Assembly (NCBI GenBank): GCA_017551025.1
Contig: JAFZNG010000014.1
Span: forward strand, 1-64,000
DNA from: Paludibacteraceae bacterium
Lineage (GTDB): Bacteria > Bacteroidota > Bacteroidia > Bacteroidales > Paludibacteraceae
Reading direction: 5' to 3'
DNA: 64,000 nucleotides
Position 1 is the first letter of the stretch. Every line of letters begins with the position of its first letter. Below are positions 1 through 64,000 of the stretch, one piece after another. The notes under the pieces are model-generated. The model made no database searches and had not been told where the DNA came from. It saw nothing but the letters and a program-made list of their open reading frames with translations. A program made the translations under genes and the position numbers.

Positions 1-100
1 ATATCCCGTACTTTTGTGCTAATTCAGCATAAGTTAGATCACTTGTTTCGTACTCATGGATGATTGCCATCCGGTCGACTTTTGTTGTTTTGTACTTCAT
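1..100 (-). CDS. N-terminal fragment of an IS-type transposase helix-turn-helix protein
   Basis: Only the first 33 codons are inside the window. The start at 100 reads MKYKTTKVDRMAIIHEYE and continues with DLTYAELAQKYGI. This layout, basic start then AIIHEYE..LTYAELAQKYGI, is that of the small HTH subunit of IS3-like transposases, where the second helix reads sequence-specific ends; that is a family-level inference from a short stretch. A purine-rich AAGGTGTCCTT lies just before the ATG, and TGACACTAAAAAGGTGTCC upstream could belong to an IS end. The rest of the element lies outside the window, so the product and intactness are unknown. Confidence 0.45.
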   Translation of the reverse strand, partial: MKYKTTKVDRMAIIHEYETSDLTYAELAQKYGI

Positions 101-184
101 AAGGACACCTTTTTAGTGTCAACTTATTTCAGGATAAGACAATGTAAGAAAGTGTCAAAAGTGCCAAAGTGCCATGCAAAAAAA

Positions 185-410
185 AAGTCAGATCCAAATC
201 GGATTTGGACGGAAGGGAAGAAAGAGAAAGAACCGGAATATGATTCCGGGCTAATGAACGAAGGGGAAAAAATGACATGAGAAAAGTGAGAAAAGTGAGA
301 AATTCTCAAAATTCTCAAAATTCTCATGGTAAAAATAAATCAATGCTATCCCCGGCCGGTCGAGCGGCTCGACACCCGAAAAAGCGACCGAAGGGGAAAA
401 TGAGGTAAGG
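185..410. repeat. Intergenic palindrome-array element, copy A
   Basis: This gene-free stretch carries short perfect palindromes with tiny loops: CCAAATC/GATTTGG at 194-208 (1-nt loop) and CCGGAAT/ATTCCGG at 233-249 (3-nt loop). They are followed by AAAAAATGACATGA, then 9-nt words GAGAAAAGT twice and TTCTCAAAA-like words three times, which together form another hairpin. It ends in a GC-rich part with GACCGAAGGGGAAAATGAGG. A closely similar element lies at 60310-60508 and its last part recurs at 5069-5109. I see no coding capacity; the remaining bases 101-184 and 411-506 hold nothing I can name. Confidence 0.75.
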
Positions 411-506
411 ACTTGATGATATAACCTATAAAATATACAAAGAAAGAGCCACAGGCGGTTCAACCTGCAGCTCGGGTGTTTCTTCGTCAATAGACAACTA
501 AAATAC

Positions 507-833
507 TTACTTACGCTCAATCTTATACACACGTTCACGTGTTCCGGCACGATATACATAACTGCCTTCTATTGTATAAATCCAGTCTCTGGTACCGGCG
601 CGGTATATTCGATCTCCCTCTACTGTATATACCCAATCTCTAGTACCGGCACGATAGACACGCTCACCTTCTATCGAATAAATCTTTTCTGTTGATAAGG
701 GACGATAAACTGAACCATCTTCAACCACATAAACCAAATCATTCGACCCCGCGCGATAGATCCAAAACGTCTCTGCAAAAGATGCGGTTGAAAATGTAAG
801 CAACGCAAATATGATACAAATTATCTTTTTCAT
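507..833 (-). CDS. Small secreted protein of about five 17-residue YRAGT repeats
   Basis: The 108-residue product has a signal peptide (MKKIICIIFALLTFSTASFA) and then a mature part made almost only of a 17-residue unit of the form VYRAGTRDWVYTVEGDR. About five units can be read, the first two (IYRAGSNDLVYVVEDGS and VYRPLSTEKIYSIEGER) more divergent. The alternating aromatic and charged residues suggest short beta-hairpins, perhaps a small solenoid or propeller-like fold; this is inference. I chose the start at 833 because it opens the signal peptide; an upstream ATG at 863 would add 10 residues. It lies 30 bp after the DUF262-HNH gene on the same strand. Function unknown; I do not recognise the family. 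Confidence 0.7.
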   Translation of the reverse strand: MKKIICIIFALLTFSTASFAETFWIYRAGSNDLVYVVEDGSVYRPLSTEKIYSIEGERVYRAGTRDWVYTVEGDRIYRAGTRDWIYTIEGSYVYRAGTRERVYKIERK

Positions 834-863
834 GTACGAAATGACATACAAAAACCATGCCAT

Positions 864-1976
864 TTACTTGCTACTCTTGCGGCGGTTGCAGTCGCGGCAG
901 AGCATTTGGCAGTTGTCAGCAACCGTGCGGCCACCTTCTACCCACGGCGTTATATGATCGGCTTCCATCTGCTCGATGTCAAAATGCTTGCCGCAAAGCG
1001 GACAGATACCGCCTTGACGCTCATAGACTTCGCGCTTGGTGTTGTCATCGAAAGCACGGATACCCAAATGGTGGATATCATGGTCAAAGACGTAATGGAA
1101 AATGCCGGACTTCTTTTGTACATCGCTGTCACGCATGAGACGTGAGATTTCAGTGTCAATAGCCGTTGCGGTTAGTGTCGTGTCGCGGTATTGGTTGTAA
1201 AGCAAACCCCATTCTACGCCCTTCATTTCCTTTTTATATTTGCGTCCGAAGAGTTTTTCGGTCCAATGAATGACGTCTTGGTAATATTGCCATATTTCAT
1301 CGGCATCGGTGTCGTGCTGATGGTCACACATATATTGCTCGATGGACTTACCTTGCTTGTCGCCTATCCATTTGAGCGCTTTCTCAAAATAGTCCTGTCG
1401 AATAGTAGAACCGCTCATGAAGTCCGAACCGATTTTGTAGGCTACGCAGCCTGTCTTGGAGAAACGGCGCTTCGCTTGCGTCACCCAAGAACCGGAATAA
1501 ATGGCATTGCGGATTTCCTGGTCTGTCAGTTTTTCACCGGCAATATTGATGGTCTTGAACCATTTGAGCTTTTCCTCATCGGTGCCCTCGCAGATATAGA
1601 CTTGCAACTTGTAGTTGAGAATACGATTTTGTTGCTCGATGGTCATGTTGTTGAAACCAAGTAAGTTACCATCAAAAACCATCATATATTCGCCAGCAAT
1701 AAACGAACAGATGGAGATGGTTCGTTGCTGACCATCGAGAAGTTCGTATTGGTCATCGCCGACGCGCACCCAATACATGACGTTGAGCGGGAAATTCTGC
1801 CAAACGGTTTCCATGACAGCGTTGCGTTTCTTTTCGTCATAGACAAACTCGCGTTGGTACTTCGGACGGATGTTCAAGCGGCCACCGTAACCGGTGATTC
1901 CTTCTTCTTGAATACTAAGGTCTTCATAACTCGCGCACAGGTCGCGAATGGTAATTTCATGCAAATCTATTTTCAT
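864..1976 (-). CDS. DUF262 and HNH endonuclease domain protein (GmrSD-like)
   Basis: The 370-residue protein has an N-terminal DUF262 domain with RPKYQREFVYD near residue 40 and the signature DGQQRTISI near residue 80, and a C-terminal HNH nuclease with CPLCGKHFD, EADHITPW, the Asn of DNCQMLC and a second Cys pair CRDCNRRK. DUF262 is a ParB-like NTPase-type domain found in type IV restriction enzymes such as GmrSD and in other defence nucleases. Its start overlaps the stop of the upstream methyltransferase by 4 bp, so the two are translated as a pair. A likely role is a nuclease whose action is matched to the partner methylase; whether it cuts unmodified or modified DNA cannot be told from sequence. 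Confidence 0.85.
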   Translation of the reverse strand: MKIDLHEITIRDLCASYEDLSIQEEGITGYGGRLNIRPKYQREFVYDEKKRNAVMETVWQNFPLNVMYWVRVGDDQYELLDGQQRTISICSFIAGEYMMVFDGNLLGFNNMTIEQQNRILNYKLQVYICEGTDEEKLKWFKTINIAGEKLTDQEIRNAIYSGSWVTQAKRRFSKTGCVAYKIGSDFMSGSTIRQDYFEKALKWIGDKQGKSIEQYMCDHQHDTDADEIWQYYQDVIHWTEKLFGRKYKKEMKGVEWGLLYNQYRDTTLTATAIDTEISRLMRDSDVQKKSGIFHYVFDHDIHHLGIRAFDDNTKREVYERQGGICPLCGKHFDIEQMEADHITPWVEGGRTVADNCQMLCRDCNRRKSSK

Positions 1977-3010
1977 GGCTTTTGTGGGTGTTTATTTCGA
2001 ACAATAATTCTTCTATAAATGACTTTTCCATGTAACTCCGGTCCTTTCCCTCTCCATTCTACATTATGGTCATCTAACCCTAATATCTCAAATTGGTCAG
2101 GGTTATACTTATCTAAAAATGTAATAGGAACACCCATCGCTCCTTCATAATCCATTGGAATTTCAGAAACCTTTGCAACATTGATTGCCTCGCAATTATC
2201 ATACATGGGATATTCTTCGGGTACGTAGTATTTATACAAATCTAAATCCTCATGACGCTTTTGTATATCAAGATTTGTAAACCAACATATATTACCCATA
2301 CTGCGCCATTTCTGTCCAGACTCATCTACCCAATACCTTGTTGCTCGTGGCTCGAAATAATCCGGTACTCTAAAAGACATATCTCCACTTTTGTATCCGA
2401 GCCATAATTCGTTATTTCTTAAATACTTAAAAACGTCTTTATAGGTAATATTATTTTGACTACCAATAACCAAGAACGGCTTTTGATACTTCATCATTAG
2501 AGCCACAAATTCTCTAAATAACGAGAAGGGCGGATTGGTAACAACAACATCTGCTTCTTTTAACAACTCCACACACTCATCCGAACGAAAATCACCATTT
2601 CCTTTGAGGATTGAAATGACATTCTTATCATTCTGCATCAAATAACGAACATCTGCTAAATTTACTGCTCCATCATTGTTAAAGTCCTTAACTTCTGTGA
2701 TTTCGACCTTGTAAGCTATCTTCTTTGGATTGTCCGTTGTGTCGCCAAAATCCAAAAGCAATTCGTTTCCTTGAACTGGCGATCCATCGTAACAAGTCGC
2801 TATTAGTTTTTTGAGACCTAATAGATTAAAATTGAGGGCAAAGTATTTGAAAAAATTGCTCTCATATGGATCATCACAATTACAGAGTACTACTTTATCG
2901 CGGAAATGTTCACGATAATGTTTCAACTCAAATGAAATGTCATCAAGTTGAGTGTAAAACTCATCTTGTTTTGCATCTCTAGCGGCAGTAAGACTTGAAT
3001 TCTTTGCCAT
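1973..3010 (-). CDS. EcoRI-family adenine-specific DNA methyltransferase
   Basis: The 345-residue protein resembles the EcoRI methylase family: an early QDEFYTQL segment, an LCNCDDPYESNFFKYF motif in the SAM-binding part (about residues 42-57) and the catalytic NPPF at 159-162 within VVVTNPPFSLFREF. Such enzymes methylate adenine N6. An unusual feature is a dockerin/EF-hand-like loop, DFNNDGAVNLADVRYLM, at about 109-125, which may be a family insert or a calcium site. The gene overlaps the DUF262-HNH nuclease by ATGA, implying a restriction-modification-like pair. No EcoRI-type endonuclease is nearby. I see no good promoter directly in front of it. Confidence 0.85.
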   Translation of the reverse strand: MAKNSSLTAARDAKQDEFYTQLDDISFELKHYREHFRDKVVLCNCDDPYESNFFKYFALNFNLLGLKKLIATCYDGSPVQGNELLLDFGDTTDNPKKIAYKVEITEVKDFNNDGAVNLADVRYLMQNDKNVISILKGNGDFRSDECVELLKEADVVVTNPPFSLFREFVALMMKYQKPFLVIGSQNNITYKDVFKYLRNNELWLGYKSGDMSFRVPDYFEPRATRYWVDESGQKWRSMGNICWFTNLDIQKRHEDLDLYKYYVPEEYPMYDNCEAINVAKVSEIPMDYEGAMGVPITFLDKYNPDQFEILGLDDHNVEWRGKGPELHGKVIYRRIIVRNKHPQKP

Positions 3011-3372
3011 GGATAGTAGCTTTGTGCATAGCCACCATTCAACATGGCACAGAAAAAGAAAAGTGAGTATATCTACTCGCGTTCACGGGAGGTCCGGAAA
3101 GAAAACCCGCTTCCTACAATAGATATACCCACACTGAAAACATCAGTGCTCTACTGTAGGAATGGGAAGTTCCGTGACTTCCGTGAACTTGGCTTTTCTA
3201 ATTCTGTTAAGAAATTAGTTTTCCGGACCTTTTTCTCGAACGCGAATAATAGCCAATGCTGTGTTAATATTTTATGTCATCGCGCAACGCTTTGCGCTAT
3301 TTATGTCGATTTATGTAACCAGTTTAACGTCATGGATGGGGCGGTTGTTTAAACTACTCAAAAATGGAGTAG
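3011..3372. other. Gene-free gap with an 11-bp inverted repeat
   Basis: No gene I can support. AGGTCCGGAAA at 3090-3100 and TTTCCGGACCT at 3220-3230 are perfect inverted copies about 120 bp apart, with a second inner-outer pair GTTCACGG (3081-3088) and CCGTGAAC (3181-3188). A 102-codon plus-strand frame starting at 3044 covers it, but it has no recognisable domain and its codons look unselected. The stretch could hold the regulatory region of the methylase operon or the remains of a small mobile element. Confidence 0.4.
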
Positions 3373-4902
3373 TCACATTAAATCCTTCAAATTATATTGT
3401 TTTCCCTTATTTTCCCCTTTACCATCAAGGAAACCTACTGCTTCGCCTTTTGAGAGCAGTCTTTGAGCAGTTTTATCTCCCACTTGCAAAAGTTCAGCAG
3501 CCTTTGATGTAGTAATGATGTCGTGTTCTAACAGATAAGAGATAATCACCTTCATGCGTTCTATCTCTTTTTTGGACAACTTATCGGACATTATATCGGA
3601 CATTTTGTCCAATATGTTTTGTTTTTGGTCATGACTTGCTGCCAACTTACTGCCGTCATGTCCTGTTTCTTGTCCTGTTTCATGTCCCGTTTTTGCTTTA
3701 TCACCGACTAATGAGCCAAGATACAGCGTCAAGGTCGTGCAGTATCTTTGAGAAGTCAGTTCAGCCTTACCGCCGGTTAGTTGCTCCCAAGAACGGAGTT
3801 TATTCATTCCGAAGCCAGCGTTTTCAGCGATATGCGCAACACGGAACATCTTTGCAATCGACGGATTACGTGGATTGGTATAGAACTGACCAACCATCTG
3901 CTCCGCAGGAATAGGCAGACCTCCGGCATTTACAAACTCGATGCGATTGGTGAACAGATGTACGCACGAGCGGAAAGACGAGAAGTAATCCGCGTGCATG
4001 ACCATATTAGCCAAGGCTTCGCGAGCGACTTCAAAATAGCGGTTGTCACCCACTTCAATCAATCCTTGTGCATCCAAGGCAAACGGACGCTGGATAGCGA
4101 TAGCCAAACGACGCTGCATGATAACAAACGAATCCCAGATGTTCGCTTGTTCCGGCATCCGGTAGTCATAGCGCGTGTCTGCCTCTTCCAATGTTCTGCC
4201 AGGAATCTCAATGTGATCCAAACAGAAGGTGGGCACATAATCCCTCACATCCAATTGCTTGCCGAACATCAGCAAACCGGAATAGGTCAACAATCCGTTT
4301 TTGTCCGTTATATTAAGTGCTCTGCAAAATTCCTCTTGACTGCAATCTGCCGAAAGCGGAACAATCGGCTGCTTGAACACATAGGAACGGTAACTATTCA
4401 GCGACTCCATGCTCAGCATGTCGATGGAGGTCTCAGGAATAGACTGCTCCGACTTGATGCCGTATTGCTGGTCGCGCAACATGGCACTGATCTCGGCTTC
4501 CGATGCACGTTGGTCACCACTTCCTTTGCGGATAAAGGTGTTATGTAGAGTTCCACCGAAATATACAGGCTTCAGGTCGGATGCATAGATATAAAAAGCA
4601 AGAACCGTATTGCCGTCGATATTGTACTTCTTCTGCTTGCTGGCGATTAGGGTGTTGTATTTGCTTTGATTACGCAAAGAAGAAATGAAGTCCTGTTCCA
4701 GTTTTTCGGCATTGTCAACGCCTTGAATCTCGAAATGCTTGCCTTCCTGACGCACGCCCAACACAATCCAACCGCCTTGCGTGTTAGCAAAGGCAGAAAC
4801 AGATTCGGCTACATTCTTCGGTAGTTCGGATTTTGCAGTCTTGACCTCAAAGTCGTCCCATTCGATGTCCTGCAAGCGTGCTATCAGTTCTTCTTGTGTC
4901 AT
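3373..4902 (-). CDS. AlbA_2 (Schlafen-type) DNA-binding, HATPase and winged-helix protein
   Basis: The N-terminus has the AlbA_2/divergent AAA-4 pattern (DFEVKTAKSELPKNV, then SAFANTQGGWIVLGV), the middle has an HATPase_c_4-like segment (EVAREALANMVMHADY), and the C-terminus a helix-turn-helix (TTSKAAELLQVGDKTAQRLL). Between the last two is a linker with TGHETGQETGHDG, encoded by near-repeats of 12 bp. Proteins of this build are often annotated as putative transcription regulators or RecG-related helicases and are common in Bacteroidetes accessory DNA. I took the ATG at 4902 (509 residues) since it opens the conserved domain and leaves room for the promoter at 4941-4972; an ATG at 4971 would start upstream of the promoter. 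Role uncertain. Confidence 0.75.
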   Translation of the reverse strand: MTQEELIARLQDIEWDDFEVKTAKSELPKNVAESVSAFANTQGGWIVLGVRQEGKHFEIQGVDNAEKLEQDFISSLRNQSKYNTLIASKQKKYNIDGNTVLAFYIYASDLKPVYFGGTLHNTFIRKGSGDQRASEAEISAMLRDQQYGIKSEQSIPETSIDMLSMESLNSYRSYVFKQPIVPLSADCSQEEFCRALNITDKNGLLTYSGLLMFGKQLDVRDYVPTFCLDHIEIPGRTLEEADTRYDYRMPEQANIWDSFVIMQRRLAIAIQRPFALDAQGLIEVGDNRYFEVAREALANMVMHADYFSSFRSCVHLFTNRIEFVNAGGLPIPAEQMVGQFYTNPRNPSIAKMFRVAHIAENAGFGMNKLRSWEQLTGGKAELTSQRYCTTLTLYLGSLVGDKAKTGHETGQETGHDGSKLAASHDQKQNILDKMSDIMSDKLSKKEIERMKVIISYLLEHDIITTSKAAELLQVGDKTAQRLLSKGEAVGFLDGKGENKGKQYNLKDLM

Positions 4903-4940
4903 GTTTAATGGTTTTTGTGTTATGCACCCAAAATCGGGTG

Positions 4941-4972
4941 CAAAGTTACGACTTTTTTTCGACATATGCAAA
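4941..4972 (-). promoter_or_regulatory. Bacteroidetes-type promoter for the AlbA_2 gene
   Basis: On the minus strand TTTG (4969-4972) is followed after 20 bp by TAACTTTG (4941-4948), matching the Bacteroidetes sigma-ABfr consensus TTTG-N19/20-TAnnTTTG. It lies about 40 bp before the ATG at 4902. Confidence 0.8.
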
Positions 4973-4990
4973 AAAATCAGAGATTTTTGT

Positions 4991-5109
4991 CGGAATCAGA
5001 TTCCGACGCAATAGACAAAGTAGTAATAGACGGCACTAAAACACCGGATAATCCGGCAAAATAAACATAGCCATCGCCGGCCGCAAATATGCGACCGAAG
5101 GGGAAAATG
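4991..5109. repeat. Intergenic palindrome-array element, partial copy C
   Basis: The gap between the AlbA_2 gene and tmRNA contains CGGAATC/GATTCCG (4991-5005, 1-nt loop), CCGGAT/ATCCGG (5044-5056, 1-nt loop) and at 5069-5109 a stretch ending in GCGACCGAAGGGGAAAATG that matches the tails of the elements at 185-410 and 60310-60508. Confidence 0.65.
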
Positions 5110-5129
5110 CACGAAAAAAAACACAAATA

Positions 5130-5161
5130 TTTGCACAATTCAAAAAAAAGCAGTACTTTTG
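5130..5161 (+). promoter_or_regulatory. Promoter of the tmRNA gene
   Basis: TTTG at 5130-5133, 20 bp, then TACTTTTG at 5154-5161. The mature tmRNA 5' end lies 21 bp after the -7 box, so a short 5' trailer is processed off. Confidence 0.8.
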
Positions 5162-5181
5162 CAGCCGATTTCAAAAAAAAC

Positions 5182-5573
5182 GGGGCTATCTGGTTTTGAC
5201 AGCAGGTAGATCGCCTGTGTAAGCACGCCGAGCAATGAGGCAAAGCTCGTAAATATCGTCTCAAAACAATAACTGGCAACAATGCTTATGCTCTCGCTGC
5301 CTAATCGAAGTACAGTAGATTAGCCTTTTTTCGGGCACCAGGTGCCTGAACGAGACGTCGCTCCAAGCCGAGTCTGTGGGCTGAACGGATCAAGCGGCGC
5401 AGAAATTCACAGAATAGGTGTCGTAGGCTGCGATACGATACCGAAAACATAGCAGATAAGCCGACGGTTGGTGGCTTGGGTCTTGCCGCCGGACGAAAAC
5501 CAAAGCCAAGATAAGCGTGTAGAAAGCACATACGGTCCTTGTTTGGACGCGGGTTCGACTCCCGCTAGCTCCA
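5182..5573 (+). ncRNA. ssrA: tmRNA
   Basis: The 5' end GGGGCUA pairs with UAGCUCC near the 3' end, and the 3' part has a T-arm with GGGUUCGACUCCCG, making the tRNA-like domain; the CCA is not encoded. The tag frame can be read at 5275-5304 as GNNAYALAA-stop, in the place of the GENNYALAA or GETNYALAA tags known from Bacteroidetes. The first tag residue is inferred. tmRNA with SmpB frees stalled ribosomes and marks the broken peptides for proteolysis; the Ala-Ala end is what ClpXP-type proteases recognise. It follows its own promoter and is followed by a run of palindromes. Confidence 0.95.
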
Positions 5574-5579
5574 CTTCGT

Positions 5580-5677
5580 CGGAATGGATTCCGCTAACGG
5601 GTCTCGCTGTGCGAGACAAAGCGCTTCGTCATTCCTCCTCTCAAAATCAAGCATCGCTTTGCTAGCGCTTGATTTTG
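5580..5677 (+). terminator. Hairpin cluster after tmRNA, likely terminator and processing region
   Basis: Three palindromes follow the RNA: CGGAAT/ATTCCG (5580-5593), GTCTCGC/GCGAGAC with a 3-nt loop (5601-5617) and an 11-bp perfect stem CAAAATCAAGC/GCTTGATTTTG (5642-5652 with 5667-5677). The last has no clean T-run, so it may act as a 3' barrier rather than a simple rho-independent terminator. Confidence 0.5.
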
Positions 5678-5712
5678 GGGAAAGACGAATTAACAAATAA
5701 GTTCGATACACC

Positions 5713-7014
5713 ATGAAAAAGCCTTTTGTTTATTTTATTCTTGTGAGTATTTTCTCGCTGTCGCTGGTAGCGTGCAATGACACCCCGGACGAGCCGAAAA
5801 GCGAACCCTCGATGGTCGTATATGAATGCAACGAACGCCTCTTTGCCCGCACCAAGGCATTTCAGGCTATCGAAGCCTATGTGCCCCAACTCGAGGCGAT
5901 GCAGGTCAACGTGCTATGGCTCATGCCTATCCATCCGCGTGGCGAGAAGAATGCCGTAGGTTCTCCCTACTGCATCCGCGATCACCGGGCTATCGATCCC
6001 GCTTTCGGTAGCGAAGAGGACCTTCGTAGTCTGATCACTACCTGCCACAACCATCATATCCGCGTCGTACTGGACTGGGTGGCCAACCATACCTCCTGGG
6101 ACAACGCCTGGGTAACCGCCCACCCCGACTGGTACGAAGCGGCACAGACCAGTGACGAGAAACTATGGAAAGACGTCGCATTCCTGAATTATTCCGTGCA
6201 GGAAGTTCGCGACACCATGACCGCATGCATGCTATACTGGGTCAATGAATTTGATATCGACGGCTTTCGTTGCGACTACGCCCATGGTGTACCCAACGCC
6301 TTCTGGCAACAGGCTACGGGCGAAATAATGAAACTCAAACCCGATGCCTTCCTGCTGGCCGAAACCGAGAATACCGGCCTCTATAATGCCGGATTCAACC
6401 TCCTGTACAGTTGGACCTACCTGACCGCCATCGAGCGACTCTATAGCGGTAGCGGCACCATGAAAGCCCTAAGCTATACCTCTACTTCCGAATTTAAATC
6501 CACACCTACCGGCAAGGACCGACTGCGCTATATAACAACCCACGACGAATGCAGCGAGAAAGCACCGTCCTCGATCTACAAGAACGCTGCCGGTGAACTC
6601 TCCGCTTTCTGCCTCACCATATTCATGGGCGGCGTACCGATGATCTATTCCTCCCAGGAAATAGGCTATACCGATAAGGTGAATTTCTTCGACTATAAGA
6701 TCATGAATTTCTCCGCTAAAAACGATATACGCGATCAGTATGCGGCTCTCATGCAAGTCTATCAGCGCACCCGCGACTTACGCCAAGGTACGATGGAAGC
6801 CGGTTCGCTCAGCGATCAGGTGGCCTACATAGCATATACCCAAGGGGAAAACCGACTGCTCGTCCTGTGTAATACCACCAATGCTTCGCAGACCGCTACC
6901 CTCCCCGCAGCTTATCAAAACCAATCCGTCACCGATATGCTGCGTGACGAGAAGACCACGCTCCCCGCTACGATCTCACTATCGGCCTACGAGTACCGTA
7001 TCTATAAGCTATAA
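5713..7014 (+). CDS. GH13 alpha-amylase family lipoprotein
   Basis: The 433-residue protein starts with a lipoprotein signal (SLSLVAC, lipidated Cys21). Its catalytic barrel shows the GH13 signs: VLDWVANHT, the nucleophile Asp in DGFRCDYA, the acid Glu in LLAETE and the late His-Asp in TTHDEC. It is thus a surface or periplasmic alpha-glucan hydrolase; it is short compared with SusG, lacking extra carbohydrate-binding domains. It sits alone between tmRNA and the nucleotide cluster, its end overlapping the convergent aminotransferase by 6 bp. No SusC/SusD pair is nearby, so it does not belong to a full utilisation locus here. Substrate length preference cannot be told. Confidence 0.9.
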   Translation: MKKPFVYFILVSIFSLSLVACNDTPDEPKSEPSMVVYECNERLFARTKAFQAIEAYVPQLEAMQVNVLWLMPIHPRGEKNAVGSPYCIRDHRAIDPAFGSEEDLRSLITTCHNHHIRVVLDWVANHTSWDNAWVTAHPDWYEAAQTSDEKLWKDVAFLNYSVQEVRDTMTACMLYWVNEFDIDGFRCDYAHGVPNAFWQQATGEIMKLKPDAFLLAETENTGLYNAGFNLLYSWTYLTAIERLYSGSGTMKALSYTSTSEFKSTPTGKDRLRYITTHDECSEKAPSSIYKNAAGELSAFCLTIFMGGVPMIYSSQEIGYTDKVNFFDYKIMNFSAKNDIRDQYAALMQVYQRTRDLRQGTMEAGSLSDQVAYIAYTQGENRLLVLCNTTNASQTATLPAAYQNQSVTDMLRDEKTTLPATISLSAYEYRIYKL

Positions 7015-8197
7015 GTTCTGCAACTCCTCTTTGATTCGCGCCATAGCCTGACGGATCTGCTCCTCGCTAATGGCATACGACAGGCGGATGCAACTCGGGC
7101 AGCCGAAAGCCGAACCCGAGACCACCGCTACATGTGCTCGCTCCAGCAGACGCTCGGCGACTTCATCGCCCGTACCCCATCGGCTCACGTCCGGGAAGAG
7201 ATAAAAAGCCCCTTCCGGTTCGTGGAACTTCAGTCCGGGAATCTCGGCTGCCAAACTGCATATCAGTTGTCTGCGCGAATTAAATACCGCACGCATCTCC
7301 TCTACGCAGGTCTGATCGCCCGTCAAGGCTGCTTCGGCGGCCTTCTGCGCAATCATCGTGGCACAGGTGAGCACCTGCCCCTGCAGGCGAACACAAGCGC
7401 TCACAAGGGCTTTATTTTTCGACATGAGCCATCCGACACGATAACCGGTCATCGCATACGCTTTACTGACACCGTTGATGATGATGAGGCGATCGCTCAG
7501 GTCTTCGTAGGCGGCTAGGGTGTAGGGTGTATGGTGTAGAGTGTAGAGTGGAGGGGGTATAGATCAATTCATTATAGATCTCGTCGGAGAGGATATACAC
7601 CTCCGGATAGTCGCGCAGCACCTCGACCAGGGCGTCCATCTCTGCGGCACTATAGATACTACCCGTCGGGTTATTCGGCGAGCAGAGGATAATCATGCGT
7701 GTCTTAGGTGTAAGGGCCGCACGGAGTTGCTCCGGGCGAAGGCAATAACGATCCTCATAGCGGGTCTCTACAGGTACGACAACGCCTTCTGCCAACTTGA
7801 CCATCTCGCTGTAACTCACCCACGCAGGCATCGGTATGACTACCTCATCCCCTTTGTTGATAACCGCATGGATGGCATTATAAATCGCCATCTTAGCGCC
7901 CGCAGCCACTACCGTATCATCGCCTGTCCAGTCGATAGCATTTCCCGTCACACGGTTTTGATACGCGGCAACAGCAGTTCGTAAGGCCGGAATACCGGCT
8001 ACGGGACCATAGTGCGACCAGTGGTTATCTACCGCCTGTTGGGCTGCCAAACGGACATGCTGCGGTGTATCCATATCGGGTTCGCCGAGCGACATACTTA
8101 TCACGTCTATACCGGCCGCCTGCATCGCTTTGGCGCGGGCGGCCATCACCAGGCTCTGAGAAGCCGAGATATTTTGAATTCGTTGTGCGATTTGCAT
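7009..8197 (-). pseudogene. Aspartate-type PLP aminotransferase, frame broken inside a 7-bp repeat tract
   Basis: Two frames together make one class I/II aminotransferase of the aspartate family: the first (from 8197) has SLGEPDMDTP, PNNPTGSIY and SDEIYNELIY, then runs into a foreign sequence and stops at 7463; the second (to 7009) has the PLP-lysine region IINGVSKAYAMTGYR and the end of the fold. The break falls in five 7-bp units at 7519-7553. Both frames are open through the tract, and they differ by +1, so loss of one unit (or gain of two) would join them. One base too many in the run of five G at 7552-7556 would give the same result. As the last gene of the nucleotide operon it could supply aspartate for PyrB, PurC and PurA. 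It may be a true pseudogene, a phase-variable gene or an assembly error. Confidence 0.8.
7519..7553. repeat. Heptamer tract, 5 x GGTGTAG-type, inside the aminotransferase
   Basis: Units read GGTGTAG, GGTGTAT, GGTGTAG, AGTGTAG, AGTGGAG on the plus strand. The same word makes the tract 650 bp away at 8203-8230. It encodes a STLHSTPYTLHP-like stretch that has no counterpart between DEIYNELIY and the conserved VSKAYAMTG segment of the family. Confidence 0.9.
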
Positions 8198-8202
8198 ATT
8201 TT

Positions 8203-8230
8203 GGTGTAGGGTGTAGGGTGTAGAGTGTAT
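8203..8230. repeat. Heptamer tract, 4 x GGTGTAG, between purF and the aminotransferase
   Basis: Three exact GGTGTAG units and one AGTGTAT fill the gap between the purF stop and the aminotransferase start. Confidence 0.9.
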
Positions 8231-9660
8231 TAAAGGGTGTGGGCGGAGGAGCCGTCAAAACAATGCGTACAGATCTTGCTGCGCGACAGACCGATAGCCC
8301 GTATCAGTGTCTCGAGTTTCGTAAAGCGGAGTGAATGCAGGCCAAACTTATCGGCGATACAGTTGACCATACGTTTATACTCCGGCGAATCGGTGACGGT
8401 ATAGGCCTTTACGCGTTCTTCATCGAGCGCTGCCTCTTCTCCCTCCAGTTCGGCAATCGTGCGTCGCGTGATCAGTTCCATGATCGACTTCGACTCCGAG
8501 AAATTGATAAACGGACAGCCGTACAGTAGCGGAGGACAGGCCACACGCATATGAATCTCTTTTGCCCCGCCGTCGAGCAGACAGCGGGTATTATCGCGCA
8601 ACTGGGTGCCACGCACGATAGAATCGTCACACAGCAGCACGCGGCGGTCACGCAAAATAGCGTTGTTCTGGATCAGTTTCATCTTAGCCACCAGGTTACG
8701 CATCGTCTGGTCGGTAGGCATGAACGAACGTGACCAGGTAGGCGTATACTTGGAAATAGCACGGCGGTAGGGCACATTATGGCCCTCGGAATAACCAATT
8801 GCCATACCGATGCCGGAGTCGGGTACGCCGCAGCAGCAATCTACCTCCGTATCGTCCTCCTTGCCCATCGCAAAACCGATATAATTGCGTACGTCCTCTA
8901 CGTTGCGCCCTTCGAATGAAGAAGTCGGGAAACCGTAGTACACCCAGAGGAACGAACATATCTGCATATGATCCGGCAGCGGTTCGGCTAGTTGCTCATA
9001 GCGGTCGGCATAGCATCGAACGATTTCTCCGGGTCCCAGGTCGCGCACCGTTGTATACCCCAGGTTGAAGAAAGCCGAGGGTTCGCTGGCGGCGCACATA
9101 GCGCCTTCTTTCTGACCGAGCAGAATAGGTGTACGTCCCCACAGGTCGCGGGCACAAACGATACCGTTTTCCGTCAGGAGCATGAGCGAGAGCGAACCCT
9201 TGATCTGCTCCTGGGCAAAACGAATACCCTCTTCGAGTGTCGGGCGCTGAATGATCATCAGTCCGATGAGTTCCGTAGGATTGACCTTGCCGGAGGAGAA
9301 CTCCGAGAGGTGCATGTTATGCGCCAGGGCACGACCGGCCAATTCGTCAAGATTGTCAATCTTACCTACCGTACTGAGTGCGAACCGTCCCAGATGGGAA
9401 TTAAACAGCAAGGGCTGCGCATCGGTATCGGAGATAATACCGATACCGGCATTACCGATAAACTTCGACAACTCCTCCTCCATCTTCGTGCGGAACGAAG
9501 CCTGAGAGATTGAGTGGATGGCTCGATTAAAATGACCCGACTCAGCATCGTAGGTGGCCATACCGCCACGATGCGATCCGAGATGAGAGAGATAATCGGT
9601 GCCGTAGAAAACATCCGTCACACAGGGATGCGAACTAATAGATCCAAAAAAACCAGCCAT
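8230..9660 (-). CDS. purF: Amidophosphoribosyltransferase-like protein with degenerate glutaminase site
   Basis: The 476-residue protein has the PurF build. The C-terminal phosphoribosyltransferase half is intact, with GVPDSGIGMAIGY and the PRPP loop VLLCDDSIVRGTQ, and the Fe-S type cysteines of the Bacillus class appear present (CSFLWVYYG, GCPFINF, CTHCFDG). The N-terminal Ntn amidotransferase half is not: it begins MAGFFGS where active enzymes have Met-Cys-Gly, and the HNGN and Arg of GHxRYAT motifs are replaced (TVGKIDN, GIGIISDTD). Family knowledge says Cys at position 2 is the nucleophile for glutamine, so this enzyme should use ammonia, take it from a partner, or have another role. It is the only PurF in the window and lies in the right place in the operon. 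Confidence 0.8.
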   Translation of the reverse strand: MAGFFGSISSHPCVTDVFYGTDYLSHLGSHRGGMATYDAESGHFNRAIHSISQASFRTKMEEELSKFIGNAGIGIISDTDAQPLLFNSHLGRFALSTVGKIDNLDELAGRALAHNMHLSEFSSGKVNPTELIGLMIIQRPTLEEGIRFAQEQIKGSLSLMLLTENGIVCARDLWGRTPILLGQKEGAMCAASEPSAFFNLGYTTVRDLGPGEIVRCYADRYEQLAEPLPDHMQICSFLWVYYGFPTSSFEGRNVEDVRNYIGFAMGKEDDTEVDCCCGVPDSGIGMAIGYSEGHNVPYRRAISKYTPTWSRSFMPTDQTMRNLVAKMKLIQNNAILRDRRVLLCDDSIVRGTQLRDNTRCLLDGGAKEIHMRVACPPLLYGCPFINFSESKSIMELITRRTIAELEGEEAALDEERVKAYTVTDSPEYKRMVNCIADKFGLHSLRFTKLETLIRAIGLSRSKICTHCFDGSSAHTL

Positions 9661-9706
9661 TTTTTTTATGTATCTTATTTATAACAGACTATACTTTCTT
9701 TTTTTC

Positions 9707-10651
9707 TTATTTATTCAGATACGCGAGCACGTTCTTTTCTATTCGTGCGGCCAGATCCGAGCTGTCCGTCTTAGCGAACTTGTCGCCCGTAATACCCTCG
9801 AACAGTTCCACGTAGCGATCCGTGATCGACTGTACGATAGCCGGGGTCATATCCGGCACTTGTTGGCCGGCCTTGCCCTGGAAGCCATTCTCCATGAGCC
9901 ACTCACGCACGAACTCCTTGGACAGTTGGCGCTGCGGTTCACCCGCCGCGAAGCGCTCCTCATAGCCCTCGGCATAGAAATAACGGCTCGAGTCGGGCGT
10001 ATGCACCTCGTCCATGAGCATGACTTGACCATGATAGTTGCCGAACTCGTACTTGGTATCCACGAGTAGCAGACCGTGCTGACGTGCGATCTCCTGTCCG
10101 CGGGCAAAGAGGGCTAAAGCGTACTGTTCCAGCAATTCGTACTCCTTCTCCGGCACCAGTCCGCGGGCGATAATCTGCTCGCGCGAGATATCCTCGTCGT
10201 GCGTACCGATCTCGGCTTTGGTAGTAGGGGTGATGATAGGCGTAGGGAACTGCTCGTTCTCACGCATACCATCCGGCAACTTAACACCGCATATCTCCCG
10301 TGCGCCGGCTTTATACGCACGCCATGCCGAACCGCACAAATACCCGCGAACAATCATCTCTACGGGATAACCCTCGCAACGATAACCGATCGAGACCATC
10401 GGGTCGGGCGTCGCCTGCAACCAGTTGGGCACTATATCGCGGGTGGCATTCAGAAACTTAGCCGCAATTTGATTCAAGATCTGTCCTTTATAGGGAATTC
10501 CCTCCGGCAGGATAACATCAAAGGCCGAGATACGGTCGGTAGCTACCATACAAAGCAGGTCCTCGCCGATGAAATAGACATCACGTACCTTGCCGTGATA
10601 CACACCGGTCTGACCGGGAAACGAGAAATTAGTGGCTGTTAGCGCTTTCAT
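9707..10651 (-). CDS. purC: Phosphoribosylaminoimidazole-succinocarboxamide synthase
   Basis: PurC (SAICAR synthetase) joins aspartate to CAIR using ATP. The 314-residue chain, the longer form of the family, shows YHGKVRDVY near the start, the [10 protein letters not shown] motif, [18 protein letters not shown] and the late LVDTKYEFG. It lies 46 bp before purF; the gap is AT-rich with no clear signal. The upstream gap to carB holds a heptamer tract. Confidence 0.95.
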
Positions 10652-10655
10652 ATAT

Positions 10656-10690
10656 AATGGTTAATGGTTATTGGTTAATGGTTAATGTTA
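10656..10690. repeat. Heptamer tract, 5 x AATGGTT, between carB and purC
   Basis: AATGGTT, AATGGTT, ATTGGTT, AATGGTT, AATGTTA on the plus strand; the last unit covers the carB stop codon. Confidence 0.85.
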
Positions 10691-13600
10691 TTTATATTCG
10701 CTCCATTCGCGGATGGCGAGGGAGTCGAGCGGTACGTCCAGGAAGGCATTGATAAAGGCCTCTGCCAAACGTGCGTTGGTCAGGAGCGGGATATTCAGGT
10801 CCACGGCCGTACGGCGCATGCGATAGTAACTGTCATGCACCGAATCGGCCAGCGTATCTACCGGAATACCGACGAAGAGTTCGATCTGCTTGTTGTGCAT
10901 GAGGTTGGATACAATCGGTTGCTTGAGTTGTCCGAACTCATCCATGTGTTCCTTCTTATAGACGCGTATATTGGGTACGCCGAGTCCGTTCAGGTACTCG
11001 CTCGTACCACCGGTAGCATAGATGGTATATCCGCGCTCTACGAGTCGCTTGATAGTATCCAGCAGGTGGGCACGCTGTTTCGGTCCGCCGATAGCGAAGA
11101 GGATATTCTTCTTAGGAATACGCATACCTACCGAAAGCATCGATTTGAGCAGGGCACAGTTGGCATCCTCGCCCAAGCAGCCTACCTCACCCGTAGAAGC
11201 CATATCTACACCCAGGATAGGATCGGCATTCTGCAGGCGGTTGAAAGAGAATTGCGAAGCCTTAACGCCTACGTAGTCGAAGTCGAAGAGCGACTTATGC
11301 GGACGCTCGATAGGTAGGTCGAGCATAATACGTGTGGCCAGGTCGATAAGATTGATCTTGAGCACCTTGCTCACAAACGGGAACGAACGCGAGGCACGGA
11401 GGTTACACTCGATGACCTTGATCTCATTCTCGCGGGCGAGGTACTGGATATTGAACGGTCCGGATATATTCAGTTCGCGTGCGATCTGTCCGGAGATACG
11501 CTTGATACGGCGTACGGTCTCCACGTATAGTTTCTGGGCGGGGAACATGATGGTCGCATCACCCGAATGGACGCCCGCAAACTCGACATGCTCCGAGATA
11601 GCGTAGGCTATGATCTCACCATTGCGCGCTACCGCATCCATCTCGACCTCCTTGGTGTTGGTCATAAACTTGGAGATCACCACCGGGTGTTCCTTAGAGA
11701 CCTTGGCGGCCAATTGCAGGAACTTATGGAGTTGCTCCTCGTTAGAGCATACATTCATCGCCGCGCCCGAGAGGACGTACGACGGACGCACCAGCACAGG
11801 ATATCCGACACGATTGACGAATTTCTCTACGTCGTCCATGGAACTGAGGGCACTCCATTCCGGTTGGTCCACGCCGATACGGTCGAGCATAGCGGAGAAC
11901 TTATCACGGTCCTCGGCGTTGTCGATCGACTTGGCCGAAGTACCGAGGATAGGTACCTGCTGGGCGTCGAGTTTGATAGCCAGGTTATTCGGTATCTGTC
12001 CACCCGTAGAGACGATGACACCATGCGGATTCTCCAGTTCGATGATATCCATGACGCGCTCGAAGGTCAGTTCATCGAAATAGAGGCGATCGCATACGTC
12101 GTAATCCGTAGAGACGGTCTCGGGATTGTAATTGATCATGACAGAGCGGAATCCGTTGTTGCGGATCGTATTCAGTGCTTGTACGCCGCACCAGTCAAAC
12201 TCGACGGACGAACCGATACGATACGCACCCGAACCAAGTACGATGATCGACTTGTGGTCGCCGGTATACTGAAGGTCGTTGCGTGTACCACTATAGGTCA
12301 GGTACAGATAGTTGGTCTGGGCAGGGAACTCACCCGCCAGCGTATCGATCTGCTTGACGACAGGCAGTACGCCCATTTGTTTGCGGTAAGCCCGCATGCG
12401 TAGTACGGCCTGATCCATCGGCATCGACTGACCCAGACCGACGGCGCGTGCTATCTGGAAGTCGGAGAAGCCGAGTTGCTTGGCGCGCAACAAGAGATCG
12501 TGATCGAGTTGTTCTAATCCGGTCAGTTGCTTGAGTTGGGCATCCAATTGGATGATATGCTCCAATCGCTGGAGGAACCAGTTATCAATCTTGGTGAGGG
12601 CATGTATCCGCTCTACGCTATAGCCCTCGTACATCGCCTGGGCGATGGCAAAGATGCGCTTGTCGGTAGGTGCTTTGAGTGCGGCTTCCAAGTCATCAAC
12701 GCGCAGGTCCTTATTCTCAGTGAAGCCATGCATGCCTTGTCCGATCATACGCAAACCTTTCTGGATCGCATCCTCGAAGGTGCGACCGATAGCCATCACC
12801 TCGCCTACGGACTTCATCGAACTGCCCAGTTCGCGATTCACACCGCGGAACTTACCCAGATCCCAACGCGGGATCTTACATACGACATAGTCGAGTGCGG
12901 GTTCAAAGAAAGCCGAGGTGGACTGCGTTACGGAATTCTTTAGTTCGAACAGGCCGTAACCCAGGCCCAGCTTGGCTGCCACGAAAGCCAGGGGATAACC
13001 CGTAGCCTTGGACGCCAGGGCCGATGAACGACTCAGGCGGGCATTCACCTCGATGACACGATAGTCTTCCGATTCGGGATCAAAGGCATACTGTACGTTA
13101 CACTCACCCACGATACCCAAATGACGGATGATGCGGATAGCCAGTGCGCGCAGTTTATGGTACTCGGCATTGGTCAGGGTTTGCGACGGTGCGATGACGA
13201 TCGACTCACCGGTATGAATACCCAGCGGGTCGAAATTCTCCATGTTGCAGACCGTGATACAATTGTCGTAGCGGTCGCGCACCACCTCATATTCTATCTC
13301 TTTCCATCCTTTGAGCGATTTCTCCACCAGTACTTGCGGCGAGAAAGAGAACGCTTTCTCTACCATGGTATTCAGTTCCTGCTCGTTGTCGCAGAAACCC
13401 GAACCCAGACCGCCCAGGGCATAAGCCGCACGGATGATTACCGGATAACCCAGTTCGGCCGCCGCACGACGCGCCTCATCGGCCGTCTCACAGGCCTCGG
13501 ACTTGATGGTCTTGACATCGATCTGATCCAGTTGGCGCACAAACCGTTCGCGGTCCTCGGTATTGATAATCGTCTCTACCGGTGTACCCAGTACCTGTAC

Positions 13601-13933
13601 ATGATACTTTTCCAGCACCCCTGAGCGGAACAGCTCTACGCCGCAGTTCAGGGCCGTCTGACCGCCGAATGAAAGCAGGATACCGTCCGGACGCTCTTTC
13701 TCGATGAGTCGCTCTACGAAATAAGGCGTCACCGGCAGGAAGTAGATATGATCCGCCACGCCTTCGGAGGTCTGAACGGTGGCAATATTCGGATTGATCA
13801 GCACGGTCTCTATACCCTCTTCGCGTAGGGCTTTGAGAGCCTGGGAACCGGAATAATCAAACTCGCCTGCCTCGCCGATCTTCAGTGCACCCGAACCGAG
13901 CACCAAGACTTTATGTATATTCTCAAATTTCAT
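10688..13933 (-). CDS. carB: Carbamoyl-phosphate synthase large chain
   Basis: The 1081-residue chain has the usual two homologous ATP-grasp halves: KVLVLGSGALKIGEAGEFDYSG opens the first and SIIVLGSGAYRIGSSVEFDW the second, followed by an MGS-like regulatory domain (IYATGGTSEYL). It makes carbamoyl phosphate from ammonia, bicarbonate and two ATP, with ammonia channelled from CarA. carA is directly upstream (10-bp gap), so the pair is co-translated. In this position carbamoyl phosphate feeds PyrB of the same operon and, if arginine genes exist elsewhere, arginine. Length and motifs are normal. Confidence 0.97.
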   Translation of the reverse strand: MKFENIHKVLVLGSGALKIGEAGEFDYSGSQALKALREEGIETVLINPNIATVQTSEGVADHIYFLPVTPYFVERLIEKERPDGILLSFGGQTALNCGVELFRSGVLEKYHVQVLGTPVETIINTEDRERFVRQLDQIDVKTIKSEACETADEARRAAAELGYPVIIRAAYALGGLGSGFCDNEQELNTMVEKAFSFSPQVLVEKSLKGWKEIEYEVVRDRYDNCITVCNMENFDPLGIHTGESIVIAPSQTLTNAEYHKLRALAIRIIRHLGIVGECNVQYAFDPESEDYRVIEVNARLSRSSALASKATGYPLAFVAAKLGLGYGLFELKNSVTQSTSAFFEPALDYVVCKIPRWDLGKFRGVNRELGSSMKSVGEVMAIGRTFEDAIQKGLRMIGQGMHGFTENKDLRVDDLEAALKAPTDKRIFAIAQAMYEGYSVERIHALTKIDNWFLQRLEHIIQLDAQLKQLTGLEQLDHDLLLRAKQLGFSDFQIARAVGLGQSMPMDQAVLRMRAYRKQMGVLPVVKQIDTLAGEFPAQTNYLYLTYSGTRNDLQYTGDHKSIIVLGSGAYRIGSSVEFDWCGVQALNTIRNNGFRSVMINYNPETVSTDYDVCDRLYFDELTFERVMDIIELENPHGVIVSTGGQIPNNLAIKLDAQQVPILGTSAKSIDNAEDRDKFSAMLDRIGVDQPEWSALSSMDDVEKFVNRVGYPVLVRPSYVLSGAAMNVCSNEEQLHKFLQLAAKVSKEHPVVISKFMTNTKEVEMDAVARNGEIIAYAISEHVEFAGVHSGDATIMFPAQKLYVETVRRIKRISGQIARELNISGPFNIQYLARENEIKVIECNLRASRSFPFVSKVLKINLIDLATRIMLDLPIERPHKSLFDFDYVGVKASQFSFNRLQNADPILGVDMASTGEVGCLGEDANCALLKSMLSVGMRIPKKNILFAIGGPKQRAHLLDTIKRLVERGYTIYATGGTSEYLNGLGVPNIRVYKKEHMDEFGQLKQPIVSNLMHNKQIELFVGIPVDTLADSVHDSYYRMRRTAVDLNIPLLTNARLAEAFINAFLDVPLDSLAIREWSEYK

Positions 13934-13943
13934 GTCTCTTGGA

Positions 13944-15020
13944 TTATTGATTTAGAAGCTTCACAAACTCATCAAACAGAAACTCGGTATCCACCGGTCC
14001 GGAACAAGCCTCGGGGTGGAATTGCGCCGAGAACCAGGGTTCGGAGATATGACGAATACCTTCGTTGGAGCCGTCGTTCATATTCACAAACAAGGGTTGC
14101 CAGTCTTTGGGCAGCGTCGCCGCATCCACCGCATAACCGTGGTTCTGCGAGGTGATGAAGCAGCGGTCGGTACCTACCATACGTACCGGCTGGTTGTGGG
14201 AACGATGCCCGTAGGGCAGTTTATAAATCGTTGCGCCAGCGGCTTTACCCAAGAGCTGATTACCCATACAAATACCGGCAATCGGTTTATGGGTCTGCAT
14301 ATAGGTGCGGATATGATTTACCAGCACCTGGCAGGTATCCGGATTACCGGGACCGTTGGAGAGGAACAGGCCGTCCGCCTCGATGGTATTGAAGTCATAG
14401 TCCCAAGGCACACGTATCACCTCCAGGTCGCGGTGGATCAGGCAACGAAGGATATTATGCTTCACGCCGCAGTCCACGAGGATGACTTTCTTCTTGCCCC
14501 CTTGGTTATACCGCATTACCTGTTTGCAGGACACTTCTGCCACGAAGTTCACGTCCTCGTACTGCGCCTCAGGAGCCGGTGCACAACCCTCAATCTCGAT
14601 CGAACCCATCATGACGCCATGCTCGCGCAGCAACATGGTCAGCGCACGCGTGTCGATGCCCGTAATACCGGGTACGTTCTCCCGCTTAAGCCAATCGGCC
14701 AGGGTTTCCTTCGCATTCCAATGGCTGTACTCGCCGCTGTATTCGCTGCAGATAATTGCCCGTGCATAGATACGGTCCGACTCCATGAAGGTAGCCAGTC
14801 CGTCCTCGCGGAACGAGAACTCGGGTACACCGTAGTTGCCTACCAGCGGGAAGGTAAGGGTCATCAACTGACCGGCATAACTGGGATCGGTAAGTGATTC
14901 GGGATACCCCACCATAGCGGTATTGAACACCACCTCGCCGCTCACCGGCACATCCGCACCGAAGCTGTAGCCTTCGAAGCAGGTGCCGTCACTTAAACGC
15001 AAGATTGCTTTTTTTCTCAT
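13944..15020 (-). CDS. carA: Carbamoyl-phosphate synthase small chain
   Basis: Class I glutamine amidotransferase that feeds ammonia to CarB. The N-terminal domain has GEVVFNTAMVGYPESLTDPSY; the amidotransferase has FLSNGPGNP, nucleophile Cys in GICMGNQLLG (Asn where most have His) and HPEA near the end. I took the ATG at 15020, whose ATGA overlaps the purA stop (358 residues); an ATG two codons earlier at 15026 is also possible. Confidence 0.95.
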   Translation of the reverse strand: MRKKAILRLSDGTCFEGYSFGADVPVSGEVVFNTAMVGYPESLTDPSYAGQLMTLTFPLVGNYGVPEFSFREDGLATFMESDRIYARAIICSEYSGEYSHWNAKETLADWLKRENVPGITGIDTRALTMLLREHGVMMGSIEIEGCAPAPEAQYEDVNFVAEVSCKQVMRYNQGGKKKVILVDCGVKHNILRCLIHRDLEVIRVPWDYDFNTIEADGLFLSNGPGNPDTCQVLVNHIRTYMQTHKPIAGICMGNQLLGKAAGATIYKLPYGHRSHNQPVRMVGTDRCFITSQNHGYAVDAATLPKDWQPLFVNMNDGSNEGIRHISEPWFSAQFHPEACSGPVDTEFLFDEFVKLLNQ

Positions 15021-16315
15021 CTCCATATAGTTGCTTCGCGATCAGGTCCCACAGAAATAATCCGGATAGGAGTGCCTAATTCGCGTTCCAAGAAATTCAC
15101 ATAATCGATAAATGCCTGCGGCAAGTCCTCCTGCTTGGTACAATGCGTGAGGTCGGTTTGCCAGCCGGGCAGTTCCTGATAGACGGGTTCTACTTTCTCG
15201 TCGAGCGAGAACGGGAAATCACGGGTCAGTTCGCCATTGATACGATACGCGGTACATGCCTTGATAACCGGGAAGGTGTCCAAAACATCGGATTTCATCA
15301 TCAGCAGTTGTGTCACGCCGTTGAGCATGATGGTATAACGGAGTGCGACGAGGTCGATCCATCCGCAGCGACGTTCACGTCCGGTAACGGCGCCGTATTC
15401 ATGGCCGATATCGCGCATCTTCTTACCCGTCTCGTCAAACAGTTCGGTAGGGAACGGACCGGCACCTACGCGGGTGCAGTAGGCCTTGAAGATACCGTAT
15501 ACTTCGCCGATACGACTAGGAGCCAGACCAAGACCGGTGCATGCGCCTGCACAGACGGTGTTGCTCGAGGTAACGAAAGGATACGAACCGAAATCAATGT
15601 CCAAGAGTGATCCCTGTGCTCCTTCGCAAAGAAGCGACTGACCGGCGGCCAAGGATTGATTCACGAAATGCTCGCTATCGATCAGTCTAAACCCGCGCAG
15701 ATAGTCGATACTCTGCATCCACTCCTGCTCCAGTGCTTCCAGTCCGTCGAGCGATACGGGTGCACCGCCATTCGCCACGGCGGTGGCGTTAAGGGCTTGA
15801 ATCATATCGATATGACGGTTACGGGCACGGGTATATTTCTCGGCGAAGTTATCGGCGATATCCCCTACGCGCAAGCCGTGACGACTAACTTTATCGGTAT
15901 AGGTCGGACCGATGCCTTTGCCGGTCGTACCGATCTTAGCTTTGCCTTTGGCCGCTTCGTTGGCCTGGTCGAGCAGTCGATGGGTCGGCAAAATCAGGTG
16001 GGCCTTGCGCGAGATATAGAGCCGCTCGCGCAGGTTATGACCGGACCCGGCCAATTCCTCTGCTTCTTTTTGAAACAGGATCGGGTCCAGCACTACGCCA
16101 TTACCGATCAGGTTGACTTTGCCCCCCTGGAAGATACCGGACGGAATGCTGCGGAGCACGTATTTCTGGCCTTCAAACTCCAGGGTGTGACCGGCATTCG
16201 GGCCACCCTGAAAACGTGCTACCATATCATATTTGGGCGTCAAGACATCTACCATTTTGCCTTTGCCCTCATCGCCCCATTGGAGTCCTAAAAGGATATC
16301 TGCTTTTTTTGTCAT
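15017..16315 (-). CDS. purA: Adenylosuccinate synthetase
   Basis: PurA links IMP and aspartate with GTP, the first step to AMP. The 432-residue protein starts with the P-loop region [15 protein letters not shown] and has [16 protein letters not shown] and the GRERRCGW segment. Spacing is typical of the operon: 4-bp overlaps on both sides (carA start and purB stop). Confidence 0.97.
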
Positions 16316-17604
16316 ATTCCTAATTGATTAAATATATAATCGACATTTTTCATGTAGTAGTCAAGCGTGAAGCAACTGTCAATCTCTTCTGCAGACAGGT
16401 ACTTCATCACTTCCGGCGTCTGCTTGAGCAGTTCTTGCATCTCGCCGCCTTCCATCAGCGTGCGCATCGCTACCGGTTGCACCAGGTCGTAAGCCTGCTC
16501 ACGCACCAAGCCTTTTTCGATAAGTGCATTCATCACGCGCTGGGCAAAGATCGCACCGTGGGTCAGACCGATATTATGCAACATATTCTCGGGATACACC
16601 ACAAGGTTTTTCAGGATATTCATCAGACGCGCCAGCATATAATCCAAGAGCATCGTCGCATCGGGCAGTACGATACGCTCGGTAGAGGAATGTGAGATAT
16701 CCCGCTCGTGCCAGAGGGCGATATTCTCGGAGGCGGTGCACATATAGCCTCGCATCACACGGGCACAACCGCATATATTCTCCGAGGAGATCGGGTTACG
16801 CTTATGCGGCATAGCGGACGAACCTTTCTGGCCTTTGCGGAAGGCTTCTTCCACTTCGCGTACCTCTTGGCGCTGCATGTTACGGATCTCCAGAGCGATT
16901 TGCTCGAGCGAACCTGCGATAGTAGCCAGGGTGGAGAGATAGAAGGCGTGGCGGTCACGTCCGAGCACTTGCGTGGCAATCTTAGCCGACTCGATACCGA
17001 GGTGGTCACAAACGTACTGTTGGATGAACGGCGGAATATTGGCATAGTTGCCCACCGCACCGGACAGTTTACCGGCTTCTACGCCTCTGGCCGCCAACTC
17101 GAAACGTTCTATGTTGCGCTGCATCGTAGCGTACCAAAGGGCCCATTTGAGACCGAAAGAGGTTACATCGGCGTGCATGCCGTGCGTACGACCGATAACG
17201 GGCGTAAATTTGAATTCATTGGCACGTTTGCGGAGTACGGCCAGGAATTGCTGCAGGTCGTCACGCAGAATGGTATTGGCTTGGCGGAGCAGATAGCCGT
17301 TGGCAGTATCGACTACATCGGTGGAGGTCAGTCCGTAATGCACCCATTTGCGCTCTTCGCCGAGCGATTCGCTTACGGTGCGAGTGAAAGCGACAACATC
17401 ATGGCGGGTGATCTCCTCGATCTCATGGATGCGATCGACGCTGAACGTGGCTTTCTGACGCAGTTTTTGGACGTCCTCTTTGGGTACAACACCTAATTCC
17501 GACCATGCCTCAGCGGCGAGAATCTCGACCTCCAGATAGGCTTGGAACTTGTTTTGCTCTGTCCATATATTGCGCATGGCAGCGCGGGAATAACGATCTA
17601 TCAT
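16312..17604 (-). CDS. purB: Adenylosuccinate lyase
   Basis: PurB removes fumarate from SAICAR and from adenylosuccinate, so it serves both IMP and AMP synthesis. The 430-residue sequence begins [14 protein letters not shown] and carries [20 protein letters not shown], a TFGRTHG-type site ([16 protein letters not shown]) and the fumarase-superfamily signature [11 protein letters not shown] near residue 255. It overlaps purA by 4 bp. The upstream gap to folD is filled by a heptamer tract. Confidence 0.97.
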
Positions 17605-17608
17605 TTGT

Positions 17609-17636
17609 ATTGGTGATTGGTGATTGGTTATTGGTT
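17609..17636. repeat. Heptamer tract, 4 x ATTGGTG, over the folD stop
   Basis: ATTGGTG, ATTGGTG, ATTGGTT, ATTGGTT on the plus strand. The tract runs into the 3' end of folD, supplying its last codons (Asn-Gln-stop) on the minus strand. Confidence 0.9.
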
Positions 17637-18473
17637 TCGATGCATAAAGCAGTTGACGGTATTGCGCATGAGCATCGCAATCGTCATCGGTCCTACGCCA
17701 CCCGGTACGGGCGTGATAGCACCGGCGATAGGGGCTACGGACTGGTAGTCAACGTCGCCGGCGAGCGTGCCATCCGGGAGACGGTTGATACCGACGTCTA
17801 TGACGGTAGCACCGGGTTTGACCATGTCGGCCGTGATGAAATGCGGACGACCGACAGCTACAACCAAGATATCCGCCTCGCGGCATACGGCCGCCAAGTC
17901 GGCGGTACGGCTATGGGCTATCGTGACGGTGCAATTCTTATCGAGCAGGAGTTTGGCGATCGGTTTGCCAACGATATTGCTGCGTCCGACAACGACGGCT
18001 CGTCGTCCCTCCAGCGGCGTGCCTACTTGTTCGAGCAAGGCCATGATACCCAGCGGTGTGCAGGGAACAATGGTGGGCTGGTTAAGCCAGAGACGGGCTA
18101 CGTTGGTAGGATGAAAACCATCGACGTCTTTCTCGGGGGAGATTGTCTCGATGACGCGTTGCGAGTCGATATGCTTAGGCAGGGGTAACTGCACCAATAG
18201 ACCATCTACTGCATCGTTATTATTGCGTTCCTGAATGACACGCAGTAATTCCTCTTGGGAAGTTGTTTCGGGCAGTTGAATCAGTTCACCATCAAAACCG
18301 CAGTATTCAGTAGCTTTGATTTTACTTCTCACGTACGACATACTGGCAGGATTCTCACCTACAATGATTACATCCAGACACGGTTTGCGTCCGTACTGAG
18401 CAGAAAGTTCTGTCACTTGTTGGCGCAGCTCTTCTTTGAACTGCTGTGCTATTTGTTTACCGTCGATTATCAT
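17628..18473 (-). CDS. folD: Methylenetetrahydrofolate dehydrogenase / cyclohydrolase
   Basis: FolD makes 10-formyl-tetrahydrofolate, the one-carbon donor of PurN and PurH in the same operon. Signatures: [16 protein letters not shown] near residue 50, [15 protein letters not shown], and the NADP site [24 protein letters not shown] near the end. The ATG at 18473 overlaps the purD stop as ATGA; an earlier in-frame ATG at 18482 would add three residues. Its last residues are written by the heptamer tract at 17609-17636, past the conserved fold. Confidence 0.95.
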
Positions 18474-19720
18474 AATGCCCAATGTGCTATATCTTTTCTA
18501 TAAAATAAGTTTGTACAATTTATTTTCCGGATTTCGGTATAAACGTTTTGCTGCGCCTTACGAATCGTATCACCGTGAGCAATACACATGAGTACGCGTC
18601 CGCCGTTGGTGAGCAGTTGCCCGTCGCGTACGGTGGTTCCCATATGAAGCACCAGTCCATCGAAGTCGTCGACACCGGTGATAACTGCACCTTTGTCATA
18701 TTTCCCGGGATAGCCCTTCGAGGCCATGACTACCCCCACGGTTGCCTCGTTGCACCATGCTATATTGTCTAGGATTGACCCGGTGGCGATCGCATGAAAG
18801 ACTGTATATGCATCGGTTTGCATGAGCGGGAGAACGATTTCCGTCTCCGGATCACCGAAACGGGCGTTGAACTCGATGACTTTGATGCCATCGGCGGTCT
18901 TCATCAGTCCGCCGTAGAGTACGCCTGTGAGCGGTGTACCCTCGGCCACCATGGCATCCGCCACGGGTTGCAGGATATGCTCCAATGCCCACTGTTCTTC
19001 CTCGGCACTTATGAACGGCAGCGGCGTATAGGCACCCATGCCGCCTGTGTTGGGACCACGGTCGCCATCGTAGGCGCGCTTATGGTCCTGGCTGAGCGGC
19101 ATCGGATAGACGCGATGATGATCCACGAAGGCCATGAACGAGAACTCCGGCCCCTCAAGATAATCTTCGATGACCACCTTGCCCTTGCCGAAGGCTTCGC
19201 TTACGAGCATATCGCGCAGCGCGGCATCGGCTTCTTGTTGGTTTTGGGCGATGACGACTCCCTTGCCGGCGGCGAGACCATCGTACTTGAGTACGGCGGG
19301 ATAGGTATTGCGCGAACGGACATATTCGATAGCGGGTTCGTATTCGTCAAAACTGCGATAAGCCGCTGTAGGGATGTTATAGCGGGCCATGAGTTGTTTG
19401 GCGAACTCCTTGCTGGATTCTATCTGCGTAGCCGCTTTGGTATGGCCGAAGATGGGAATACCTGCTTCGCGGAAGGCATCAACTATACCGGCAGCCAGAC
19501 TGGCTTCGGGTCCTACGACACAGAGATCAATCTGCTGTGCCTGTGCAAAACGGAGCAACTGCTCAATATCCGTATCCGGGATAGCAACACACGTAGCCAA
19601 CTGCGCGATACCGGCATTACCCGGCGCACAGAAGATCTGCGCTACTTGCGGACTGCGACTCAGTTGGTACACGATGGCGTGTTCCCGTCCTCCGGATCCT
19701 ATGACTAGTACTTTCTTCAT
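18470..19720 (-). CDS. purD: Phosphoribosylamine-glycine ligase
   Basis: PurD joins phosphoribosylamine and glycine with ATP to form GAR. The 416-residue ATP-grasp protein begins KKVLVIGSGGREHAI and has VLKYDGLAAGKGVV, GPNTGGMGAYTP and the metal-binding EFNARFGDPETE. The start overlaps the purH stop by one base (TAATG). Confidence 0.97.
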   Translation of the reverse strand: MKKVLVIGSGGREHAIVYQLSRSPQVAQIFCAPGNAGIAQLATCVAIPDTDIEQLLRFAQAQQIDLCVVGPEASLAAGIVDAFREAGIPIFGHTKAATQIESSKEFAKQLMARYNIPTAAYRSFDEYEPAIEYVRSRNTYPAVLKYDGLAAGKGVVIAQNQQEADAALRDMLVSEAFGKGKVVIEDYLEGPEFSFMAFVDHHRVYPMPLSQDHKRAYDGDRGPNTGGMGAYTPLPFISAEEEQWALEHILQPVADAMVAEGTPLTGVLYGGLMKTADGIKVIEFNARFGDPETEIVLPLMQTDAYTVFHAIATGSILDNIAWCNEATVGVVMASKGYPGKYDKGAVITGVDDFDGLVLHMGTTVRDGQLLTNGGRVLMCIAHGDTIRKAQQNVYTEIRKINCTNLFYRKDIAHWAL

Positions 19721-21273
19721 TAGTGTTTAAAATGACGCATGCCCGTAAAGAGCATCGCAATGTGATGGTTATTGGCGGCCAGGATACTCTCTTGGTCACG
19801 TACACTGCCACCGGGTTGAACGATGGCCTTGATGCCATATTCGGCGGCCGTCTCGACGCTATCGCCGAAGGGGAAGAAACCATCCGAAGCCATGACTAAT
19901 CCGGCCTCTTTGATATCCTTGCCTTCTTCGGCCAACGAATCCTGTGCCTGCTTGAGGGCGATGGCTGCCGAACCGACACGGTTCATCTGGCCTGCGCCAA
20001 CGCCATACGTGCGACCGTCCTTGACGACCACGATGGCATTGGATTTGACATGTTTGACGATGTACCAACCAAACTGCATATCGCTCATCTGTTCGTCGGT
20101 CGGACGGGTTTCGGTGACGCACATATCCGGTTGGAGACGAATGGTCTCGGTATCCAGTTGTTGGGCCAACAGACCGCCGTTGACGGATACATACTGCATC
20201 TGTTTGGTAGCTTGTGTAGTCATATCCACTTCGAGCAGACGCAGATTCTTCTTGGTTTCCAAGACCTCGAGCGCCTCCGGTGTGAACTTAGGTGCCATGA
20301 TGATCTCAAGGAAGATAGGATGCATTTGTTCTGCCATCTGCTTGGTCACCTCGCAGTTGGTAGCCACGATGCCGCCGAAGATAGACACTTTGTCTGCCTC
20401 GTACGCTTTGGTCCATGCCTCCAGACCATCCTTGCCGATCGCCGCACCGCAGGGGTTCATGTGCTTGAGTCCTACGCAGAAAGGTGTCTGACCGAACTCG
20501 CGCACGATGTTCAATGCAGCATTCGCATCTTGGATATTATTATAGGACAACTCTTTGCCGTGCAGCTGACGCGCCGTAGCCAAGGAATAAGGTACGGGGT
20601 CCATAGCCGCATAGAACTTCGCGTCCTGGTGGGGGTTCTCGCCGTAGCGCAACGATTGCTTGAGGTCGTATTCGAGGAACAGTTTCTCATTCAGACCGGC
20701 CGCCTTGCGCATGTAGGTGGCAATGCACATATCGTATTCCGCCGTGTGGGTATAGGCTTTGGCACTCAATTCAAGACGTGTCTGCTTGGAGGTATTGCCT
20801 TCCGTTTGAATCTCACTGAGCACGCGTGCGTAGTCGTTCGGATCGCATACCACCGTGACATCGTTCCAATTCTTAGCCGCAGAACGCAACATAGACGGTC
20901 CACCGATATCGATCTTCTCAATCGCCTCGGCCATGGTGGTTCCCTCTTGGGCAATCGTCTGGCGGAAGGGATAAAGATTGACGCACACGAGGTCGATCAG
21001 ACCAATACCGTTTTGCGCCAAGGCTTCCATATGGGAAGGTTCGTCACGACGGGCTAATAAGGCACCGTGCACCTTCGGATGCAGGGTCTTGACACGTCCG
21101 TCACATATCTCCGGGAAACCGGTAATTTCGCTGATGCCAATGGTTTTCACGCCTTCTTGTTCCAGCATTTTCTGAGTACCGCCCGTGGCGATAATCTCCC
21201 AACCAAGGTTTGCCAGTCCTTTTACAAATGGGACCAGGCCTGTTTTGTCCGATACACTAACTAAGGCTCGCAT
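19720..21273 (-). CDS. purH: AICAR transformylase / IMP cyclohydrolase
   Basis: Bifunctional last two steps to IMP. The N-terminal MGS-like cyclohydrolase part shows [26 protein letters not shown] and GGPSMLRSAAKN; the transformylase part has LRYGENPHQ near residue 210 and, late, SDGFFPFGDSVE. Length 517 residues is normal. It overlaps purN by about 13 bp. Confidence 0.97.
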   Translation of the reverse strand: MRALVSVSDKTGLVPFVKGLANLGWEIIATGGTQKMLEQEGVKTIGISEITGFPEICDGRVKTLHPKVHGALLARRDEPSHMEALAQNGIGLIDLVCVNLYPFRQTIAQEGTTMAEAIEKIDIGGPSMLRSAAKNWNDVTVVCDPNDYARVLSEIQTEGNTSKQTRLELSAKAYTHTAEYDMCIATYMRKAAGLNEKLFLEYDLKQSLRYGENPHQDAKFYAAMDPVPYSLATARQLHGKELSYNNIQDANAALNIVREFGQTPFCVGLKHMNPCGAAIGKDGLEAWTKAYEADKVSIFGGIVATNCEVTKQMAEQMHPIFLEIIMAPKFTPEALEVLETKKNLRLLEVDMTTQATKQMQYVSVNGGLLAQQLDTETIRLQPDMCVTETRPTDEQMSDMQFGWYIVKHVKSNAIVVVKDGRTYGVGAGQMNRVGSAAIALKQAQDSLAEEGKDIKEAGLVMASDGFFPFGDSVETAAEYGIKAIVQPGGSVRDQESILAANNHHIAMLFTGMRHFKH

Positions 21274-21827
21274 AATATTTTTTGAATAGTTTCTACGTAC
21301 AATTGATGTTCGATTTTCTGTCCGATTAGGTGCACTTCGGCGGGGTCTGATCCTTCGTAGGGGAAGGCTCGCTGTGCGATAATTTTTCCTCCGTCGAGTT
21401 GGTCATTGACCCAATGGATGGTAATGCCGAAGACTTTCACTCCGTAGGCAACGGCGTCTTCGACGGCATGTGCTCCCTTGAAAGCGGGGAGAAGTGAGGG
21501 GTGGATATTAATGATTTTGTTTTCGTAGGCGTGCAACAGGGTAGGACCCAGAATGCGCATATAGCCTGCGAGGCAAATCAAGTCGATTTGTTTCTGATCC
21601 AATGCCTGCACGATCTCTGTTTCGTAGGCCATTTTGGACGGGTAGTCCTTTGGGTTGAAGACCAGCGTGGGTATGCCGAATTCCCGAGCACGTTCTATCA
21701 CCGGAGCCCCGGGCTTGTCACACACCATGATGGCGACATCTGCATGGATGACGCCCTGTTGGCAGGCTTGGGCTATAGCCACGAAGTTGGTGCCTGTTCC
21801 GCTGGCAAAAACGGCTAAATGATGCAT
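21261..21827 (-). CDS. purN: Phosphoribosylglycinamide formyltransferase
   Basis: PurN transfers the formyl group of 10-formyl-THF to GAR. The 188-residue protein has [12 protein letters not shown] at the start and the catalytic run AGYMRILGP, then [19 protein letters not shown] with the active His and a late GGKIIAQ. It overlaps purM by about 13 bp and purH at its other end. Confidence 0.96.
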
Positions 21828-22843
21828 ACGCCTTCCTTATCTGTTACCTTACCGATTACACTTGCTTTTTCTCCGTGAGATGCGAGGATGGCAATGGCTT
21901 TGGATGCCTCTGCCTCATCCATGACAGCTACCATACCGATGCCCATGTTGAAGATATTGAACATCTCTCGGTGGGGCACTCCTCCCCATTTTTCCAACAT
22001 CTTGAATACCGGAAGAACGGGCCATGTTCCCTCGTGGATTTCCAGTCCTTGTCCGGACTTGAGTACGCGGGGTATGTTCTCATCAAAACCACCGCCGGTA
22101 ATATGGGCTACGCCGTGTACATCCAATTGGCGAATGACCTCCAGCATCGGTTTGACGTAAATCTTTGTCGGCGTGAGCAGTACTTCGCCTAATGTCTTTT
22201 CGGCATCTAACTCGGGGTAGATGGTCTGCAGGTCCAGTTGTGCGTCCTTTACGATCTTACGCACCAGTGAATAACCGTTGGAGTGTACGCCGGAAGAACT
22301 GATGCCGACCAATATATCCCCCACCTTCACTTTCGTGCCGTCAATCAATTTGGCTTTCTCTACTACGCCTGTCGTATATCCGGCTATATCGTATTCGCCA
22401 TTCTCATACATGCCGGGCATTTCTGCTGTCTCACCGCCTACAAGAGCACACCCCGCCTGGCGGCAACCTTCGGCAACACCGCTCACGATGGCTTCTATCT
22501 GCGCCGGGATATTATGGCCGGTTGCAATATAATCGAGGAAGATAAGCGGTTCGGCACCTTGGGCCAAAACATCGTTCACGCACATGGCTACGGCATCGAT
22601 ACCGATCGTATCATGCTTATCCATGGCAAAGGCGATTTTGAGTTTGGTACCAACGCCATCGGTGCCACTGACTAGAATCGGTTCTTTGACTCCCAAGGCG
22701 GAGAGGTCGAACATACCGCCGAACGAACCGATAGACCCCATGGATCCCTTACGTTCGGTAGAACGCACATGCGATTTAATTCTGCTGACTACTTCATATC
22801 CGGCTTCGAGATTCACACCGGCTGCTTCATAATGTTGCGCCAT
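21815..22843 (-). CDS. purM: Phosphoribosylformylglycinamidine cyclo-ligase
   Basis: PurM closes the imidazole ring of AIR with ATP. The 342-residue protein shows [40 protein letters not shown] and [17 protein letters not shown], all in the usual order. The gap to purL (about 35 bp) is a heptamer tract. Confidence 0.96.
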
Positions 22844-22846
22844 ATA

Positions 22847-22875
22847 ATTTACGATTTGACGATTTACGATTGACG
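22847..22875. repeat. Heptamer tract, ATTTACG-type, between purL and purM
   Basis: ATTTACG, ATTTGACG (8 bp), ATTTACG, ATTGACG on the plus strand; it fills almost the entire gap. Confidence 0.8.
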
Positions 22876-22878
22876 ATC

Positions 22879-25800
22879 TTACATCCTAAAATAATTAACT
22901 GCGTTTTCAAACAAAGGCTGGCATTTATTACCAGCAATATTGGTAAACACGCCCTCTTCCCAACGTTCGGTATGGCCCATCTTGCCCAGGATCTGTCCGT
23001 TGGGCGAGATCAGACCTTCGATGGCGTAGCAGGAACCATTCGGGTTATAAGGTGACTGCATGGCAGCTTGTCCTGTGCGCGGATCGGCATAACGGAAGGC
23101 CACCTGACCGTTTTCAAACAGTTGACGCGCAAGTTCTTCACTCACCACCAGTTTTCCCTCGCCATGACTGACGGCGATGCTATGCAGATCACCGATAGAC
23201 ATGTTTTTGAGCCACGGACTATTCGTCGAAGCGACCATGGTGGTTACCATCTGGGATACGTGACGATTGATATCATTGCGGAATAGTGTCGGACTGGCTG
23301 TCGTCACTTGACCGAACCGGCCGTAAGGCAGCAGGCCGGACTTGATGAGCGCCTGGAAACCATTGCAGATGCCTAAGATCAGTCCGCCGCGTTGGAGCAA
23401 GTCTTCGATAGCACGACTTACTTTCTGCTGGTTGAGCACCGAAACGATGAACTTCGCCGAACCATCCGGTTCATCGCCCAGCGAGAAGCCACCGGCTAAC
23501 ATAAGTATCTGTGCACGACGGATATGTGCTTCCATCTCATCAATCGAAGCGATCACGTCCTGTTCGGTCAGATTACGGAAGACGGTCATCTGCACTTCCG
23601 CACCGGCCTTACGCCATGCTTTGGCGCTATCGAAATCGCAGTTGGTGCCCGGGAAGACAGGAATATAAACGAGCGGTTTCCGACCTTTCAGCTCTTCGTG
23701 CTGCAAAATAGTTTCCTTAGAAACCACAGGCTGTATATCTTTTGGAAGCAAGTCTTGGTGCTGCGGTTGCGCAGACGAAGCATAGACTTTGTTAAACGGT
23801 TCCGTACATGCGTGATATAAATGGTTGCGATTCACCGCCTCGCCGTTAATAACGATGTTTTCTCCTTCTGTCAAAGTGCCGAGATAGAGGGCGTCTTGGA
23901 TAGCCAGTTCTTCGGTTGCTTCGACTAAGATGCTACCGTACTGATAGTCAAATAACTGCTGTTCGTCCAGACGAATATCTGCGCCTAATTCATTACCGAA
24001 AGACATCTTCGCCAAGGCCTCACAAACGCCGCCGAAACCGATGGCATAAGCCGACACGATCTTGCCCGACTGAATAGCGCGGGTGGTCTCGGACCAAAGG
24101 CGCTTGAGTTGGTCGGTATTCGGCATGTAGTTGGCTAAGGGTTTGTGTTGCAACAAATACAGGCGGTTACCGGCCTTCTTCCAATCGGTACTGATGACGG
24201 TATCCGCCTTCACGGTCGTGATACCGAAAGCGATCAAGGTGGGTGGTACGGATATCTGTTCGAAAGTACCGGACATCGAGTCCTTACCACCGATAGACGG
24301 CAAGCCCAGAGCCACCTGCATCTTCAGCGCACCCAGTAGGGCACTCAGCGGTTTACCCCAACTGGTACGAGAAGTCATACGTTCGAAATACTCCTGATAA
24401 CTGAAGCGCATAGGACGATAGTCCGCTCCGGCTGCGACCACCTTACTGCAGGCTTCTACGACCGCATAAGCGGCACCATGATACGGACTCCATTCGGCGA
24501 GGAACGGGTTATAGCCGAAGGCCATTACAGACGCCGTGTTTGTAAAGCCGTCGGTAGGCAGTTTCTGCACGCTGACTTGCGTTTCGCTGCGTTGCATCTT
24601 ACCGCCGAAAGGCATCAGCACAGTAGAACGACCGATCGTGGCATCAAACTCCTCAATCAGTCCTTTCTGGCTCGTCACGTTGGCAGAACGCAGCACGTTG
24701 CTCATGCGCTCTTCCAAGGAGTCTCCTTGTGCGGCTTGATAGAACGGATCGCGCTCCTCAACCGGAAGGATAGTAGCCTTGGCATAGTGTTTAGCACCTG
24801 CTGAGTCGATAAACGCACGGCTCAAATCTGCCACCAACGTGCCGTTGTAGTACTGACGCATACGGCCGGTGTCGGTCACGTCGGCTACGTGGGTCACCTC
24901 GATATTATCCTGTCGGCAGAACTGCTCGAAGGCAGTTTGGTCTTTTTTGGCTACGACGACAGCCATTCGTTCTTGTGACTCCGAGATAGCCAGTTCGGTA
25001 GGGTTGAGACCGGCATATTTGGTAGGTACGCGGTCCAGGTAAATATCCAATCCGTCGGCCAGTTCACCAATCGCCACGCTGACACCTCCGGCACCGAAGT
25101 CATTGGACTTCTTAATCAGACTGGTTACCTCGCGGCGGCGGAAGAGTCGTTGGATCTTACGTTCTTCGGGTGCATTACCTTTTTGCACCTCACTACCGCA
25201 GGCTTCAAGGGAAGCTTCGGTATGTTCTTTGCTGGAACCGGTGGCACCACCGATGCCGTCGCGTCCTGTGCGTCCGCCCAGAAGTAGGATTACATCCCCT
25301 GCTGCGGGACTTTCGCGGCGTACGGCATCCGCACGGACTGCACCGACGACCGCACCGACTTCCAGTCGCTTCGCTACATAGGAAGGATGGTATATCTCAC
25401 GTACATGGGTGGTGGCCAAACCGATTTGGTTGCCGTAGGAGGAATAACCAGCCGCGGCTTTACGGGAGATAATCTGCTGGGGCAGTTTACCGGCCAGGGT
25501 GTCACTAACAGGTGCGTAGATATCACCTGCTCCGGTGACGCGCATCGCCTGGTAGACATATGCACGACCGGACAACGGGTCGCGAATCGCACCACCCAGA
25601 CAGGTGCTGGCACCACCAAAAGGTTCTATCTCGGTCGGGTGGTTATGGGTCTCATTCTTGAATTGCAACAACCAACGCTCGTCATGGCCGTCAACATCGA
25701 CGGTGATAAATATAGAGCAGGCGTTGTTCTCCTCGCTCACCTCCAGATCCTCCAACAGGCCTTCGTGCTTGAGATAACGCGCACCTATCGTGGCCAGTTC

Positions 25801-26598
25801 CATGAGGCAGAGGGGTTTCTGTTCGCGTCCTAATTGCACACGGATATGCCGGAACTGCTCCAGTTGCTGCTCTATATCCGCTTTGATGAACGAGTCCTCT
25901 ACTTGGATATCCTCCAAGATAGTCGTGAAGGTCGTGTGGCGGCAATGGTCAGACCAATAGGTATCGAGAATACGAAGTTCTGTCTCGGTAGGTTCTCTCT
26001 TCTCCGCTTTGAAGTAGTCGACCACGCACGCCAGATCATCGGCGTTCATGGCTAGTCCCCACCGCTTACAGAAAGCCGCATATTCCGTACGCGGCATAGC
26101 CGTAAAACCGTCCAACGAGGCCAAGGGTTTCACATCCGCCGTCTGCTGGCGTTCCAGCACCTGCAGGTTCTTCTCGCGTGCCTCAACAGCATTGATATAA
26201 TAATGCCGGATACGCGCCATGTCCTCGTCGGTCATCTTATCTTCGAAGATGAGCAGACGGCTGGAGCGGATATCGATATCTGCATTCGGGTCTATGAGAT
26301 GAACGCAATCAATGGCTGAAGCGGCACGCTGGTCGAACTGACCGGGGATATACTCCACCGCCAGATAGGCTTTTCCCTCTAGGTCTACACAATCACTTAC
26401 GATATCCGTCACCTTCTCGCCGAAAACGCCATATTTGCTCTGCTCGAGCAGTTGTTCGCTAAAGCCGAACAGGTCATAGACGCATAGATAGCGCATCTTG
26501 CGGATGTGCAACTGCAGGTTCTCGTTCAGTTCGCGGCGCAAACTCTCGGCCTCAACGCGAAAGCCTTCTTTCTTCTCGACAAATAGTCTTATATCCAT
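22879..26598 (-). CDS. purL: Phosphoribosylformylglycinamidine synthase, large single-chain form
   Basis: The 1239-residue chain is the long PurL in which the synthetase and glutaminase (PurQ) are fused. The middle has the ATP-binding [19 protein letters not shown] segment and [10 protein letters not shown]; the C-terminal class I amidotransferase (from about residue 960) has [11 protein letters not shown], nucleophile Cys in GICNGFQAL and the late His in AVSHGEGKL. It converts FGAR to FGAM using glutamine and ATP. No separate purS or purQ is needed or seen. It lies one base from purE. Confidence 0.97.
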
Positions 26599-26599
26599 C

Positions 26600-27067
26600 T
26601 TAGATACGGGTTGCTAATACTTTTTGGGTTTGTTGGCGACGAAAATCGATATACTGTTCGCGCAGGTTATTGTCTTGTAATGCCAAGATACTTACTGCTA
26701 ACAAGGCGGCGTTCTTAGCGCCGTCGATCGCTACGGTGGCGACAGGAATACCGCTTGGCATCTGGACCATCGAGAGCAGGCTATCGAGACCGTCCAGGGT
26801 CTTAGAGCGTACCGGCACGCCGATAACAGGCAGATGGGTAAGACCGGCTATCACACCGGCCAGATGTGCAGCACCGCCGGCTCCGGCGATGATGATACGC
26901 AGGCCGCGTTCTTCGGCCGACTCAGTCCACTCCATCAACGCATGCGGGGCACGATGCGCCGAGATAACACGCTTGTCCACTTCAATACCAAAAGACTCCA
27001 AGGTATCGATCGCTGCCTGCATTACCGGCAGGTCGCTGGCGGAACCCATAATTACTCCTACTGTCAT
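26600..27067 (-). CDS. purE: N5-carboxyaminoimidazole ribonucleotide mutase, class I
   Basis: The 155-residue protein shows GVIMGSASDLPVM, RVISAHRAPHAL, IAGAGGAAHLAG and DSLLSMVQMPSGIPVATVAI, the pattern of class I PurE, which uses N5-CAIR made by PurK. purK is not in this window, so it must lie elsewhere or the step is fed otherwise. Located between guaA and purL with gaps of 1-4 bp. Confidence 0.95.
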   Translation of the reverse strand: MTVGVIMGSASDLPVMQAAIDTLESFGIEVDKRVISAHRAPHALMEWTESAEERGLRIIIAGAGGAAHLAGVIAGLTHLPVIGVPVRSKTLDGLDSLLSMVQMPSGIPVATVAIDGAKNAALLAVSILALQDNNLREQYIDFRRQQTQKVLATRI

Positions 27068-27071
27068 AGTT

Positions 27072-28598
27072 TTATTCCCATTCTATCGTGGCGGGTGGTT
27101 TGGACGAGATATCATAGCATACTCGATTAACCCCTTTCACTTTGTTGATAATTTCGTTACTTATTTTGGCCAAAACCTCGTAGGGTATGTGTGCGAAGTC
27201 GGCTGTCATCGCATCGCTGGAGGTTACTGCACGCAAGGCGATGGGGTTCTCATAGGTGCGTTCATCGCCCATGACGCCTACCGATCGTACTTCGCTGAGC
27301 AGAATGGCTCCGGCCTGCCAGATCTCGTCGTAGAGACCTGCCTCGCGGAGGTTGCGGATATAGATATCATCGGCCTGCTGAAGGATACGTATTTTCTCGC
27401 GCGTGATATCCCCTAAGATACGTACGGCCAGTCCCGGTCCCGGGAAGGGATGACGGGTAATCAGATGTTCCGGCATACCCAGACTACGGCCCACGCGACG
27501 CACCTCGTCCTTGAATAGCCATTTGATGGGTTCGCATAACTGCAGGTGCATCTCCTTGGGCAGGCCGCCTACGTTGTGATGGCTTTTGATGACTTTGCCC
27601 GTGATATTGAGACTCTCGATGCGGTCGGGATAGATGGTACCTTGTGCCAGCCATTTGGCATCGGTGATTTTCTTTGCCTCCGCATGAAAGACCTCTATGA
27701 AATCGCGACCGATGATTTTGCGTTTCTGTTCCGGTTCTTTCACCCCAGCCAGGTCGCTCAAGAACGTATCACTGGCATCCACGCCGATCACGTTCAATCC
27801 GAGTCCCTCGTAGTCGCGCATGACATCGCTGAACTCGTTGAGGCGTAGCATACCATGGTCGACGAAGATACAAGTCAGTTGGTCGCCTATTGCGCGGTGG
27901 AGCAGTACGGCTACTACCGAAGAATCAACGCCACCGGACAGACCCAGGATGACGCGGTCCGTACCGATTTGCTCGCGCAGTTCTCGGACTGTCGTTTCTA
28001 CGAATTTCTCTGCACTCCATTCTTGGCGCGAACCGCATATGTCTACTACAAAATTCCGAAGCAGTAGGGTGCCCTGTAAGGTATGGAAGACTTCCGGATG
28101 GAACTGGGTGCCGAAGATAGGTTTCTGTTCCGGGATATAATACGCGGCATTCGTTACGGTCTCTGTAGAGGCGGCGATACGTGCTCCTTCCGGTAGTTGG
28201 GTGATGCTATCGCCATGGGACATCCAGACCTGTGAGTGCTCGTCAAAGCCCCGGAACAGCGGACATGTAGCGTCGATGAATTGCAAATGCTGACGACCAT
28301 ATTCGCGCGTGCCGGCACTCTCTACTTTACCGCCGTAGGTATAACTGATCAGTTGTGCGCCATAGCATATGCCGAGTATCGGTTTACGGCCGCGGAGCTG
28401 ATCGAGGTCGATACGAAACGCATCTTCCTGATAGACGCTCAAGGGTGAACCGCTCAGGATAACACCGATAACATCCTCGTCGTTCTCCGGGTATTTGTTA
28501 TATGGCAATATCTCGCAGAACGTATTCAGTTCACGCACGCGGCGAGCGATGAGTTGCGTGGTCTGACTACCGAAGTCCAAAATGATGATTTTCTGCAT
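27072..28598 (-). CDS. guaA: GMP synthase (glutamine-hydrolysing)
   Basis: One-chain GuaA of 508 residues: N-terminal class I glutaminase ([18 protein letters not shown], Cys in [14 protein letters not shown]), then the PP-loop ATP pyrophosphatase ([14 protein letters not shown]) and the C-terminal dimer domain with [13 protein letters not shown]. It converts XMP to GMP. Directly follows guaB with a 12-bp gap, so both GMP-branch genes are together. Confidence 0.97.
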
Positions 28599-28610
28599 GC
28601 GTAAGTCGGA

Positions 28611-30074
28611 TTATTGCTGTGAGTAATTGGGCGCTTCGGAGGTAATGGTAATATCATGCGGATGGCTCTCAAACATACCGGCCGAGGTGATGCGCACAAA
28701 TTTGGCCTTGCGCAGTTGCTCGAGGTTGTGTGCACCTACGTAGCCCATACCCGAACGCAGACCGCCGATGAGTTGGTAAATCGTCTCACATACGCTGCCT
28801 TTGTACGGCACGCGTCCGGCAATACCTTCCGGCACGAGTTTGGATACATTGCTCTCGCCGCCCTGGAAATAACGGTCGGCACTACCGGCTTTCATGGCTT
28901 CGATACTACCCATACCGCGGTAGGACTTAAACTTACGGCCGTTGAAGATAATTGTGTCACCCGGAGCTTCGTCCGTGCCGGCGAACATCGAACCGCACAT
29001 CACACAGTTGCCTCCGGCAGCCAAGGCCTTGACGACATCGCCCGAATAACGCAGGCCGCCGTCAGCAATTAAGGGTACGTCAGTTCCTTTCAGTGCTTCA
29101 GACACTTCGAAGATAGCCGTCAGTTGCGGAACACCTACGCCGGCGATAATACGCGTGGTACAGATACTACCGGGACCGATGCCTACCTTGATACCGTCTG
29201 CACCGTTTTCCAAGAGGTATCTGGCAGCCTCGGCGGTAGCGATATTTCCGACTACGACATCCAGGTCCGGATACTTGGCCTTGATAGCCCGCAGGGCACT
29301 GACTATATTGCGGCTATGGCCGTGGGCGGAATCCAGTACGACAGCATCTACATGCTCTGCGACCAGTGCATCTACGCGATCCATATAGTCGGGCGTGATA
29401 CCTACGCCGGCTGCGCAACGCAGATGGCCTTGCGGATCTTTGTTCGCATTCGGATAGTCGCGTAGTTTGGTGATATCTTTGTATGTTACCAGACCGATGA
29501 GTTTGTTTTCGTTGTCCACCACAGGAAGTTTCTCCACCTTGTTGGTTTGCAAGGCTTTCATGATGGTCTGATTGTCGGTAGAGGTGATGGTAATGAGTTT
29601 GTCGCTCGTCATCACTTCGCAGACAGGGCGATTCATGTTGGTCTCGAAGCGCAGGTCACGATTGGTCACAATACCTACCAGTACATGTTGCTCATTTACT
29701 ACAGGTATACCACCGATATGGTTGTCGTGCATGAGTTGCAGTGCATCGCCGATGGTCTGCTGACCGTTGATGGTCACGGGATCGGTAATCATGCCGTTTT
29801 CGGCACGTTTCACTTTGCGCACCTGAGCCGCTTGCTCTGCAATGGACATATTTTTATGGATAACACCGATGCCGCCTTCGCGGGCGATAGCAATCGCCAT
29901 GGGTGCCTCGGTGACGGTGTCCATCGCCGCACTAACCAGCGGGATATTGAGCGATATGTGACGGGAGAATTGGCCGCTAAGAGACACCTCGCGCGGCAAC
30001 ACTTCGCTATAAGCGGGAACTAATAATACGTCGTCGAAGGTCAGTCCTTCATTCATAATTCGGTCCTTATACAT
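28611..30074 (-). CDS. guaB: IMP dehydrogenase
   Basis: GuaB oxidises IMP to XMP with NAD+. The 487-residue chain has [18 protein letters not shown], two CBS domains (about residues 95-205), the active-site loop [10 protein letters not shown] with catalytic Cys, and the flap [10 protein letters not shown]. The start at 30074 ([11 protein letters not shown]) gives the usual N-terminus; a second ATG six codons on is possible. Confidence 0.97.
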
Positions 30075-30094
30075 ACTATCGGTAGGTTTTTAGT

Positions 30095-31150
30095 TTACAA
30101 CATGTGATCACAATAGAAGCAGCGCTTGATACCGTCTGCATCCATATACGACTTCTGCTCTACGGGTTCCGTGGTCGCAATACAGCGATCGTTATGGCAA
30201 GCCGTCTCGCTTGGTTGACTCGGGTGGGCCGTAGGCTTTGCCTGCAGGTACTCATCGCTCAGCAGGGTGTAGATAATCGCTTTGCGCACATATTTGCCGT
30301 TCTCCACTTGGCGGAAATAAGCGGCACGCGGGTCTTTATCAACACCAACGGTGATTTCATTTACGCGCGGCAGCGGATGCAGCACAATCATCGAGGGTTT
30401 AGCGAGAGCCATCAGTCGCTCGTCGAGGATGAAGGAGTCTTTCAATCGCTCGTATTCATCGCGGTCGGCAAACCGCTCTTGCTGTACGCGGGTCATATAG
30501 AGAACGTCTACCATGGGCATCGCTTCTTCCAGGGAGGACACCTCTGTATAGGCATCGCCGAGTTCTGCTTTCATATAATCCGGCAGGGCGAGTTCTTTCG
30601 GTGCGATCAGTACGAAATGTACGCCTTCATAACGGCGCATAGCTTTGATGAGCGAATGGACGGTACGTCCGTATTTAAGGTCGCCGCACAGACCGATGGT
30701 CAGATGGTCGAAACGCCCCAACTCGCGACGGATGGTCAGCAGATCGGTCATCGTCTGGGTGGGGTGGCTGTGCCCTCCGTCGCCGGCATTGATTACCGGT
30801 ATACGGCTGAATTCGCTTGCCACACGCGGTGCACCCTCCTTATAATGGCGCATGGCGATGATATCCGCAAACGCACTCAGCACACGCACCGTATCGGCTA
30901 CCGTCTCACCTTTGCTGACCGACGAAGAGCGGGCATCGCTAAAACCGAGGACTTGACCGCCCAATTCCATCATGGCTGCGGTGAAACTAAGGCGGGTACG
31001 CGTACTTGGTTCGTAGAACAAAGTCGCTAGTTTTTTGCCTTTACATGCCTCTGCATATTGCTGCGGATGGGCGATGATATCCAGTGCACGGAGAACGATT
31101 TTCTCGATCTCTTGCGTCGTGAGGTCCGTGGAGTCTAACAGATGTCTCAT
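30095..31150 (-). CDS. pyrB: Aspartate carbamoyltransferase fused to a PyrI-like zinc domain
   Basis: Residues 1 to about 300 are a normal PyrB catalytic chain: FYEPSTRTRLSF, SVSKGETVADT, the HSHPTQTMTDL site, TRVQQERF and HPLPRVNEI. After a short linker (PTAHPSQPSET) the last 34 residues carry Cys318-x4-Cys323-x20-Cys344-x2-Cys347 with CIATTEPVEQ between, which matches the zinc end of the regulatory chain PyrI (C-x4-C-x23-C-x2-C, with CISHAEPV in Escherichia coli). The nucleotide-binding allosteric part of PyrI is absent and no pyrI gene is present nearby. The zinc domain in E. coli holds catalytic and regulatory chains together; here it may stabilise catalytic trimers without CTP/ATP control. 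It overlaps pyrE by 4 bp. Confidence 0.92.
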   Translation of the reverse strand: MRHLLDSTDLTTQEIEKIVLRALDIIAHPQQYAEACKGKKLATLFYEPSTRTRLSFTAAMMELGGQVLGFSDARSSSVSKGETVADTVRVLSAFADIIAMRHYKEGAPRVASEFSRIPVINAGDGGHSHPTQTMTDLLTIRRELGRFDHLTIGLCGDLKYGRTVHSLIKAMRRYEGVHFVLIAPKELALPDYMKAELGDAYTEVSSLEEAMPMVDVLYMTRVQQERFADRDEYERLKDSFILDERLMALAKPSMIVLHPLPRVNEITVGVDKDPRAAYFRQVENGKYVRKAIIYTLLSDEYLQAKPTAHPSQPSETACHNDRCIATTEPVEQKSYMDADGIKRCFYCDHML

Positions 31151-31761
31151 AAGTTATTTCTAAATTGTATCAGTTGGTTTTTCTCTTGCTCGGAGATATA
31201 TCCCTCTCGAACGGCCACTTGCGCTAACGCGTCGAGATTGCTGAGGCTGTAATTCTTCACCTTGGCTGCGGCCAATCGGTCGAGTCCTTTCTGCATACCG
31301 TAGGTAAAGATAGATACGATACCAAGCACTTCTGCTCCTGCTTCGCGTAGTACCTCCACGACCTCCAAACAACTGCCGGCTGTCGATATCAGGTCTTCTA
31401 CAACCACCACTTTCTGTCCCGGTAGCAGACGACCTTCTATCTGGTTCTGACGGCCGTGGTCTTTTGCACCCGAACGCACATAGCCCATAGGCAGGTTGAG
31501 TTTGGTAGCCGTGATAGCGGCGTGTGCGATGCCGGCGGTAGAGGTGCCCATGAGAACCTCCGCCTCGGGATAGTAGCGCTGAATCAATGATGCCAGTCCG
31601 TTTTCTACATCCTCTCGTACCGAGACATCGCTCAGCGTCAAGCGGTTGTCGCAGTAGATAGGGCTCTTGATACCGCTGGCCCAGGTAAACGGCTCTGCCG
31701 GACGCAGGAATACCGCTTTGATACGCAGCAAGTCCGCTGCTATTTGTTCTTCTAAGTTCAT
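31147..31761 (-). CDS. pyrE: Orotate phosphoribosyltransferase
   Basis: PyrE makes OMP from orotate and PRPP. The 204-residue protein has [16 protein letters not shown] and the PRPP loop [13 protein letters not shown] near residue 115. The start at 31761 ([12 protein letters not shown]) overlaps the pyrF stop by ATGA and removes seven residues of a longer possible start at 31782. Confidence 0.96.
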
Positions 31762-32456
31762 CCTACAAATTCTTTGATACATTGACGATAGGCTGCTACG
31801 GGATCAGCCGCAGCCGTGATAGGTCGACCTACGACGATATAGTCGCTGCCAATCTCTTTCGCTTTAGCGGGTGTCGTAATACGCACTTGGTCACCGACGG
31901 CTCCGTCAGCAAAACGAATACCCGGTGTCACGGTCATAAATGCCGCGCCGCAATGCTGCTTGACCATACCTGCTTCCAGCGGCGAACATACGACGCCGTC
32001 CAGGCCTGCCTCTTGGGCCATCTTGGCATAGTGGCATACGCAATCGCTTATAGGGCCTGGAATCAGCAATTCCTCGTGCATCCGCTCTTCGCTGGTGGAG
32101 GTTAACTGCGTAACGGCCAAGAGGATAGGACGACTGCCGTCTGGGCGGGTCAAACCCTTCAGCGCTGCTTCCATCATCGCTTTCGTACCGGCGGCATGCA
32201 GGTTTACCATATCGACATCCAGACGGCTCAACACCGCCATGGCTTTTTGTACGGTATTCGGTATGTCGTGCAACTTCAAGTCCAAGAAGATCTTATGGCC
32301 GCGGCGGTGTAGTTCGCGTACGATATCCGGTCCCTCAGCGTAAAAGAGTTCCATACCGATTTTTACGAACGGTTTCTGTTCCGCAAAACGGTCCAGAAAA
32401 GCGTAGGTCTCTTCGGCACTCGCAAAATCACAAGCTATGATTACATCTCGTTTCAT
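31758..32456 (-). CDS. pyrF: Orotidine 5'-phosphate decarboxylase
   Basis: PyrF forms UMP. The 232-residue barrel starts with VIIACDF and has the catalytic [11 protein letters not shown], then GLDGVVCSP and VTPGIRF with the phosphate-binding loop VVGRPI near the end. This is the short class found in Gram-positive bacteria and E. coli rather than the longer type common in Bacteroides; 4-bp overlaps link it to pyrE and pyrDB. Confidence 0.95.
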
Positions 32457-33358
32457 ACTATTCCGATAATATCGCGTAAATGGTCAATTTGCAGTTCCTG
32501 CATTACTTCCGGCAACTGCTCAATAATCTGTTTGCATGCGTTTGGGTTTTGTAGGTTGGCAGCACCGATCTCCACAGCACTGGCTCCGGCCATCATCATC
32601 TCAATTACGTCCTCGGCTCGTTGGACACCTCCGCAACCGATGATAGGTGTACCCGGACAGGCCTTGCTTACCTGATTCACCATACGGAGTGCGATAGGGA
32701 AGATGCCGGGTCCGGAATAACCGCCGTAACGATTGGCCAGCACCGGTTTGCGGCGGCGGATATCGATACGCATGCCTAAGACGGTGTTGATCAGACACAG
32801 CCCGTCTGCTCCGGCCTCAACGCATGCACGGGCGATAGCGGTGATATCTGTCACATTCGGACTCAACTTCATAAAGACCGGCTTGGTTGTCACCGCTTTT
32901 ACGGCACGCGTCACTTCAGCTGCCGCCTTAGGAGAGGTACCGAAGGCCATACCGCCGTTATGTACGTTGGGGCAGGAGATATTTACCTCCAGTATCGCAG
33001 CATCCGTCTCTTTGTCTACGCGCTCGCATACGTACGCATAATCCTCTATATTAAATCCGCTCACATTGGCGATAATCGGTCCTTGGTAGATTTGGCGCAA
33101 GGCAGGTATCTCGTGCCGTATCACTTCCTCTACCCCGGGGTTCTGGAGACCCACCGCATTGAGCATACCGGTCGCACCACACTCAGCGATACGCGGTACG
33201 GGATTGCCATAGCGCGGAAGGCGCGTCGTACCCTTCGTAGCGATCGCCCCCAGGATATTCAGGTCGAGCCATTCATGCATCTCCTGCCCGAAACCGCAGG
33301 TTCCGCTGGCCGGGATCACCGGGTTCTTCAATGTAATATGTCCAAGTTGTACTACCAT
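32453..33358 (-). CDS. pyrDB: Dihydroorotate dehydrogenase B, catalytic subunit
   Basis: Class 1B enzyme, 301 residues: [13 protein letters not shown] at the start, [11 protein letters not shown], the catalytic Cys in EVNISCPNV (about residue 128) and [19 protein letters not shown] for FMN phosphate. It passes electrons from dihydroorotate to NAD+ via PyrK, whose gene lies upstream and overlaps by 7 bp. Confidence 0.96.
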
Positions 33359-34077
33359 ATCAGTTCTTCTGCGTCAAATACCGGTCCTTCTTTGCATACG
33401 CGCCGGACGCCTTTTTTGGTCTCTATACTGCAACCTACGCAAATACCTACACCGCAGCCCATGCGTTCTTCCATACTCATCTGGCCGTTCGTACCGACGG
33501 TCTCGGCTATCGCGCGAAGCATCGGTAGCGGTCCGCATGCATAGTAGAACGGTGCGGGCTTTGCTATCAGGTCGGTTACTACACCACGGCGACCGTAACT
33601 GCCGTCCATCGTACATACCTCCACCTTGCAGCCCAACGATGCAAACATCTCTTCGGCGAAGACTTCCTTCTCGGTATTAAAACCGAGAACGGCATGTACG
33701 TGCTTGCCTTGTGCACGCAGCTGTTTGGCTAAGTAGATGAGCGGCGGAACACCTACGCCTCCACCGACGACGAGCACCTCGTCACCGGCCTTTCGTAGGT
33801 CGTAGCCATGGCCTAAGCAGCTCAGTATATCCAGCGTCTCGCCCGGTTGCATCCGCGCCATTAAGTCGGTACCATGACCGACAGTCTTATAGATAATCGT
33901 CAAGCAGTCGTCTTGTATGTCGCATACGGAAATAGGCCTGCGCAGATAGTAGCCGGGCACGGCTATTTCTACGAACTGCCCGGGCTGCATAGCCGTTGTA
34001 TCGCCTCGCAGCACCATCTTCCACACCTTCTCGGCGATGCACACATTCGACAGTATGTTCCACTTACTCTGCTTCAT
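33352..34077 (-). CDS. pyrK: Dihydroorotate dehydrogenase B, electron-transfer subunit
   Basis: The 241-residue protein has the FAD-binding YLRRPISVCDI, the NAD site VGGGVGVPPLIYLAKQL and a C-terminal [2Fe-2S] cysteine set, GCGVGICVGCSIETKKGVRRVCKEG seen as four Cys within about 20 residues near residue 210. It partners PyrDB. Its start overlaps the pyrC end by 14 bp. Confidence 0.95.
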   Translation of the reverse strand: MKQSKWNILSNVCIAEKVWKMVLRGDTTAMQPGQFVEIAVPGYYLRRPISVCDIQDDCLTIIYKTVGHGTDLMARMQPGETLDILSCLGHGYDLRKAGDEVLVVGGGVGVPPLIYLAKQLRAQGKHVHAVLGFNTEKEVFAEEMFASLGCKVEVCTMDGSYGRRGVVTDLIAKPAPFYYACGPLPMLRAIAETVGTNGQMSMEERMGCGVGICVGCSIETKKGVRRVCKEGPVFDAEELIW

Positions 34078-35185
34078 AGACTACGTTGCCTTTGTATTCA
34101 TTTTTGACGCAGCGGCCATAGACCTTCCAACCTGCAAACGGTGTACTCTTGCCTTTGGATATAAACTGCTCGGGGTCAATCGTATACTGCGCATCCAGGT
34201 CGAATGTCGCCCAACTCGCATCCATCGGCAGGCCCATTATCGCGCGCCCACGTGTGCTCATTAATTCTATTAAACGCTCGAACGAGATCGTACCATTCTT
34301 GACGAGATAGGTGTACAGTAACGGGAACGCTGTTTCCAGACCGACTATACCGAAGGCACTGTCGGCCAGACCTCTGCTCTTCTCCTCCGCACTATGAGGC
34401 GCATGATCGGTGGCAATTACGTCTATCGTGCCGTCGATGATACCTTCAAGCAGGGCTTGTTGGTCGGCTTCGGAACGGATAGGCGGATTCATCTTCCAGC
34501 AACCGTCTTCCTGTAGCATACGATCGTTTAGCAGCAGGTAATGCGGTGCGGTTTCGGTCGTGACGCGTACGCCACTCGCCTTGGCATCGCGAATCAAGCG
34601 GACGCTCTCTTTCGTCGAGATATGACATACATGCAAGCGGCAACCGGTCTCGTCACTCAGGCGGATATTACGTTCTACCTCTCGCCACTCGCTCTCGGAA
34701 CAAATACCGCGATGACCGTGTTCGCGGGCATATTCTCCGTCGTGGATATAACCGCCGCGGAGCAGACTATTCACCTCACAGTGCTCCACAATCATACTGT
34801 TTACGGCCGCGATACGCGTCATCGCCTCGCGCATCAATCCTTCGTCTTGTATGCCACGACCGTCGTCTGAGAAACCGGGAACATGCGTACATAACTCCTC
34901 TATATTAACGAGTTCACCCTCGCCTTTTTGGCCGAGGGTGATACTTGCGTACGGATGGACGCCAATATGGCTGTCACGCACAATGATGGCTGTTTGGGCC
35001 GAGAGGTGTGCCAAGCTGTCCGGCGCGGGCACAAGGTTTGGCATAGTATATACATCACTATACCCCGCACGCGCAGCCGCATGACACCCGGAGAAGATAG
35101 TCTCCTTATATGAGAATCCCGGCTCACGGAAATGAACATGCAAATCCACAAGTGCGGGAATTCGTATTTTACCTAACAGACTCAT
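34064..35185 (-). CDS. pyrC: Dihydroorotase, class I
   Basis: First gene of the nucleotide operon. The 373-residue amidohydrolase has the metal site LHVHFREPG, TMPNLVPAPDS, VEHCEVNSLL, HVCHISTKESV and IATDHAPHS. It converts carbamoyl-aspartate to dihydroorotate, with PyrB from the same transcript. The ATG at 35185 is about 50 bp after the promoter -7 box. Confidence 0.95.
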   Translation of the reverse strand: MSLLGKIRIPALVDLHVHFREPGFSYKETIFSGCHAAARAGYSDVYTMPNLVPAPDSLAHLSAQTAIIVRDSHIGVHPYASITLGQKGEGELVNIEELCTHVPGFSDDGRGIQDEGLMREAMTRIAAVNSMIVEHCEVNSLLRGGYIHDGEYAREHGHRGICSESEWREVERNIRLSDETGCRLHVCHISTKESVRLIRDAKASGVRVTTETAPHYLLLNDRMLQEDGCWKMNPPIRSEADQQALLEGIIDGTIDVIATDHAPHSAEEKSRGLADSAFGIVGLETAFPLLYTYLVKNGTISFERLIELMSTRGRAIMGLPMDASWATFDLDAQYTIDPEQFISKGKSTPFAGWKVYGRCVKNEYKGNVVYEAE

Positions 35186-35238
35186 ACAGATTTCTAACGT
35201 TTATACTCCCCGTAGGAAGCAGTATCAAAAATCGAGTG

Positions 35239-35270
35239 CAAAGGTACTGCTTTTTTTTGATATATGCAAA
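35239..35270 (-). promoter_or_regulatory. Promoter of the pyrimidine-purine operon
   Basis: On the minus strand TTTG (35267-35270), 20 bp, TACCTTTG (35239-35246). A stretch of about 55 bp around it is almost identical to the promoter at 35645-35676 in front of tRNA-Pro. The short leader includes ATAC and GTAT arms around TACGGGGA, a weak hairpin; no riboswitch is evident. It is the only clear promoter I find for the 22-gene run, though I did not score every gap. Confidence 0.8.
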
Positions 35271-35330
35271 TTATTTTGCACTTTTTTTCGGAAAAAAATG
35301 TTTTGTGCAAATCACGATAGATAAGAAATC

Positions 35331-35367
35331 AAAAAGCGACTCAGATTGTTCATCTGAATCGCTTTTT
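35331..35367 (-). terminator. Terminator after tRNA-Pro
   Basis: Long hairpin with arms AGCGATTCAGAT and ATCTGAGTCGCT, a 5-nt loop, flanked by A5 and T5 runs; fits rho-independent termination of the minus-strand tRNA transcript just before the pyr promoter. Confidence 0.85.
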
Positions 35368-35368
35368 G

Positions 35369-35441
35369 TCGAGAAGAGGCGACTCGAACGCCCGACCCCC
35401 ACGTCCCGAACGTGGTGCGCTACCAACTGCGCTACTTCTCG
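35369..35441 (-). tRNA. tRNA-Pro(CGG)
   Basis: A 73-nt cloverleaf: acceptor CGAGAAG/CTTCTCG, D-arm GCGC/GCGC, anticodon stem CCACG/CGTGG with loop TTCGGGA (anticodon CGG, codon CCG), and T-arm with GTTCGAGTC. CCA is not encoded. Confidence 0.95.
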
Positions 35442-35644
35442 CTCACTTTCGTTCGCTTCGATTATTTGCTTGCGCAAATTTTCTCGATTTTTCGGGAACC
35501 GAAAAATCTTCGGACTCCCTTAAGAGTTCGTTGTTTTTAGAGGTCGTAGAGCAGGGAACCCCGCCCTCCTATACTCCCAAAAACAATCTCCTCTTCACGC
35601 GAGTTCTCGCGTTTGCTCTTACTTGATTTTTTCAAAAGAGCGTG
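35442..35644 (-). other. Structured leader upstream of tRNA-Pro, possible small RNA
   Basis: About 200 nt lie between the promoter at 35645-35676 and the tRNA. On the minus strand they fold readily: ATTTGC/GCAAAT (35464-35479), a perfect 10-bp stem with 3-nt loop GATTTTTCGG/CCGAAAAATC (35486-35508), and an outer TTGTTTTT/AAAAACAA pair enclosing an imperfect GTATAGGAGGG/CCCTGCTCTAC hairpin. No tRNA, rRNA or frame of note. It is long for a simple tRNA 5' leader; it may be a separate small RNA (6S RNA is one option I cannot confirm). Confidence 0.45.
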
Positions 35645-35676
35645 CAAAGGTACTGCTTTTTTTTGATATACGCAAA
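35645..35676 (-). promoter_or_regulatory. Promoter of the leader and tRNA-Pro
   Basis: TTTG (35673-35676), 20 bp, TACCTTTG (35645-35652) on the minus strand, abutting the topA stop codon at 35677. Near-identical to the pyr operon promoter. Confidence 0.8.
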
Positions 35677-38001
35677 TTATTTTGCACTTTTTTTGTAAAA
35701 ACGGCCTTTTGTGTGGGGTTCTGAGGGTGTTTCGAGCTGTTTTGCGATAATCTCGCGTACATTTTCTTCCGTCAGACCTTCGATTTGGGTGCCACGCGGC
35801 AAACGATAATTAGCCGTGGGTGTTTTGATGTACGGACCAAATCGGCCATTGATAATTTGGATCTCGCCAAACTGCTTCAAGGGCACTTGTTTTTCCTGTT
35901 TCTGGCGCAGCAAGGTAAGGGCTTGCTCTTCGGTAATGGATAGCGGATCGGTACCCTTGGGGATGCTCACGTAGTTCTTGCCGTGCTTGAGATACGGACC
36001 ATATTTACCTTCGCCCACAACGACCGGTTCGTCATCCAGTTCACAGAGGGTATAAGGCAGTGCGTTTTTAAACAGTTCCAGCGCTTCCTTGAGCGTAATG
36101 GTAAACACGGATTGTCCTTTCTTCAGGCTGGCGAAACGCGGTTTCTTGCTTTCGCTTGAACCCAACTGAACGCACGGACCTATCTTGCTGATTTTAGCGT
36201 AGATCATCTGGCCGGTTTCGGGATCCGGGCCCAATTCGCGTCCTTCCATCTTACCCGACGGCACGCGATCTATCATAGGATGAAAGGCGGTATAGAACGT
36301 ATCTACGGTTTGTATCCAATTGGCTTTGCCTTCGGCAATCTGGTCGAAATTATCCTCCTCCTTGGCCGTAAAGTCATAGCTGAGTATCTCAGGGAAATTG
36401 GCGACGAGGAAGTCGTTGGTAATGACGCCCAGATCGGTTGGGAGCAGTTTCTGGCTGTCCGCACCTGCCAGTTCCTGGCGCATCTTTTCCGTTATCTTGT
36501 CGTCCTTGAGCGTATAGACGCGATAGTCGCGCTTATGACCGGTTACCGATCCGCGCTCTACGTACTTACGCGTCTGAATCGTCTCGATAATCGTGGCGTA
36601 GGTAGAAGGACGACCGATACCGAGTTCCTCCATCTTCTTGACCAGCGATGCCTCCGTATAGCGGTAGGGCGGTTTGGCATAGGTCTGGGTGGCCTGCATC
36701 TCGACATGACGCAGCGACTCCTTGAGTGCCATATGGGGCAGTACGTGCTTATCCTCCTCCTGCTCGTCGGTAGATTGGACGTAAGCACGCATGAAGCCGT
36801 CGAACTGTACGACTTCGCCTTGGGCTACAAAGCGGTATTCCGAACCCGATACAGCCACCTCCATGCGGGTCTGTTCGATCTCGGCATCCGCCATCTGGCA
36901 GGCAATAGTGCGCTTCCAGATGAGTTCATACAGGCGTTGTTCATCGGGTGTCTGACCGGCACGGTGCACGTTCATATAGGTCGGGCGGATGGCCTCGTGT
37001 GCCTCTTGTGCCCCCTTGGCGGAGGTGTGGTAATGACGCGGACGAGCGTAGCGGTCGCCGTACTCGGCAACGATTTCCTGTTTCGCCGTGGCGATGGCCA
37101 GTTGGCTGAGGTTGACCGAGTCGGTACGCATATAGGTGATACTACCGCTCTCATAGAGCGACTGCGCCAGACGCATGGTCTTGCTCACCGAGAAGCGCAG
37201 TTTGCGTGCTGCCTCTTGCTGGAGCGACGAGGTGGTGAACGGCGGTGCCGGTGTGCGTTGTACGGGACGACGCTGCAGGTCCTCGATACGGAAGGAGGCA
37301 CGACGGCAGTGTTCCAGGAAGGACAACGCGTCCTTCTTATGCGCAAAGGTATGGTTGAGCGTGGTATGCAGCACACTGGCATCACCCGGATTACGTCCCG
37401 TAAAGTCGGCTGTTATGCGATAATGCGAACTGGTGGCGAAATCGTTGATCTCGCGTTCGCGCTCTACGATAAGCCGTACAGCTACCGACTGTACACGACC
37501 GGCCGAGAGACCTGTCGTCACTTTCTTCCAGAGGATAGGCGAGAGTTCGAAACCTACGATACGATCCAGCACGCGGCGTGCCTGCTGGGCATCTACCAGG
37601 TTGTAGTCGATATCGCGCGGATGGACGATGGCTTCCTGGATAGCCGTCGGGGTGATCTCATGGAAGACGATACGCTTGGTCTTCTTGGGATCCAGATCGA
37701 GTACTTCTTTCAGGTGCCATGCTATCGCTTCTCCCTCGCGGTCTTCATCGGATGCGAGCCATACGGTCTCCGCCTTGTTGGCCTCGCGGCGCAATTCGTC
37801 GAGCAGATGAAACTTCTTGGGGTCTATGACATAATTAGGTGCATAGTTATGCTCAAAGTCGATACCCATAGAATTCTTACCCTGGGCTTCTATATCACGA
37901 ATATGTCCCTGAGAAGAGAGCACATGAAAGTCTTTACCCAGAAATTTCTCAATTGTCTTCGCCTTCGCAGGCGACTCTACTATCACCAAATTTTTGCTCA
38001 T
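35677..38001 (-). CDS. topA: DNA topoisomerase I
   Basis: Type IA topoisomerase of 774 residues relaxing negative supercoils. N-terminal Toprim (NLVIVESPAKAKTIEKFLG, DEDREGEAIAWHL), active-site Tyr in SITYMRTDSVNLS near residue 295, and LGIGRPSTYATII. The C-terminus has no Cys4 zinc fingers; it ends in repeated Topo_C-type units (for example RFGPYIKTPTANYRLPRGT). Its own divergent promoter lies at 38052-38083. Confidence 0.97.
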   Translation of the reverse strand: MSKNLVIVESPAKAKTIEKFLGKDFHVLSSQGHIRDIEAQGKNSMGIDFEHNYAPNYVIDPKKFHLLDELRREANKAETVWLASDEDREGEAIAWHLKEVLDLDPKKTKRIVFHEITPTAIQEAIVHPRDIDYNLVDAQQARRVLDRIVGFELSPILWKKVTTGLSAGRVQSVAVRLIVEREREINDFATSSHYRITADFTGRNPGDASVLHTTLNHTFAHKKDALSFLEHCRRASFRIEDLQRRPVQRTPAPPFTTSSLQQEAARKLRFSVSKTMRLAQSLYESGSITYMRTDSVNLSQLAIATAKQEIVAEYGDRYARPRHYHTSAKGAQEAHEAIRPTYMNVHRAGQTPDEQRLYELIWKRTIACQMADAEIEQTRMEVAVSGSEYRFVAQGEVVQFDGFMRAYVQSTDEQEEDKHVLPHMALKESLRHVEMQATQTYAKPPYRYTEASLVKKMEELGIGRPSTYATIIETIQTRKYVERGSVTGHKRDYRVYTLKDDKITEKMRQELAGADSQKLLPTDLGVITNDFLVANFPEILSYDFTAKEEDNFDQIAEGKANWIQTVDTFYTAFHPMIDRVPSGKMEGRELGPDPETGQMIYAKISKIGPCVQLGSSESKKPRFASLKKGQSVFTITLKEALELFKNALPYTLCELDDEPVVVGEGKYGPYLKHGKNYVSIPKGTDPLSITEEQALTLLRQKQEKQVPLKQFGEIQIINGRFGPYIKTPTANYRLPRGTQIEGLTEENVREIIAKQLETPSEPHTKGRFYKKSAK

Positions 38002-38051
38002 ACTATATATATAAGGTGTGGATTTTTGTCTCCACTTTTCGTTTCGGGGTG

Positions 38052-38083
38052 CAAAAGTACGACATTTTTTTTAATTACACAAA
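38052..38083 (-). promoter_or_regulatory. topA promoter
   Basis: TTTG (38080-38083), 20 bp, TACTTTTG (38052-38059) on the minus strand; back to back with the nfeD promoter. Confidence 0.75.
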
Positions 38084-38095
38084 TTTATTTTTTCA

Positions 38096-38127
38096 TTTGC
38101 ATATATCAAAGATAATGATTATCTTTG
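38096..38127 (+). promoter_or_regulatory. nfeD-floA promoter
   Basis: TTTG (38096-38099), 20 bp, TATCTTTG (38120-38127), followed by the ATG at 38155. Confidence 0.8.
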
Positions 38128-38154
38128 CACCGTGAAATATTTTTTTTGAGTCTT

Positions 38155-38520
38155 ATGACAGAGATTTTATTAGTAGCTCTACTCGTTTTGGTAGGCGTAA
38201 TTTTATTGGTTTTGGAGTTGTTTTTGATTCCCGGTTTTGGTATTGCAGGTATTTCCGGCTTCGGTTGCTTGTTAGGTGCAGTGCTTGCTGCTTATTTGAA
38301 AATCAGCGCCTTAGCAGGGCACATTACCTTGGCTGCAACCGTTGTATTGTCGGCTTTAGCTATTTGGGGATTCCTACGTAGCCGTGCGTTGGACAAGATG
38401 GCGCTCGACACCAAAATCGAAGGAAAAGTGAGTCTCGCCAAGCCCGGTAAGAAAATCGAGCGTTTGGAGAAAGAAGCCCAAAAAATGGAGGCCGAAACCC
38501 AAAAAACAGAAAAAAATTGA
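38155..38520 (+). CDS. NfeD-like membrane protein
   Basis: The 121-residue protein has two or three membrane segments (ILLVALLVLVGVILLVLELFLIPG, GCLLGAVLAAYL, ITLAATVVLSALAIWGF) with the NfeD pattern ELFLIPGFGIAGISG, then a short charged tail with KIERLEKEAQKMEAE, perhaps a coiled coil. The OB-fold of long NfeD proteins seems missing. The ATG at 38155 is the first after the promoter. It stands directly before floA, the usual partner, in one operon. Confidence 0.8.
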   Translation: MTEILLVALLVLVGVILLVLELFLIPGFGIAGISGFGCLLGAVLAAYLKISALAGHITLAATVVLSALAIWGFLRSRALDKMALDTKIEGKVSLAKPGKKIERLEKEAQKMEAETQKTEKN

Positions 38521-38576
38521 AAAAAAGTGATTTTTTTTGCTAACCTTATTATACGAACCATTTAACCATTTTTTGT

Positions 38577-39542
38577 ATGGAAGTACTGAATCTTATCCTG
38601 ATAGGACTGGTGTGCCTACTGGTAATTATTTTCTTCTACTACGTGCCGTTCATGCTTTGGATCAACGCCGTAGTATCGGGTGTACATGTGTCGCTCATCC
38701 AATTGTTCCTGATGCGTATCCGTAAGGTGCCGCCCACCAAGATTGTCAACTGTATGATCGAGGCGCATAAGGCCGGCCTGACTGACGTAACGCGTGACGG
38801 ACTGGAAGCCCACTTCCTGGCCGGTGGTCATATCGAGCGCGTGGTACACGCCCTGGTAAGTGCCTCTAAGGCGAATATGCAACTGCCCTTCCAGATGGCT
38901 ACGGCTATCGACCTGGCCGGTCGTGACGTATTCGAGGCTGTGCAGATGTCGGTAAACCCCAAGGTGATTGACACCCCGCCCGTAACGGCTGTGGCTAAGG
39001 ACGGTATTCAGTTGATTGCCAAGGCACGTGTGACGGTTCGTGCGAATATCCGCCAACTGGTCGGTGGTGCCGGAGAGGATACCGTACTGGCCCGTGTAGG
39101 CGAGGGTATCGTCAGCTCGATCGGTTCGGCCGAGAGCCATAAGCAAGTGCTCGAGAACCCGGATAGCATCTCTAAACTGGTGCTCTCCAAGGGTCTGGAC
39201 GACGGTACGGCATTCGAGATTCTCTCGATCGACATCGCAGATATCGATGTAGGTAAGAATATCGGTGCCCAGCTCCAGATGGATCAGGCCGAGGCCGATA
39301 AGAATATCGCGCAGGCCAAAGCTGAGGAGCGTCGTTCGATGGCTATCGCTGCCGAGCAGGAGATGAAAGCCAAGGCACAGGAAGCACGTGCTAAGGTGAT
39401 TGAGGCTGAGGCACTCGTGCCGCAGGCTATGGCGGAGGCTTTCCGTAACGGCAACCTGGGCATCATGGACTACTACCGTATGCAGAACATGCAGGCCGAT
39501 ACGGCTATGCGTGAGAATATCGCCAAGCCGGAGAAGAAGTAA
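38577..39542 (+). CDS. floA: Flotillin-like protein FloA
   Basis: Membrane-microdomain scaffold of the FloA (YqfA) family, 321 residues: one N-terminal hairpin membrane segment ([20 protein letters not shown]), [22 protein letters not shown], the SPFH region with [21 protein letters not shown] and [26 protein letters not shown], and an Ala/Glu-rich coiled coil ([16 protein letters not shown]...). Follows nfeD by 56 bp. Strongly conserved, so the call is firm; in Bacteroidetes it likely organises the inner membrane. Confidence 0.95.
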
Positions 39543-39550
39543 ACCGAGGC

Positions 39551-40330
39551 ATGCGTTTTGCACTATTACAATACCCTATCGTGTGGGCAGACAAGGCGGC
39601 AAACCTTGGTCTGCTCCACGACAGGTTGGAGCAGATAGCCGGCAAGGCCGATGTAGCGGTACTGCCCGAAATGTTCTCTACCGGTTTTTGTACCGACCGG
39701 CCTGACCTGGCCGAACCCTGGGGCGGTGATACCTGTTGCCGCCTGCAGGCTATGGCGGACAGTTTTCACATAGCCATTGCCGGTTCGATGATATGCGTGG
39801 AGGGTAACCGGCTGTTCAACCGCGGTTTTCTGTTTCGCCCGATCCAATCGCCGCTCTACCAGGACAAGCGCCATCTGTATCGCCGCAGCGGAGAGGATCG
39901 TTTCTTCCATGCCGGACAGGAACAGATGGTATGGGAGTACCAGGGCGTACGGATGCGTATGCTCGTGTGCTACGACTTGCGTTTTCCGGTATGGGCACGC
40001 CAACCGCGTGAACGCAGGGATATGTACGACGTCTTGCTATGCGTGGCCAATTGGCCGCAAGTGCGTATCCAGTACTGGGATGCTATGTTGGCGTCACGCG
40101 CCACGGAGAACCAGTGTTATATCGTAGCGGTCAACCCCGTAGGCGATGACGGCATGGGACTCCACTATAACGGTCACTCTGTGGCATATGATACCCGACT
40201 GGTGGACCTGGCCGCTTTTCGCGATGACGAAGAGGGAACACGTATCGTCGAACTGGATATGCAGGTGCTCCAGCATTTCCGCGACGCCTCGCCTCTATGG
40301 AAAGACGCCGACCAGTTTGAACTTAAGTAA
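39551..40330 (+). CDS. Nitrilase-family omega-amidase-like hydrolase
   Basis: Carbon-nitrogen hydrolase of 259 residues with the triad in place: Glu in LPEMFSTGF (about 43), Lys in YQDKRHLY (about 107) and Cys in LVCYDLRFPVW (about 140). The YDLRFPVW sequence is like E. coli YafV and Nit2 omega-amidases, which hydrolyse alpha-ketoglutaramate-type amides. It follows floA by 8 bp and precedes recJ by 9 bp. Substrate is inferred only. Confidence 0.85.
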   Translation: MRFALLQYPIVWADKAANLGLLHDRLEQIAGKADVAVLPEMFSTGFCTDRPDLAEPWGGDTCCRLQAMADSFHIAIAGSMICVEGNRLFNRGFLFRPIQSPLYQDKRHLYRRSGEDRFFHAGQEQMVWEYQGVRMRMLVCYDLRFPVWARQPRERRDMYDVLLCVANWPQVRIQYWDAMLASRATENQCYIVAVNPVGDDGMGLHYNGHSVAYDTRLVDLAAFRDDEEGTRIVELDMQVLQHFRDASPLWKDADQFELK

Positions 40331-40339
40331 TGACGACTC

Positions 40340-42064
40340 ATGCAATCCGAGTGGAAGATACGACAACTGAGCGATGAGGAGCAGGCCATCCAGGCCATGC
40401 TCGCTAAGGAACTGAAGATAAGCGACCTGTCGGCACGTATGCTGGTAGATCGCGGACTGACTACGCCTGAGGCGGCACGGCGGTTTGTGCGGCCAACGAT
40501 CGACGAACTCCACGATCCCTTCCTCATGCGCGATATGGAGCAGGCTGTGTTGCGCCTGCATACCGCCATTGAGCAACACGAACGTATCATGGTCTATGGC
40601 GATTATGACGTGGACGGCACGACCGCCACGGCACTGATGTACAGTTTTCTGCGCCATCTGACCGACAATCTTATCTTCTATATCCCCGACCGGCATAAGG
40701 AGGGATATGGTATTTCTTTCCGGGGTATCGACGTAGCGCAACAGGAGGGTTGCACGCTCATGATCGCCCTGGACTGCGGCATCAAGGCCGTAGATAAAGT
40801 GGATTATGCGGCCGAACGCAAGATCGACTGCATCATCTGTGACCACCACACGCCCGGTGAGACATTACCTCGGGCGCGTGCCGTACTGAATATGAAGCGG
40901 GCGGATTGCCCGTATCCCTATAAAGAACTCTCGGGTTGCGGTGTAGGCTTTAAGTTAGCCCAGGCGTATACCGAACGGTATTGTCTCAACCCGCAATGGT
41001 TGCACAGTTTGTTGGCACTCACGGCGATGTCTATCGCCTCGGATATCGTGCCTATCACGGGCGAGAACCGCGTGCTGGCCACCATGGGTTTACGTCAGAT
41101 CAACCGTCTGCCGTCGATTGGTGTGCGGGCTATCATGCAGGTAGCCGGTATAGCGGACAAGCCGGTGGGTATTCAGGACCTGGTCTATAAGATCGGTCCG
41201 CGTATCAATGCCGCCGGCCGTATGCATAGCGGTGCGGAGGCTGTGCGGCTACTCATCACCGACGATCCCGAGTATGCCCGCCATCTGGCGCAAGAGATAG
41301 ACAGTCATAATACCGAACGGCGTGACTGTGACAACCGCACCAAGGAAGAGGCGCTCGCGCAACTGGAGAACGATCCTGACAATAGTAAGAAATATACCAC
41401 CGTAGTCTATGCGCCGGGTTGGCATCGCGGCGTAGTAGGTATTGCGGCATCCAGACTGACGGAGGTGTATTACCGTCCGACGATTGTACTGACCTCGGAG
41501 GAAGACGCAGGCGAGATAACCGGTTCGGCACGTTCGGTTAGCGACTTTGATATCTACCAGGCTATTGACTCGTGCAGCGACCTGCTCACGAATTTCGGAG
41601 GCCATCGTTTTGCCGCCGGACTGAGTATGATGCCCGAGAACTTGCCCGAGTTCCGTCGTCGATTCGAAGCCTATGTTGCGGCGCATATCCGTCCCGAACA
41701 GATGAGGCCTACCGTAGATGTAGAGGCAGAGATAGCTTTTGACGAGATCACGCCTGAGTTCTTCAACCTCTTGCGCCACCTGGAACCTTTCGGACCGGGT
41801 AATCCGCGTCCTGTGTTCGTCACGCGCAACGTCATCAATAACCGTGGTACGCGTCGCGTAGGTCGTACGGGTGAACACCTGCGTCTGGACCTGACCGACC
41901 GCACGGCGGCTATCTCCGGTATTGCCTTTGGCGAGGGCGACAAAGCGCTCTATTTGCAGAATGGCAATCCGATAGATCTATGCTATGAGTTGGAGGAAAA
42001 CACCTTCAATCATATGACCTCTATCCAGCTCCGACCGGTAGAGATACGCCTGCTTAACCCATAA
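40340..42064 (+). CDS. recJ: Single-stranded-DNA exonuclease RecJ
   Basis: RecJ of 574 residues: DHH motifs with MVYGDYDVDGTTATALMY, DCGIKAV, ICDHHTPGE, the DHHA1 segment VVGIAASRLTEVY, GSARSVSDFDIYQAI and FGGHRFAAGLSM. It degrades ssDNA 5' to 3' in recombination and mismatch repair. Its last two codons and stop fall in a heptamer tract. Confidence 0.96.
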   Translation: MQSEWKIRQLSDEEQAIQAMLAKELKISDLSARMLVDRGLTTPEAARRFVRPTIDELHDPFLMRDMEQAVLRLHTAIEQHERIMVYGDYDVDGTTATALMYSFLRHLTDNLIFYIPDRHKEGYGISFRGIDVAQQEGCTLMIALDCGIKAVDKVDYAAERKIDCIICDHHTPGETLPRARAVLNMKRADCPYPYKELSGCGVGFKLAQAYTERYCLNPQWLHSLLALTAMSIASDIVPITGENRVLATMGLRQINRLPSIGVRAIMQVAGIADKPVGIQDLVYKIGPRINAAGRMHSGAEAVRLLITDDPEYARHLAQEIDSHNTERRDCDNRTKEEALAQLENDPDNSKKYTTVVYAPGWHRGVVGIAASRLTEVYYRPTIVLTSEEDAGEITGSARSVSDFDIYQAIDSCSDLLTNFGGHRFAAGLSMMPENLPEFRRRFEAYVAAHIRPEQMRPTVDVEAEIAFDEITPEFFNLLRHLEPFGPGNPRPVFVTRNVINNRGTRRVGRTGEHLRLDLTDRTAAISGIAFGEGDKALYLQNGNPIDLCYELEENTFNHMTSIQLRPVEIRLLNP

Positions 42065-42081
42065 CCCGTAACCCATAACCC
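42054..42081. repeat. Heptamer tract, 4 x ATAACCC, over the recJ stop
   Basis: TTAACCC, ATAACCC, GTAACCC, ATAACCC. It covers the recJ stop codon and the start of the gap to tdk. Confidence 0.85.
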
Positions 42082-42091
42082 CTCATAGAAT

Positions 42092-42685
42092 ATGTTTTCA
42101 GAAAGAGACACGCAAGGTCCTTCGCGCCGCAGAGGCAGTATAGAAGTAGTATGCGGTAGTATGTTCTCGGGCAAGACCGAAGAACTGATCCGCCGTATGA
42201 AACGTGCGCAGTTTGCCCGTCAACGCGTAGAGATCTTCAAACCCGCCATTGATGTGCGCTACTCGGTAGAAGATGTCGTCAGTCACGACCATAACGTCAT
42301 TCAATCCACGCCGGTCGATTCTTCGCAGCAGATTTTATTGCTGGCCGATGATATCGATGTCGTAGGTATCGATGAGGCGCAGTTCTTCGATATGGGGATT
42401 GTAGATGTCTGCGAACAGTTGGCGGCACGCGGTATCCGCGTCATCTGTGCCGGACTGGATATGGACTTCAAGGGGATACCTTTTGGTCCGATGCCGGCGC
42501 TGATGGCTATCGCAGAGGACGTGTATAAGACGCATGCGATATGTGTCCATTGCGGTGACTTGGCCTATGTGTCCCACCGTCTGGTCCATTCGGACAAGCG
42601 CGTCCTGCTGGGTGAGACCGACAGTTACGAACCGCTCTGCCGCGCCTGCTACCGCAAGGCCCTGGAAGCAGAGGGTGAGCAATAG
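42092..42685 (+). CDS. tdk: Thymidine kinase
   Basis: Type II thymidine kinase, 197 residues: P-loop [14 protein letters not shown], the DEAQFFD motif, the zinc cysteines [10 protein letters not shown] and CRACYRK, and the lasso EPLCRACY. It phosphorylates thymidine for salvage. The N-terminus before the P-loop is slightly long ([17 protein letters not shown]), as in Bacteroides relatives. Its stop lies at the start of a heptamer tract. Confidence 0.95.
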
Positions 42686-42718
42686 CCATTAGCCATTAAC
42701 CTTTAGCCATTAGCCATT
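42684..42718. repeat. Heptamer tract, 5 x AGCCATT, between tdk and priA
   Basis: AGCCATT, AGCCATT, AACCTTT, AGCCATT, AGCCATT; begins on the tdk stop and reaches the likely priA start region. Confidence 0.9.
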
Positions 42719-42736
42719 CGCCTAATTGACGTCATA

Positions 42737-44716
42737 TTGCCGCTCGCTATCCGCGACACGTACACCTATCTCGTGCCGGATGACATGCCGAACCCGCAAC
42801 CTGGTATGCGGGTTCTTGTTCCGCTGGCCAAAAAACAGCTGACGGGTATCGTGCTGCGTGCGCATACCGAACCGCTACCCGAGACGATCCATTTGCGTGC
42901 GATCATCGCCTTGCTGGACGAGCAACCGGCAGTAGGTGCGGGACAACTGGCTTTATGGCAATGGATAGCGGCCTACTACATGTGCCCGATAGGGGATGTT
43001 ATGGCGGCGGCGCTTCCCGCGCGCATATATGATAAGGCATATAGTTTCTCGCCCGTGAAGAAACGGCGCGTCAAGTTGCCCGCTTATCCGGGCGAGATAG
43101 AGGATATCCATCCTTTGAGCGACGTTCAGCAGCGCGCCAAGCAGGAGATTGAGCAAGCCTGGAAGACCCACGAGACGGTACTGCTCCACGGTGTAACGGC
43201 CTCGGGCAAGACGGAAGTATATATGCACCTTATCCGCGAACAACTCGAAGCCGGCCGACAGGTGCTGTATCTCGTGCCGGAGATTGCTCTAACGACCCAA
43301 CTGACCGACCGACTGCAGCGCGTATTTGGTGATCAGGTGGTGGTGTACCACTCCCGCGTGACGGATGCGTTGCGTGCCGAGATCTACCGCCAGCAGTTGC
43401 ATCCGCAGTCACGTTTGATCGTAGGTGCCCGTTCGGCGGTATTGCTACCCTTTGACGGGCTGGGGCTGGTGATCGTGGACGAGGAGCATGAGACCAGTTA
43501 CAAGCAGCAGGATCCCGCACCGCGTTATCATGCCCGTTCGGCGGCTATCATGCTGGCGCATCAGGAGGGCGCCAAGGTGCTGCTGGGAACGGCAACGCCG
43601 TCGGTGGAGACCTATTATAATGCGAGGACGGGCAAATACGGCCTGGTAGAACTCAGTCAGCGTTACCGCGACGTCGCGCTCCCCAAGGTAGAACTCATCG
43701 ATTTGGAGCGGCAGTACCACCGCAAGGAGATGTACGGTCACTTCAGCGACCCGCTGGTAGCGCGTATGCGTGAAGTGTTGGCACAAGGCAAGCAGGTCAT
43801 CCTCTTCCAGAACCGCCGCGGCTATGCGCCGCAGTTGCAATGCACCGTGTGCGGTCAACCGCCGCGTTGCGAGCATTGTGACGTGCCGCTTACGCTGCAT
43901 ATGCAGGCCAAAGAGATGCGGTGTCATTACTGCGGATTTACACGGGCGATACCTACGGTCTGTCCCGCATGCGGCGGACCGCTGAAGATACGCGGTTTCG
44001 GCACCGAACGACTGGAGGACGAAGTGGCGTCACTCTTCCCCGAGGCACGCGTGCTACGCATGGACCTGGATACGACGCGTCATAAGAACGACTACCAGGA
44101 TATCATCGATCGTTTTGCCCGCCATGAATGCGATATACTGATCGGCACCCAAATGGTGACCAAGGGCTTGCATTTCGACGATGTCGCACTGGTGGCAGTG
44201 CTGAGTGCCGACCATCTGATGAACCAGCCCGACTTCCGGGCCTATGAGCGATGCTATCAGATGTTGAGTCAGGTAGCGGGTCGTGCCGGAAGAAAGGAGC
44301 AGCAGGGTGAGGTGATGATCCAGACCTGGCAACGCGACAACGGCGTGCTGCACCATGTGCTGGCGCATGATTACCTATCGCTTTATCGTGAACAGATCGC
44401 CGAACGCGAGCTATTCCATTATCCGCCCTTCTACCGTATCATTGAATTGACCTTGCGGCACAGCAAGGAGACGGAGGCCGTACGTGCCGCTCGGTTGTTG
44501 CAGCAACGGCTGCGTGGTGTGTTTGGCGACCGCGTATCGGATGTTATCGTGCCGTCGGTAGCACGTATCCAGAACCAGCATATCCGTATGGTGCGATTGC
44601 GGGTAGAGGTGCAGGCGAATATAAGGGGTGCAAAGGAGCGCGTGGCAGAACAGATCGCGTGGGTGCAACAACAGAGCAAGAGTATACAAATCCTGGCGGA
44701 TGTCGATCCGCAATAA
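42737..44716 (+). CDS. priA: Primosomal protein N' (PriA helicase)
   Basis: PriA restarts stalled forks. Signatures: GVTASGKTEVYMHL (Walker A), VDEEHETSYKQQ, LGTATPSVETYYN, and the zinc cysteines CTVCGQPPRCEHC, CHYCGFT, CPACGG around residues 370-415. The start is uncertain. TTG at 42737 gives 659 residues, but the usual PriA N-terminal strand (here RLIDVILPL) begins seven or more codons earlier in frame, with no ATG, only ATT at 42716 or 42725; the in-frame stop at 42704 lies inside the heptamer tract. So the tract may have replaced the original start codon. Confidence 0.92.
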   Translation: MPLAIRDTYTYLVPDDMPNPQPGMRVLVPLAKKQLTGIVLRAHTEPLPETIHLRAIIALLDEQPAVGAGQLALWQWIAAYYMCPIGDVMAAALPARIYDKAYSFSPVKKRRVKLPAYPGEIEDIHPLSDVQQRAKQEIEQAWKTHETVLLHGVTASGKTEVYMHLIREQLEAGRQVLYLVPEIALTTQLTDRLQRVFGDQVVVYHSRVTDALRAEIYRQQLHPQSRLIVGARSAVLLPFDGLGLVIVDEEHETSYKQQDPAPRYHARSAAIMLAHQEGAKVLLGTATPSVETYYNARTGKYGLVELSQRYRDVALPKVELIDLERQYHRKEMYGHFSDPLVARMREVLAQGKQVILFQNRRGYAPQLQCTVCGQPPRCEHCDVPLTLHMQAKEMRCHYCGFTRAIPTVCPACGGPLKIRGFGTERLEDEVASLFPEARVLRMDLDTTRHKNDYQDIIDRFARHECDILIGTQMVTKGLHFDDVALVAVLSADHLMNQPDFRAYERCYQMLSQVAGRAGRKEQQGEVMIQTWQRDNGVLHHVLAHDYLSLYREQIAERELFHYPPFYRIIELTLRHSKETEAVRAARLLQQRLRGVFGDRVSDVIVPSVARIQNQHIRMVRLRVEVQANIRGAKERVAEQIAWVQQQSKSIQILADVDPQ

Positions 44717-44735
44717 AAAAACAAGAGAGACGGTT

Positions 44736-45587
44736 ATGGTTAGAGGTTGTTTACAACATAGTAAGTGGTATATTCGCGTCGTCGTATGGCTGGGTATTAT
44801 GGCCATGCTTACGGTGCCTATGTTGGGTTTTTGGTTCGTGGCGACGCATGATCCGCAGGGAGTGAGAGCAGCCAAGTGGTTGCAGTTTTGGCAAACCTTG
44901 ACGGTCTTTATCCTGCCGGCCTTGCTGGCAGTCTATCTATGGTCGGAACGGCCGCGGGAGTGGTTGCACCTGGACCGCAGCATCACGTGGGGGACGGCCT
45001 TGAAGGCTATCTGTATGATGGTACTGGCCATACCGGCTATCAACCTCATGAGTTGGCTCAACCAGCAACTCGTACTGCCGGCCTCACTTAGCGGCCTGGA
45101 GGCATGGATGAAGCAGATGGAGGATGCGGCGCAAGTGATGACCGAGCGTTTTATGCAGGTAGATACGGTGCAGGGTCTGCTGATCAATATAGGTCTGATG
45201 GCAGTGTTGCCCGCGATAGGTGAGGAATTGAGTTTTCGCGGTGTTGTGCAGGGACTGTTGACGCCCAGGTATAAGAAAGCCGCCATCTGGTTGGCAGCCT
45301 GTATCTTCAGTTTTATCCATTTTCAGTTCTACGGTTTCGTACCGCGTATGCTGATGGGTGCGTTGTTCGGCTATATGTTGGTATGGACGGGTAGTCTATG
45401 GGTGCCGATCGTGATGCACATGACCAATAATGCCGTGGCGGTGCTGGCCTATTATGTATCGAATCGCTATGCGATAGACGGCGGTTGGATGGAAGAATTC
45501 GGTGCCGGCAGTACGTGGTATGCCGGTGTGCTGAGTTTGGTGGTGGTGATTACGATGGCCTGTTTCGTCGCTCGCGAACGATCATAA
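44736..45587 (+). CDS. CPBP-family intramembrane metalloprotease
   Basis: The 283-residue protein has several membrane segments (about residues 13-35, 52-72, 87-105 and later) and the CPBP/Abi motifs: EELSFRGVVQGLL (Glu-Glu-x3-Arg), FIHFQFYGFVPRMLMGALFGY with the second His, and PIVMHMTNNAVAV with the third. These proteins are related to CAAX prenyl proteases. It follows priA by 19 bp. The ATG at 44736 is chosen because earlier in-frame codons overlap priA. Function in this organism unknown. Confidence 0.85.
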   Translation: MVRGCLQHSKWYIRVVVWLGIMAMLTVPMLGFWFVATHDPQGVRAAKWLQFWQTLTVFILPALLAVYLWSERPREWLHLDRSITWGTALKAICMMVLAIPAINLMSWLNQQLVLPASLSGLEAWMKQMEDAAQVMTERFMQVDTVQGLLINIGLMAVLPAIGEELSFRGVVQGLLTPRYKKAAIWLAACIFSFIHFQFYGFVPRMLMGALFGYMLVWTGSLWVPIVMHMTNNAVAVLAYYVSNRYAIDGGWMEEFGAGSTWYAGVLSLVVVITMACFVARERS

Positions 45588-45948
45588 GAGCTTCTTCCCG
45601 TATATCTTCCGGTAGCGAGATACGTCGTAGCTGCAGGCTGCGGCACCAACCGGGTATGTCCGCTTCGCGGAGTGTCTCGAATACCTCGCGCATCATCTGA
45701 TGCTGCGCCGGCGTGAAATCCTCCGGCGGTGTATCGGCCAGTTGGTCGAGTTCTTCGTCGTCGTAATAGACGATCTCGGCATTGGTTTGCAAGAGGGTTT
45801 CGCGCTCGCAGACCAGGTGTTCGCCGCAGCAACCGTCAGGACGGCTATCGGCTTTTGGCTCTTGGTTCTTGGCTTTCTGGCGCTCACGTATCTCCGTGAG
45901 CACCAGCACCACAATCGCCAGTACTATGAATAGTAGTAGAGGAATCAT
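45550..45948 (-). CDS. Conserved Bacteroidales protein with N-terminal anchor and CCG-H-CE motif
   Basis: The 132-residue product has one membrane helix ([20 protein letters not shown]), then [14 protein letters not shown], an acidic [19 protein letters not shown] and a C-terminal globular part ([24 protein letters not shown]). I recall similar proteins in Bacteroides but no function. The stop of parE overlaps its start by 4 bp, so it is co-transcribed behind parE. Its 3' end overlaps the convergent CPBP gene by 38 bp. Residues around 22-30 ([13 protein letters not shown]) are encoded by a heptamer tract, just after the membrane helix. Confidence 0.7.
45843..45877. repeat. Heptamer tract, 5 x GGCTCTT-type, inside the CCG-H-CE protein
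   Basis: GGCTATC, GGCTTTT, GGCTCTT, GGTTCTT, GGCTTTC on the plus strand; encodes the polar linker after the membrane helix. Confidence 0.75.
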
Positions 45949-47849
45949 TCTTCCACTCTATCTTCTTCGATCACCAGGTTGTCGATGATGAACTGCTGGC
46001 GTTCGGTGGTGTTTTTGCCCATGTAGTAGGCGAGCAGTTCCTTGACGGCATCTTCCTTACGCAGGCTGACTTGGTCGAGACGTATCTCGCCGCCGATGAA
46101 GCCCTTGAATTCCTCGGGGGATATCTCACCGAGTCCTTTGAATCGTGTGATCTCGGGATTCTTGACTTCGGCAAGGGCTTTGAGTCGTTCGTCCTCGGAG
46201 TAGCAGTAGCGTATCTCTTGCTTGTTCTTGACGCGGAAGAGCGGGGTCTGCAGGATATATACGTGGCCTTTCTTGACCAGGTCGGGGAAGAACTGGAGGA
46301 AGAAGGTGAGCATCAAGAGGCGAATATGCATACCATCTACATCGGCATCGGTAGCGATGATGACCTTGTTGTAACGCAATTCGTCGAGGCCGTCCTCGAT
46401 ATTGAGGGCCGATTGCAGGCAGTTGAACTCTTCGTTCTCATAGACCACCTGCTTGGTCAGTCCGTAGCAGTTGAGCGGCTTACCGCGCAGCGAGAAGACG
46501 GCTTGGGTGCGTACGTCGCGGCTCTTGGTAATAGAGCCGGAAGCGGAGAGTCCCTCCGTGATGAAGATACAGGTCTCCTGGCGCAGGTCGTCGTCGGCAT
46601 TCTTGGCGGAGCGCACGGGTTTGGGGTCGTTGAAGTGGACCTGACAGTCGCGCAGCTTGGGGTTGTTGAGCAGGTTCTTCTTAGCGCGTTCGCGTGCGGC
46701 TTTCGTGACACCGGCGATGGCTTTGCGCTCTTTCTCCGAGTCCTGGATCTTCTGCAGCATGATCTCTACGGTCTGCGGATTGCGGTGGAGGTAGTTGTCG
46801 AGTTGCTGCTTGACGAAGTCGTTGACGAATTTATTGACGCTCACGCCGCCGGTGGGGCTCATATCTTTCGATCCGAGCTTGACCTTGGTTTGCGATTCGA
46901 AGACGGGTTCCTCTACGTTGATGGCGATAGCACCTACCACGCCGTTGCGGATGTCGGCCAGTTCCTGATTCTTGTTGAAGAACTCCTTGATGGTACGTCC
47001 GATAGCCTCTTTGTAAGCGGCTTGGTGGGTACCGCCCTGGATGGTATGCTGGCCGTTGACGAAGGAGAAATACTCATCGCCGTTTTGGTCGGTATGGGTG
47101 AGGGCGATCTCGATATCTTCGCCTACGATATGGATGATCGGATAGAGCGGATTGACCGTCATGTTCTCGGTCAGCAGGTCGAGCAGGCCGTTTCGGCTGA
47201 TAAATTTCTTGCCGTTATAGACGAGCGTGAGCCCGGTGTTGAGGTATGCGTAGTTGCGGAGCAGTTCTTCGATATAGTCGTCGCGGAACTGATAGTTTTC
47301 GAATAGTCCTTTCGAGTTGTCGGGAACAAATTCGATAATAGTGCCTCGTTTCTCATTGCCGCTGTAGTCGAGTATGCCGGTGTCGCTGGTCAGTTTGCCC
47401 TCGGAGAACTCGGCCTTGCGGGTCTTGCCCTCGCGGAAGGACTCCACGGAGAAGTAGCTGGAGAGCGCATTGACAGCTTTGGTACCGACACCGTTCAGGC
47501 CGACGGATTTCTTGAAGGCCTTGCTGTCGTACTTACCGCCGGTGTTGAGCACGCTGACCACTTCGACGAGTTTGCCCAAGGGGATGCCTCGTCCGTAGTC
47601 TCGCACGCGCACTCGTCCGTCGGCTACGGTCACCTCGATCACCTTGCCTTCGCCCATGCGGTACTCGTCGATCGAGTTGTCGATACTCTCCTTGATGAGC
47701 ACGTATATACCGTCGTCGGAGTGTGTGCCGTCGCCGAGTTTACCGATATACATACCCGGTCTGCGCCGGATATGTTCCATGTCGTCCAAGTGGATGATAT
47801 TTTCGTCACCGTATTCGGTAGCTGTCTGCAGTACTTGCTCTTCTGCCAT
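45945..47849 (-). CDS. parE: DNA topoisomerase IV subunit B (GyrB/ParE family)
   Basis: ATPase subunit of a type IIA topoisomerase, 634 residues: [33 protein letters not shown], the [17 protein letters not shown] lid, GGTHQAAY and the Toprim part with [12 protein letters not shown] and [15 protein letters not shown]. The ITEGLSASG and compact C-terminus fit ParE-like chains of Bacteroidetes rather than GyrB. The start at 47849 lies 24 bp after the promoter; an in-frame ATG at 47876 would fall in the promoter. The A-subunit gene is not in the window. Confidence 0.92.
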
Positions 47850-47873
47850 ATTACGCCAAATTAAAATCGGCTG

Positions 47874-47905
47874 CAAAATTACAAAAAAAAAATGACATAC
47901 ACAAA
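47874..47905 (-). promoter_or_regulatory. parE promoter
   Basis: TTTG (47902-47905), 20 bp, TAATTTTG (47874-47881) on the minus strand, fixing the parE start at 47849. Confidence 0.8.
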
Positions 47906-47956
47906 TGTGTATGCGAGATTTTTTTCGCCATGAAATATTCTTGTCGTTTTAAAATC

Positions 47957-48016
47957 ACGGGATATATACTAAAGTATATATAGGTATGGGTGGGATACGT
48001 GATTGACAGGTGATAT
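47957..48016. repeat. Intergenic repeat, copy 1 (TCACGGGATATATAC family)
   Basis: Reads TCACGGGATATATACT, then AAGTATATATAGG, then GGGTGGGATACGTGATTGAC. A second copy with few differences lies at 60060-60115. The inner TATATACT/AAGTATATA forms a palindrome. Both copies are in gaps and preceded by AAAA-rich DNA. The rest of 47906-48231 holds the mdh promoter and leader only. Confidence 0.75.
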
Positions 48017-48102
48017 ATTCTACCTTCATCCGATGAAAACTACCGCAAGTATGTAAAATAAGTAAACACTATTTTACAAAAACGAAAAAAATCGCACATA
48101 AA

Positions 48103-48134
48103 TTTGCACATGTGCGGTTTTTTTTGTAACTTTG
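48103..48134 (+). promoter_or_regulatory. mdh promoter
   Basis: TTTG (48103-48106), 20 bp, TAACTTTG (48127-48134). A leader of about 95 nt follows, rich in alternating purine-pyrimidine words (TACGCATGCGCG, GCGCATGTACGCGTGC at 48151-48180). Confidence 0.8.
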
Positions 48135-48231
48135 CGGGCTGAAATACGAGTACGCATGCGCGGCGCATGTACGCGTGCCGCGATACGAAACACAAAAACG
48201 GAATAACTAATAAACTAAAAAATATACGATT

Positions 48232-49173
48232 ATGTCAAAAGTAACTGTTGTTGGCGCAGGCAATGTAGGAGCAACCTGCGCAAATGTATTGGCCGTTAAC
48301 GAAGTAGCTAACGAAGTATGTCTGATTGATATCAAGGAGGGTTTTGCCGAGGGTAAGGCCATGGATATCATGCAAACGGCTCAGCTGATGGGTTTTGATA
48401 CCGTAGTAGAGGGTGTAACCAACGACTACAGCAAGACCGCCGGCAGCGACGTAGTTATCATCACCTCGGGTCTGCCCCGTAAGCCGGGTATGACGCGTGA
48501 GGAGCTGATCGGCGTAAACGCAGGTATCGTAAAGAGCGTTTGCGACCAGGTACTGACCTACAGCCCGAATGCCATCCTCGTTGTTGTATCCAACCCGATG
48601 GATACGATGGCTTACCTGACGCTCCACGCACTCGGTCTGCCGCGTAACCGCGTGATCGGTATGGGTGGTGCACTGGACAGTGCTCGTCTGAAATACTTCC
48701 TGAGCCAGGCATTGAAGTGCAACGCCAACGACGTAGACGGTTTCGTAATCGGTGGTCACGGCGATACGACCATGATTCCGCTGACCTCGTACACGACCTA
48801 CAAGGGTATTCCTGTTACCGAGTTCCTCTCGAAAGAAGAGTTGGAGAACGTTGTTAAGTCGACGATGGTAGGTGGCGCTACGCTGACCGGTCTGCTGGGT
48901 ACGAGTGCATGGATGGCTCCGGGTGCTGCCGCAGCATCGGTAGCTGAGGCTATCATCAAGGACCAGAAGAAGATGATTCCTTGCTCCGCAGCCCTGGAGG
49001 GTGAGTACGGCATGAAGGATATCACGATCGGCGTACCGTGTATCATCGGTCGCAAGGGTATCGAGAAGGTGCTGGAGCTCAATATCTCGGACGAGGAGAT
49101 GAAGAAACTCCGCGAGAGCGAGGCCGCAGTACGTAAGACAACGGCTGTCTTAAAGGAGTTGAACGTCCTTTAA
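48232..49173 (+). CDS. mdh: Malate dehydrogenase
   Basis: NAD-dependent malate dehydrogenase of the LDH-like type, 313 residues: VVGAGNVGATCANVLA at the start, VIITSGLPRKPGMTREEL (Arg pair for malate), VVSNPMDTMAYL, and the catalytic His in VIGGHGDTTMIPL. Third Arg in the RLKYFLSQ region. Likely makes malate in the fumarate-succinate fermentation path of Bacteroidetes. It has its own strong promoter and is followed by a hairpin-word array. Confidence 0.96.
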   Translation: MSKVTVVGAGNVGATCANVLAVNEVANEVCLIDIKEGFAEGKAMDIMQTAQLMGFDTVVEGVTNDYSKTAGSDVVIITSGLPRKPGMTREELIGVNAGIVKSVCDQVLTYSPNAILVVVSNPMDTMAYLTLHALGLPRNRVIGMGGALDSARLKYFLSQALKCNANDVDGFVIGGHGDTTMIPLTSYTTYKGIPVTEFLSKEELENVVKSTMVGGATLTGLLGTSAWMAPGAAAASVAEAIIKDQKKMIPCSAALEGEYGMKDITIGVPCIIGRKGIEKVLELNISDEEMKKLRESEAAVRKTTAVLKELNVL

Positions 49174-49174
49174 G

Positions 49175-49340
49175 GCAGCGAAGCTGCGTTAAAACGTTAA
49201 AATGGCGCTTTTGCGCGTTAAGCGGTTAGGAAGGCCTTCGGCGTTAGCGTGACCAATTAACGTGACACTGTCACCATTTTAACAATTTAACGTGACACAG
49301 TCACCATTTTAACAATTTAACGTGCTATAAGCACTAAATT
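49175..49340. repeat. Array of mini-hairpins spaced by TTAA words after mdh
   Basis: Six small palindromes follow mdh: GCAGC-GAA-GCTGC (49175-49187), GCGC-TTTT-GCGC (49205-49216), GAAGGCCTTC (about 49230), GTGACACTGTCAC (49262-49274), GTGACACAGTCAC (49292-49304) and GTGC-TATAA-GCAC (49322-49334). They are joined by words such as CATTTTAACAATTTAACGTG, present twice exactly. No frame or RNA gene is seen in this 170-bp gap. Confidence 0.7.
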
Positions 49341-49343
49341 ATT

Positions 49344-50525
49344 ATGGATCTTTTTGAAAAATGTGACCATTTTGAGACGCTGAAAGTCGTGCGCCAGATG
49401 GGAATCTATCCCTATTTCCACGAGTTGGAGTCGCGCCAGGCACCGATCGTGACGATGGAGAACCATCGCGTCATCATGCTGGGCTCGAACAACTATCTGG
49501 GATTCACGGAGAACGAAGCCGTCATCAAAGCCGGTCACGCAGCACTGGATAAATACGGTACAGGTGTGTCGGGCAGCCGTTTTCTGAACGGTACGCTCGA
49601 CCTGCACCTGCAACTGGAACGCGAGATAGCCGCCTTCACGGGTTACGAGGAGTGTATGACCGTTTCGACGGGCTTCCAGACCAACCTGGCTATTATCTCG
49701 GCTATCTGCGGTAAGGATGACTATATCCTCAACGACCGCGAGAACCATGCCTCGATATACGATGCCTGCCGACTGAGTTATGCCAAGGTGTTACGGTACC
49801 GTCACTCCGATATGGAGGACCTGGAGCGTCAACTCCAGTCCATCCCGGAGACAGCCGGTAAGCTGATCATCACCGACGGCGTGTTCTCGATGCGCGGCGA
49901 TATATGCCGCCTGCCGGAGATATGTGCTCTGGCCGAGAAATACCATGCGCGCGTGATGGTAGATGATGCCCACGGATTCGGTGTGCTGGGTCCCGGTGGT
50001 CGCGGTACAGCGGCTCACTTCGGACTGACCGACAAGGTGGACATCACCATGCTGACCTTCTCCAAGTCGCTGGCTTCGATTGGCGGATGTATGCTGACCT
50101 CGCATCGCGTAGCCGACTGGCTGCGCCACGTATCGCGTCCGTTCATCTTCTCGGCATCTATCACGCCCTGCTCAGCTGCTACGGCACTGGAAGCGCTGCA
50201 TCAACTCATCGCCGACCCGGAGCGTCCGACACGACTGATGAATATCGCCAAGTACTTCCAAAAGCAACTGCTGACCGCAGGCGTGAAGATCATCGAGGCA
50301 CCGACACCTATCGTACCTATCTTCACCTACAAAACCCTGGATACGCTGGCATACGGCAAGAAGCTGTTTGACGAGGGCGTTTATGTGAACCCCGTGATCG
50401 CACCCGCGTGCGTAGAGGGTGAGTGCCTGCTGCGTACTACGCTTATGGCTACCCATACCGAACCCGTCATCGATGAGGCAGTAGAGATCATCGCTCGTGT
50501 ACTGAAAGAGGGGACGCCGTTTTAA
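49344..50525 (+). CDS. Serine palmitoyltransferase-like alpha-oxoamine synthase
   Basis: PLP enzyme of 393 residues with the alpha-oxoamine synthase pattern: MLGSNNYLGFTENEAVIKAG, SGSRFLNGTLDLHLQLE, DDAHGFGVLGPGGRGTAAHF, the PLP-Lys in TFSKSLASIGG, and NPVIAPACVEGECLLRTTLMATHT at the end. The whole reads very like the serine palmitoyltransferase of Bacteroides, which makes 3-ketosphinganine from serine and an acyl-CoA; AONS/KBL are less likely. It is followed at 35 bp by an SDR that could reduce the ketone. Confidence 0.85.
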   Translation: MDLFEKCDHFETLKVVRQMGIYPYFHELESRQAPIVTMENHRVIMLGSNNYLGFTENEAVIKAGHAALDKYGTGVSGSRFLNGTLDLHLQLEREIAAFTGYEECMTVSTGFQTNLAIISAICGKDDYILNDRENHASIYDACRLSYAKVLRYRHSDMEDLERQLQSIPETAGKLIITDGVFSMRGDICRLPEICALAEKYHARVMVDDAHGFGVLGPGGRGTAAHFGLTDKVDITMLTFSKSLASIGGCMLTSHRVADWLRHVSRPFIFSASITPCSAATALEALHQLIADPERPTRLMNIAKYFQKQLLTAGVKIIEAPTPIVPIFTYKTLDTLAYGKKLFDEGVYVNPVIAPACVEGECLLRTTLMATHTEPVIDEAVEIIARVLKEGTPF

Positions 50526-50559
50526 CCGGAGTAGGCTCCGGAGCCATAAAAGATAGCAA

Positions 50560-51342
50560 ATGAAAGTAGTAGTTCTCACAGGCGGTAGCAGCGGCATCGG
50601 TCAGGCGACCGCCGAACTGTTTGCCGCACGCGGATGGCAGGTATTTGAACTCTCGCGCAGCGGAAAAGACGGCGAGGGTATTACCCACGTGCGCTGCGAC
50701 GTAACCCAAGAGCAGTCGGTTCGGGACGCCATCACGGAGGTGATGCAACATACCGACCATATCGATGTCGTGCTCTCGAATGCCGGCATGGGTATCTCGG
50801 GTGCGATAGAGTATACCCGCGAGGAAGATGCCCGTCGCCAGATGGACGTCAACTTCTTCGGGGCTTTCGCGCTCACCAAAGCCGTACTGCCGCAACTACG
50901 TAAGCAACACAACGGACGTATCATCTTCACCTCCAGCGTAGCGGCCGTACTGGCCGTACCGTATCAGGCGTTCTACTCTGCCAGCAAGGCGGCTATCAAT
51001 GCCTTTGCCCTGGCGCTGCAGAACGAAGTGCGACCGTTCGGTATCCGCGTAGCCGTTGTGATGCCGGGCGATGTAGCCACCGGCTTTACCGGAGCACGCA
51101 TCAAGGAGCAGCAGGGTGAAGACGTGTATACCCACGCCCGTCAGGCCGTAGAAGCCATGGAGCGCGACGAGCAAGGCGGTATGGCCCCCGTGAAGATGGC
51201 ACGACTGATCTATCACGTAGCTACATGCCGCTGTCCGCGACCGGAATACGTAGGCGGAGCTATCTACCGCGTGTTCTGCGCCCTGGACTGCATGCTGCCG
51301 AAACGGCTGGTCAACTGGATAGAAGGGAAAATGTATAGTTAG
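50560..51342 (+). CDS. Short-chain dehydrogenase/reductase, candidate ketosphinganine reductase
   Basis: Classical SDR of 260 residues: TGGSSGIGQATAELFA nucleotide site, SNAG near residue 85, Ser in TSSVAAV and the YSASK catalytic Tyr-x3-Lys near 146, then PGDVATGF. The C-terminus (RVFCALDCMLPKRLVNWIEGKM) is hydrophobic with positive charges and may touch the membrane. Its place directly behind the serine palmitoyltransferase suggests reduction of 3-ketosphinganine. That is context-based inference; SDR substrates cannot be read from sequence. Confidence 0.8.
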   Translation: MKVVVLTGGSSGIGQATAELFAARGWQVFELSRSGKDGEGITHVRCDVTQEQSVRDAITEVMQHTDHIDVVLSNAGMGISGAIEYTREEDARRQMDVNFFGAFALTKAVLPQLRKQHNGRIIFTSSVAAVLAVPYQAFYSASKAAINAFALALQNEVRPFGIRVAVVMPGDVATGFTGARIKEQQGEDVYTHARQAVEAMERDEQGGMAPVKMARLIYHVATCRCPRPEYVGGAIYRVFCALDCMLPKRLVNWIEGKMYS

Positions 51343-51396
51343 ACCGCCCTGCGGGCTGAAAGAAGAAAGACCGCTTCGCTGAAAGAACAAAGACTT
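51341..51396. repeat. GACCG palindrome element after the SDR gene
   Basis: TAGACCGCCCTGCGGGCTGA, then AAGAAGAAAGACCGCTTCGCT and GAAAGAACAAAGA. Directly behind the SDR stop. A near copy follows pepD at 56112-56165. GCCC-TGC-GGGC forms a small hairpin. Confidence 0.75.
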
Positions 51397-51400
51397 TAAA

Positions 51401-52294
51401 ATGCTTCGACATATTCGCATCGTATCACCTTCCGGAGCAATTGAACCGGAGTATATAAAAGGCGCCATGGAGCGCCTTTTATCGCTGGGCTTTGAGGTAA
51501 CGGTCTCGCCGCATGCCTATGGCCGCAGCGGACGTTTTGCCGCCAGGGATGACGAACGCCTCGCCGATCTCAACGAGGCGCTGCAGGACCCGAGGGTAGA
51601 TGCTATCCTGTGTTCGCGCGGCGGATACGGCCTGCAACGCATCATCGACCGCGTCGTGGCGGTACATAAACCTATCATCGGTTTTTCGGATATCACGGCG
51701 CTGCATCAGTTATCCGCTATCAGCTCTCAGCCGTCAGTACATAGCATCATGTGCAAACACCTGGCGACCCTACCGCAACAGAGCGAAGCCTTCCGGCGCA
51801 CGATAGAACTGCTACGAGGTGCGCCGCTCCGCTACGAGCTGCCCTCCCATCCGCTGAACCGTACGGGAGAAATCACGGCACCGCTTATAGGCGGCAACCT
51901 CTCCGTCCTATACGGCCTGCAGGGAACGCCGTTTGAAATTAAAAATTTAAAATTAAAAATTAAAAATTGTAATCAAAGACCGATTCTGCTGATCGAGGAT
52001 ATATGCGAGCGGCATTATCATATCGACCGGATGATGAACAACCTGCGGCTGAGTGGCGTACTCGAGCATCTGAGCGGCCTCGTCGTAGGACAGTTTACCG
52101 ACTGCGAGGACGATCCGCTGATGGGCGAGACCGTACTGGAGACTATTGCTCGCTATGCGGCGCCGTATGACTATCCGGTGGTGTTTGACGCCCCCGTGGG
52201 GCACGTAGCACATAACCTGCCGTTGTGGCTTAACCGACCAACGAAACTAACCGTCACGAATGACTATGTCCAAATCGTGCAAGACAATGACTAA
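51401..52294 (+). CDS. ldcA: LD-carboxypeptidase (peptidase S66)
   Basis: 297-residue S66 protein that trims the last D-Ala from muropeptide tetrapeptides in peptidoglycan recycling. Signs: IVSPSGAIEPEYI, SRGGYGLQRI, catalytic Ser in IGFSDITALH, Glu in LLIEDICERHYHIDRM and His in VGHVAHNLPLWL. Two heptamer tracts lie in frame: residues around 104-112 (LSAISSQPS) and around 180-190 (IKNLKLKIKN). Both are in places where S66 proteins have loops; the first is 3-4 residues after the catalytic Ser. The frame is unbroken. The start has a coding hairpin with arms AAAAGGCGC and GCGCCTTTT (51459-51482). Confidence 0.88.
   Translation: MLRHIRIVSPSGAIEPEYIKGAMERLLSLGFEVTVSPHAYGRSGRFAARDDERLADLNEALQDPRVDAILCSRGGYGLQRIIDRVVAVHKPIIGFSDITALHQLSAISSQPSVHSIMCKHLATLPQQSEAFRRTIELLRGAPLRYELPSHPLNRTGEITAPLIGGNLSVLYGLQGTPFEIKNLKLKIKNCNQRPILLIEDICERHYHIDRMMNNLRLSGVLEHLSGLVVGQFTDCEDDPLMGETVLETIARYAAPYDYPVVFDAPVGHVAHNLPLWLNRPTKLTVTNDYVQIVQDND
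51707..51734. repeat. Heptamer tract, 4 x CAGCTAT-type, in ldcA
   Basis: CAGTTAT, CCGCTAT, CAGCTCT, CAGCCGT, then CAG; follows GFSDITALH coding. Confidence 0.75.
51936..51969. repeat. Heptamer tract, AAATTAA x about 5, in ldcA
   Basis: AAATTAA, AAATTTA, AAATTAA, AAATTAA, AAATTG; gives the Lys-rich stretch before LLIEDI. Strikingly AT-rich in a GC-rich gene. Confidence 0.85.
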
Positions 52295-54041
52295 ACGCGA
52301 AGGCATCGTATTTGCCTCTCTGCTCACGTTTCTGCTGCTACCCAACCTGGTGGGTACGTTCGCAGCACAAGACCTGCTGACCGTAGGGCAACGTATCATC
52401 TATTTGATTACCTCGTTGGCGTTGTACGGTCTGGGATTGACCGTGCTGAAGCGTCGTACGTTTCTATACGTTGCCTCGGCGGGTTTGCTGCTCTCGGCCA
52501 TCGACCTGGTCCACCTGATTATCAACGGTGCCACCACCTCGTTGCTGTTCGTATTTACGATTATCAAGTCAGAGAAAGGTGAGTTTCTGGAGCTGCTCTC
52601 CACCTACTGGTTTGTACTCATCATCTTCTTTGCCTTATGGGGAGTCTATTACTACCTGGCTCATCGCTATATTCGTCAGGAATATATCGCACCGCTACGT
52701 CCTCGTTTGTGGGCGCTTGGCATCATCGTGCTCTTTTTCATAAGTACGATAGTAGGACTGAAACTAAGGCCTAAGTTCTGGAACATGTTCAACTTCCGCG
52801 GTCAGGACATGCGTACGGCTGCCTGGGTGGGAGCGGAGAAAGCCTGCCCGATAAACATGTGTCTGTCGATGTATAACATCGTAGATCTGGCCTGTCAGAT
52901 TAGTGCGCAGAAAGCCGAACTGAGTGATTTCCGCTTCGGAGCAGAATACGTGCCGAGTCGTCCCAGACGCGTGCTGCATAACGAGCCTATTGTGGTCTTT
53001 CTCATAGGCGAGACCTCGCGCTACGACCACTGGCAGATCAACGGGTACGAACGCGAAACATCCCCCTGTCTGATGGCGCGCGACTCGGCCGAGATGATCT
53101 CGTTTGACTCGATCTATTCCGTAGCCAACCTCACGACGGTTTCCGTACCCTTTATCCTCTCGCGTGCCACGCCGCACGACAAAGAGTTGTACCTGCACGA
53201 AGCCTCGGTCGTGGATGCCTTCCACGAGGCTGGTTACCATACGGCATGGATAGCCGACCAGAGTTTTAACAACCATTTCCTGATGCGTATCGCCGAGAAC
53301 TGCGACTACCGCAAGTATGTCAGCGACCCGGGCACGGAGAGCTTTGTAGATACGGTGCTGCTCGCACCGCTGCGCACCGTACTCCAAGACCCCGAGACGC
53401 CGCAGTTCGTTGCGTTGCATTCGCTCGGTTGCCACTTCAAGTACTCGGCCCGTTATCCCGAGTCGTTTCAACGGTATACGCCCGATATGAATGGTATGGA
53501 TATACGTGCGCTATTTGACAAGGCCGGTAGTACCGATGCCGAAGGATTGGCACGCCTCAAGCCGGAGAATATCACCGCCTATCGCAACCTCAAGGCCATC
53601 CTCGTCAATTCGTACGACAACGCCATCCTCTTTACCGACTACTTCATCGACCGCGTCATTCGCGAACTGGAGCAGACCGAGCGTCCGGCCGTGCTGGTAT
53701 ATGTAGGTGATCACGGTGAGAACCTGCTGGACGACGAGAAGCATATGTTCCTCCACGGTACGTATGCCGGCAGTTACTACGAGTACCACGTGCCGCTGTT
53801 CGTCTGGACCAGTCCGCAGTACCGCAAACGCTATCCCGAGAAAGTGGAGGCACTGCGCCGGAACAGCCGAAAACAGACTTCCACCATGTGTATCTTCTAC
53901 TCGCTGCTCGACCTGGGCGAAGTAACACTACCAAGCCGGTGTCCGCAACTCTCTATTGCCGACACACTCATGCAACCGATGGATACCGTTTGGGGATTGG
54001 ATGCCAACCTGCTACCGATGCCTATTCCTACCCGACCTTAA
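52287..54041 (+). CDS. Phosphoethanolamine transferase, EptA/sulfatase family
   Basis: The protein (584 residues from the ATG at 52287, which overlaps the ldcA stop; ATGs at 52260 and 52266 also in frame) has about five membrane helices in its first 170 residues and a periplasmic alkaline-phosphatase-like domain: GETSRYDHWQINGYERETSP, nucleophile Thr in VANLTTVSVPFILSRA, and late metal ligands in VGDHGENLLDD and FLHGTYA. Such enzymes add phosphoethanolamine to lipid A or core sugars and can raise resistance to cationic peptides. The acceptor is not known here. Confidence 0.9.
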   Translation: MTKREGIVFASLLTFLLLPNLVGTFAAQDLLTVGQRIIYLITSLALYGLGLTVLKRRTFLYVASAGLLLSAIDLVHLIINGATTSLLFVFTIIKSEKGEFLELLSTYWFVLIIFFALWGVYYYLAHRYIRQEYIAPLRPRLWALGIIVLFFISTIVGLKLRPKFWNMFNFRGQDMRTAAWVGAEKACPINMCLSMYNIVDLACQISAQKAELSDFRFGAEYVPSRPRRVLHNEPIVVFLIGETSRYDHWQINGYERETSPCLMARDSAEMISFDSIYSVANLTTVSVPFILSRATPHDKELYLHEASVVDAFHEAGYHTAWIADQSFNNHFLMRIAENCDYRKYVSDPGTESFVDTVLLAPLRTVLQDPETPQFVALHSLGCHFKYSARYPESFQRYTPDMNGMDIRALFDKAGSTDAEGLARLKPENITAYRNLKAILVNSYDNAILFTDYFIDRVIRELEQTERPAVLVYVGDHGENLLDDEKHMFLHGTYAGSYYEYHVPLFVWTSPQYRKRYPEKVEALRRNSRKQTSTMCIFYSLLDLGEVTLPSRCPQLSIADTLMQPMDTVWGLDANLLPMPIPTRP

Positions 54042-54532
54042 TCGTCGAGTTTCTCATCGCTATGCCGTATCTCGCGCAAGAGACTTTTGCGCGTCAGCAC
54101 CATGGCTTCGATTACCACGGCCGGCAGGATAGCTGCCAGGTTGGGGTATAGCGTGGGGAACCACTCATTGGAGATCTTGACAGCATAGAATATCATAAAC
54201 GCGTAGTACGATCCGGCGACCAGTACGGTAACCAGCGAGAGCCAGATACGCCAACGGTCGCTAAAGAAGCAGAGCAGGCAAAGCACGGATAAGGCGATCA
54301 TGGCCAGGTTGGTATAATACAGTCCCTTGACCGATACAACCCCTACCAACACGCGTTCGTTGGTCTCAAAATCAGTCTGCCAGGCGTAGAAGTTCTTCTG
54401 GTCCATTTCATAGGTACGATTCGACACAATACCTTTGTCGCCTTGGAACTCGAAGACGGGTACGTAACGCAGCGTCATCGCGGCCGCTATCGCCACGAAC
54501 ATAAACAACCAACGCTTAAAAATATCGCTCAT
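54038..54532 (-). CDS. Four-helix membrane protein, DUF4293-like
   Basis: The 164-residue protein has four hydrophobic helices (about residues 8-24, 72-90, 96-116 and 128-148) and a first extracytoplasmic loop with YEMDQKNFYAWQTDFE. Length and layout are like the DUF4293 proteins found across Bacteroidetes; I am not certain. It has its own promoter, divergent from pepD, and overlaps the convergent eptA-like gene by 4 bp. Function unknown. Confidence 0.6.
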   Translation of the reverse strand: MSDIFKRWLFMFVAIAAAMTLRYVPVFEFQGDKGIVSNRTYEMDQKNFYAWQTDFETNERVLVGVVSVKGLYYTNLAMIALSVLCLLCFFSDRWRIWLSLVTVLVAGSYYAFMIFYAVKISNEWFPTLYPNLAAILPAVVIEAMVLTRKSLLREIRHSDEKLDD

Positions 54533-54559
54533 ACAATGCTTTTTTGTTCAATTCGGCTG

Positions 54560-54591
54560 CAAAGATATAAAATTTTTGGCATATTCACAAA
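54560..54591 (-). promoter_or_regulatory. Promoter of the four-helix membrane protein
   Basis: TTTG (54588-54591), 20 bp, TATCTTTG (54560-54567) on the minus strand. It interlocks with the pepD promoter, the two sharing 54575-54591. Confidence 0.8.
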
Positions 54592-54606
54592 TATTTCGTA
54601 TCTTTG
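54575..54606 (+). promoter_or_regulatory. pepD promoter
   Basis: TTTG (54575-54578), 20 bp, TATCTTTG (54599-54606), 52 bp before the pepD ATG. Overlaps the opposite promoter, so only one polymerase can bind at a time. Confidence 0.8.
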
Positions 54607-54657
54607 TAGGCGGATTTTGAGAAAATTCATAAAATGACACCATAAAAAACTACAGCA

Positions 54658-56109
54658 ATGGCAACTGACAAAACATCCCAAGTCTTTGACATCTTTGCGC
54701 AAATCAACCAGGTGCCTCGTCCGTCGAAGCACGAGGAGCGCATTAGTAAGTGGCTGCAGGACTTTGCAGCCGAGCACGGTATTGAGTGTATCGCCGACGA
54801 GGCGATGAACGTCATCATGCGTGTACCCGCTACGCCCGGTTATGAGGACCATGAGGGCGTTATCCTGCAGGCACACATGGATATGGTCTGCGAGAAGAAC
54901 GGCGACGTCAAGCACGACTTCATGAACGACCCGATCCAGACCTACGTGGACGGCGAGTGGCTCAAGGCGAAAGGCACGACCCTCGGTGCAGACGATGGCA
55001 TCGGTATATCTATGGCGCTGGCAGCCATTACCGACAAGGAACTGAAGCACCCCGCTATCGAGTGCCTCTTCACGGTGGACGAGGAGACCGGACTGACCGG
55101 CGCGATGCAACTGAAGGACGGCATGCTGCGCGGCCGTCGGCTCATCAACCTCGACTCGGAGGACGACGGCCAGATCTTCATCGGTTGTGCCGGCGGTATC
55201 GATACGCTCGCTCGTATGAAATACGAGCCAATTCAAAATTCAAAATTAAAAATTCAAAATTCATTAGCCATCCGCTTATCGGTAAGCGGACTGATGGGCG
55301 GTCACTCGGGCGATGATATCAACAAGGGTCGCGCGAACGCCAACCAACTGTTGGTATGGTTCCTGGCACGTATCTGGCCGCAGACCGAGGTGCAACTGGC
55401 GCGCATCAACGGCGGCAACCTGCGCAACGCCATCGCCCGCGAGGCGGAGGCCGTACTGACCGTTCCGATGGCGTATAAGGAGCAGATCCGTATCGAGTGG
55501 AACCACTTCACGGCTCAGATGGAACAGGTGTTCGGCCAGGTAGAGAAAGACATGCGGCTGGAACTGGAGACCACAGACATGCCCGAGGAGTTTATCCCGG
55601 CTGAGAAAGCCTACCGCCTCATCATGGCGCTCTGCGAGTGCCCGCACGGCATGATCGCCATGAGCAAAGACATGCCCGGACTGGTAGAGACGAGTACCAA
55701 CCTCGCGTCGATTAAAATGAAGGAAGGATATATCGAAGTGAATACCTCACAGCGTTCGTCTATCGAGGCCAGCAAGCACCACCTGAAGTGGGCGGTAGAG
55801 CAGGCTCTCTCGATGGCATGCGACGAAGTGACCCACGGCGACGGTTATCCGGGTTGGGCACCGAATCCCAAATCCGCCTTGCTGGAGATCACGAAAGCGG
55901 CCTACGAAGAACTCTTCAAGGCTGAACCCAAGGTGCTGGCTATCCATGCCGGACTGGAGTGTGGTCTGTTCCTGGAGAAATACCCGTACCTGGATATGGT
56001 CTCGATCGGTCCGCAAATGTACGGTGTCCACTCGCCCCAAGAGCGTCTGTCGATTCCGAGTACGGAGCGTTGCTACCAATGGCTTATCAGCGTTTTGGAG
56101 AAACTCTGA
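54658..56109 (+). CDS. pepD: Aminoacyl-histidine dipeptidase (cytosol nonspecific dipeptidase)
   Basis: M20-family dipeptidase of 483 residues: QVPRPSKHEERISKWL, metal ligands in LQAHMDMVCEKN, TLGADDGIG and FTVDEETGLTGA, the lid-domain MGGHSGDDINKGRANA, and the final HAGLECGLF. It cleaves dipeptides in the cytosol. A heptamer tract encodes IQNSKLKIQNS (residues about 192-202) at the start of the dimer/lid domain. The frame stays open. It is followed by the GACCG element and a strong terminator. Confidence 0.94.
   Translation: MATDKTSQVFDIFAQINQVPRPSKHEERISKWLQDFAAEHGIECIADEAMNVIMRVPATPGYEDHEGVILQAHMDMVCEKNGDVKHDFMNDPIQTYVDGEWLKAKGTTLGADDGIGISMALAAITDKELKHPAIECLFTVDEETGLTGAMQLKDGMLRGRRLINLDSEDDGQIFIGCAGGIDTLARMKYEPIQNSKLKIQNSLAIRLSVSGLMGGHSGDDINKGRANANQLLVWFLARIWPQTEVQLARINGGNLRNAIAREAEAVLTVPMAYKEQIRIEWNHFTAQMEQVFGQVEKDMRLELETTDMPEEFIPAEKAYRLIMALCECPHGMIAMSKDMPGLVETSTNLASIKMKEGYIEVNTSQRSSIEASKHHLKWAVEQALSMACDEVTHGDGYPGWAPNPKSALLEITKAAYEELFKAEPKVLAIHAGLECGLFLEKYPYLDMVSIGPQMYGVHSPQERLSIPSTERCYQWLISVLEKL
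55230..55264. repeat. Heptamer tract, 5 x AATTCAA, in pepD
   Basis: AATTCAA, AATTCAA, AATTAAA, AATTCAA, AATTCAT. Very AT-rich against a GC-rich gene. Confidence 0.9.
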
Positions 56110-56111
56110 TT

Positions 56112-56165
56112 TAGACCGGCCTGCGGCCTGAAGGAAAAAAGACCGCTTCGCTAAAAGACAAAAGA
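56112..56165. repeat. GACCG palindrome element after pepD
   Basis: TAGACCGGCCTGCGGCCTGA, then AGGAAAAAAGACCGCTTCGCT and AAAAGACAAAAGA; nearly the same as 51341-51396 and in the same position just after a stop codon. Confidence 0.75.
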
Positions 56166-56169
56166 TCAA

Positions 56170-56209
56170 AAAATAAGGAGCTGCTCGGCATGAGCAACTC
56201 CTTATTTTT
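56170..56209. terminator. Bidirectional terminator between pepD and secDF
   Basis: Hairpin AAAAATAAGGAG...CTCCTTATTTTT with an inner TGCTC/GAGCA stem; A- and T-runs on both sides let it end transcripts of both convergent genes. Confidence 0.9.
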
Positions 56210-56230
56210 ATACGCATACGCGTGCGCGCA

Positions 56231-59200
56231 TTACTTCTTGAGCGCCTTCTTCTCCTTGCGCAATTGACGTGCGCGTTGGATATCAAAGGCAATCGGCGAA
56301 GCGATGAATACGGACGAATACGTACCTACGATCACACCCATCAACAGGGCGAATACGAAGCCACGGATGGTCTCACCGCCGAAGCAGAAGATAGCCAACA
56401 ATACCACGAACGTAGACATAGAGGTAGAGAACGTACGGCTCAGCGTGTTGTTGAGCGCAGCGTTGATATTCTCCTCACGAGCACGCTTCGGATAGAGGCG
56501 GTTGTACTCACGTACACGGTCGAAGATGACCACGGTATCGTTGATCGAATAACCGATGACGGTTAGGATAGCAGCGATAAACGACTGGTCGATCTCCATA
56601 GAGAACGGCATGATCTTCCAGAGGATAGCATACAGACCAAGAATGATAACCGTATCGTGTGCCAATGCAGCCAGTGCACCTACCGAGTATGCGAAGTTGC
56701 GGAAACGCAACAGGATATACAGGAAGATAACTACCAGCGCAGCCAACACAGCCCAAACGGCAGCGGTCTTGATATCGTCAGCGATAGCCGGACCTACCTT
56801 CTGCGACTGCATGATACCTACCTCCGGATTCACCAGCGTAGAGCGGAAGTCGTCGAACGGAATCTCCTCCTTGAGGAACTGCTTCGTACCGTCGTAGATC
56901 ATCTGCTCGATCTGCTCGTCGATGGCAGCCGACTGATCCTTGATCATGTAGTTGGTCGAGATACGTACCTGGTTGTCGTCACCGATCGTGATAACGTTGA
57001 GCGAATAGGTATCATCGCCCTGCAGGTTCTGACGGAACAGGCCGTCGAGCGAAGCCTTGACAGCCTCGGTGGAAACCGGCTGGTCATAGCGAACGATATA
57101 GTTGCGTCCACCCGAGAAGTCGATACCCAGGTTCAGCTTACCGAAGATATGCGGATCCAGACCCAGGATAGCTACGATAACGAGCACGCTCGATACGATG
57201 TAAGCCACCTTGCGCAGACCTACGAAGTTAACCTTCGCATTCTGCAGGAAGTTCTTCATCAGCGCGGTCGTGAACGGCAGCTCCTTAGCGTCCTCACGGT
57301 TAGCATACGCCTCGAGCAACCAGCGGGTGATGAACACGGCGGTTACGAACGACGTTACGATACCGATCATGTACGTTACGGCGAAGCCCTTGATCGGACC
57401 CGTACCGAAGATAGCCAGGATGGCACCCGTTAAGAACGAGGTTACGTTGGAGTCCACGATAGCCGAGATAGCACCCTGGAAACCGTCGGTAATAGCCTGA
57501 CGCATCTTCTTGCCGCCACGCAGCTCCTCACGGATACGCTCGTAGATCAGCACGTTGGCATCCACGGCACAACCCATGGTCAGCACGATACCGGCAATAC
57601 CCGGCAGGGTCAGTACGGCCGAGAACGATGCGAGCACACCTACCAGCAGGAAGACGTTGCACAGCAGCGCGAAGTCGGCAATCAGACCCGGGATCAGACC
57701 GTAGTAGAAAATCATATAGAGCAGGATGAGGCAGAAGCCGAGCACAAAGCTCCAGAGACCTGCCTGGATAGCCTCGCGACCCAGCGACGGACCTACAACA
57801 TCCTCCTGGATAATACGTGCCGGAGCCGGCATCTTACCCGACTTGAGGGTGTTGGCCAAGTCCTTTGCCTCTTCTACGGTGAAGTTACCCGTGATCTGGC
57901 TCTGTCCACCGGAGATCTCGTTTTGTACGGTCGGGAACGAATATACATAGCCGTCCAGCACGATGGCTACCGACTTACCGATATTCTCCTTCGTAATACG
58001 CTGCCAAGCCTTCGCACCGTCAGCGTTCATCGACATCGATACATTGGCATAAGCGCTGGTCTGCGAGAAGTCTGCGCGGGCGTCGGTTACGACGTTACCC
58101 TCCAGGCTGGCACGACCGTTATGGCCCTTCAGAGCTACCAACTGATAGTAAGCGTTGGCATTGTCGATGGCCTTAACCGTCCAACGGAACGTAAGGTCGC
58201 TCGGCAGGATCTGACGTGCCTGCGGACCGGTCAACATAGCGTTGATCTTACCCGTATCCGTAGCATGGGCAATACCTACTACCGGACTCGGGATCACCTG
58301 ACCGTCGCCGCTCACGTTGAGCTGCATCTTGGCGAACAGCGGGTGGTTCTTGCGGAACTCCTCTGCGTTCTGCTCAGCCTCAGCCGTGCTGTCGTTCTTG
58401 ACAGCCTCTTTCAGGCCTGCCAGGTCAGACGCCATCGTGTCGGTCGCTACCTGCTCAGCCTCAGCTACCTCTGCCGGAGCCTCAGCCTTTACGGTATCGT
58501 CCGCAGCGATGGTCTTCACCAGTTCGCCGTCCAGACGCTCCAGGTTGGAGTAGATCTCCGTCAGGTTATAGGTCTCCCAGAACTCGAGGTTAGCCGAACC
58601 CTGGAGCAGTTTACGTACACGCTCCGGCTCCTTGATACCCGGCAATTCGATGAGGATACGACCCGTCTGCGAGAGACGCTGGATATTCGGCTGAACCACA
58701 CCAAAGCGGTCGATACGCGTACGCAGCACGTTGAACGAATTGGTGATGGCTGCATCTACCTCCTCGCGGAGCACGGCAGCTACCTCCTCGTTGGTCGAGG
58801 TGCTGGTGATGCGGTTGTTCATGTCCGGCGTAGAGAAGATACCGGCCAGCTGAATCTGCGGGTCGATCTCCTGATACGACTCCACGAACAGCGTCACGAA
58901 GTCCTTACCACTGTTTTCCTGCTTCTCGGCAGCACGCTCGAGGGCACGGTTGAAGTTCTCGCTCGGATTCTCAGCAGCCAGTGCGCGGATAATACCCGAC
59001 ACCTCTACCTCCATCGTCACGTTCATACCGCCCTTCAAGTCCAGACCGAGGTTAATCTCTTTCTCGCGGCACTCCTTCAGGGTGTAACCAAACCATACTT
59101 TCTCCAAGGCCAGCGAATCCTGATAACGCGTCAGACGAATCGAATCGCCGTCGGCATACTCAGCAGCCGCCTTGTCGTAATGGCTGGTCACAAAGGAGAA

Positions 59201-59281
59201 GGAGAGATAAAAAGCACATGTCAGCACCAGCAAAGCGGCCAGACAAAATGCCAATTTCCGTACAATTCCTTTGTTGTTCAT
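56231..59281 (-). CDS. secDF: Protein translocase SecDF, fused
   Basis: One chain of 1016 residues with SecD then SecF. SecD half: N-terminal membrane helix (LAFCLAALLVLTCAFYLSF), LGLDLKGGMNVTMEVEV near 75, a P1 domain widened by an Ala/Glu-rich stretch (EAPAEVAEAEQ), and the D4 motif GCAVDANVLIYERIREELRGG. SecF half from about 695: GIDFSGGRNYIVRY and GYSINDTVVIFDRVRE. It uses the proton gradient to help pull proteins through SecYEG. The stop is next to a 23-bp alternating purine-pyrimidine run (56209-56231). Confidence 0.97.
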   Translation of the reverse strand: MNNKGIVRKLAFCLAALLVLTCAFYLSFSFVTSHYDKAAAEYADGDSIRLTRYQDSLALEKVWFGYTLKECREKEINLGLDLKGGMNVTMEVEVSGIIRALAAENPSENFNRALERAAEKQENSGKDFVTLFVESYQEIDPQIQLAGIFSTPDMNNRITSTSTNEEVAAVLREEVDAAITNSFNVLRTRIDRFGVVQPNIQRLSQTGRILIELPGIKEPERVRKLLQGSANLEFWETYNLTEIYSNLERLDGELVKTIAADDTVKAEAPAEVAEAEQVATDTMASDLAGLKEAVKNDSTAEAEQNAEEFRKNHPLFAKMQLNVSGDGQVIPSPVVGIAHATDTGKINAMLTGPQARQILPSDLTFRWTVKAIDNANAYYQLVALKGHNGRASLEGNVVTDARADFSQTSAYANVSMSMNADGAKAWQRITKENIGKSVAIVLDGYVYSFPTVQNEISGGQSQITGNFTVEEAKDLANTLKSGKMPAPARIIQEDVVGPSLGREAIQAGLWSFVLGFCLILLYMIFYYGLIPGLIADFALLCNVFLLVGVLASFSAVLTLPGIAGIVLTMGCAVDANVLIYERIREELRGGKKMRQAITDGFQGAISAIVDSNVTSFLTGAILAIFGTGPIKGFAVTYMIGIVTSFVTAVFITRWLLEAYANREDAKELPFTTALMKNFLQNAKVNFVGLRKVAYIVSSVLVIVAILGLDPHIFGKLNLGIDFSGGRNYIVRYDQPVSTEAVKASLDGLFRQNLQGDDTYSLNVITIGDDNQVRISTNYMIKDQSAAIDEQIEQMIYDGTKQFLKEEIPFDDFRSTLVNPEVGIMQSQKVGPAIADDIKTAAVWAVLAALVVIFLYILLRFRNFAYSVGALAALAHDTVIILGLYAILWKIMPFSMEIDQSFIAAILTVIGYSINDTVVIFDRVREYNRLYPKRAREENINAALNNTLSRTFSTSMSTFVVLLAIFCFGGETIRGFVFALLMGVIVGTYSSVFIASPIAFDIQRARQLRKEKKALKK

Positions 59282-59385
59282 AATGATTTTTGTTAGTATT
59301 TTTTGATTTTATTTTTCCTTGTTTTACTCGCGCGAAAAAACGCGCACAACGTACGCGTAAGTGCACACGAGCGCAAAATCGGCTG

Positions 59386-59417
59386 CAAAGGTACAAAAAA
59401 AATACGATATACGCAAA
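59386..59417 (-). promoter_or_regulatory. secDF promoter
   Basis: TTTG (59414-59417), 20 bp, TACCTTTG (59386-59393) on the minus strand. The leader of about 100 nt contains GC-rich words such as CGCGCGAAAAAACGCGCAC and ACGTACGCGT. Confidence 0.8.
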
Positions 59418-59459
59418 AAAAATCCGTATTTTTGTCAAAAAACCTAGTTTTTCAGGGTC

Positions 59460-59954
59460 TTACCGGCGAAATGAGTAGTATTTCTGGCCAAAGAAACTGA
59501 CCAAAACGGTGATCAACGTGATAACCACCTTGCTCGGCGTAGGATACCAACCCAGCACCTCCACACATAGCTTCAGACCTACGTAGTTGATGAGCAGATT
59601 GACCGCTACGATCAGGACATACCGCACGAGCTGACGTGCCCCGTGCAAGGTGGACTGCGTGAAGGTTACGTACTTATTCAACCAAAAACCCGTCAGCAGC
59701 GTAATCGGAAACACGATACACAGCGTCGCGATATGCGGGGTGAGACAAAGTTGAAAGTTAAAAGTTGAGAGTTGAAAGTATACCAAGTCGTGCCCTATAA
59801 CAAAGTTATAGATCAGAAAATACAGCAACCAGTCCAGCACCATGTTTCCACCTCCGCAGGCGGCATAGCGGAACATCTCTTCCGGCAGAAACTTCCGGAA
59901 GGGCGGATAAAAGAAGTCGATGACTTTCGTAATCAATTGGGCTAGTTTTCGCAT
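59460..59954 (-). CDS. GtrA-family membrane protein
   Basis: The 164-residue protein has the GtrA fold of four helices: RYAACGGGNMVLDWLLYFLIYNFV, IATLCIVFPITLLTGFWLNKYVTF, LVRYVLIVAVNLLINYVGLKLC and KVVITLITVLVSFFGQKYYSF. GtrA proteins help move lipid-linked sugars for surface glycans. Between helices one and two the sequence FQLSTFNFQL is encoded by a heptamer tract and looks like extra length. It has its own promoter. Confidence 0.8.
   Translation of the reverse strand: MRKLAQLITKVIDFFYPPFRKFLPEEMFRYAACGGGNMVLDWLLYFLIYNFVIGHDLVYFQLSTFNFQLCLTPHIATLCIVFPITLLTGFWLNKYVTFTQSTLHGARQLVRYVLIVAVNLLINYVGLKLCVEVLGWYPTPSKVVITLITVLVSFFGQKYYSFRR
59747..59781. repeat. Heptamer tract, 5 x AAAGTTG, in the GtrA gene
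   Basis: AAAGTTG, AAAGTTA, AAAGTTG, AGAGTTG, AAAGTAT on the plus strand. Confidence 0.9.
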
Positions 59955-59975
59955 CGCTGGTCAATTTTCAGGCTG

Positions 59976-59983
59976 CAAAGGTA
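59976..59983 (-). promoter_or_regulatory. GtrA gene -7 promoter box
   Basis: TACCTTTG on the minus strand, 22 bp before the ATG; the -33 partner (TTG-rich) is weak. Confidence 0.6.
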
Positions 59984-60059
59984 CGACTTTTTTTTGGATT
60001 ATGCAAGAAAATGGCGATTTTTATCGGTTAAAAACGACCAAAAACGACCAAAATCTAAA

Positions 60060-60115
60060 ATCACGGGATATATACAAAGTATATATAGGATGGGGTGGGA
60101 TACGAGATTGACTCG
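60060..60115. repeat. Intergenic repeat, copy 2 (TCACGGGATATATAC family)
   Basis: TCACGGGATATATACAAAG, TATATATAGG, GGGTGGGATACGAGATTGAC; partner of 47957-48016. The rest of the 60116-60309 gap holds only the hairpins listed next. Confidence 0.75.
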
Positions 60116-60201
60116 GTAATGTATAACGAATATATAACAAGCACTAAGAACCATTAACGCTGATTTTTCGAACACTGCGTTCGAAAGAAAAAAATGACAT
60201 G

Positions 60202-60252
60202 ACCGGATTGACCGTTTTGACCAGATCGAGATATAGAAACGGTCAATCCGGT
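60202..60252. repeat. 16-bp perfect inverted repeat
   Basis: ACCGGATTGACCGTTT (60202-60217) and AAACGGTCAATCCGGT (60237-60252), 19-nt loop; the arm continues as a direct copy CAAAACGGTCA. It follows AAAAAAATGACATG, the same lead-in as the hairpin in copies A and B of the palindrome element. A smaller TTTCGAAC/GTTCGAAA hairpin lies at about 60168-60187. Confidence 0.8.
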
Positions 60253-60309
60253 CAAAACGGTCAGTGCAAAAAATATGCTTGATACTCTTGAGACAGTTGA
60301 GATAGTAGG

Positions 60310-60508
60310 CTATGGTCCAAATCAGATTTGGCGGAAGGAAAGAAAGAGGAAAAACCGGAATATGATTCCGGGCTAATGGACAAAGGGAAAAAATGACATG
60401 AGAAAAGTGAGAAAAGTGAGAAATTCTCTAAATTCTCACTTTTCTCATAGTAAAAATAAAACAATGCCATCACCGGCCGCAAACATGCGACCTGTAGCGG
60501 CATTGTGG
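60310..60508. repeat. Intergenic palindrome-array element, copy B
   Basis: CCAAATC/GATTTGG (60317-60331), CCGGAAT/ATTCCGG (60355-60371), AAAAAATGACATGA, then GAGAAAAGTGAGAA paired with TTCTCACTTTTCTC, and the GC-rich tail CACCGGCCGCAAACATGCGACC. Same order as at 185-410. Confidence 0.8.
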
Positions 60509-60559
60509 TAAAACTGAAGTAAACGCGAAGTGTCTCAACTGTATCAACTATCTCATGGT

Positions 60560-60624
60560 AAAAAAAATAGTCGTCCTAGACCGTCTAGAGCGTTGCACTA
60601 TACTAGAGAGCTAGAGACGATTAT
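60560..60624 (-). terminator. Terminator of the beta-barrel gene
   Basis: On the minus strand a long stem with arms ATAATCGTCTCTAG and CTAGGACGACTAT (one bulge) ends in a T8 run, just downstream of the barrel stop at 60632. Confidence 0.65.
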
Positions 60625-60631
60625 TACAATA

Positions 60632-61504
60632 CTAATAGCCTATGCACCGGCATGGATAAGAACGGCTATTTCTGCTATACGTATTCCCGACGGAGAAGAG
60701 TGCGGTGAAGCGAATGCCGCACAATAAGTTGTGGACTGGACTTGTCGGATTGTAAGACGAAGAATAGATGTGGTTCATTTGAACGTGCATGTATTCAGAC
60801 AAGTCTGGGACTAATAAAGATTGGTCTGATGCTTGGTTACGGACATTCAAAACTCCATATTCCGCAAAGACTCCAATACGATATTTGGCGGAGCGGTTGG
60901 AAGAATAGAATACGGTTCCAATCTCACCAGCAACACGCAGATCCAGCATCTTGTATTTCATTGTGCCGCTTGTTTGCTCTTTCTCAAAATCATGGAAACC
61001 ATGATTCGGCATATCCACAAGCGTTTCGTAGTACATATCATAGTCTCCGGTTGTGGATAATAATGCCTTTTGTTGGGTGTGAGTTAGTAAGTTGAGACTT
61101 ACTTTAGCACCAGCGAGTGCATAGAAATAGTTAAACTCGGCACCAAGCATCAACGGAACATTTACGGAAAGATTTTTCGAGACATCGGTTCGGTCTTTGA
61201 GATAGCCGTTATATGTGAATTGTGTGCCCTTTGTATCAATCATTTCATAGTGGAGCAGCGAATCGTTTACACCGACATTATAGAGGGTATAAGAGCCGCT
61301 TATGCCTGTTTCTAAGATGAAATGATTGTATTGGAATTGGTACACGGCACCAACCGAACCACCGCCACCGATTTTTGCTTTCGTGATATCGATTTTATCT
61401 AATTGCCACGACAAATCGGCATCCACAGACACGCCGAACCAATGTTGTGCATGGATGACAGCACAACTCAGCAACAAGAGTACTATGGCGAGCTTTTTTC
61501 TCAT
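60632..61504 (-). CDS. Outer-membrane beta-barrel protein
   Basis: The 290-residue protein has a signal peptide (KKLAIVLLLLSCAVIHA) and then alternating beta-strand patterns with Tyr/Phe girdles, such as GGGSVGAVYQFQYNHFILETGISGSYTLYN, NVPLMLGAEFNYFYALAGAKVSLNL and YRIGVFAEYGVLNVRN. It fits an 8- to 10-strand barrel of the Bacteroidetes OmpA-/PorT-like kind. Start and stop codons overlap (ATGA) with the giant adhesin upstream, so the two are co-made. The very C-terminus (SRNSRSYPCRCIGY) is unlike a barrel end and may mark a recent frame change. Confidence 0.75.
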   Translation of the reverse strand: MRKKLAIVLLLLSCAVIHAQHWFGVSVDADLSWQLDKIDITKAKIGGGGSVGAVYQFQYNHFILETGISGSYTLYNVGVNDSLLHYEMIDTKGTQFTYNGYLKDRTDVSKNLSVNVPLMLGAEFNYFYALAGAKVSLNLLTHTQQKALLSTTGDYDMYYETLVDMPNHGFHDFEKEQTSGTMKYKMLDLRVAGEIGTVFYSSNRSAKYRIGVFAEYGVLNVRNQASDQSLLVPDLSEYMHVQMNHIYSSSYNPTSPVHNLLCGIRFTALFSVGNTYSRNSRSYPCRCIGY

Positions 61505-64000
61505 CTGACAATCAGTTTCTTTATGTCGGTTTTTCCGGATGTTCCGTTTTGTTGAATACGGATGATATACACACCGGAAGTTTGTGGAGCTGCCAATTGA
61601 TGGTCGCCCGGTTCAAAGGAGTTGGTGTATATCAGTTTACCGAGATTGTCGTACAACCAAATCGTGACATCGGTGGTATTATGCAGACGCATAATCTGTT
61701 GCGGTTGCAACAAAGTCGGATAGATGGATATTTCTGTTTGTGGAGTAGCAATAATCTCACAAGTCATGAGTTTCGTACCATCTTGTTCTTCCAACATAGC
61801 GGAATATGCAGCACCCATCTCCAGCGGTTGGTAGGTGTAGGAATGATTTTCTCCTACCATCGGTTGCCCGTTCTTGTACCACTGGAAGCCAACGAAGTCA
61901 TAGCCTCCGTTGTAATTGTGAGTGAGCACGCCAATGAAATCATCCCAGTGCTGATCAAGGACTGAGGACGGATAAAGCAAGGTGTATTGGATGGTACGTG
62001 TGTCCAGCACTTGGTTGTTGAAGAGAGGACTTACAGCGACATCATATATTCCTGCACGAGCCGAGTTGGGGATGAGTATCTGCGATGCCGAATAATCGAC
62101 TATCGTATCGCGGAAATGCTGCGCAATTGCTTTAGGAGTGAAGATAAATTGCAGTTGATGGAATAGTCCATCCGATGCTGTAACGTCAAATTCTATGTAA
62201 GGGTCATCGGCACATTGGATGTGCGCAAGGATGTCGTATATTAACGGATTAATAGTTAGATTAAGCGTTACGATGCTATCGCAACCTTCAGCGGTAGTGA
62301 AGTTTTGGGTGTACGTGCCTTTCTCCGAATAGGTCTGTTCGTTCCAGATGTACGTTGCTCCTTCTGTGATGGATTCGTTGAGTGTTGTTGCTAAAGGAGG
62401 GAGGACTTTCAGATGGAGCGTGCATACAGAATCACATCCGGCGGCATTAGTGATGGTTTCAGTGATGTCCGTTGAAGTGGTATAGGAATTTCCATGCCAA
62501 ATATGCGTTTTTCCCTCACAGATGGTTGCGTATTCTATGCTATCGGTTGGCTCTAACTGAGATAGATGGAGCGTGACGATACTATCGCAGTACGGAGCAA
62601 CCTTCGAGGTATACGTATAGGGATAGTCTCCTTCTGTAGGATAGTCCACTCCGTGCCACTTAAACGGATGGCCTTTGCAGAACGTAGTGGCAGTATCTCC
62701 TATGAGTTCTGGTAATACTGTTAGTTTTAACGTACAGACAGAGTCGCATCCAACAGAGTTGTTAATCGTCTCGGTTTTAGTTACAGACGAAGTAAATGTT
62801 TGTCCATGCCATATGTGTGATGCGCCGGCACAAATAGTTACTACCTCCACGCTATCTGTTGGTTCCAATTGCGTCAAGTGGAGTGTAACTATACTATCAC
62901 AACCAGTTACTTTAGAAGTGTATGTGTATGGGTAGTTTCCATCTGCAGAGTATTCTGTACCATGCCATGTGAACGAGTGATCCTTGCAGAATGTAGCAGC
63001 TGTATCACCTGATAAAATCGGGTTAATCGAGAGATGCAAGGTGACGATGGAATCGCCTTTTATATGGCTGGCGTATGTGTACGAATAATCGTTTGCTTCT
63101 GTGTAGGTTCGACCATCCCAAATATACGGAACGTTAGCGCAAGTTGATGCGGAAAATTCGGCGTATATAGGTTCTGCAACAAAGAGATCAAGAGTGACGA
63201 TAGAATCACAGTTGTTTTCCGCGATGTAGCCTTTGGTATACAAACCAGCATCCGAATAAGTATCGCCGTCCCAAGTGTAGGAGGCACCTTGTTTGATAGT
63301 GTCTTTGAAGGTGATATGGTAGGTGTCTTTGTGTGAGATAGTTAGCGTAACAACACTATCGCAGCCTTCTGCGGATGTGTAGTGATAGATGTAATCTTGT
63401 GCGTCAGTTAGTTTGTCTGCTCCGTAGCGGAAGTAGTCTCCGTTGCATATTTGGTAGGAGAGATGTGCTTGCTTTTCCGTGCCGGCAGTTACGTGGAGAA
63501 TAGCGATACTATCGCAACCAGAAGATGTGGATGTAGAGGTGTAGTCTTTGGCTTCATCCACCGTCTGACCATTCCATGTAAAGGATGCTCCAGGACAAAG
63601 AATACGGCTTTCTTCTGTGGTGATGACACAGTTTTCGTCGATACCTAAATAGAGCGTCAAAATGCTGTCGCAGCCGGCTGCATTGGTCAGTTTTTGAACA
63701 TAAGTACCGGACTCAGTATATGTTCGTCCATTTAAGGTGTACGAACCGGTTGTGGTGATATATAGTTCCTCGTGTGTTCGGCTATCGGTTAATGTCAATT
63801 GGTAGATAGCTTCTATTCCGACATCCGTAAAGGCCGTGTCTCGATATACGCCAGGTTCTGTGTATATCTTTCCGCGGAAATCATACGAATCGTTAGTACA
63901 TAATGTGGCTTCAGACTTGTTTATCGGGAATGGGAGTACGACTAAGTTGAGAATGTATTCTTGCGTACAGCCGTAACCACTTGCATCTATTTCAGTGTAA
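61501..64000 (-). CDS. Giant repeat adhesin with type IX sorting domain, 5' end outside
   Basis: The frame is open from 61501 to the window edge (at least 833 residues; no start in view). It is a chain of about 55-70-residue modules, each ending in GCDSIVTLHLTI-like strands; ten clear copies and two worn ones are present. In the middle a two-module block is duplicated (FTWHGTEYSADGNYPYTYTSK and FKWHGVDYPTEGDYPYTYTSK share the order, each followed by an IWHG module). The last 80 residues form a type A T9SS C-terminal domain (ISIYPTLLQPQQIMRL, VTIWLYDNLGKLIY, SGVYIIRIQ, KKLIVR), so it should be exported by the Por system and fixed to the surface. The partner barrel overlaps by 4 bp. Confidence 0.9.
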   Translation of the reverse strand, partial: YTEIDASGYGCTQEYILNLVVLPFPINKSEATLCTNDSYDFRGKIYTEPGVYRDTAFTDVGIEAIYQLTLTDSRTHEELYITTTGSYTLNGRTYTESGTYVQKLTNAAGCDSILTLYLGIDENCVITTEESRILCPGASFTWNGQTVDEAKDYTSTSTSSGCDSIAILHVTAGTEKQAHLSYQICNGDYFRYGADKLTDAQDYIYHYTSAEGCDSVVTLTISHKDTYHITFKDTIKQGASYTWDGDTYSDAGLYTKGYIAENNCDSIVTLDLFVAEPIYAEFSASTCANVPYIWDGRTYTEANDYSYTYASHIKGDSIVTLHLSINPILSGDTAATFCKDHSFTWHGTEYSADGNYPYTYTSKVTGCDSIVTLHLTQLEPTDSVEVVTICAGASHIWHGQTFTSSVTKTETINNSVGCDSVCTLKLTVLPELIGDTATTFCKGHPFKWHGVDYPTEGDYPYTYTSKVAPYCDSIVTLHLSQLEPTDSIEYATICEGKTHIWHGNSYTTSTDITETITNAAGCDSVCTLHLKVLPPLATTLNESITEGATYIWNEQTYSEKGTYTQNFTTAEGCDSIVTLNLTINPLIYDILAHIQCADDPYIEFDVTASDGLFHQLQFIFTPKAIAQHFRDTIVDYSASQILIPNSARAGIYDVAVSPLFNNQVLDTRTIQYTLLYPSSVLDQHWDDFIGVLTHNYNGGYDFVGFQWYKNGQPMVGENHSYTYQPLEMGAAYSAMLEEQDGTKLMTCEIIATPQTEISIYPTLLQPQQIMRLHNTTDVTIWLYDNLGKLIYTNSFEPGDHQLAAPQTSGVYIIRIQQNGTSGKTDIKKLIVR

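Follow-up and report, generated by a model that had tools for sequence, protein, structure and literature searches.

Heptamer repeats occur in many bacteria and their origin is unsettled. The STRR of cyanobacteria, reportedly described by Mazel and colleagues in 1990, are said to be tandem heptanucleotides scattered over the chromosome. Heptamer repeats of a dispersed kind have been described in cyanobacteria, Xanthomonas, Beggiatoaceae and a few Bacteroidetes (PMC4679880, PMC4692102). TAACTGA repeats have been reported in Beggiatoaceae, Cyanobacteria and five Bacteroidetes, including Paludibacter propionicigenes with two repeat sets (MacGregor, 2015; PMC4679880), so that the statement of the initial annotation that it knew of none for Bacteroidales is superseded. 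GGGAATC and GGGGAYT repeats are present in Xanthomonas and Nostoc (PMC4692102). A broader class, the long simple sequence repeats (LSSR) of prokaryotes, comprises periods of 5–11 (Mrazek et al., 2007, as cited in PMC4679880 and PMC4692102).

The tracts analyzed here were detected in a window of 64 kb (the whole stretch of DNA under study) and in further sequence of the same genome and its congeners. They share with STRR the dispersal of tandem heptanucleotides on a chromosome and the recurrence of a few words at many loci, and differ in the host phylum: instead of cyanobacteria, the nearest records with a name come from Paludibacteraceae or from metagenome assemblies of uncultured Bacteroidales. 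The definition of LSSR, a tandem unit of 5–11 nt repeated beyond chance length, applies to the 12 arrays of the window; an excess of tandem repeats over expectation, the predominance of period 7 and the proposal of slippage are also common to both. Unlike the LSSR work, as summarized in the accessible text of the two later papers, the present comparison follows one genus site by site: vocabulary is shared, an orthologous site may have a tract in one genome and none in another, and sites with a tract in both carry words that differ but are related. Many of the tracts also lie within genes, even though 7 is not divisible by 3.

The likeness to the GGGAATC/GGGGAYT systems lies in the four units that are the commonest size in two xanthomonads, in the dispersed, chiefly intergenic positions, and in the variation of length and sequence at the same site among related species (PMC4692102). 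According to the accessible parts of that paper, each group in those systems has a single G-rich word, quadruplexes are proposed, and the sites are largely common to the two xanthomonads, whereas the words of the present tracts are varied and often A+T-rich, and their sites turn over fast. Neither GGGAATC, GGGGAYT nor TAACTGA was found among 229 pooled tracts. The TAACTGA study, in its accessible text, follows one word (PMC4679880), whereas 58 tracts of the own genome comprise 25 canonical words, and 24 of these tracts lie within predicted genes. The many-word vocabulary, the tracts in protein loops and the probable in-place rewriting extend the picture given in the accessible parts of PMC4679880 and PMC4692102.

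Heptamer tracts of the window and of the genome

All 12 sites named in the initial annotation were recovered by TRF (minimum score of 30) as period-7 arrays of at least 24 bp; a thirteenth period-7 row, at 56153, spans only 19 bp. The tracts are as follows:

7516..7559, minus strand: period-7 tract of TACACYC words within aminotransferase class I ORF 7463-8197
8203..8229, minus strand: period-7 tract that takes up 27 bp of the 32-bp gap from the stop of ORF 8230-9660 (GATase_7) to the aminotransferase start
10655..10687, minus strand: period-7 tract that takes up 33 bp of the 36-bp gap from carB-type ORF 10688-13933 to SAICAR synthetase 9707-10651
17609..17636, minus strand: period-7 tract over the stop of folD-type ORF 17628-18482 and the gap to adenylosuccinate lyase 16312-17604
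22847..22882, minus strand: tract of mixed 7- and 8-base units, from FGAM synthase-type ORF 22879-26598 to AIR synthase-type ORF 21815-22843
42055..42081, plus strand: period-7 tract containing the stop codon of RecJ-type ORF 40340-42064; thymidine kinase follows
42683..42722, plus strand: period-7 tract containing the stop codon of thymidine kinase 42092-42685; PriA-type ORF 42737-44716 follows
45850..45874, plus strand: weak period-7 tract (TRF score 36)
51705..51731, plus strand: weak period-7 tract (TRF score 33) within LD-carboxypeptidase ORF 51401-52294
51936..51968, plus strand: period-7 tract, word AAATTAA, within the same LD-carboxypeptidase ORF
55230..55263, plus strand: period-7 tract, word AATTCAA, within PepD-type dipeptidase ORF 54658-56109 (residues ~191-202)
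59747..59779, minus strand: period-7 tract, word ACTTTCA, within GtrA-type ORF 59460-59954

Each of 20 dinucleotide-preserving shuffles of the window yielded 0-3 period-7 TRF rows, and only one row of at least 24 bp appeared in all of them together, vs. 12 in the window. A stricter in-house detector retained 9 of the 12 tracts (those at 22847, 45850 and 51705 were missed) and gave no period-7 tract in the 20 shuffles; at this threshold the next-ranked period was represented in the window by 2 tracts. The excess over shuffled controls on which the initial annotation had staked its proposal is present in the window, and a chance origin of the window tracts is ruled out by the shuffles. Since period-7 tracts also occur across many separate assemblies, and no point in favor of chance or assembly artefact was found, the probability of such an explanation is negligible. 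The statement that each site has its own word, apart from the pair 7519 and 8203, was correct as to this pair, but the tracts at 51936 and 55230 are also near-relatives (90.6% identity across 32 bp).

The window tracts represent a larger set of tandem heptamers of ~32 bp found throughout the genome. A 402-kb sample of the own genome contains 58 period-7 tracts, vs. 8 at period 8, 8 at period 9 and at most 8 at any other period. Their median length is 32 bp (interquartile range 28-34), and a typical tract consists of one seven-base word in four or five copies. Both the fixed period and the near-constant length noted from the window therefore hold on the larger scale. All 229 pooled tracts comprise 99 canonical words; G104 and G122 were left out of this pool and of the density comparison, because their stretches are very short or masked (N), with zero period-7 tracts. 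The source of the genus carrying the tracts is likely the gut of ruminants.

Words shared among loci and among genomes

The view that words are locus-specific fails genome-wide: AAAAATT is the word of 23 of the 58 tracts, and about 10 further tracts form one second word family. A search of the own genome for the 32-bp form AATTAAA AATTAAA AATTnnn AATTAAA AATT, with at most one mismatch, gave 75 matches (a few of them overlapping in register), vs. 5 for the backwards control. The sharing of words is genome-specific. Exact words are shared by 0.083 of tract pairs from the same genome and by 0.032 of pairs from different genomes, and the former value exceeds the largest of 1000 label shuffles (0.065). 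With the own genome excluded, the exact-word excess falls inside the permutation range (0.034, maximum 0.040), while the excess at one mismatch lies outside it (0.137, maximum 0.131). AAAAATT-type words also recur across different genomes, and part of the sharing may therefore be convergence. Local spreading was rejected as the source, since tract pairs less than 3 kb apart share words no more than expected (30 vs. 26.4; 228 of 1000 permutations as high or higher).

Sharing of multi-unit blocks beyond the shuffle expectation is limited to two cases. In the AATT list of the own genome, 48 identical pairs, variant units included, were counted among 47 of 50 listed places; shuffling of units gave a mean of 10.7 pairs (maximum 37; 48 reached in 0 of 2000), and shuffling within position a mean of 17.3 (1 of 2000 as high). 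In G115, a congener, 52 aperiodic 20-mers are shared, vs. 29.6 by unit shuffle within tracts (maximum 47). The 58 own-genome tracts at large revealed no such excess (31 vs. 32.8).

Tracts are present or absent at orthologous sites, as is evident from G115 and G130, two close congeners whose local DNA matches are mostly 82-93% identical. Among 69 G115 tracts, 35 could be mapped onto G130 (the 34 unmappable ones were dropped), and 25 of the 35 have no counterpart tract there. Outgroup sites were available for 13 of these 25, and 9 of the 13 are tract-free, which indicates gains in G115. The cleanest insertion (C8 60824) measures 34 bp and separates a stop codon from a start codon; of the two outgroup loci, one carries a tract (this locus had been retrieved on the basis of such a pattern), and the case may therefore represent a loss in G130.

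The shared words and the turnover of sites are best accounted for if a new site receives a short block copied from a tract that already exists, and this block is then rewritten through slippage in 7-bp steps (probability about 0.55). A heptamer block of ~32 bp would likely be copied into the new site without homology, probably when the nascent strand switches template to a tract at another locus. The tract would then likely be homogenized and rewritten in place, with 7-bp slippage as the presumed agent, and selection would act as a filter through which tracts remain in short intergenic gaps and variable protein loops. Against this reading, the compared tracts yielded no donor and recipient linked by a traceable junction, and the gene searches no responsible enzyme. 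If true, block copying would insert sequence into operon spacers and protein loops in a way missed by ordinary annotation.

A rival explanation is purely local replication slippage, in which each tract grows from a local 7-mer because 7 nt is the step at which the polymerase slips most easily; the accessible text of PMC4679880 and PMC4692102 ascribes this view to Mrazek et al. (2007). It is consistent with heptamers being reported there as the most abundant repeat category of this kind in most surveyed genomes, with the related words at shared sites, and with a partial unit seemingly present, by eye, at some empty sites. We nevertheless consider it unlikely as the whole explanation, because the 25 G115-only tracts include 11 exact word-sharing pairs, whereas 7-mers of the empty sites give a mean of 0.35 (maximum 3 in 500 draws) and AT-matched 7-mers a mean of 1.4 (maximum 7). 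Local growth is also at odds with the order of variant units repeated across loci (in the AATT list and G115, as opposed to the own-genome sample at large), with the commonest word differing between the two sister genomes, and with the nearly invariant tract length. Of the proposal that a copying or slippage process acts on 7-bp units rather than a spreading sequence, the former part agrees with changes in place, while the latter is not supported, in view of the 23 AAAAATT tracts and of the word sharing of the G115-only tracts, far above the expectation for local origin.

Probable rewriting at shared sites and candidate agents

At 12 distinct sites shared by the two congeners, the words differ at a mean of 1.83 positions (best rotation), vs. 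3.36 between sites, and none of 5000 permutations was as low, a likeness that would fit turnover of units by slippage. Restricting the comparison to the 9 shared sites whose sizes differ by no more than 15 bp gave 1.67 vs. 3.51 (6 of 5000 permutations). In the clearest case, G130 has AAAATTG in every unit and G115 has AAAGNTG, in a gap-free alignment. Such a one-base change in every unit fits the initial proposal of a process acting on 7-bp units. Dozens of tracts present or absent, together with changed words, make the choice between slippage, copying and regulation directly testable in these sister genomes.

The nearly constant block length of ~32 bp, the scattered copies and the clean 34-bp size difference at one junction might also suggest a dedicated mobile element, with a reverse transcriptase, a transposase or an end-joining enzyme inserting heptamer blocks. 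RVT_1 matches were found in 6 of 14 genus genomes, tract-rich G115 among them, but are absent from tract-rich G000 and G135, and Ku is present in 0 of the 14, the own genome included; a general requirement for reverse transcriptase or Ku was therefore rejected. The flanks of same-word tracts look unrelated, and no target duplication is apparent by eye. Such an element is improbable. Loss of mismatch repair was likewise dismissed as a cause, as all 101 of the 101 family genomes have a mutS1 match (over the cut-off in 92), including the tract-rich own genome, the sole member of this set with a measured tract density.

Starting from block copying and rewriting, a wider and rather doubtful reading would treat the tracts as a gene-less simple sequence behaving like a mobile element: blocks of four to five heptamers would be copied from tracts to non-homologous sites across the chromosome, overwriting unconstrained spacers and protein loops, and their words would be replaced in concert, giving each species its own heptamer vocabulary in operon junctions and surface loops.

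Two words were also searched in other collections. The CTCTCAA tract gave zero matches in plasmid records in either rotation, and its word occurs in 35 stretches of viral_contigs, a count made without a control pattern and set aside. The AATCACC-type tract matched 16-17 plasmid records, mostly of cyanobacteria and Rhizobium, and its backwards control 25, mostly enterobacterial; a cross-phylum vocabulary was rejected.

Gene context and reading frames

Beside the 24 own-genome tracts inside predicted genes, 24 lie in same-strand gaps, in some cases only a few bases upstream of a start codon, and another 4 are flanked by convergent genes. The positions before start codons recall the regulatory role proposed for TAACTGA repeats (PMC4679880), by which tracts would bind an RNA- or DNA-binding protein controlling translation of the downstream gene. 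Upstream of the aminotransferase, a tract stands at most 20 bp before the matched start in the own genome and, with other heptamer words, in 5 of 29 relatives. Nevertheless, the tracts within genes and between convergent genes, the different words of congeners at the same site and the many congeners that are tract-free at the corresponding site render regulation a highly improbable general function. The carB-type/SAICAR synthetase junction, for example, has different heptamer words, or none, in congeners.

Changes in 7-bp copy number could also shift reading frames and thereby switch genes on and off. The aminotransferase ORF 7463-8197 is out of frame past its tract at 7516..7559, its relatives have longer open frames, and no tract was found in the 12 parsable loops of the 29 relatives. 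This is the single clear case, however: size differences are mostly frame-preserving (net difference divisible by 3 in 20 of the 25 G115-only tracts), and the scanned window genes with or beside a tract mostly look like housekeeping genes. Phase variation is thus scarcely credible as the general explanation.

The dipeptidase position at 55230..55263 carries other heptamer words in seven relatives. A perfect consensus repeat would introduce an in-frame stop in 12 of the 24 in-gene tracts, vs. 0 of 24 for the actual tracts; this count illustrates selection and is no test of it, because gene prediction excludes stops by construction. At 51936..51968, a perfect AAATTAA repeat would contain an in-frame stop, whereas the real tract reads through without one.

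Abundance, length and position of the period-7 tracts

All 12 period-7 arrays reported for the window by the initial annotation were recovered by TRF, and the excess over shuffled controls was borne out, with 12 rows of at least 24 bp in the window vs. 1 in total over 20 dinucleotide shuffles. Nine of the 12 tracts also passed a detector with tighter criteria (match +1, mismatch -2, score ≥13, runs of period 1-3 excluded), which found 0 in 20 shuffles. Only period 7 shows such an excess: the own-genome sample, composed of the window (64 kb from the beginning of contig 7) and 338 kb of further stretches of the same assembly (1.94 Mb, 36 contigs, 95% complete), contains 58 period-7 tracts vs. 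8 for each of the periods 8 and 9. Their median length of 32 bp (interquartile range 28-34) agrees with the near-constant length initially described. The same genome carries two extra-long arrays of the TACACCA type (L145:11-94 and L149:5947-6008; 12 and ~9 units), one of which lies at a contig start.

Tract density per 100 kb is 14.4 in the own genome, 28.8 (69 tracts in 240 kb) in the close congener G115, 15.4 in the eight relatives' records with the most similar PepD (L001-L008), 5.3 in L009-L019, 1.3 in L020-L080, where six of the 61 loci hold 15 tracts, and 0.6 (2 tracts) in stretches of 20 phylum genomes. Twelve further congeners were sampled, of which G104 and G122 were left out (short or masked sequence); the remaining ten span 1 to 16 tracts per 100 kb, so tract abundance shifts fast. 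Records L012 and L013 have five and three period-11 tracts, respectively, and none of period 7, and L009-L019 pooled have 14 of period 11 vs. 11 of period 7. Period 11 can thus lead among short tandem periods in sister lineages, and the favoured period itself may vary by lineage.

Gene positions were taken from a simple self-made gene caller, which predicted ~89% of the sequence as coding. The 58 tracts are located (i) inside predicted genes (24), (ii) in same-strand gaps (24), (iii) in convergent (4) or divergent (1) gaps and (iv) at stretch edges (5); 20 of the 81 same-strand gaps of 15-69 bp contain a tract. The gap tracts of the window include a series accompanying purine and pyrimidine genes and others between RecJ-, TK- and PriA-type genes. 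Its in-gene tracts lie in genes for an LD-carboxypeptidase, a GtrA-type protein and the following two proteins:

7516..7559, tract in the aminotransferase gene
55230..55263, tract in the PepD-type dipeptidase gene

Tract sites in the genes of relatives

The PepD tract encodes residues ~191-202, which in an AlphaFold2 model (mean pLDDT 88.6) fall between the strands predicted at 179-188 and 202-210, and aligns with a poorly matched part ahead of GGHSG in the solved PepD structure 3mru. The loop was parsed in 72 of 81 sequences, eight of which (the window and seven relatives) carry a period-7 tract there. The word is AATTCAA in the window and of the AAATCAC, AAATCAT, AAAGTTG, AATCTYC, TGCACAA, ATAGCCA and AGGCGAA types in the relatives, some of these being near-relatives of one another. 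Among the 64 loops lacking a tract, 54 have the same length (38 residues over the segment). A tract is visible by eye in the unparsed loop of L007, and L004 has a 16-base repeat in place of heptamers. Among named records, those closest to the PepD gene come from metagenome assemblies of Paludibacteraceae or "uncultured Bacteroidales", several labelled rumen or other ruminant gut, and from these neighbours we infer that the host is a ruminant-gut member of Paludibacteraceae.

The aminotransferase loop tract was found only in the own genome: no tract was listed at this position in any of 29 relative loci, and the 12 loops that could be parsed all have 35 residues and no tract. The own reading frame stops early, whereas that of the relatives stays open and long. 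At 7009-8197 the gene is divided into two ORFs, with the break just after the heptamer tract; this is either a broken gene, a frame-variable gene or an assembly variant. A tract within 20 bp ahead of the matched aminotransferase start is present in the own genome (GGTGTAG) and in 5 of 29 relatives (AATTCAA, ATAATTG, AGTTGAT, TCATAAT and AATTATG types), the sites being matched by this start alone. The junction upstream of SAICAR synthetase, parsed in 13 of 21 relatives, carries GTTTAGA/GTTTAAT in two and a CGTAAAT/CGTCAAT mix (by eye) in another two; most of the rest have no tract.

Shared words, presence and absence, and related words at shared sites

The initial annotation had assigned a separate word to almost every site. 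Genome-wide this does not hold, as words are common to many loci: AAAAATT is the word of 23 of the 58 own-genome tracts, and ACACCCT, ACACTCT and ACACCAT together account for 10. A common word is more frequent in same-genome than in cross-genome tract pairs; with the own genome removed, only the one-mismatch measure of sharing still exceeds all shuffles. Because the flanks of same-word tracts look unrelated among those listed, these tracts are not duplicated segments. A 32-bp form with one variable unit, AATTAAA AATTAAA AATTnnn AATTAAA AATT (AATT form), has 75 matches in the whole own genome (a few of them overlapping in register) vs. 5 for the backward pattern. It occurs in 17 of 61 genus genomes, including the own (1 to 75 matches each), the 61 being drawn from a larger group in the collection. 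Its ACG version was found only in the own genome within a 395-genome phylum sample holding no other family member. A 15-base 7+8 unit (ATTTACG ATTTRACG type) was observed in three genomes (22847-22882 of the window, L004:20198-20232 and L030:14519-14553), one of which falls outside the nearest relatives.

Presence and absence were compared between G115 and its sister species G130, which are collinear over long stretches, with an identity of mostly 82-93%. Of 69 G115 tracts, 35 were mapped to G130 (34 were unmappable), with a tract there at 10 and none at 25; of 13 G130 tracts, 8 map to G115, 7 with a tract at the same site. The 25 G115-only sites include borderline ones, e.g., C6 17906, where G130 has a degenerate repeat (by eye) below threshold. 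Size differences are mostly frame-preserving (net difference divisible by three at 20 of 25). One site shows a clean 34-bp difference between stop and start codon; at most other sites a stretch is replaced. Outgroup sequence, available for 13 of the 25 sites in a sample that leans towards tracts because some loci were chosen for carrying the AATT pattern, has no tract at nine, only weak ones at two and strong ones at two; the clean 34-bp case is one of the two with a strong outgroup tract.

Among the 25 G115-only tracts, 11 word pairs are exact and 42 near (≤1 mismatch), vs. 0.35 and 6.6 expected from random empty-site 7-mers (maxima 3 and 16; 500 draws) and 1.4 and 11.2 from AT-matched genomic 7-mers (maxima 7 and 25). 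Several have multi-unit stretches in common with the same variant order, e.g., one 23-mer at three G115 loci. For 47 of 50 own-genome places of the AATT form, listed among 165 matches, identical-variant pairs number 48 vs. 10.7 in a unit shuffle (0/2000) and 17.3 in a within-position shuffle (1/2000 as high). Aperiodic 20-mer sharing is positive in G115 (52 vs. 29.6 expected, maximum 47); the own-genome sample shows no excess (31 vs. 32.8), which counts against copying.

The two words at a shared site differ by 1.83 positions (best rotation; 12 distinct sites) vs. 3.36 between sites (0/5000 permutations as low); for the nine sites with a small size difference, the values are 1.67 vs. 3.51 (6/5000). 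AAAATTG vs. AAAGNTG is a base change in every unit, in phase; GATTGTT vs. GGCTGTT and AAAGTGA vs. AAGCTAA also change across units (by eye), the left-edge unit of the latter in G115 still being AAGGTGA. Such unit-wide, in-phase change is what concerted evolution would produce; for the most different word pairs, the tolerant site may instead have received another insertion independently. The proposed mechanism would combine block copying by template switching, slippage in 7-bp steps, which would homogenise a tract, and selection, which would filter where tracts persist. Reverse transcriptase and Ku were rejected as general requirements. Two relevant open papers (PMC4679880, PMC4692102) pass on the suggestion that a unit length of 7 reflects how much DNA contacts the polymerase; in the text available from them, we found no description of a heptamer word changing in place from one congener to another.

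Other repeats and genes in the window

193-358 and 60316-60479, direct repeat of 166 bp (copies 90% identical), one copy near each window end, within the A+T-richer flanks of the window
864-3010, EcoRI-type adenine methylase gene and its neighbour, which encodes GmrSD and HNH nuclease domains
35228-35296 and 35634-35701, 69-bp repeat on both sides of tRNA-Pro
5112-5171, related ~60-bp stretch, inverted, just ahead of the tmRNA gene

The genes at 864-3010 are likely a restriction-modification pair. Containing 9-bp tandem units and a self-complementary segment (60398-60448), the 166-bp repeat resembles a small dispersed element.
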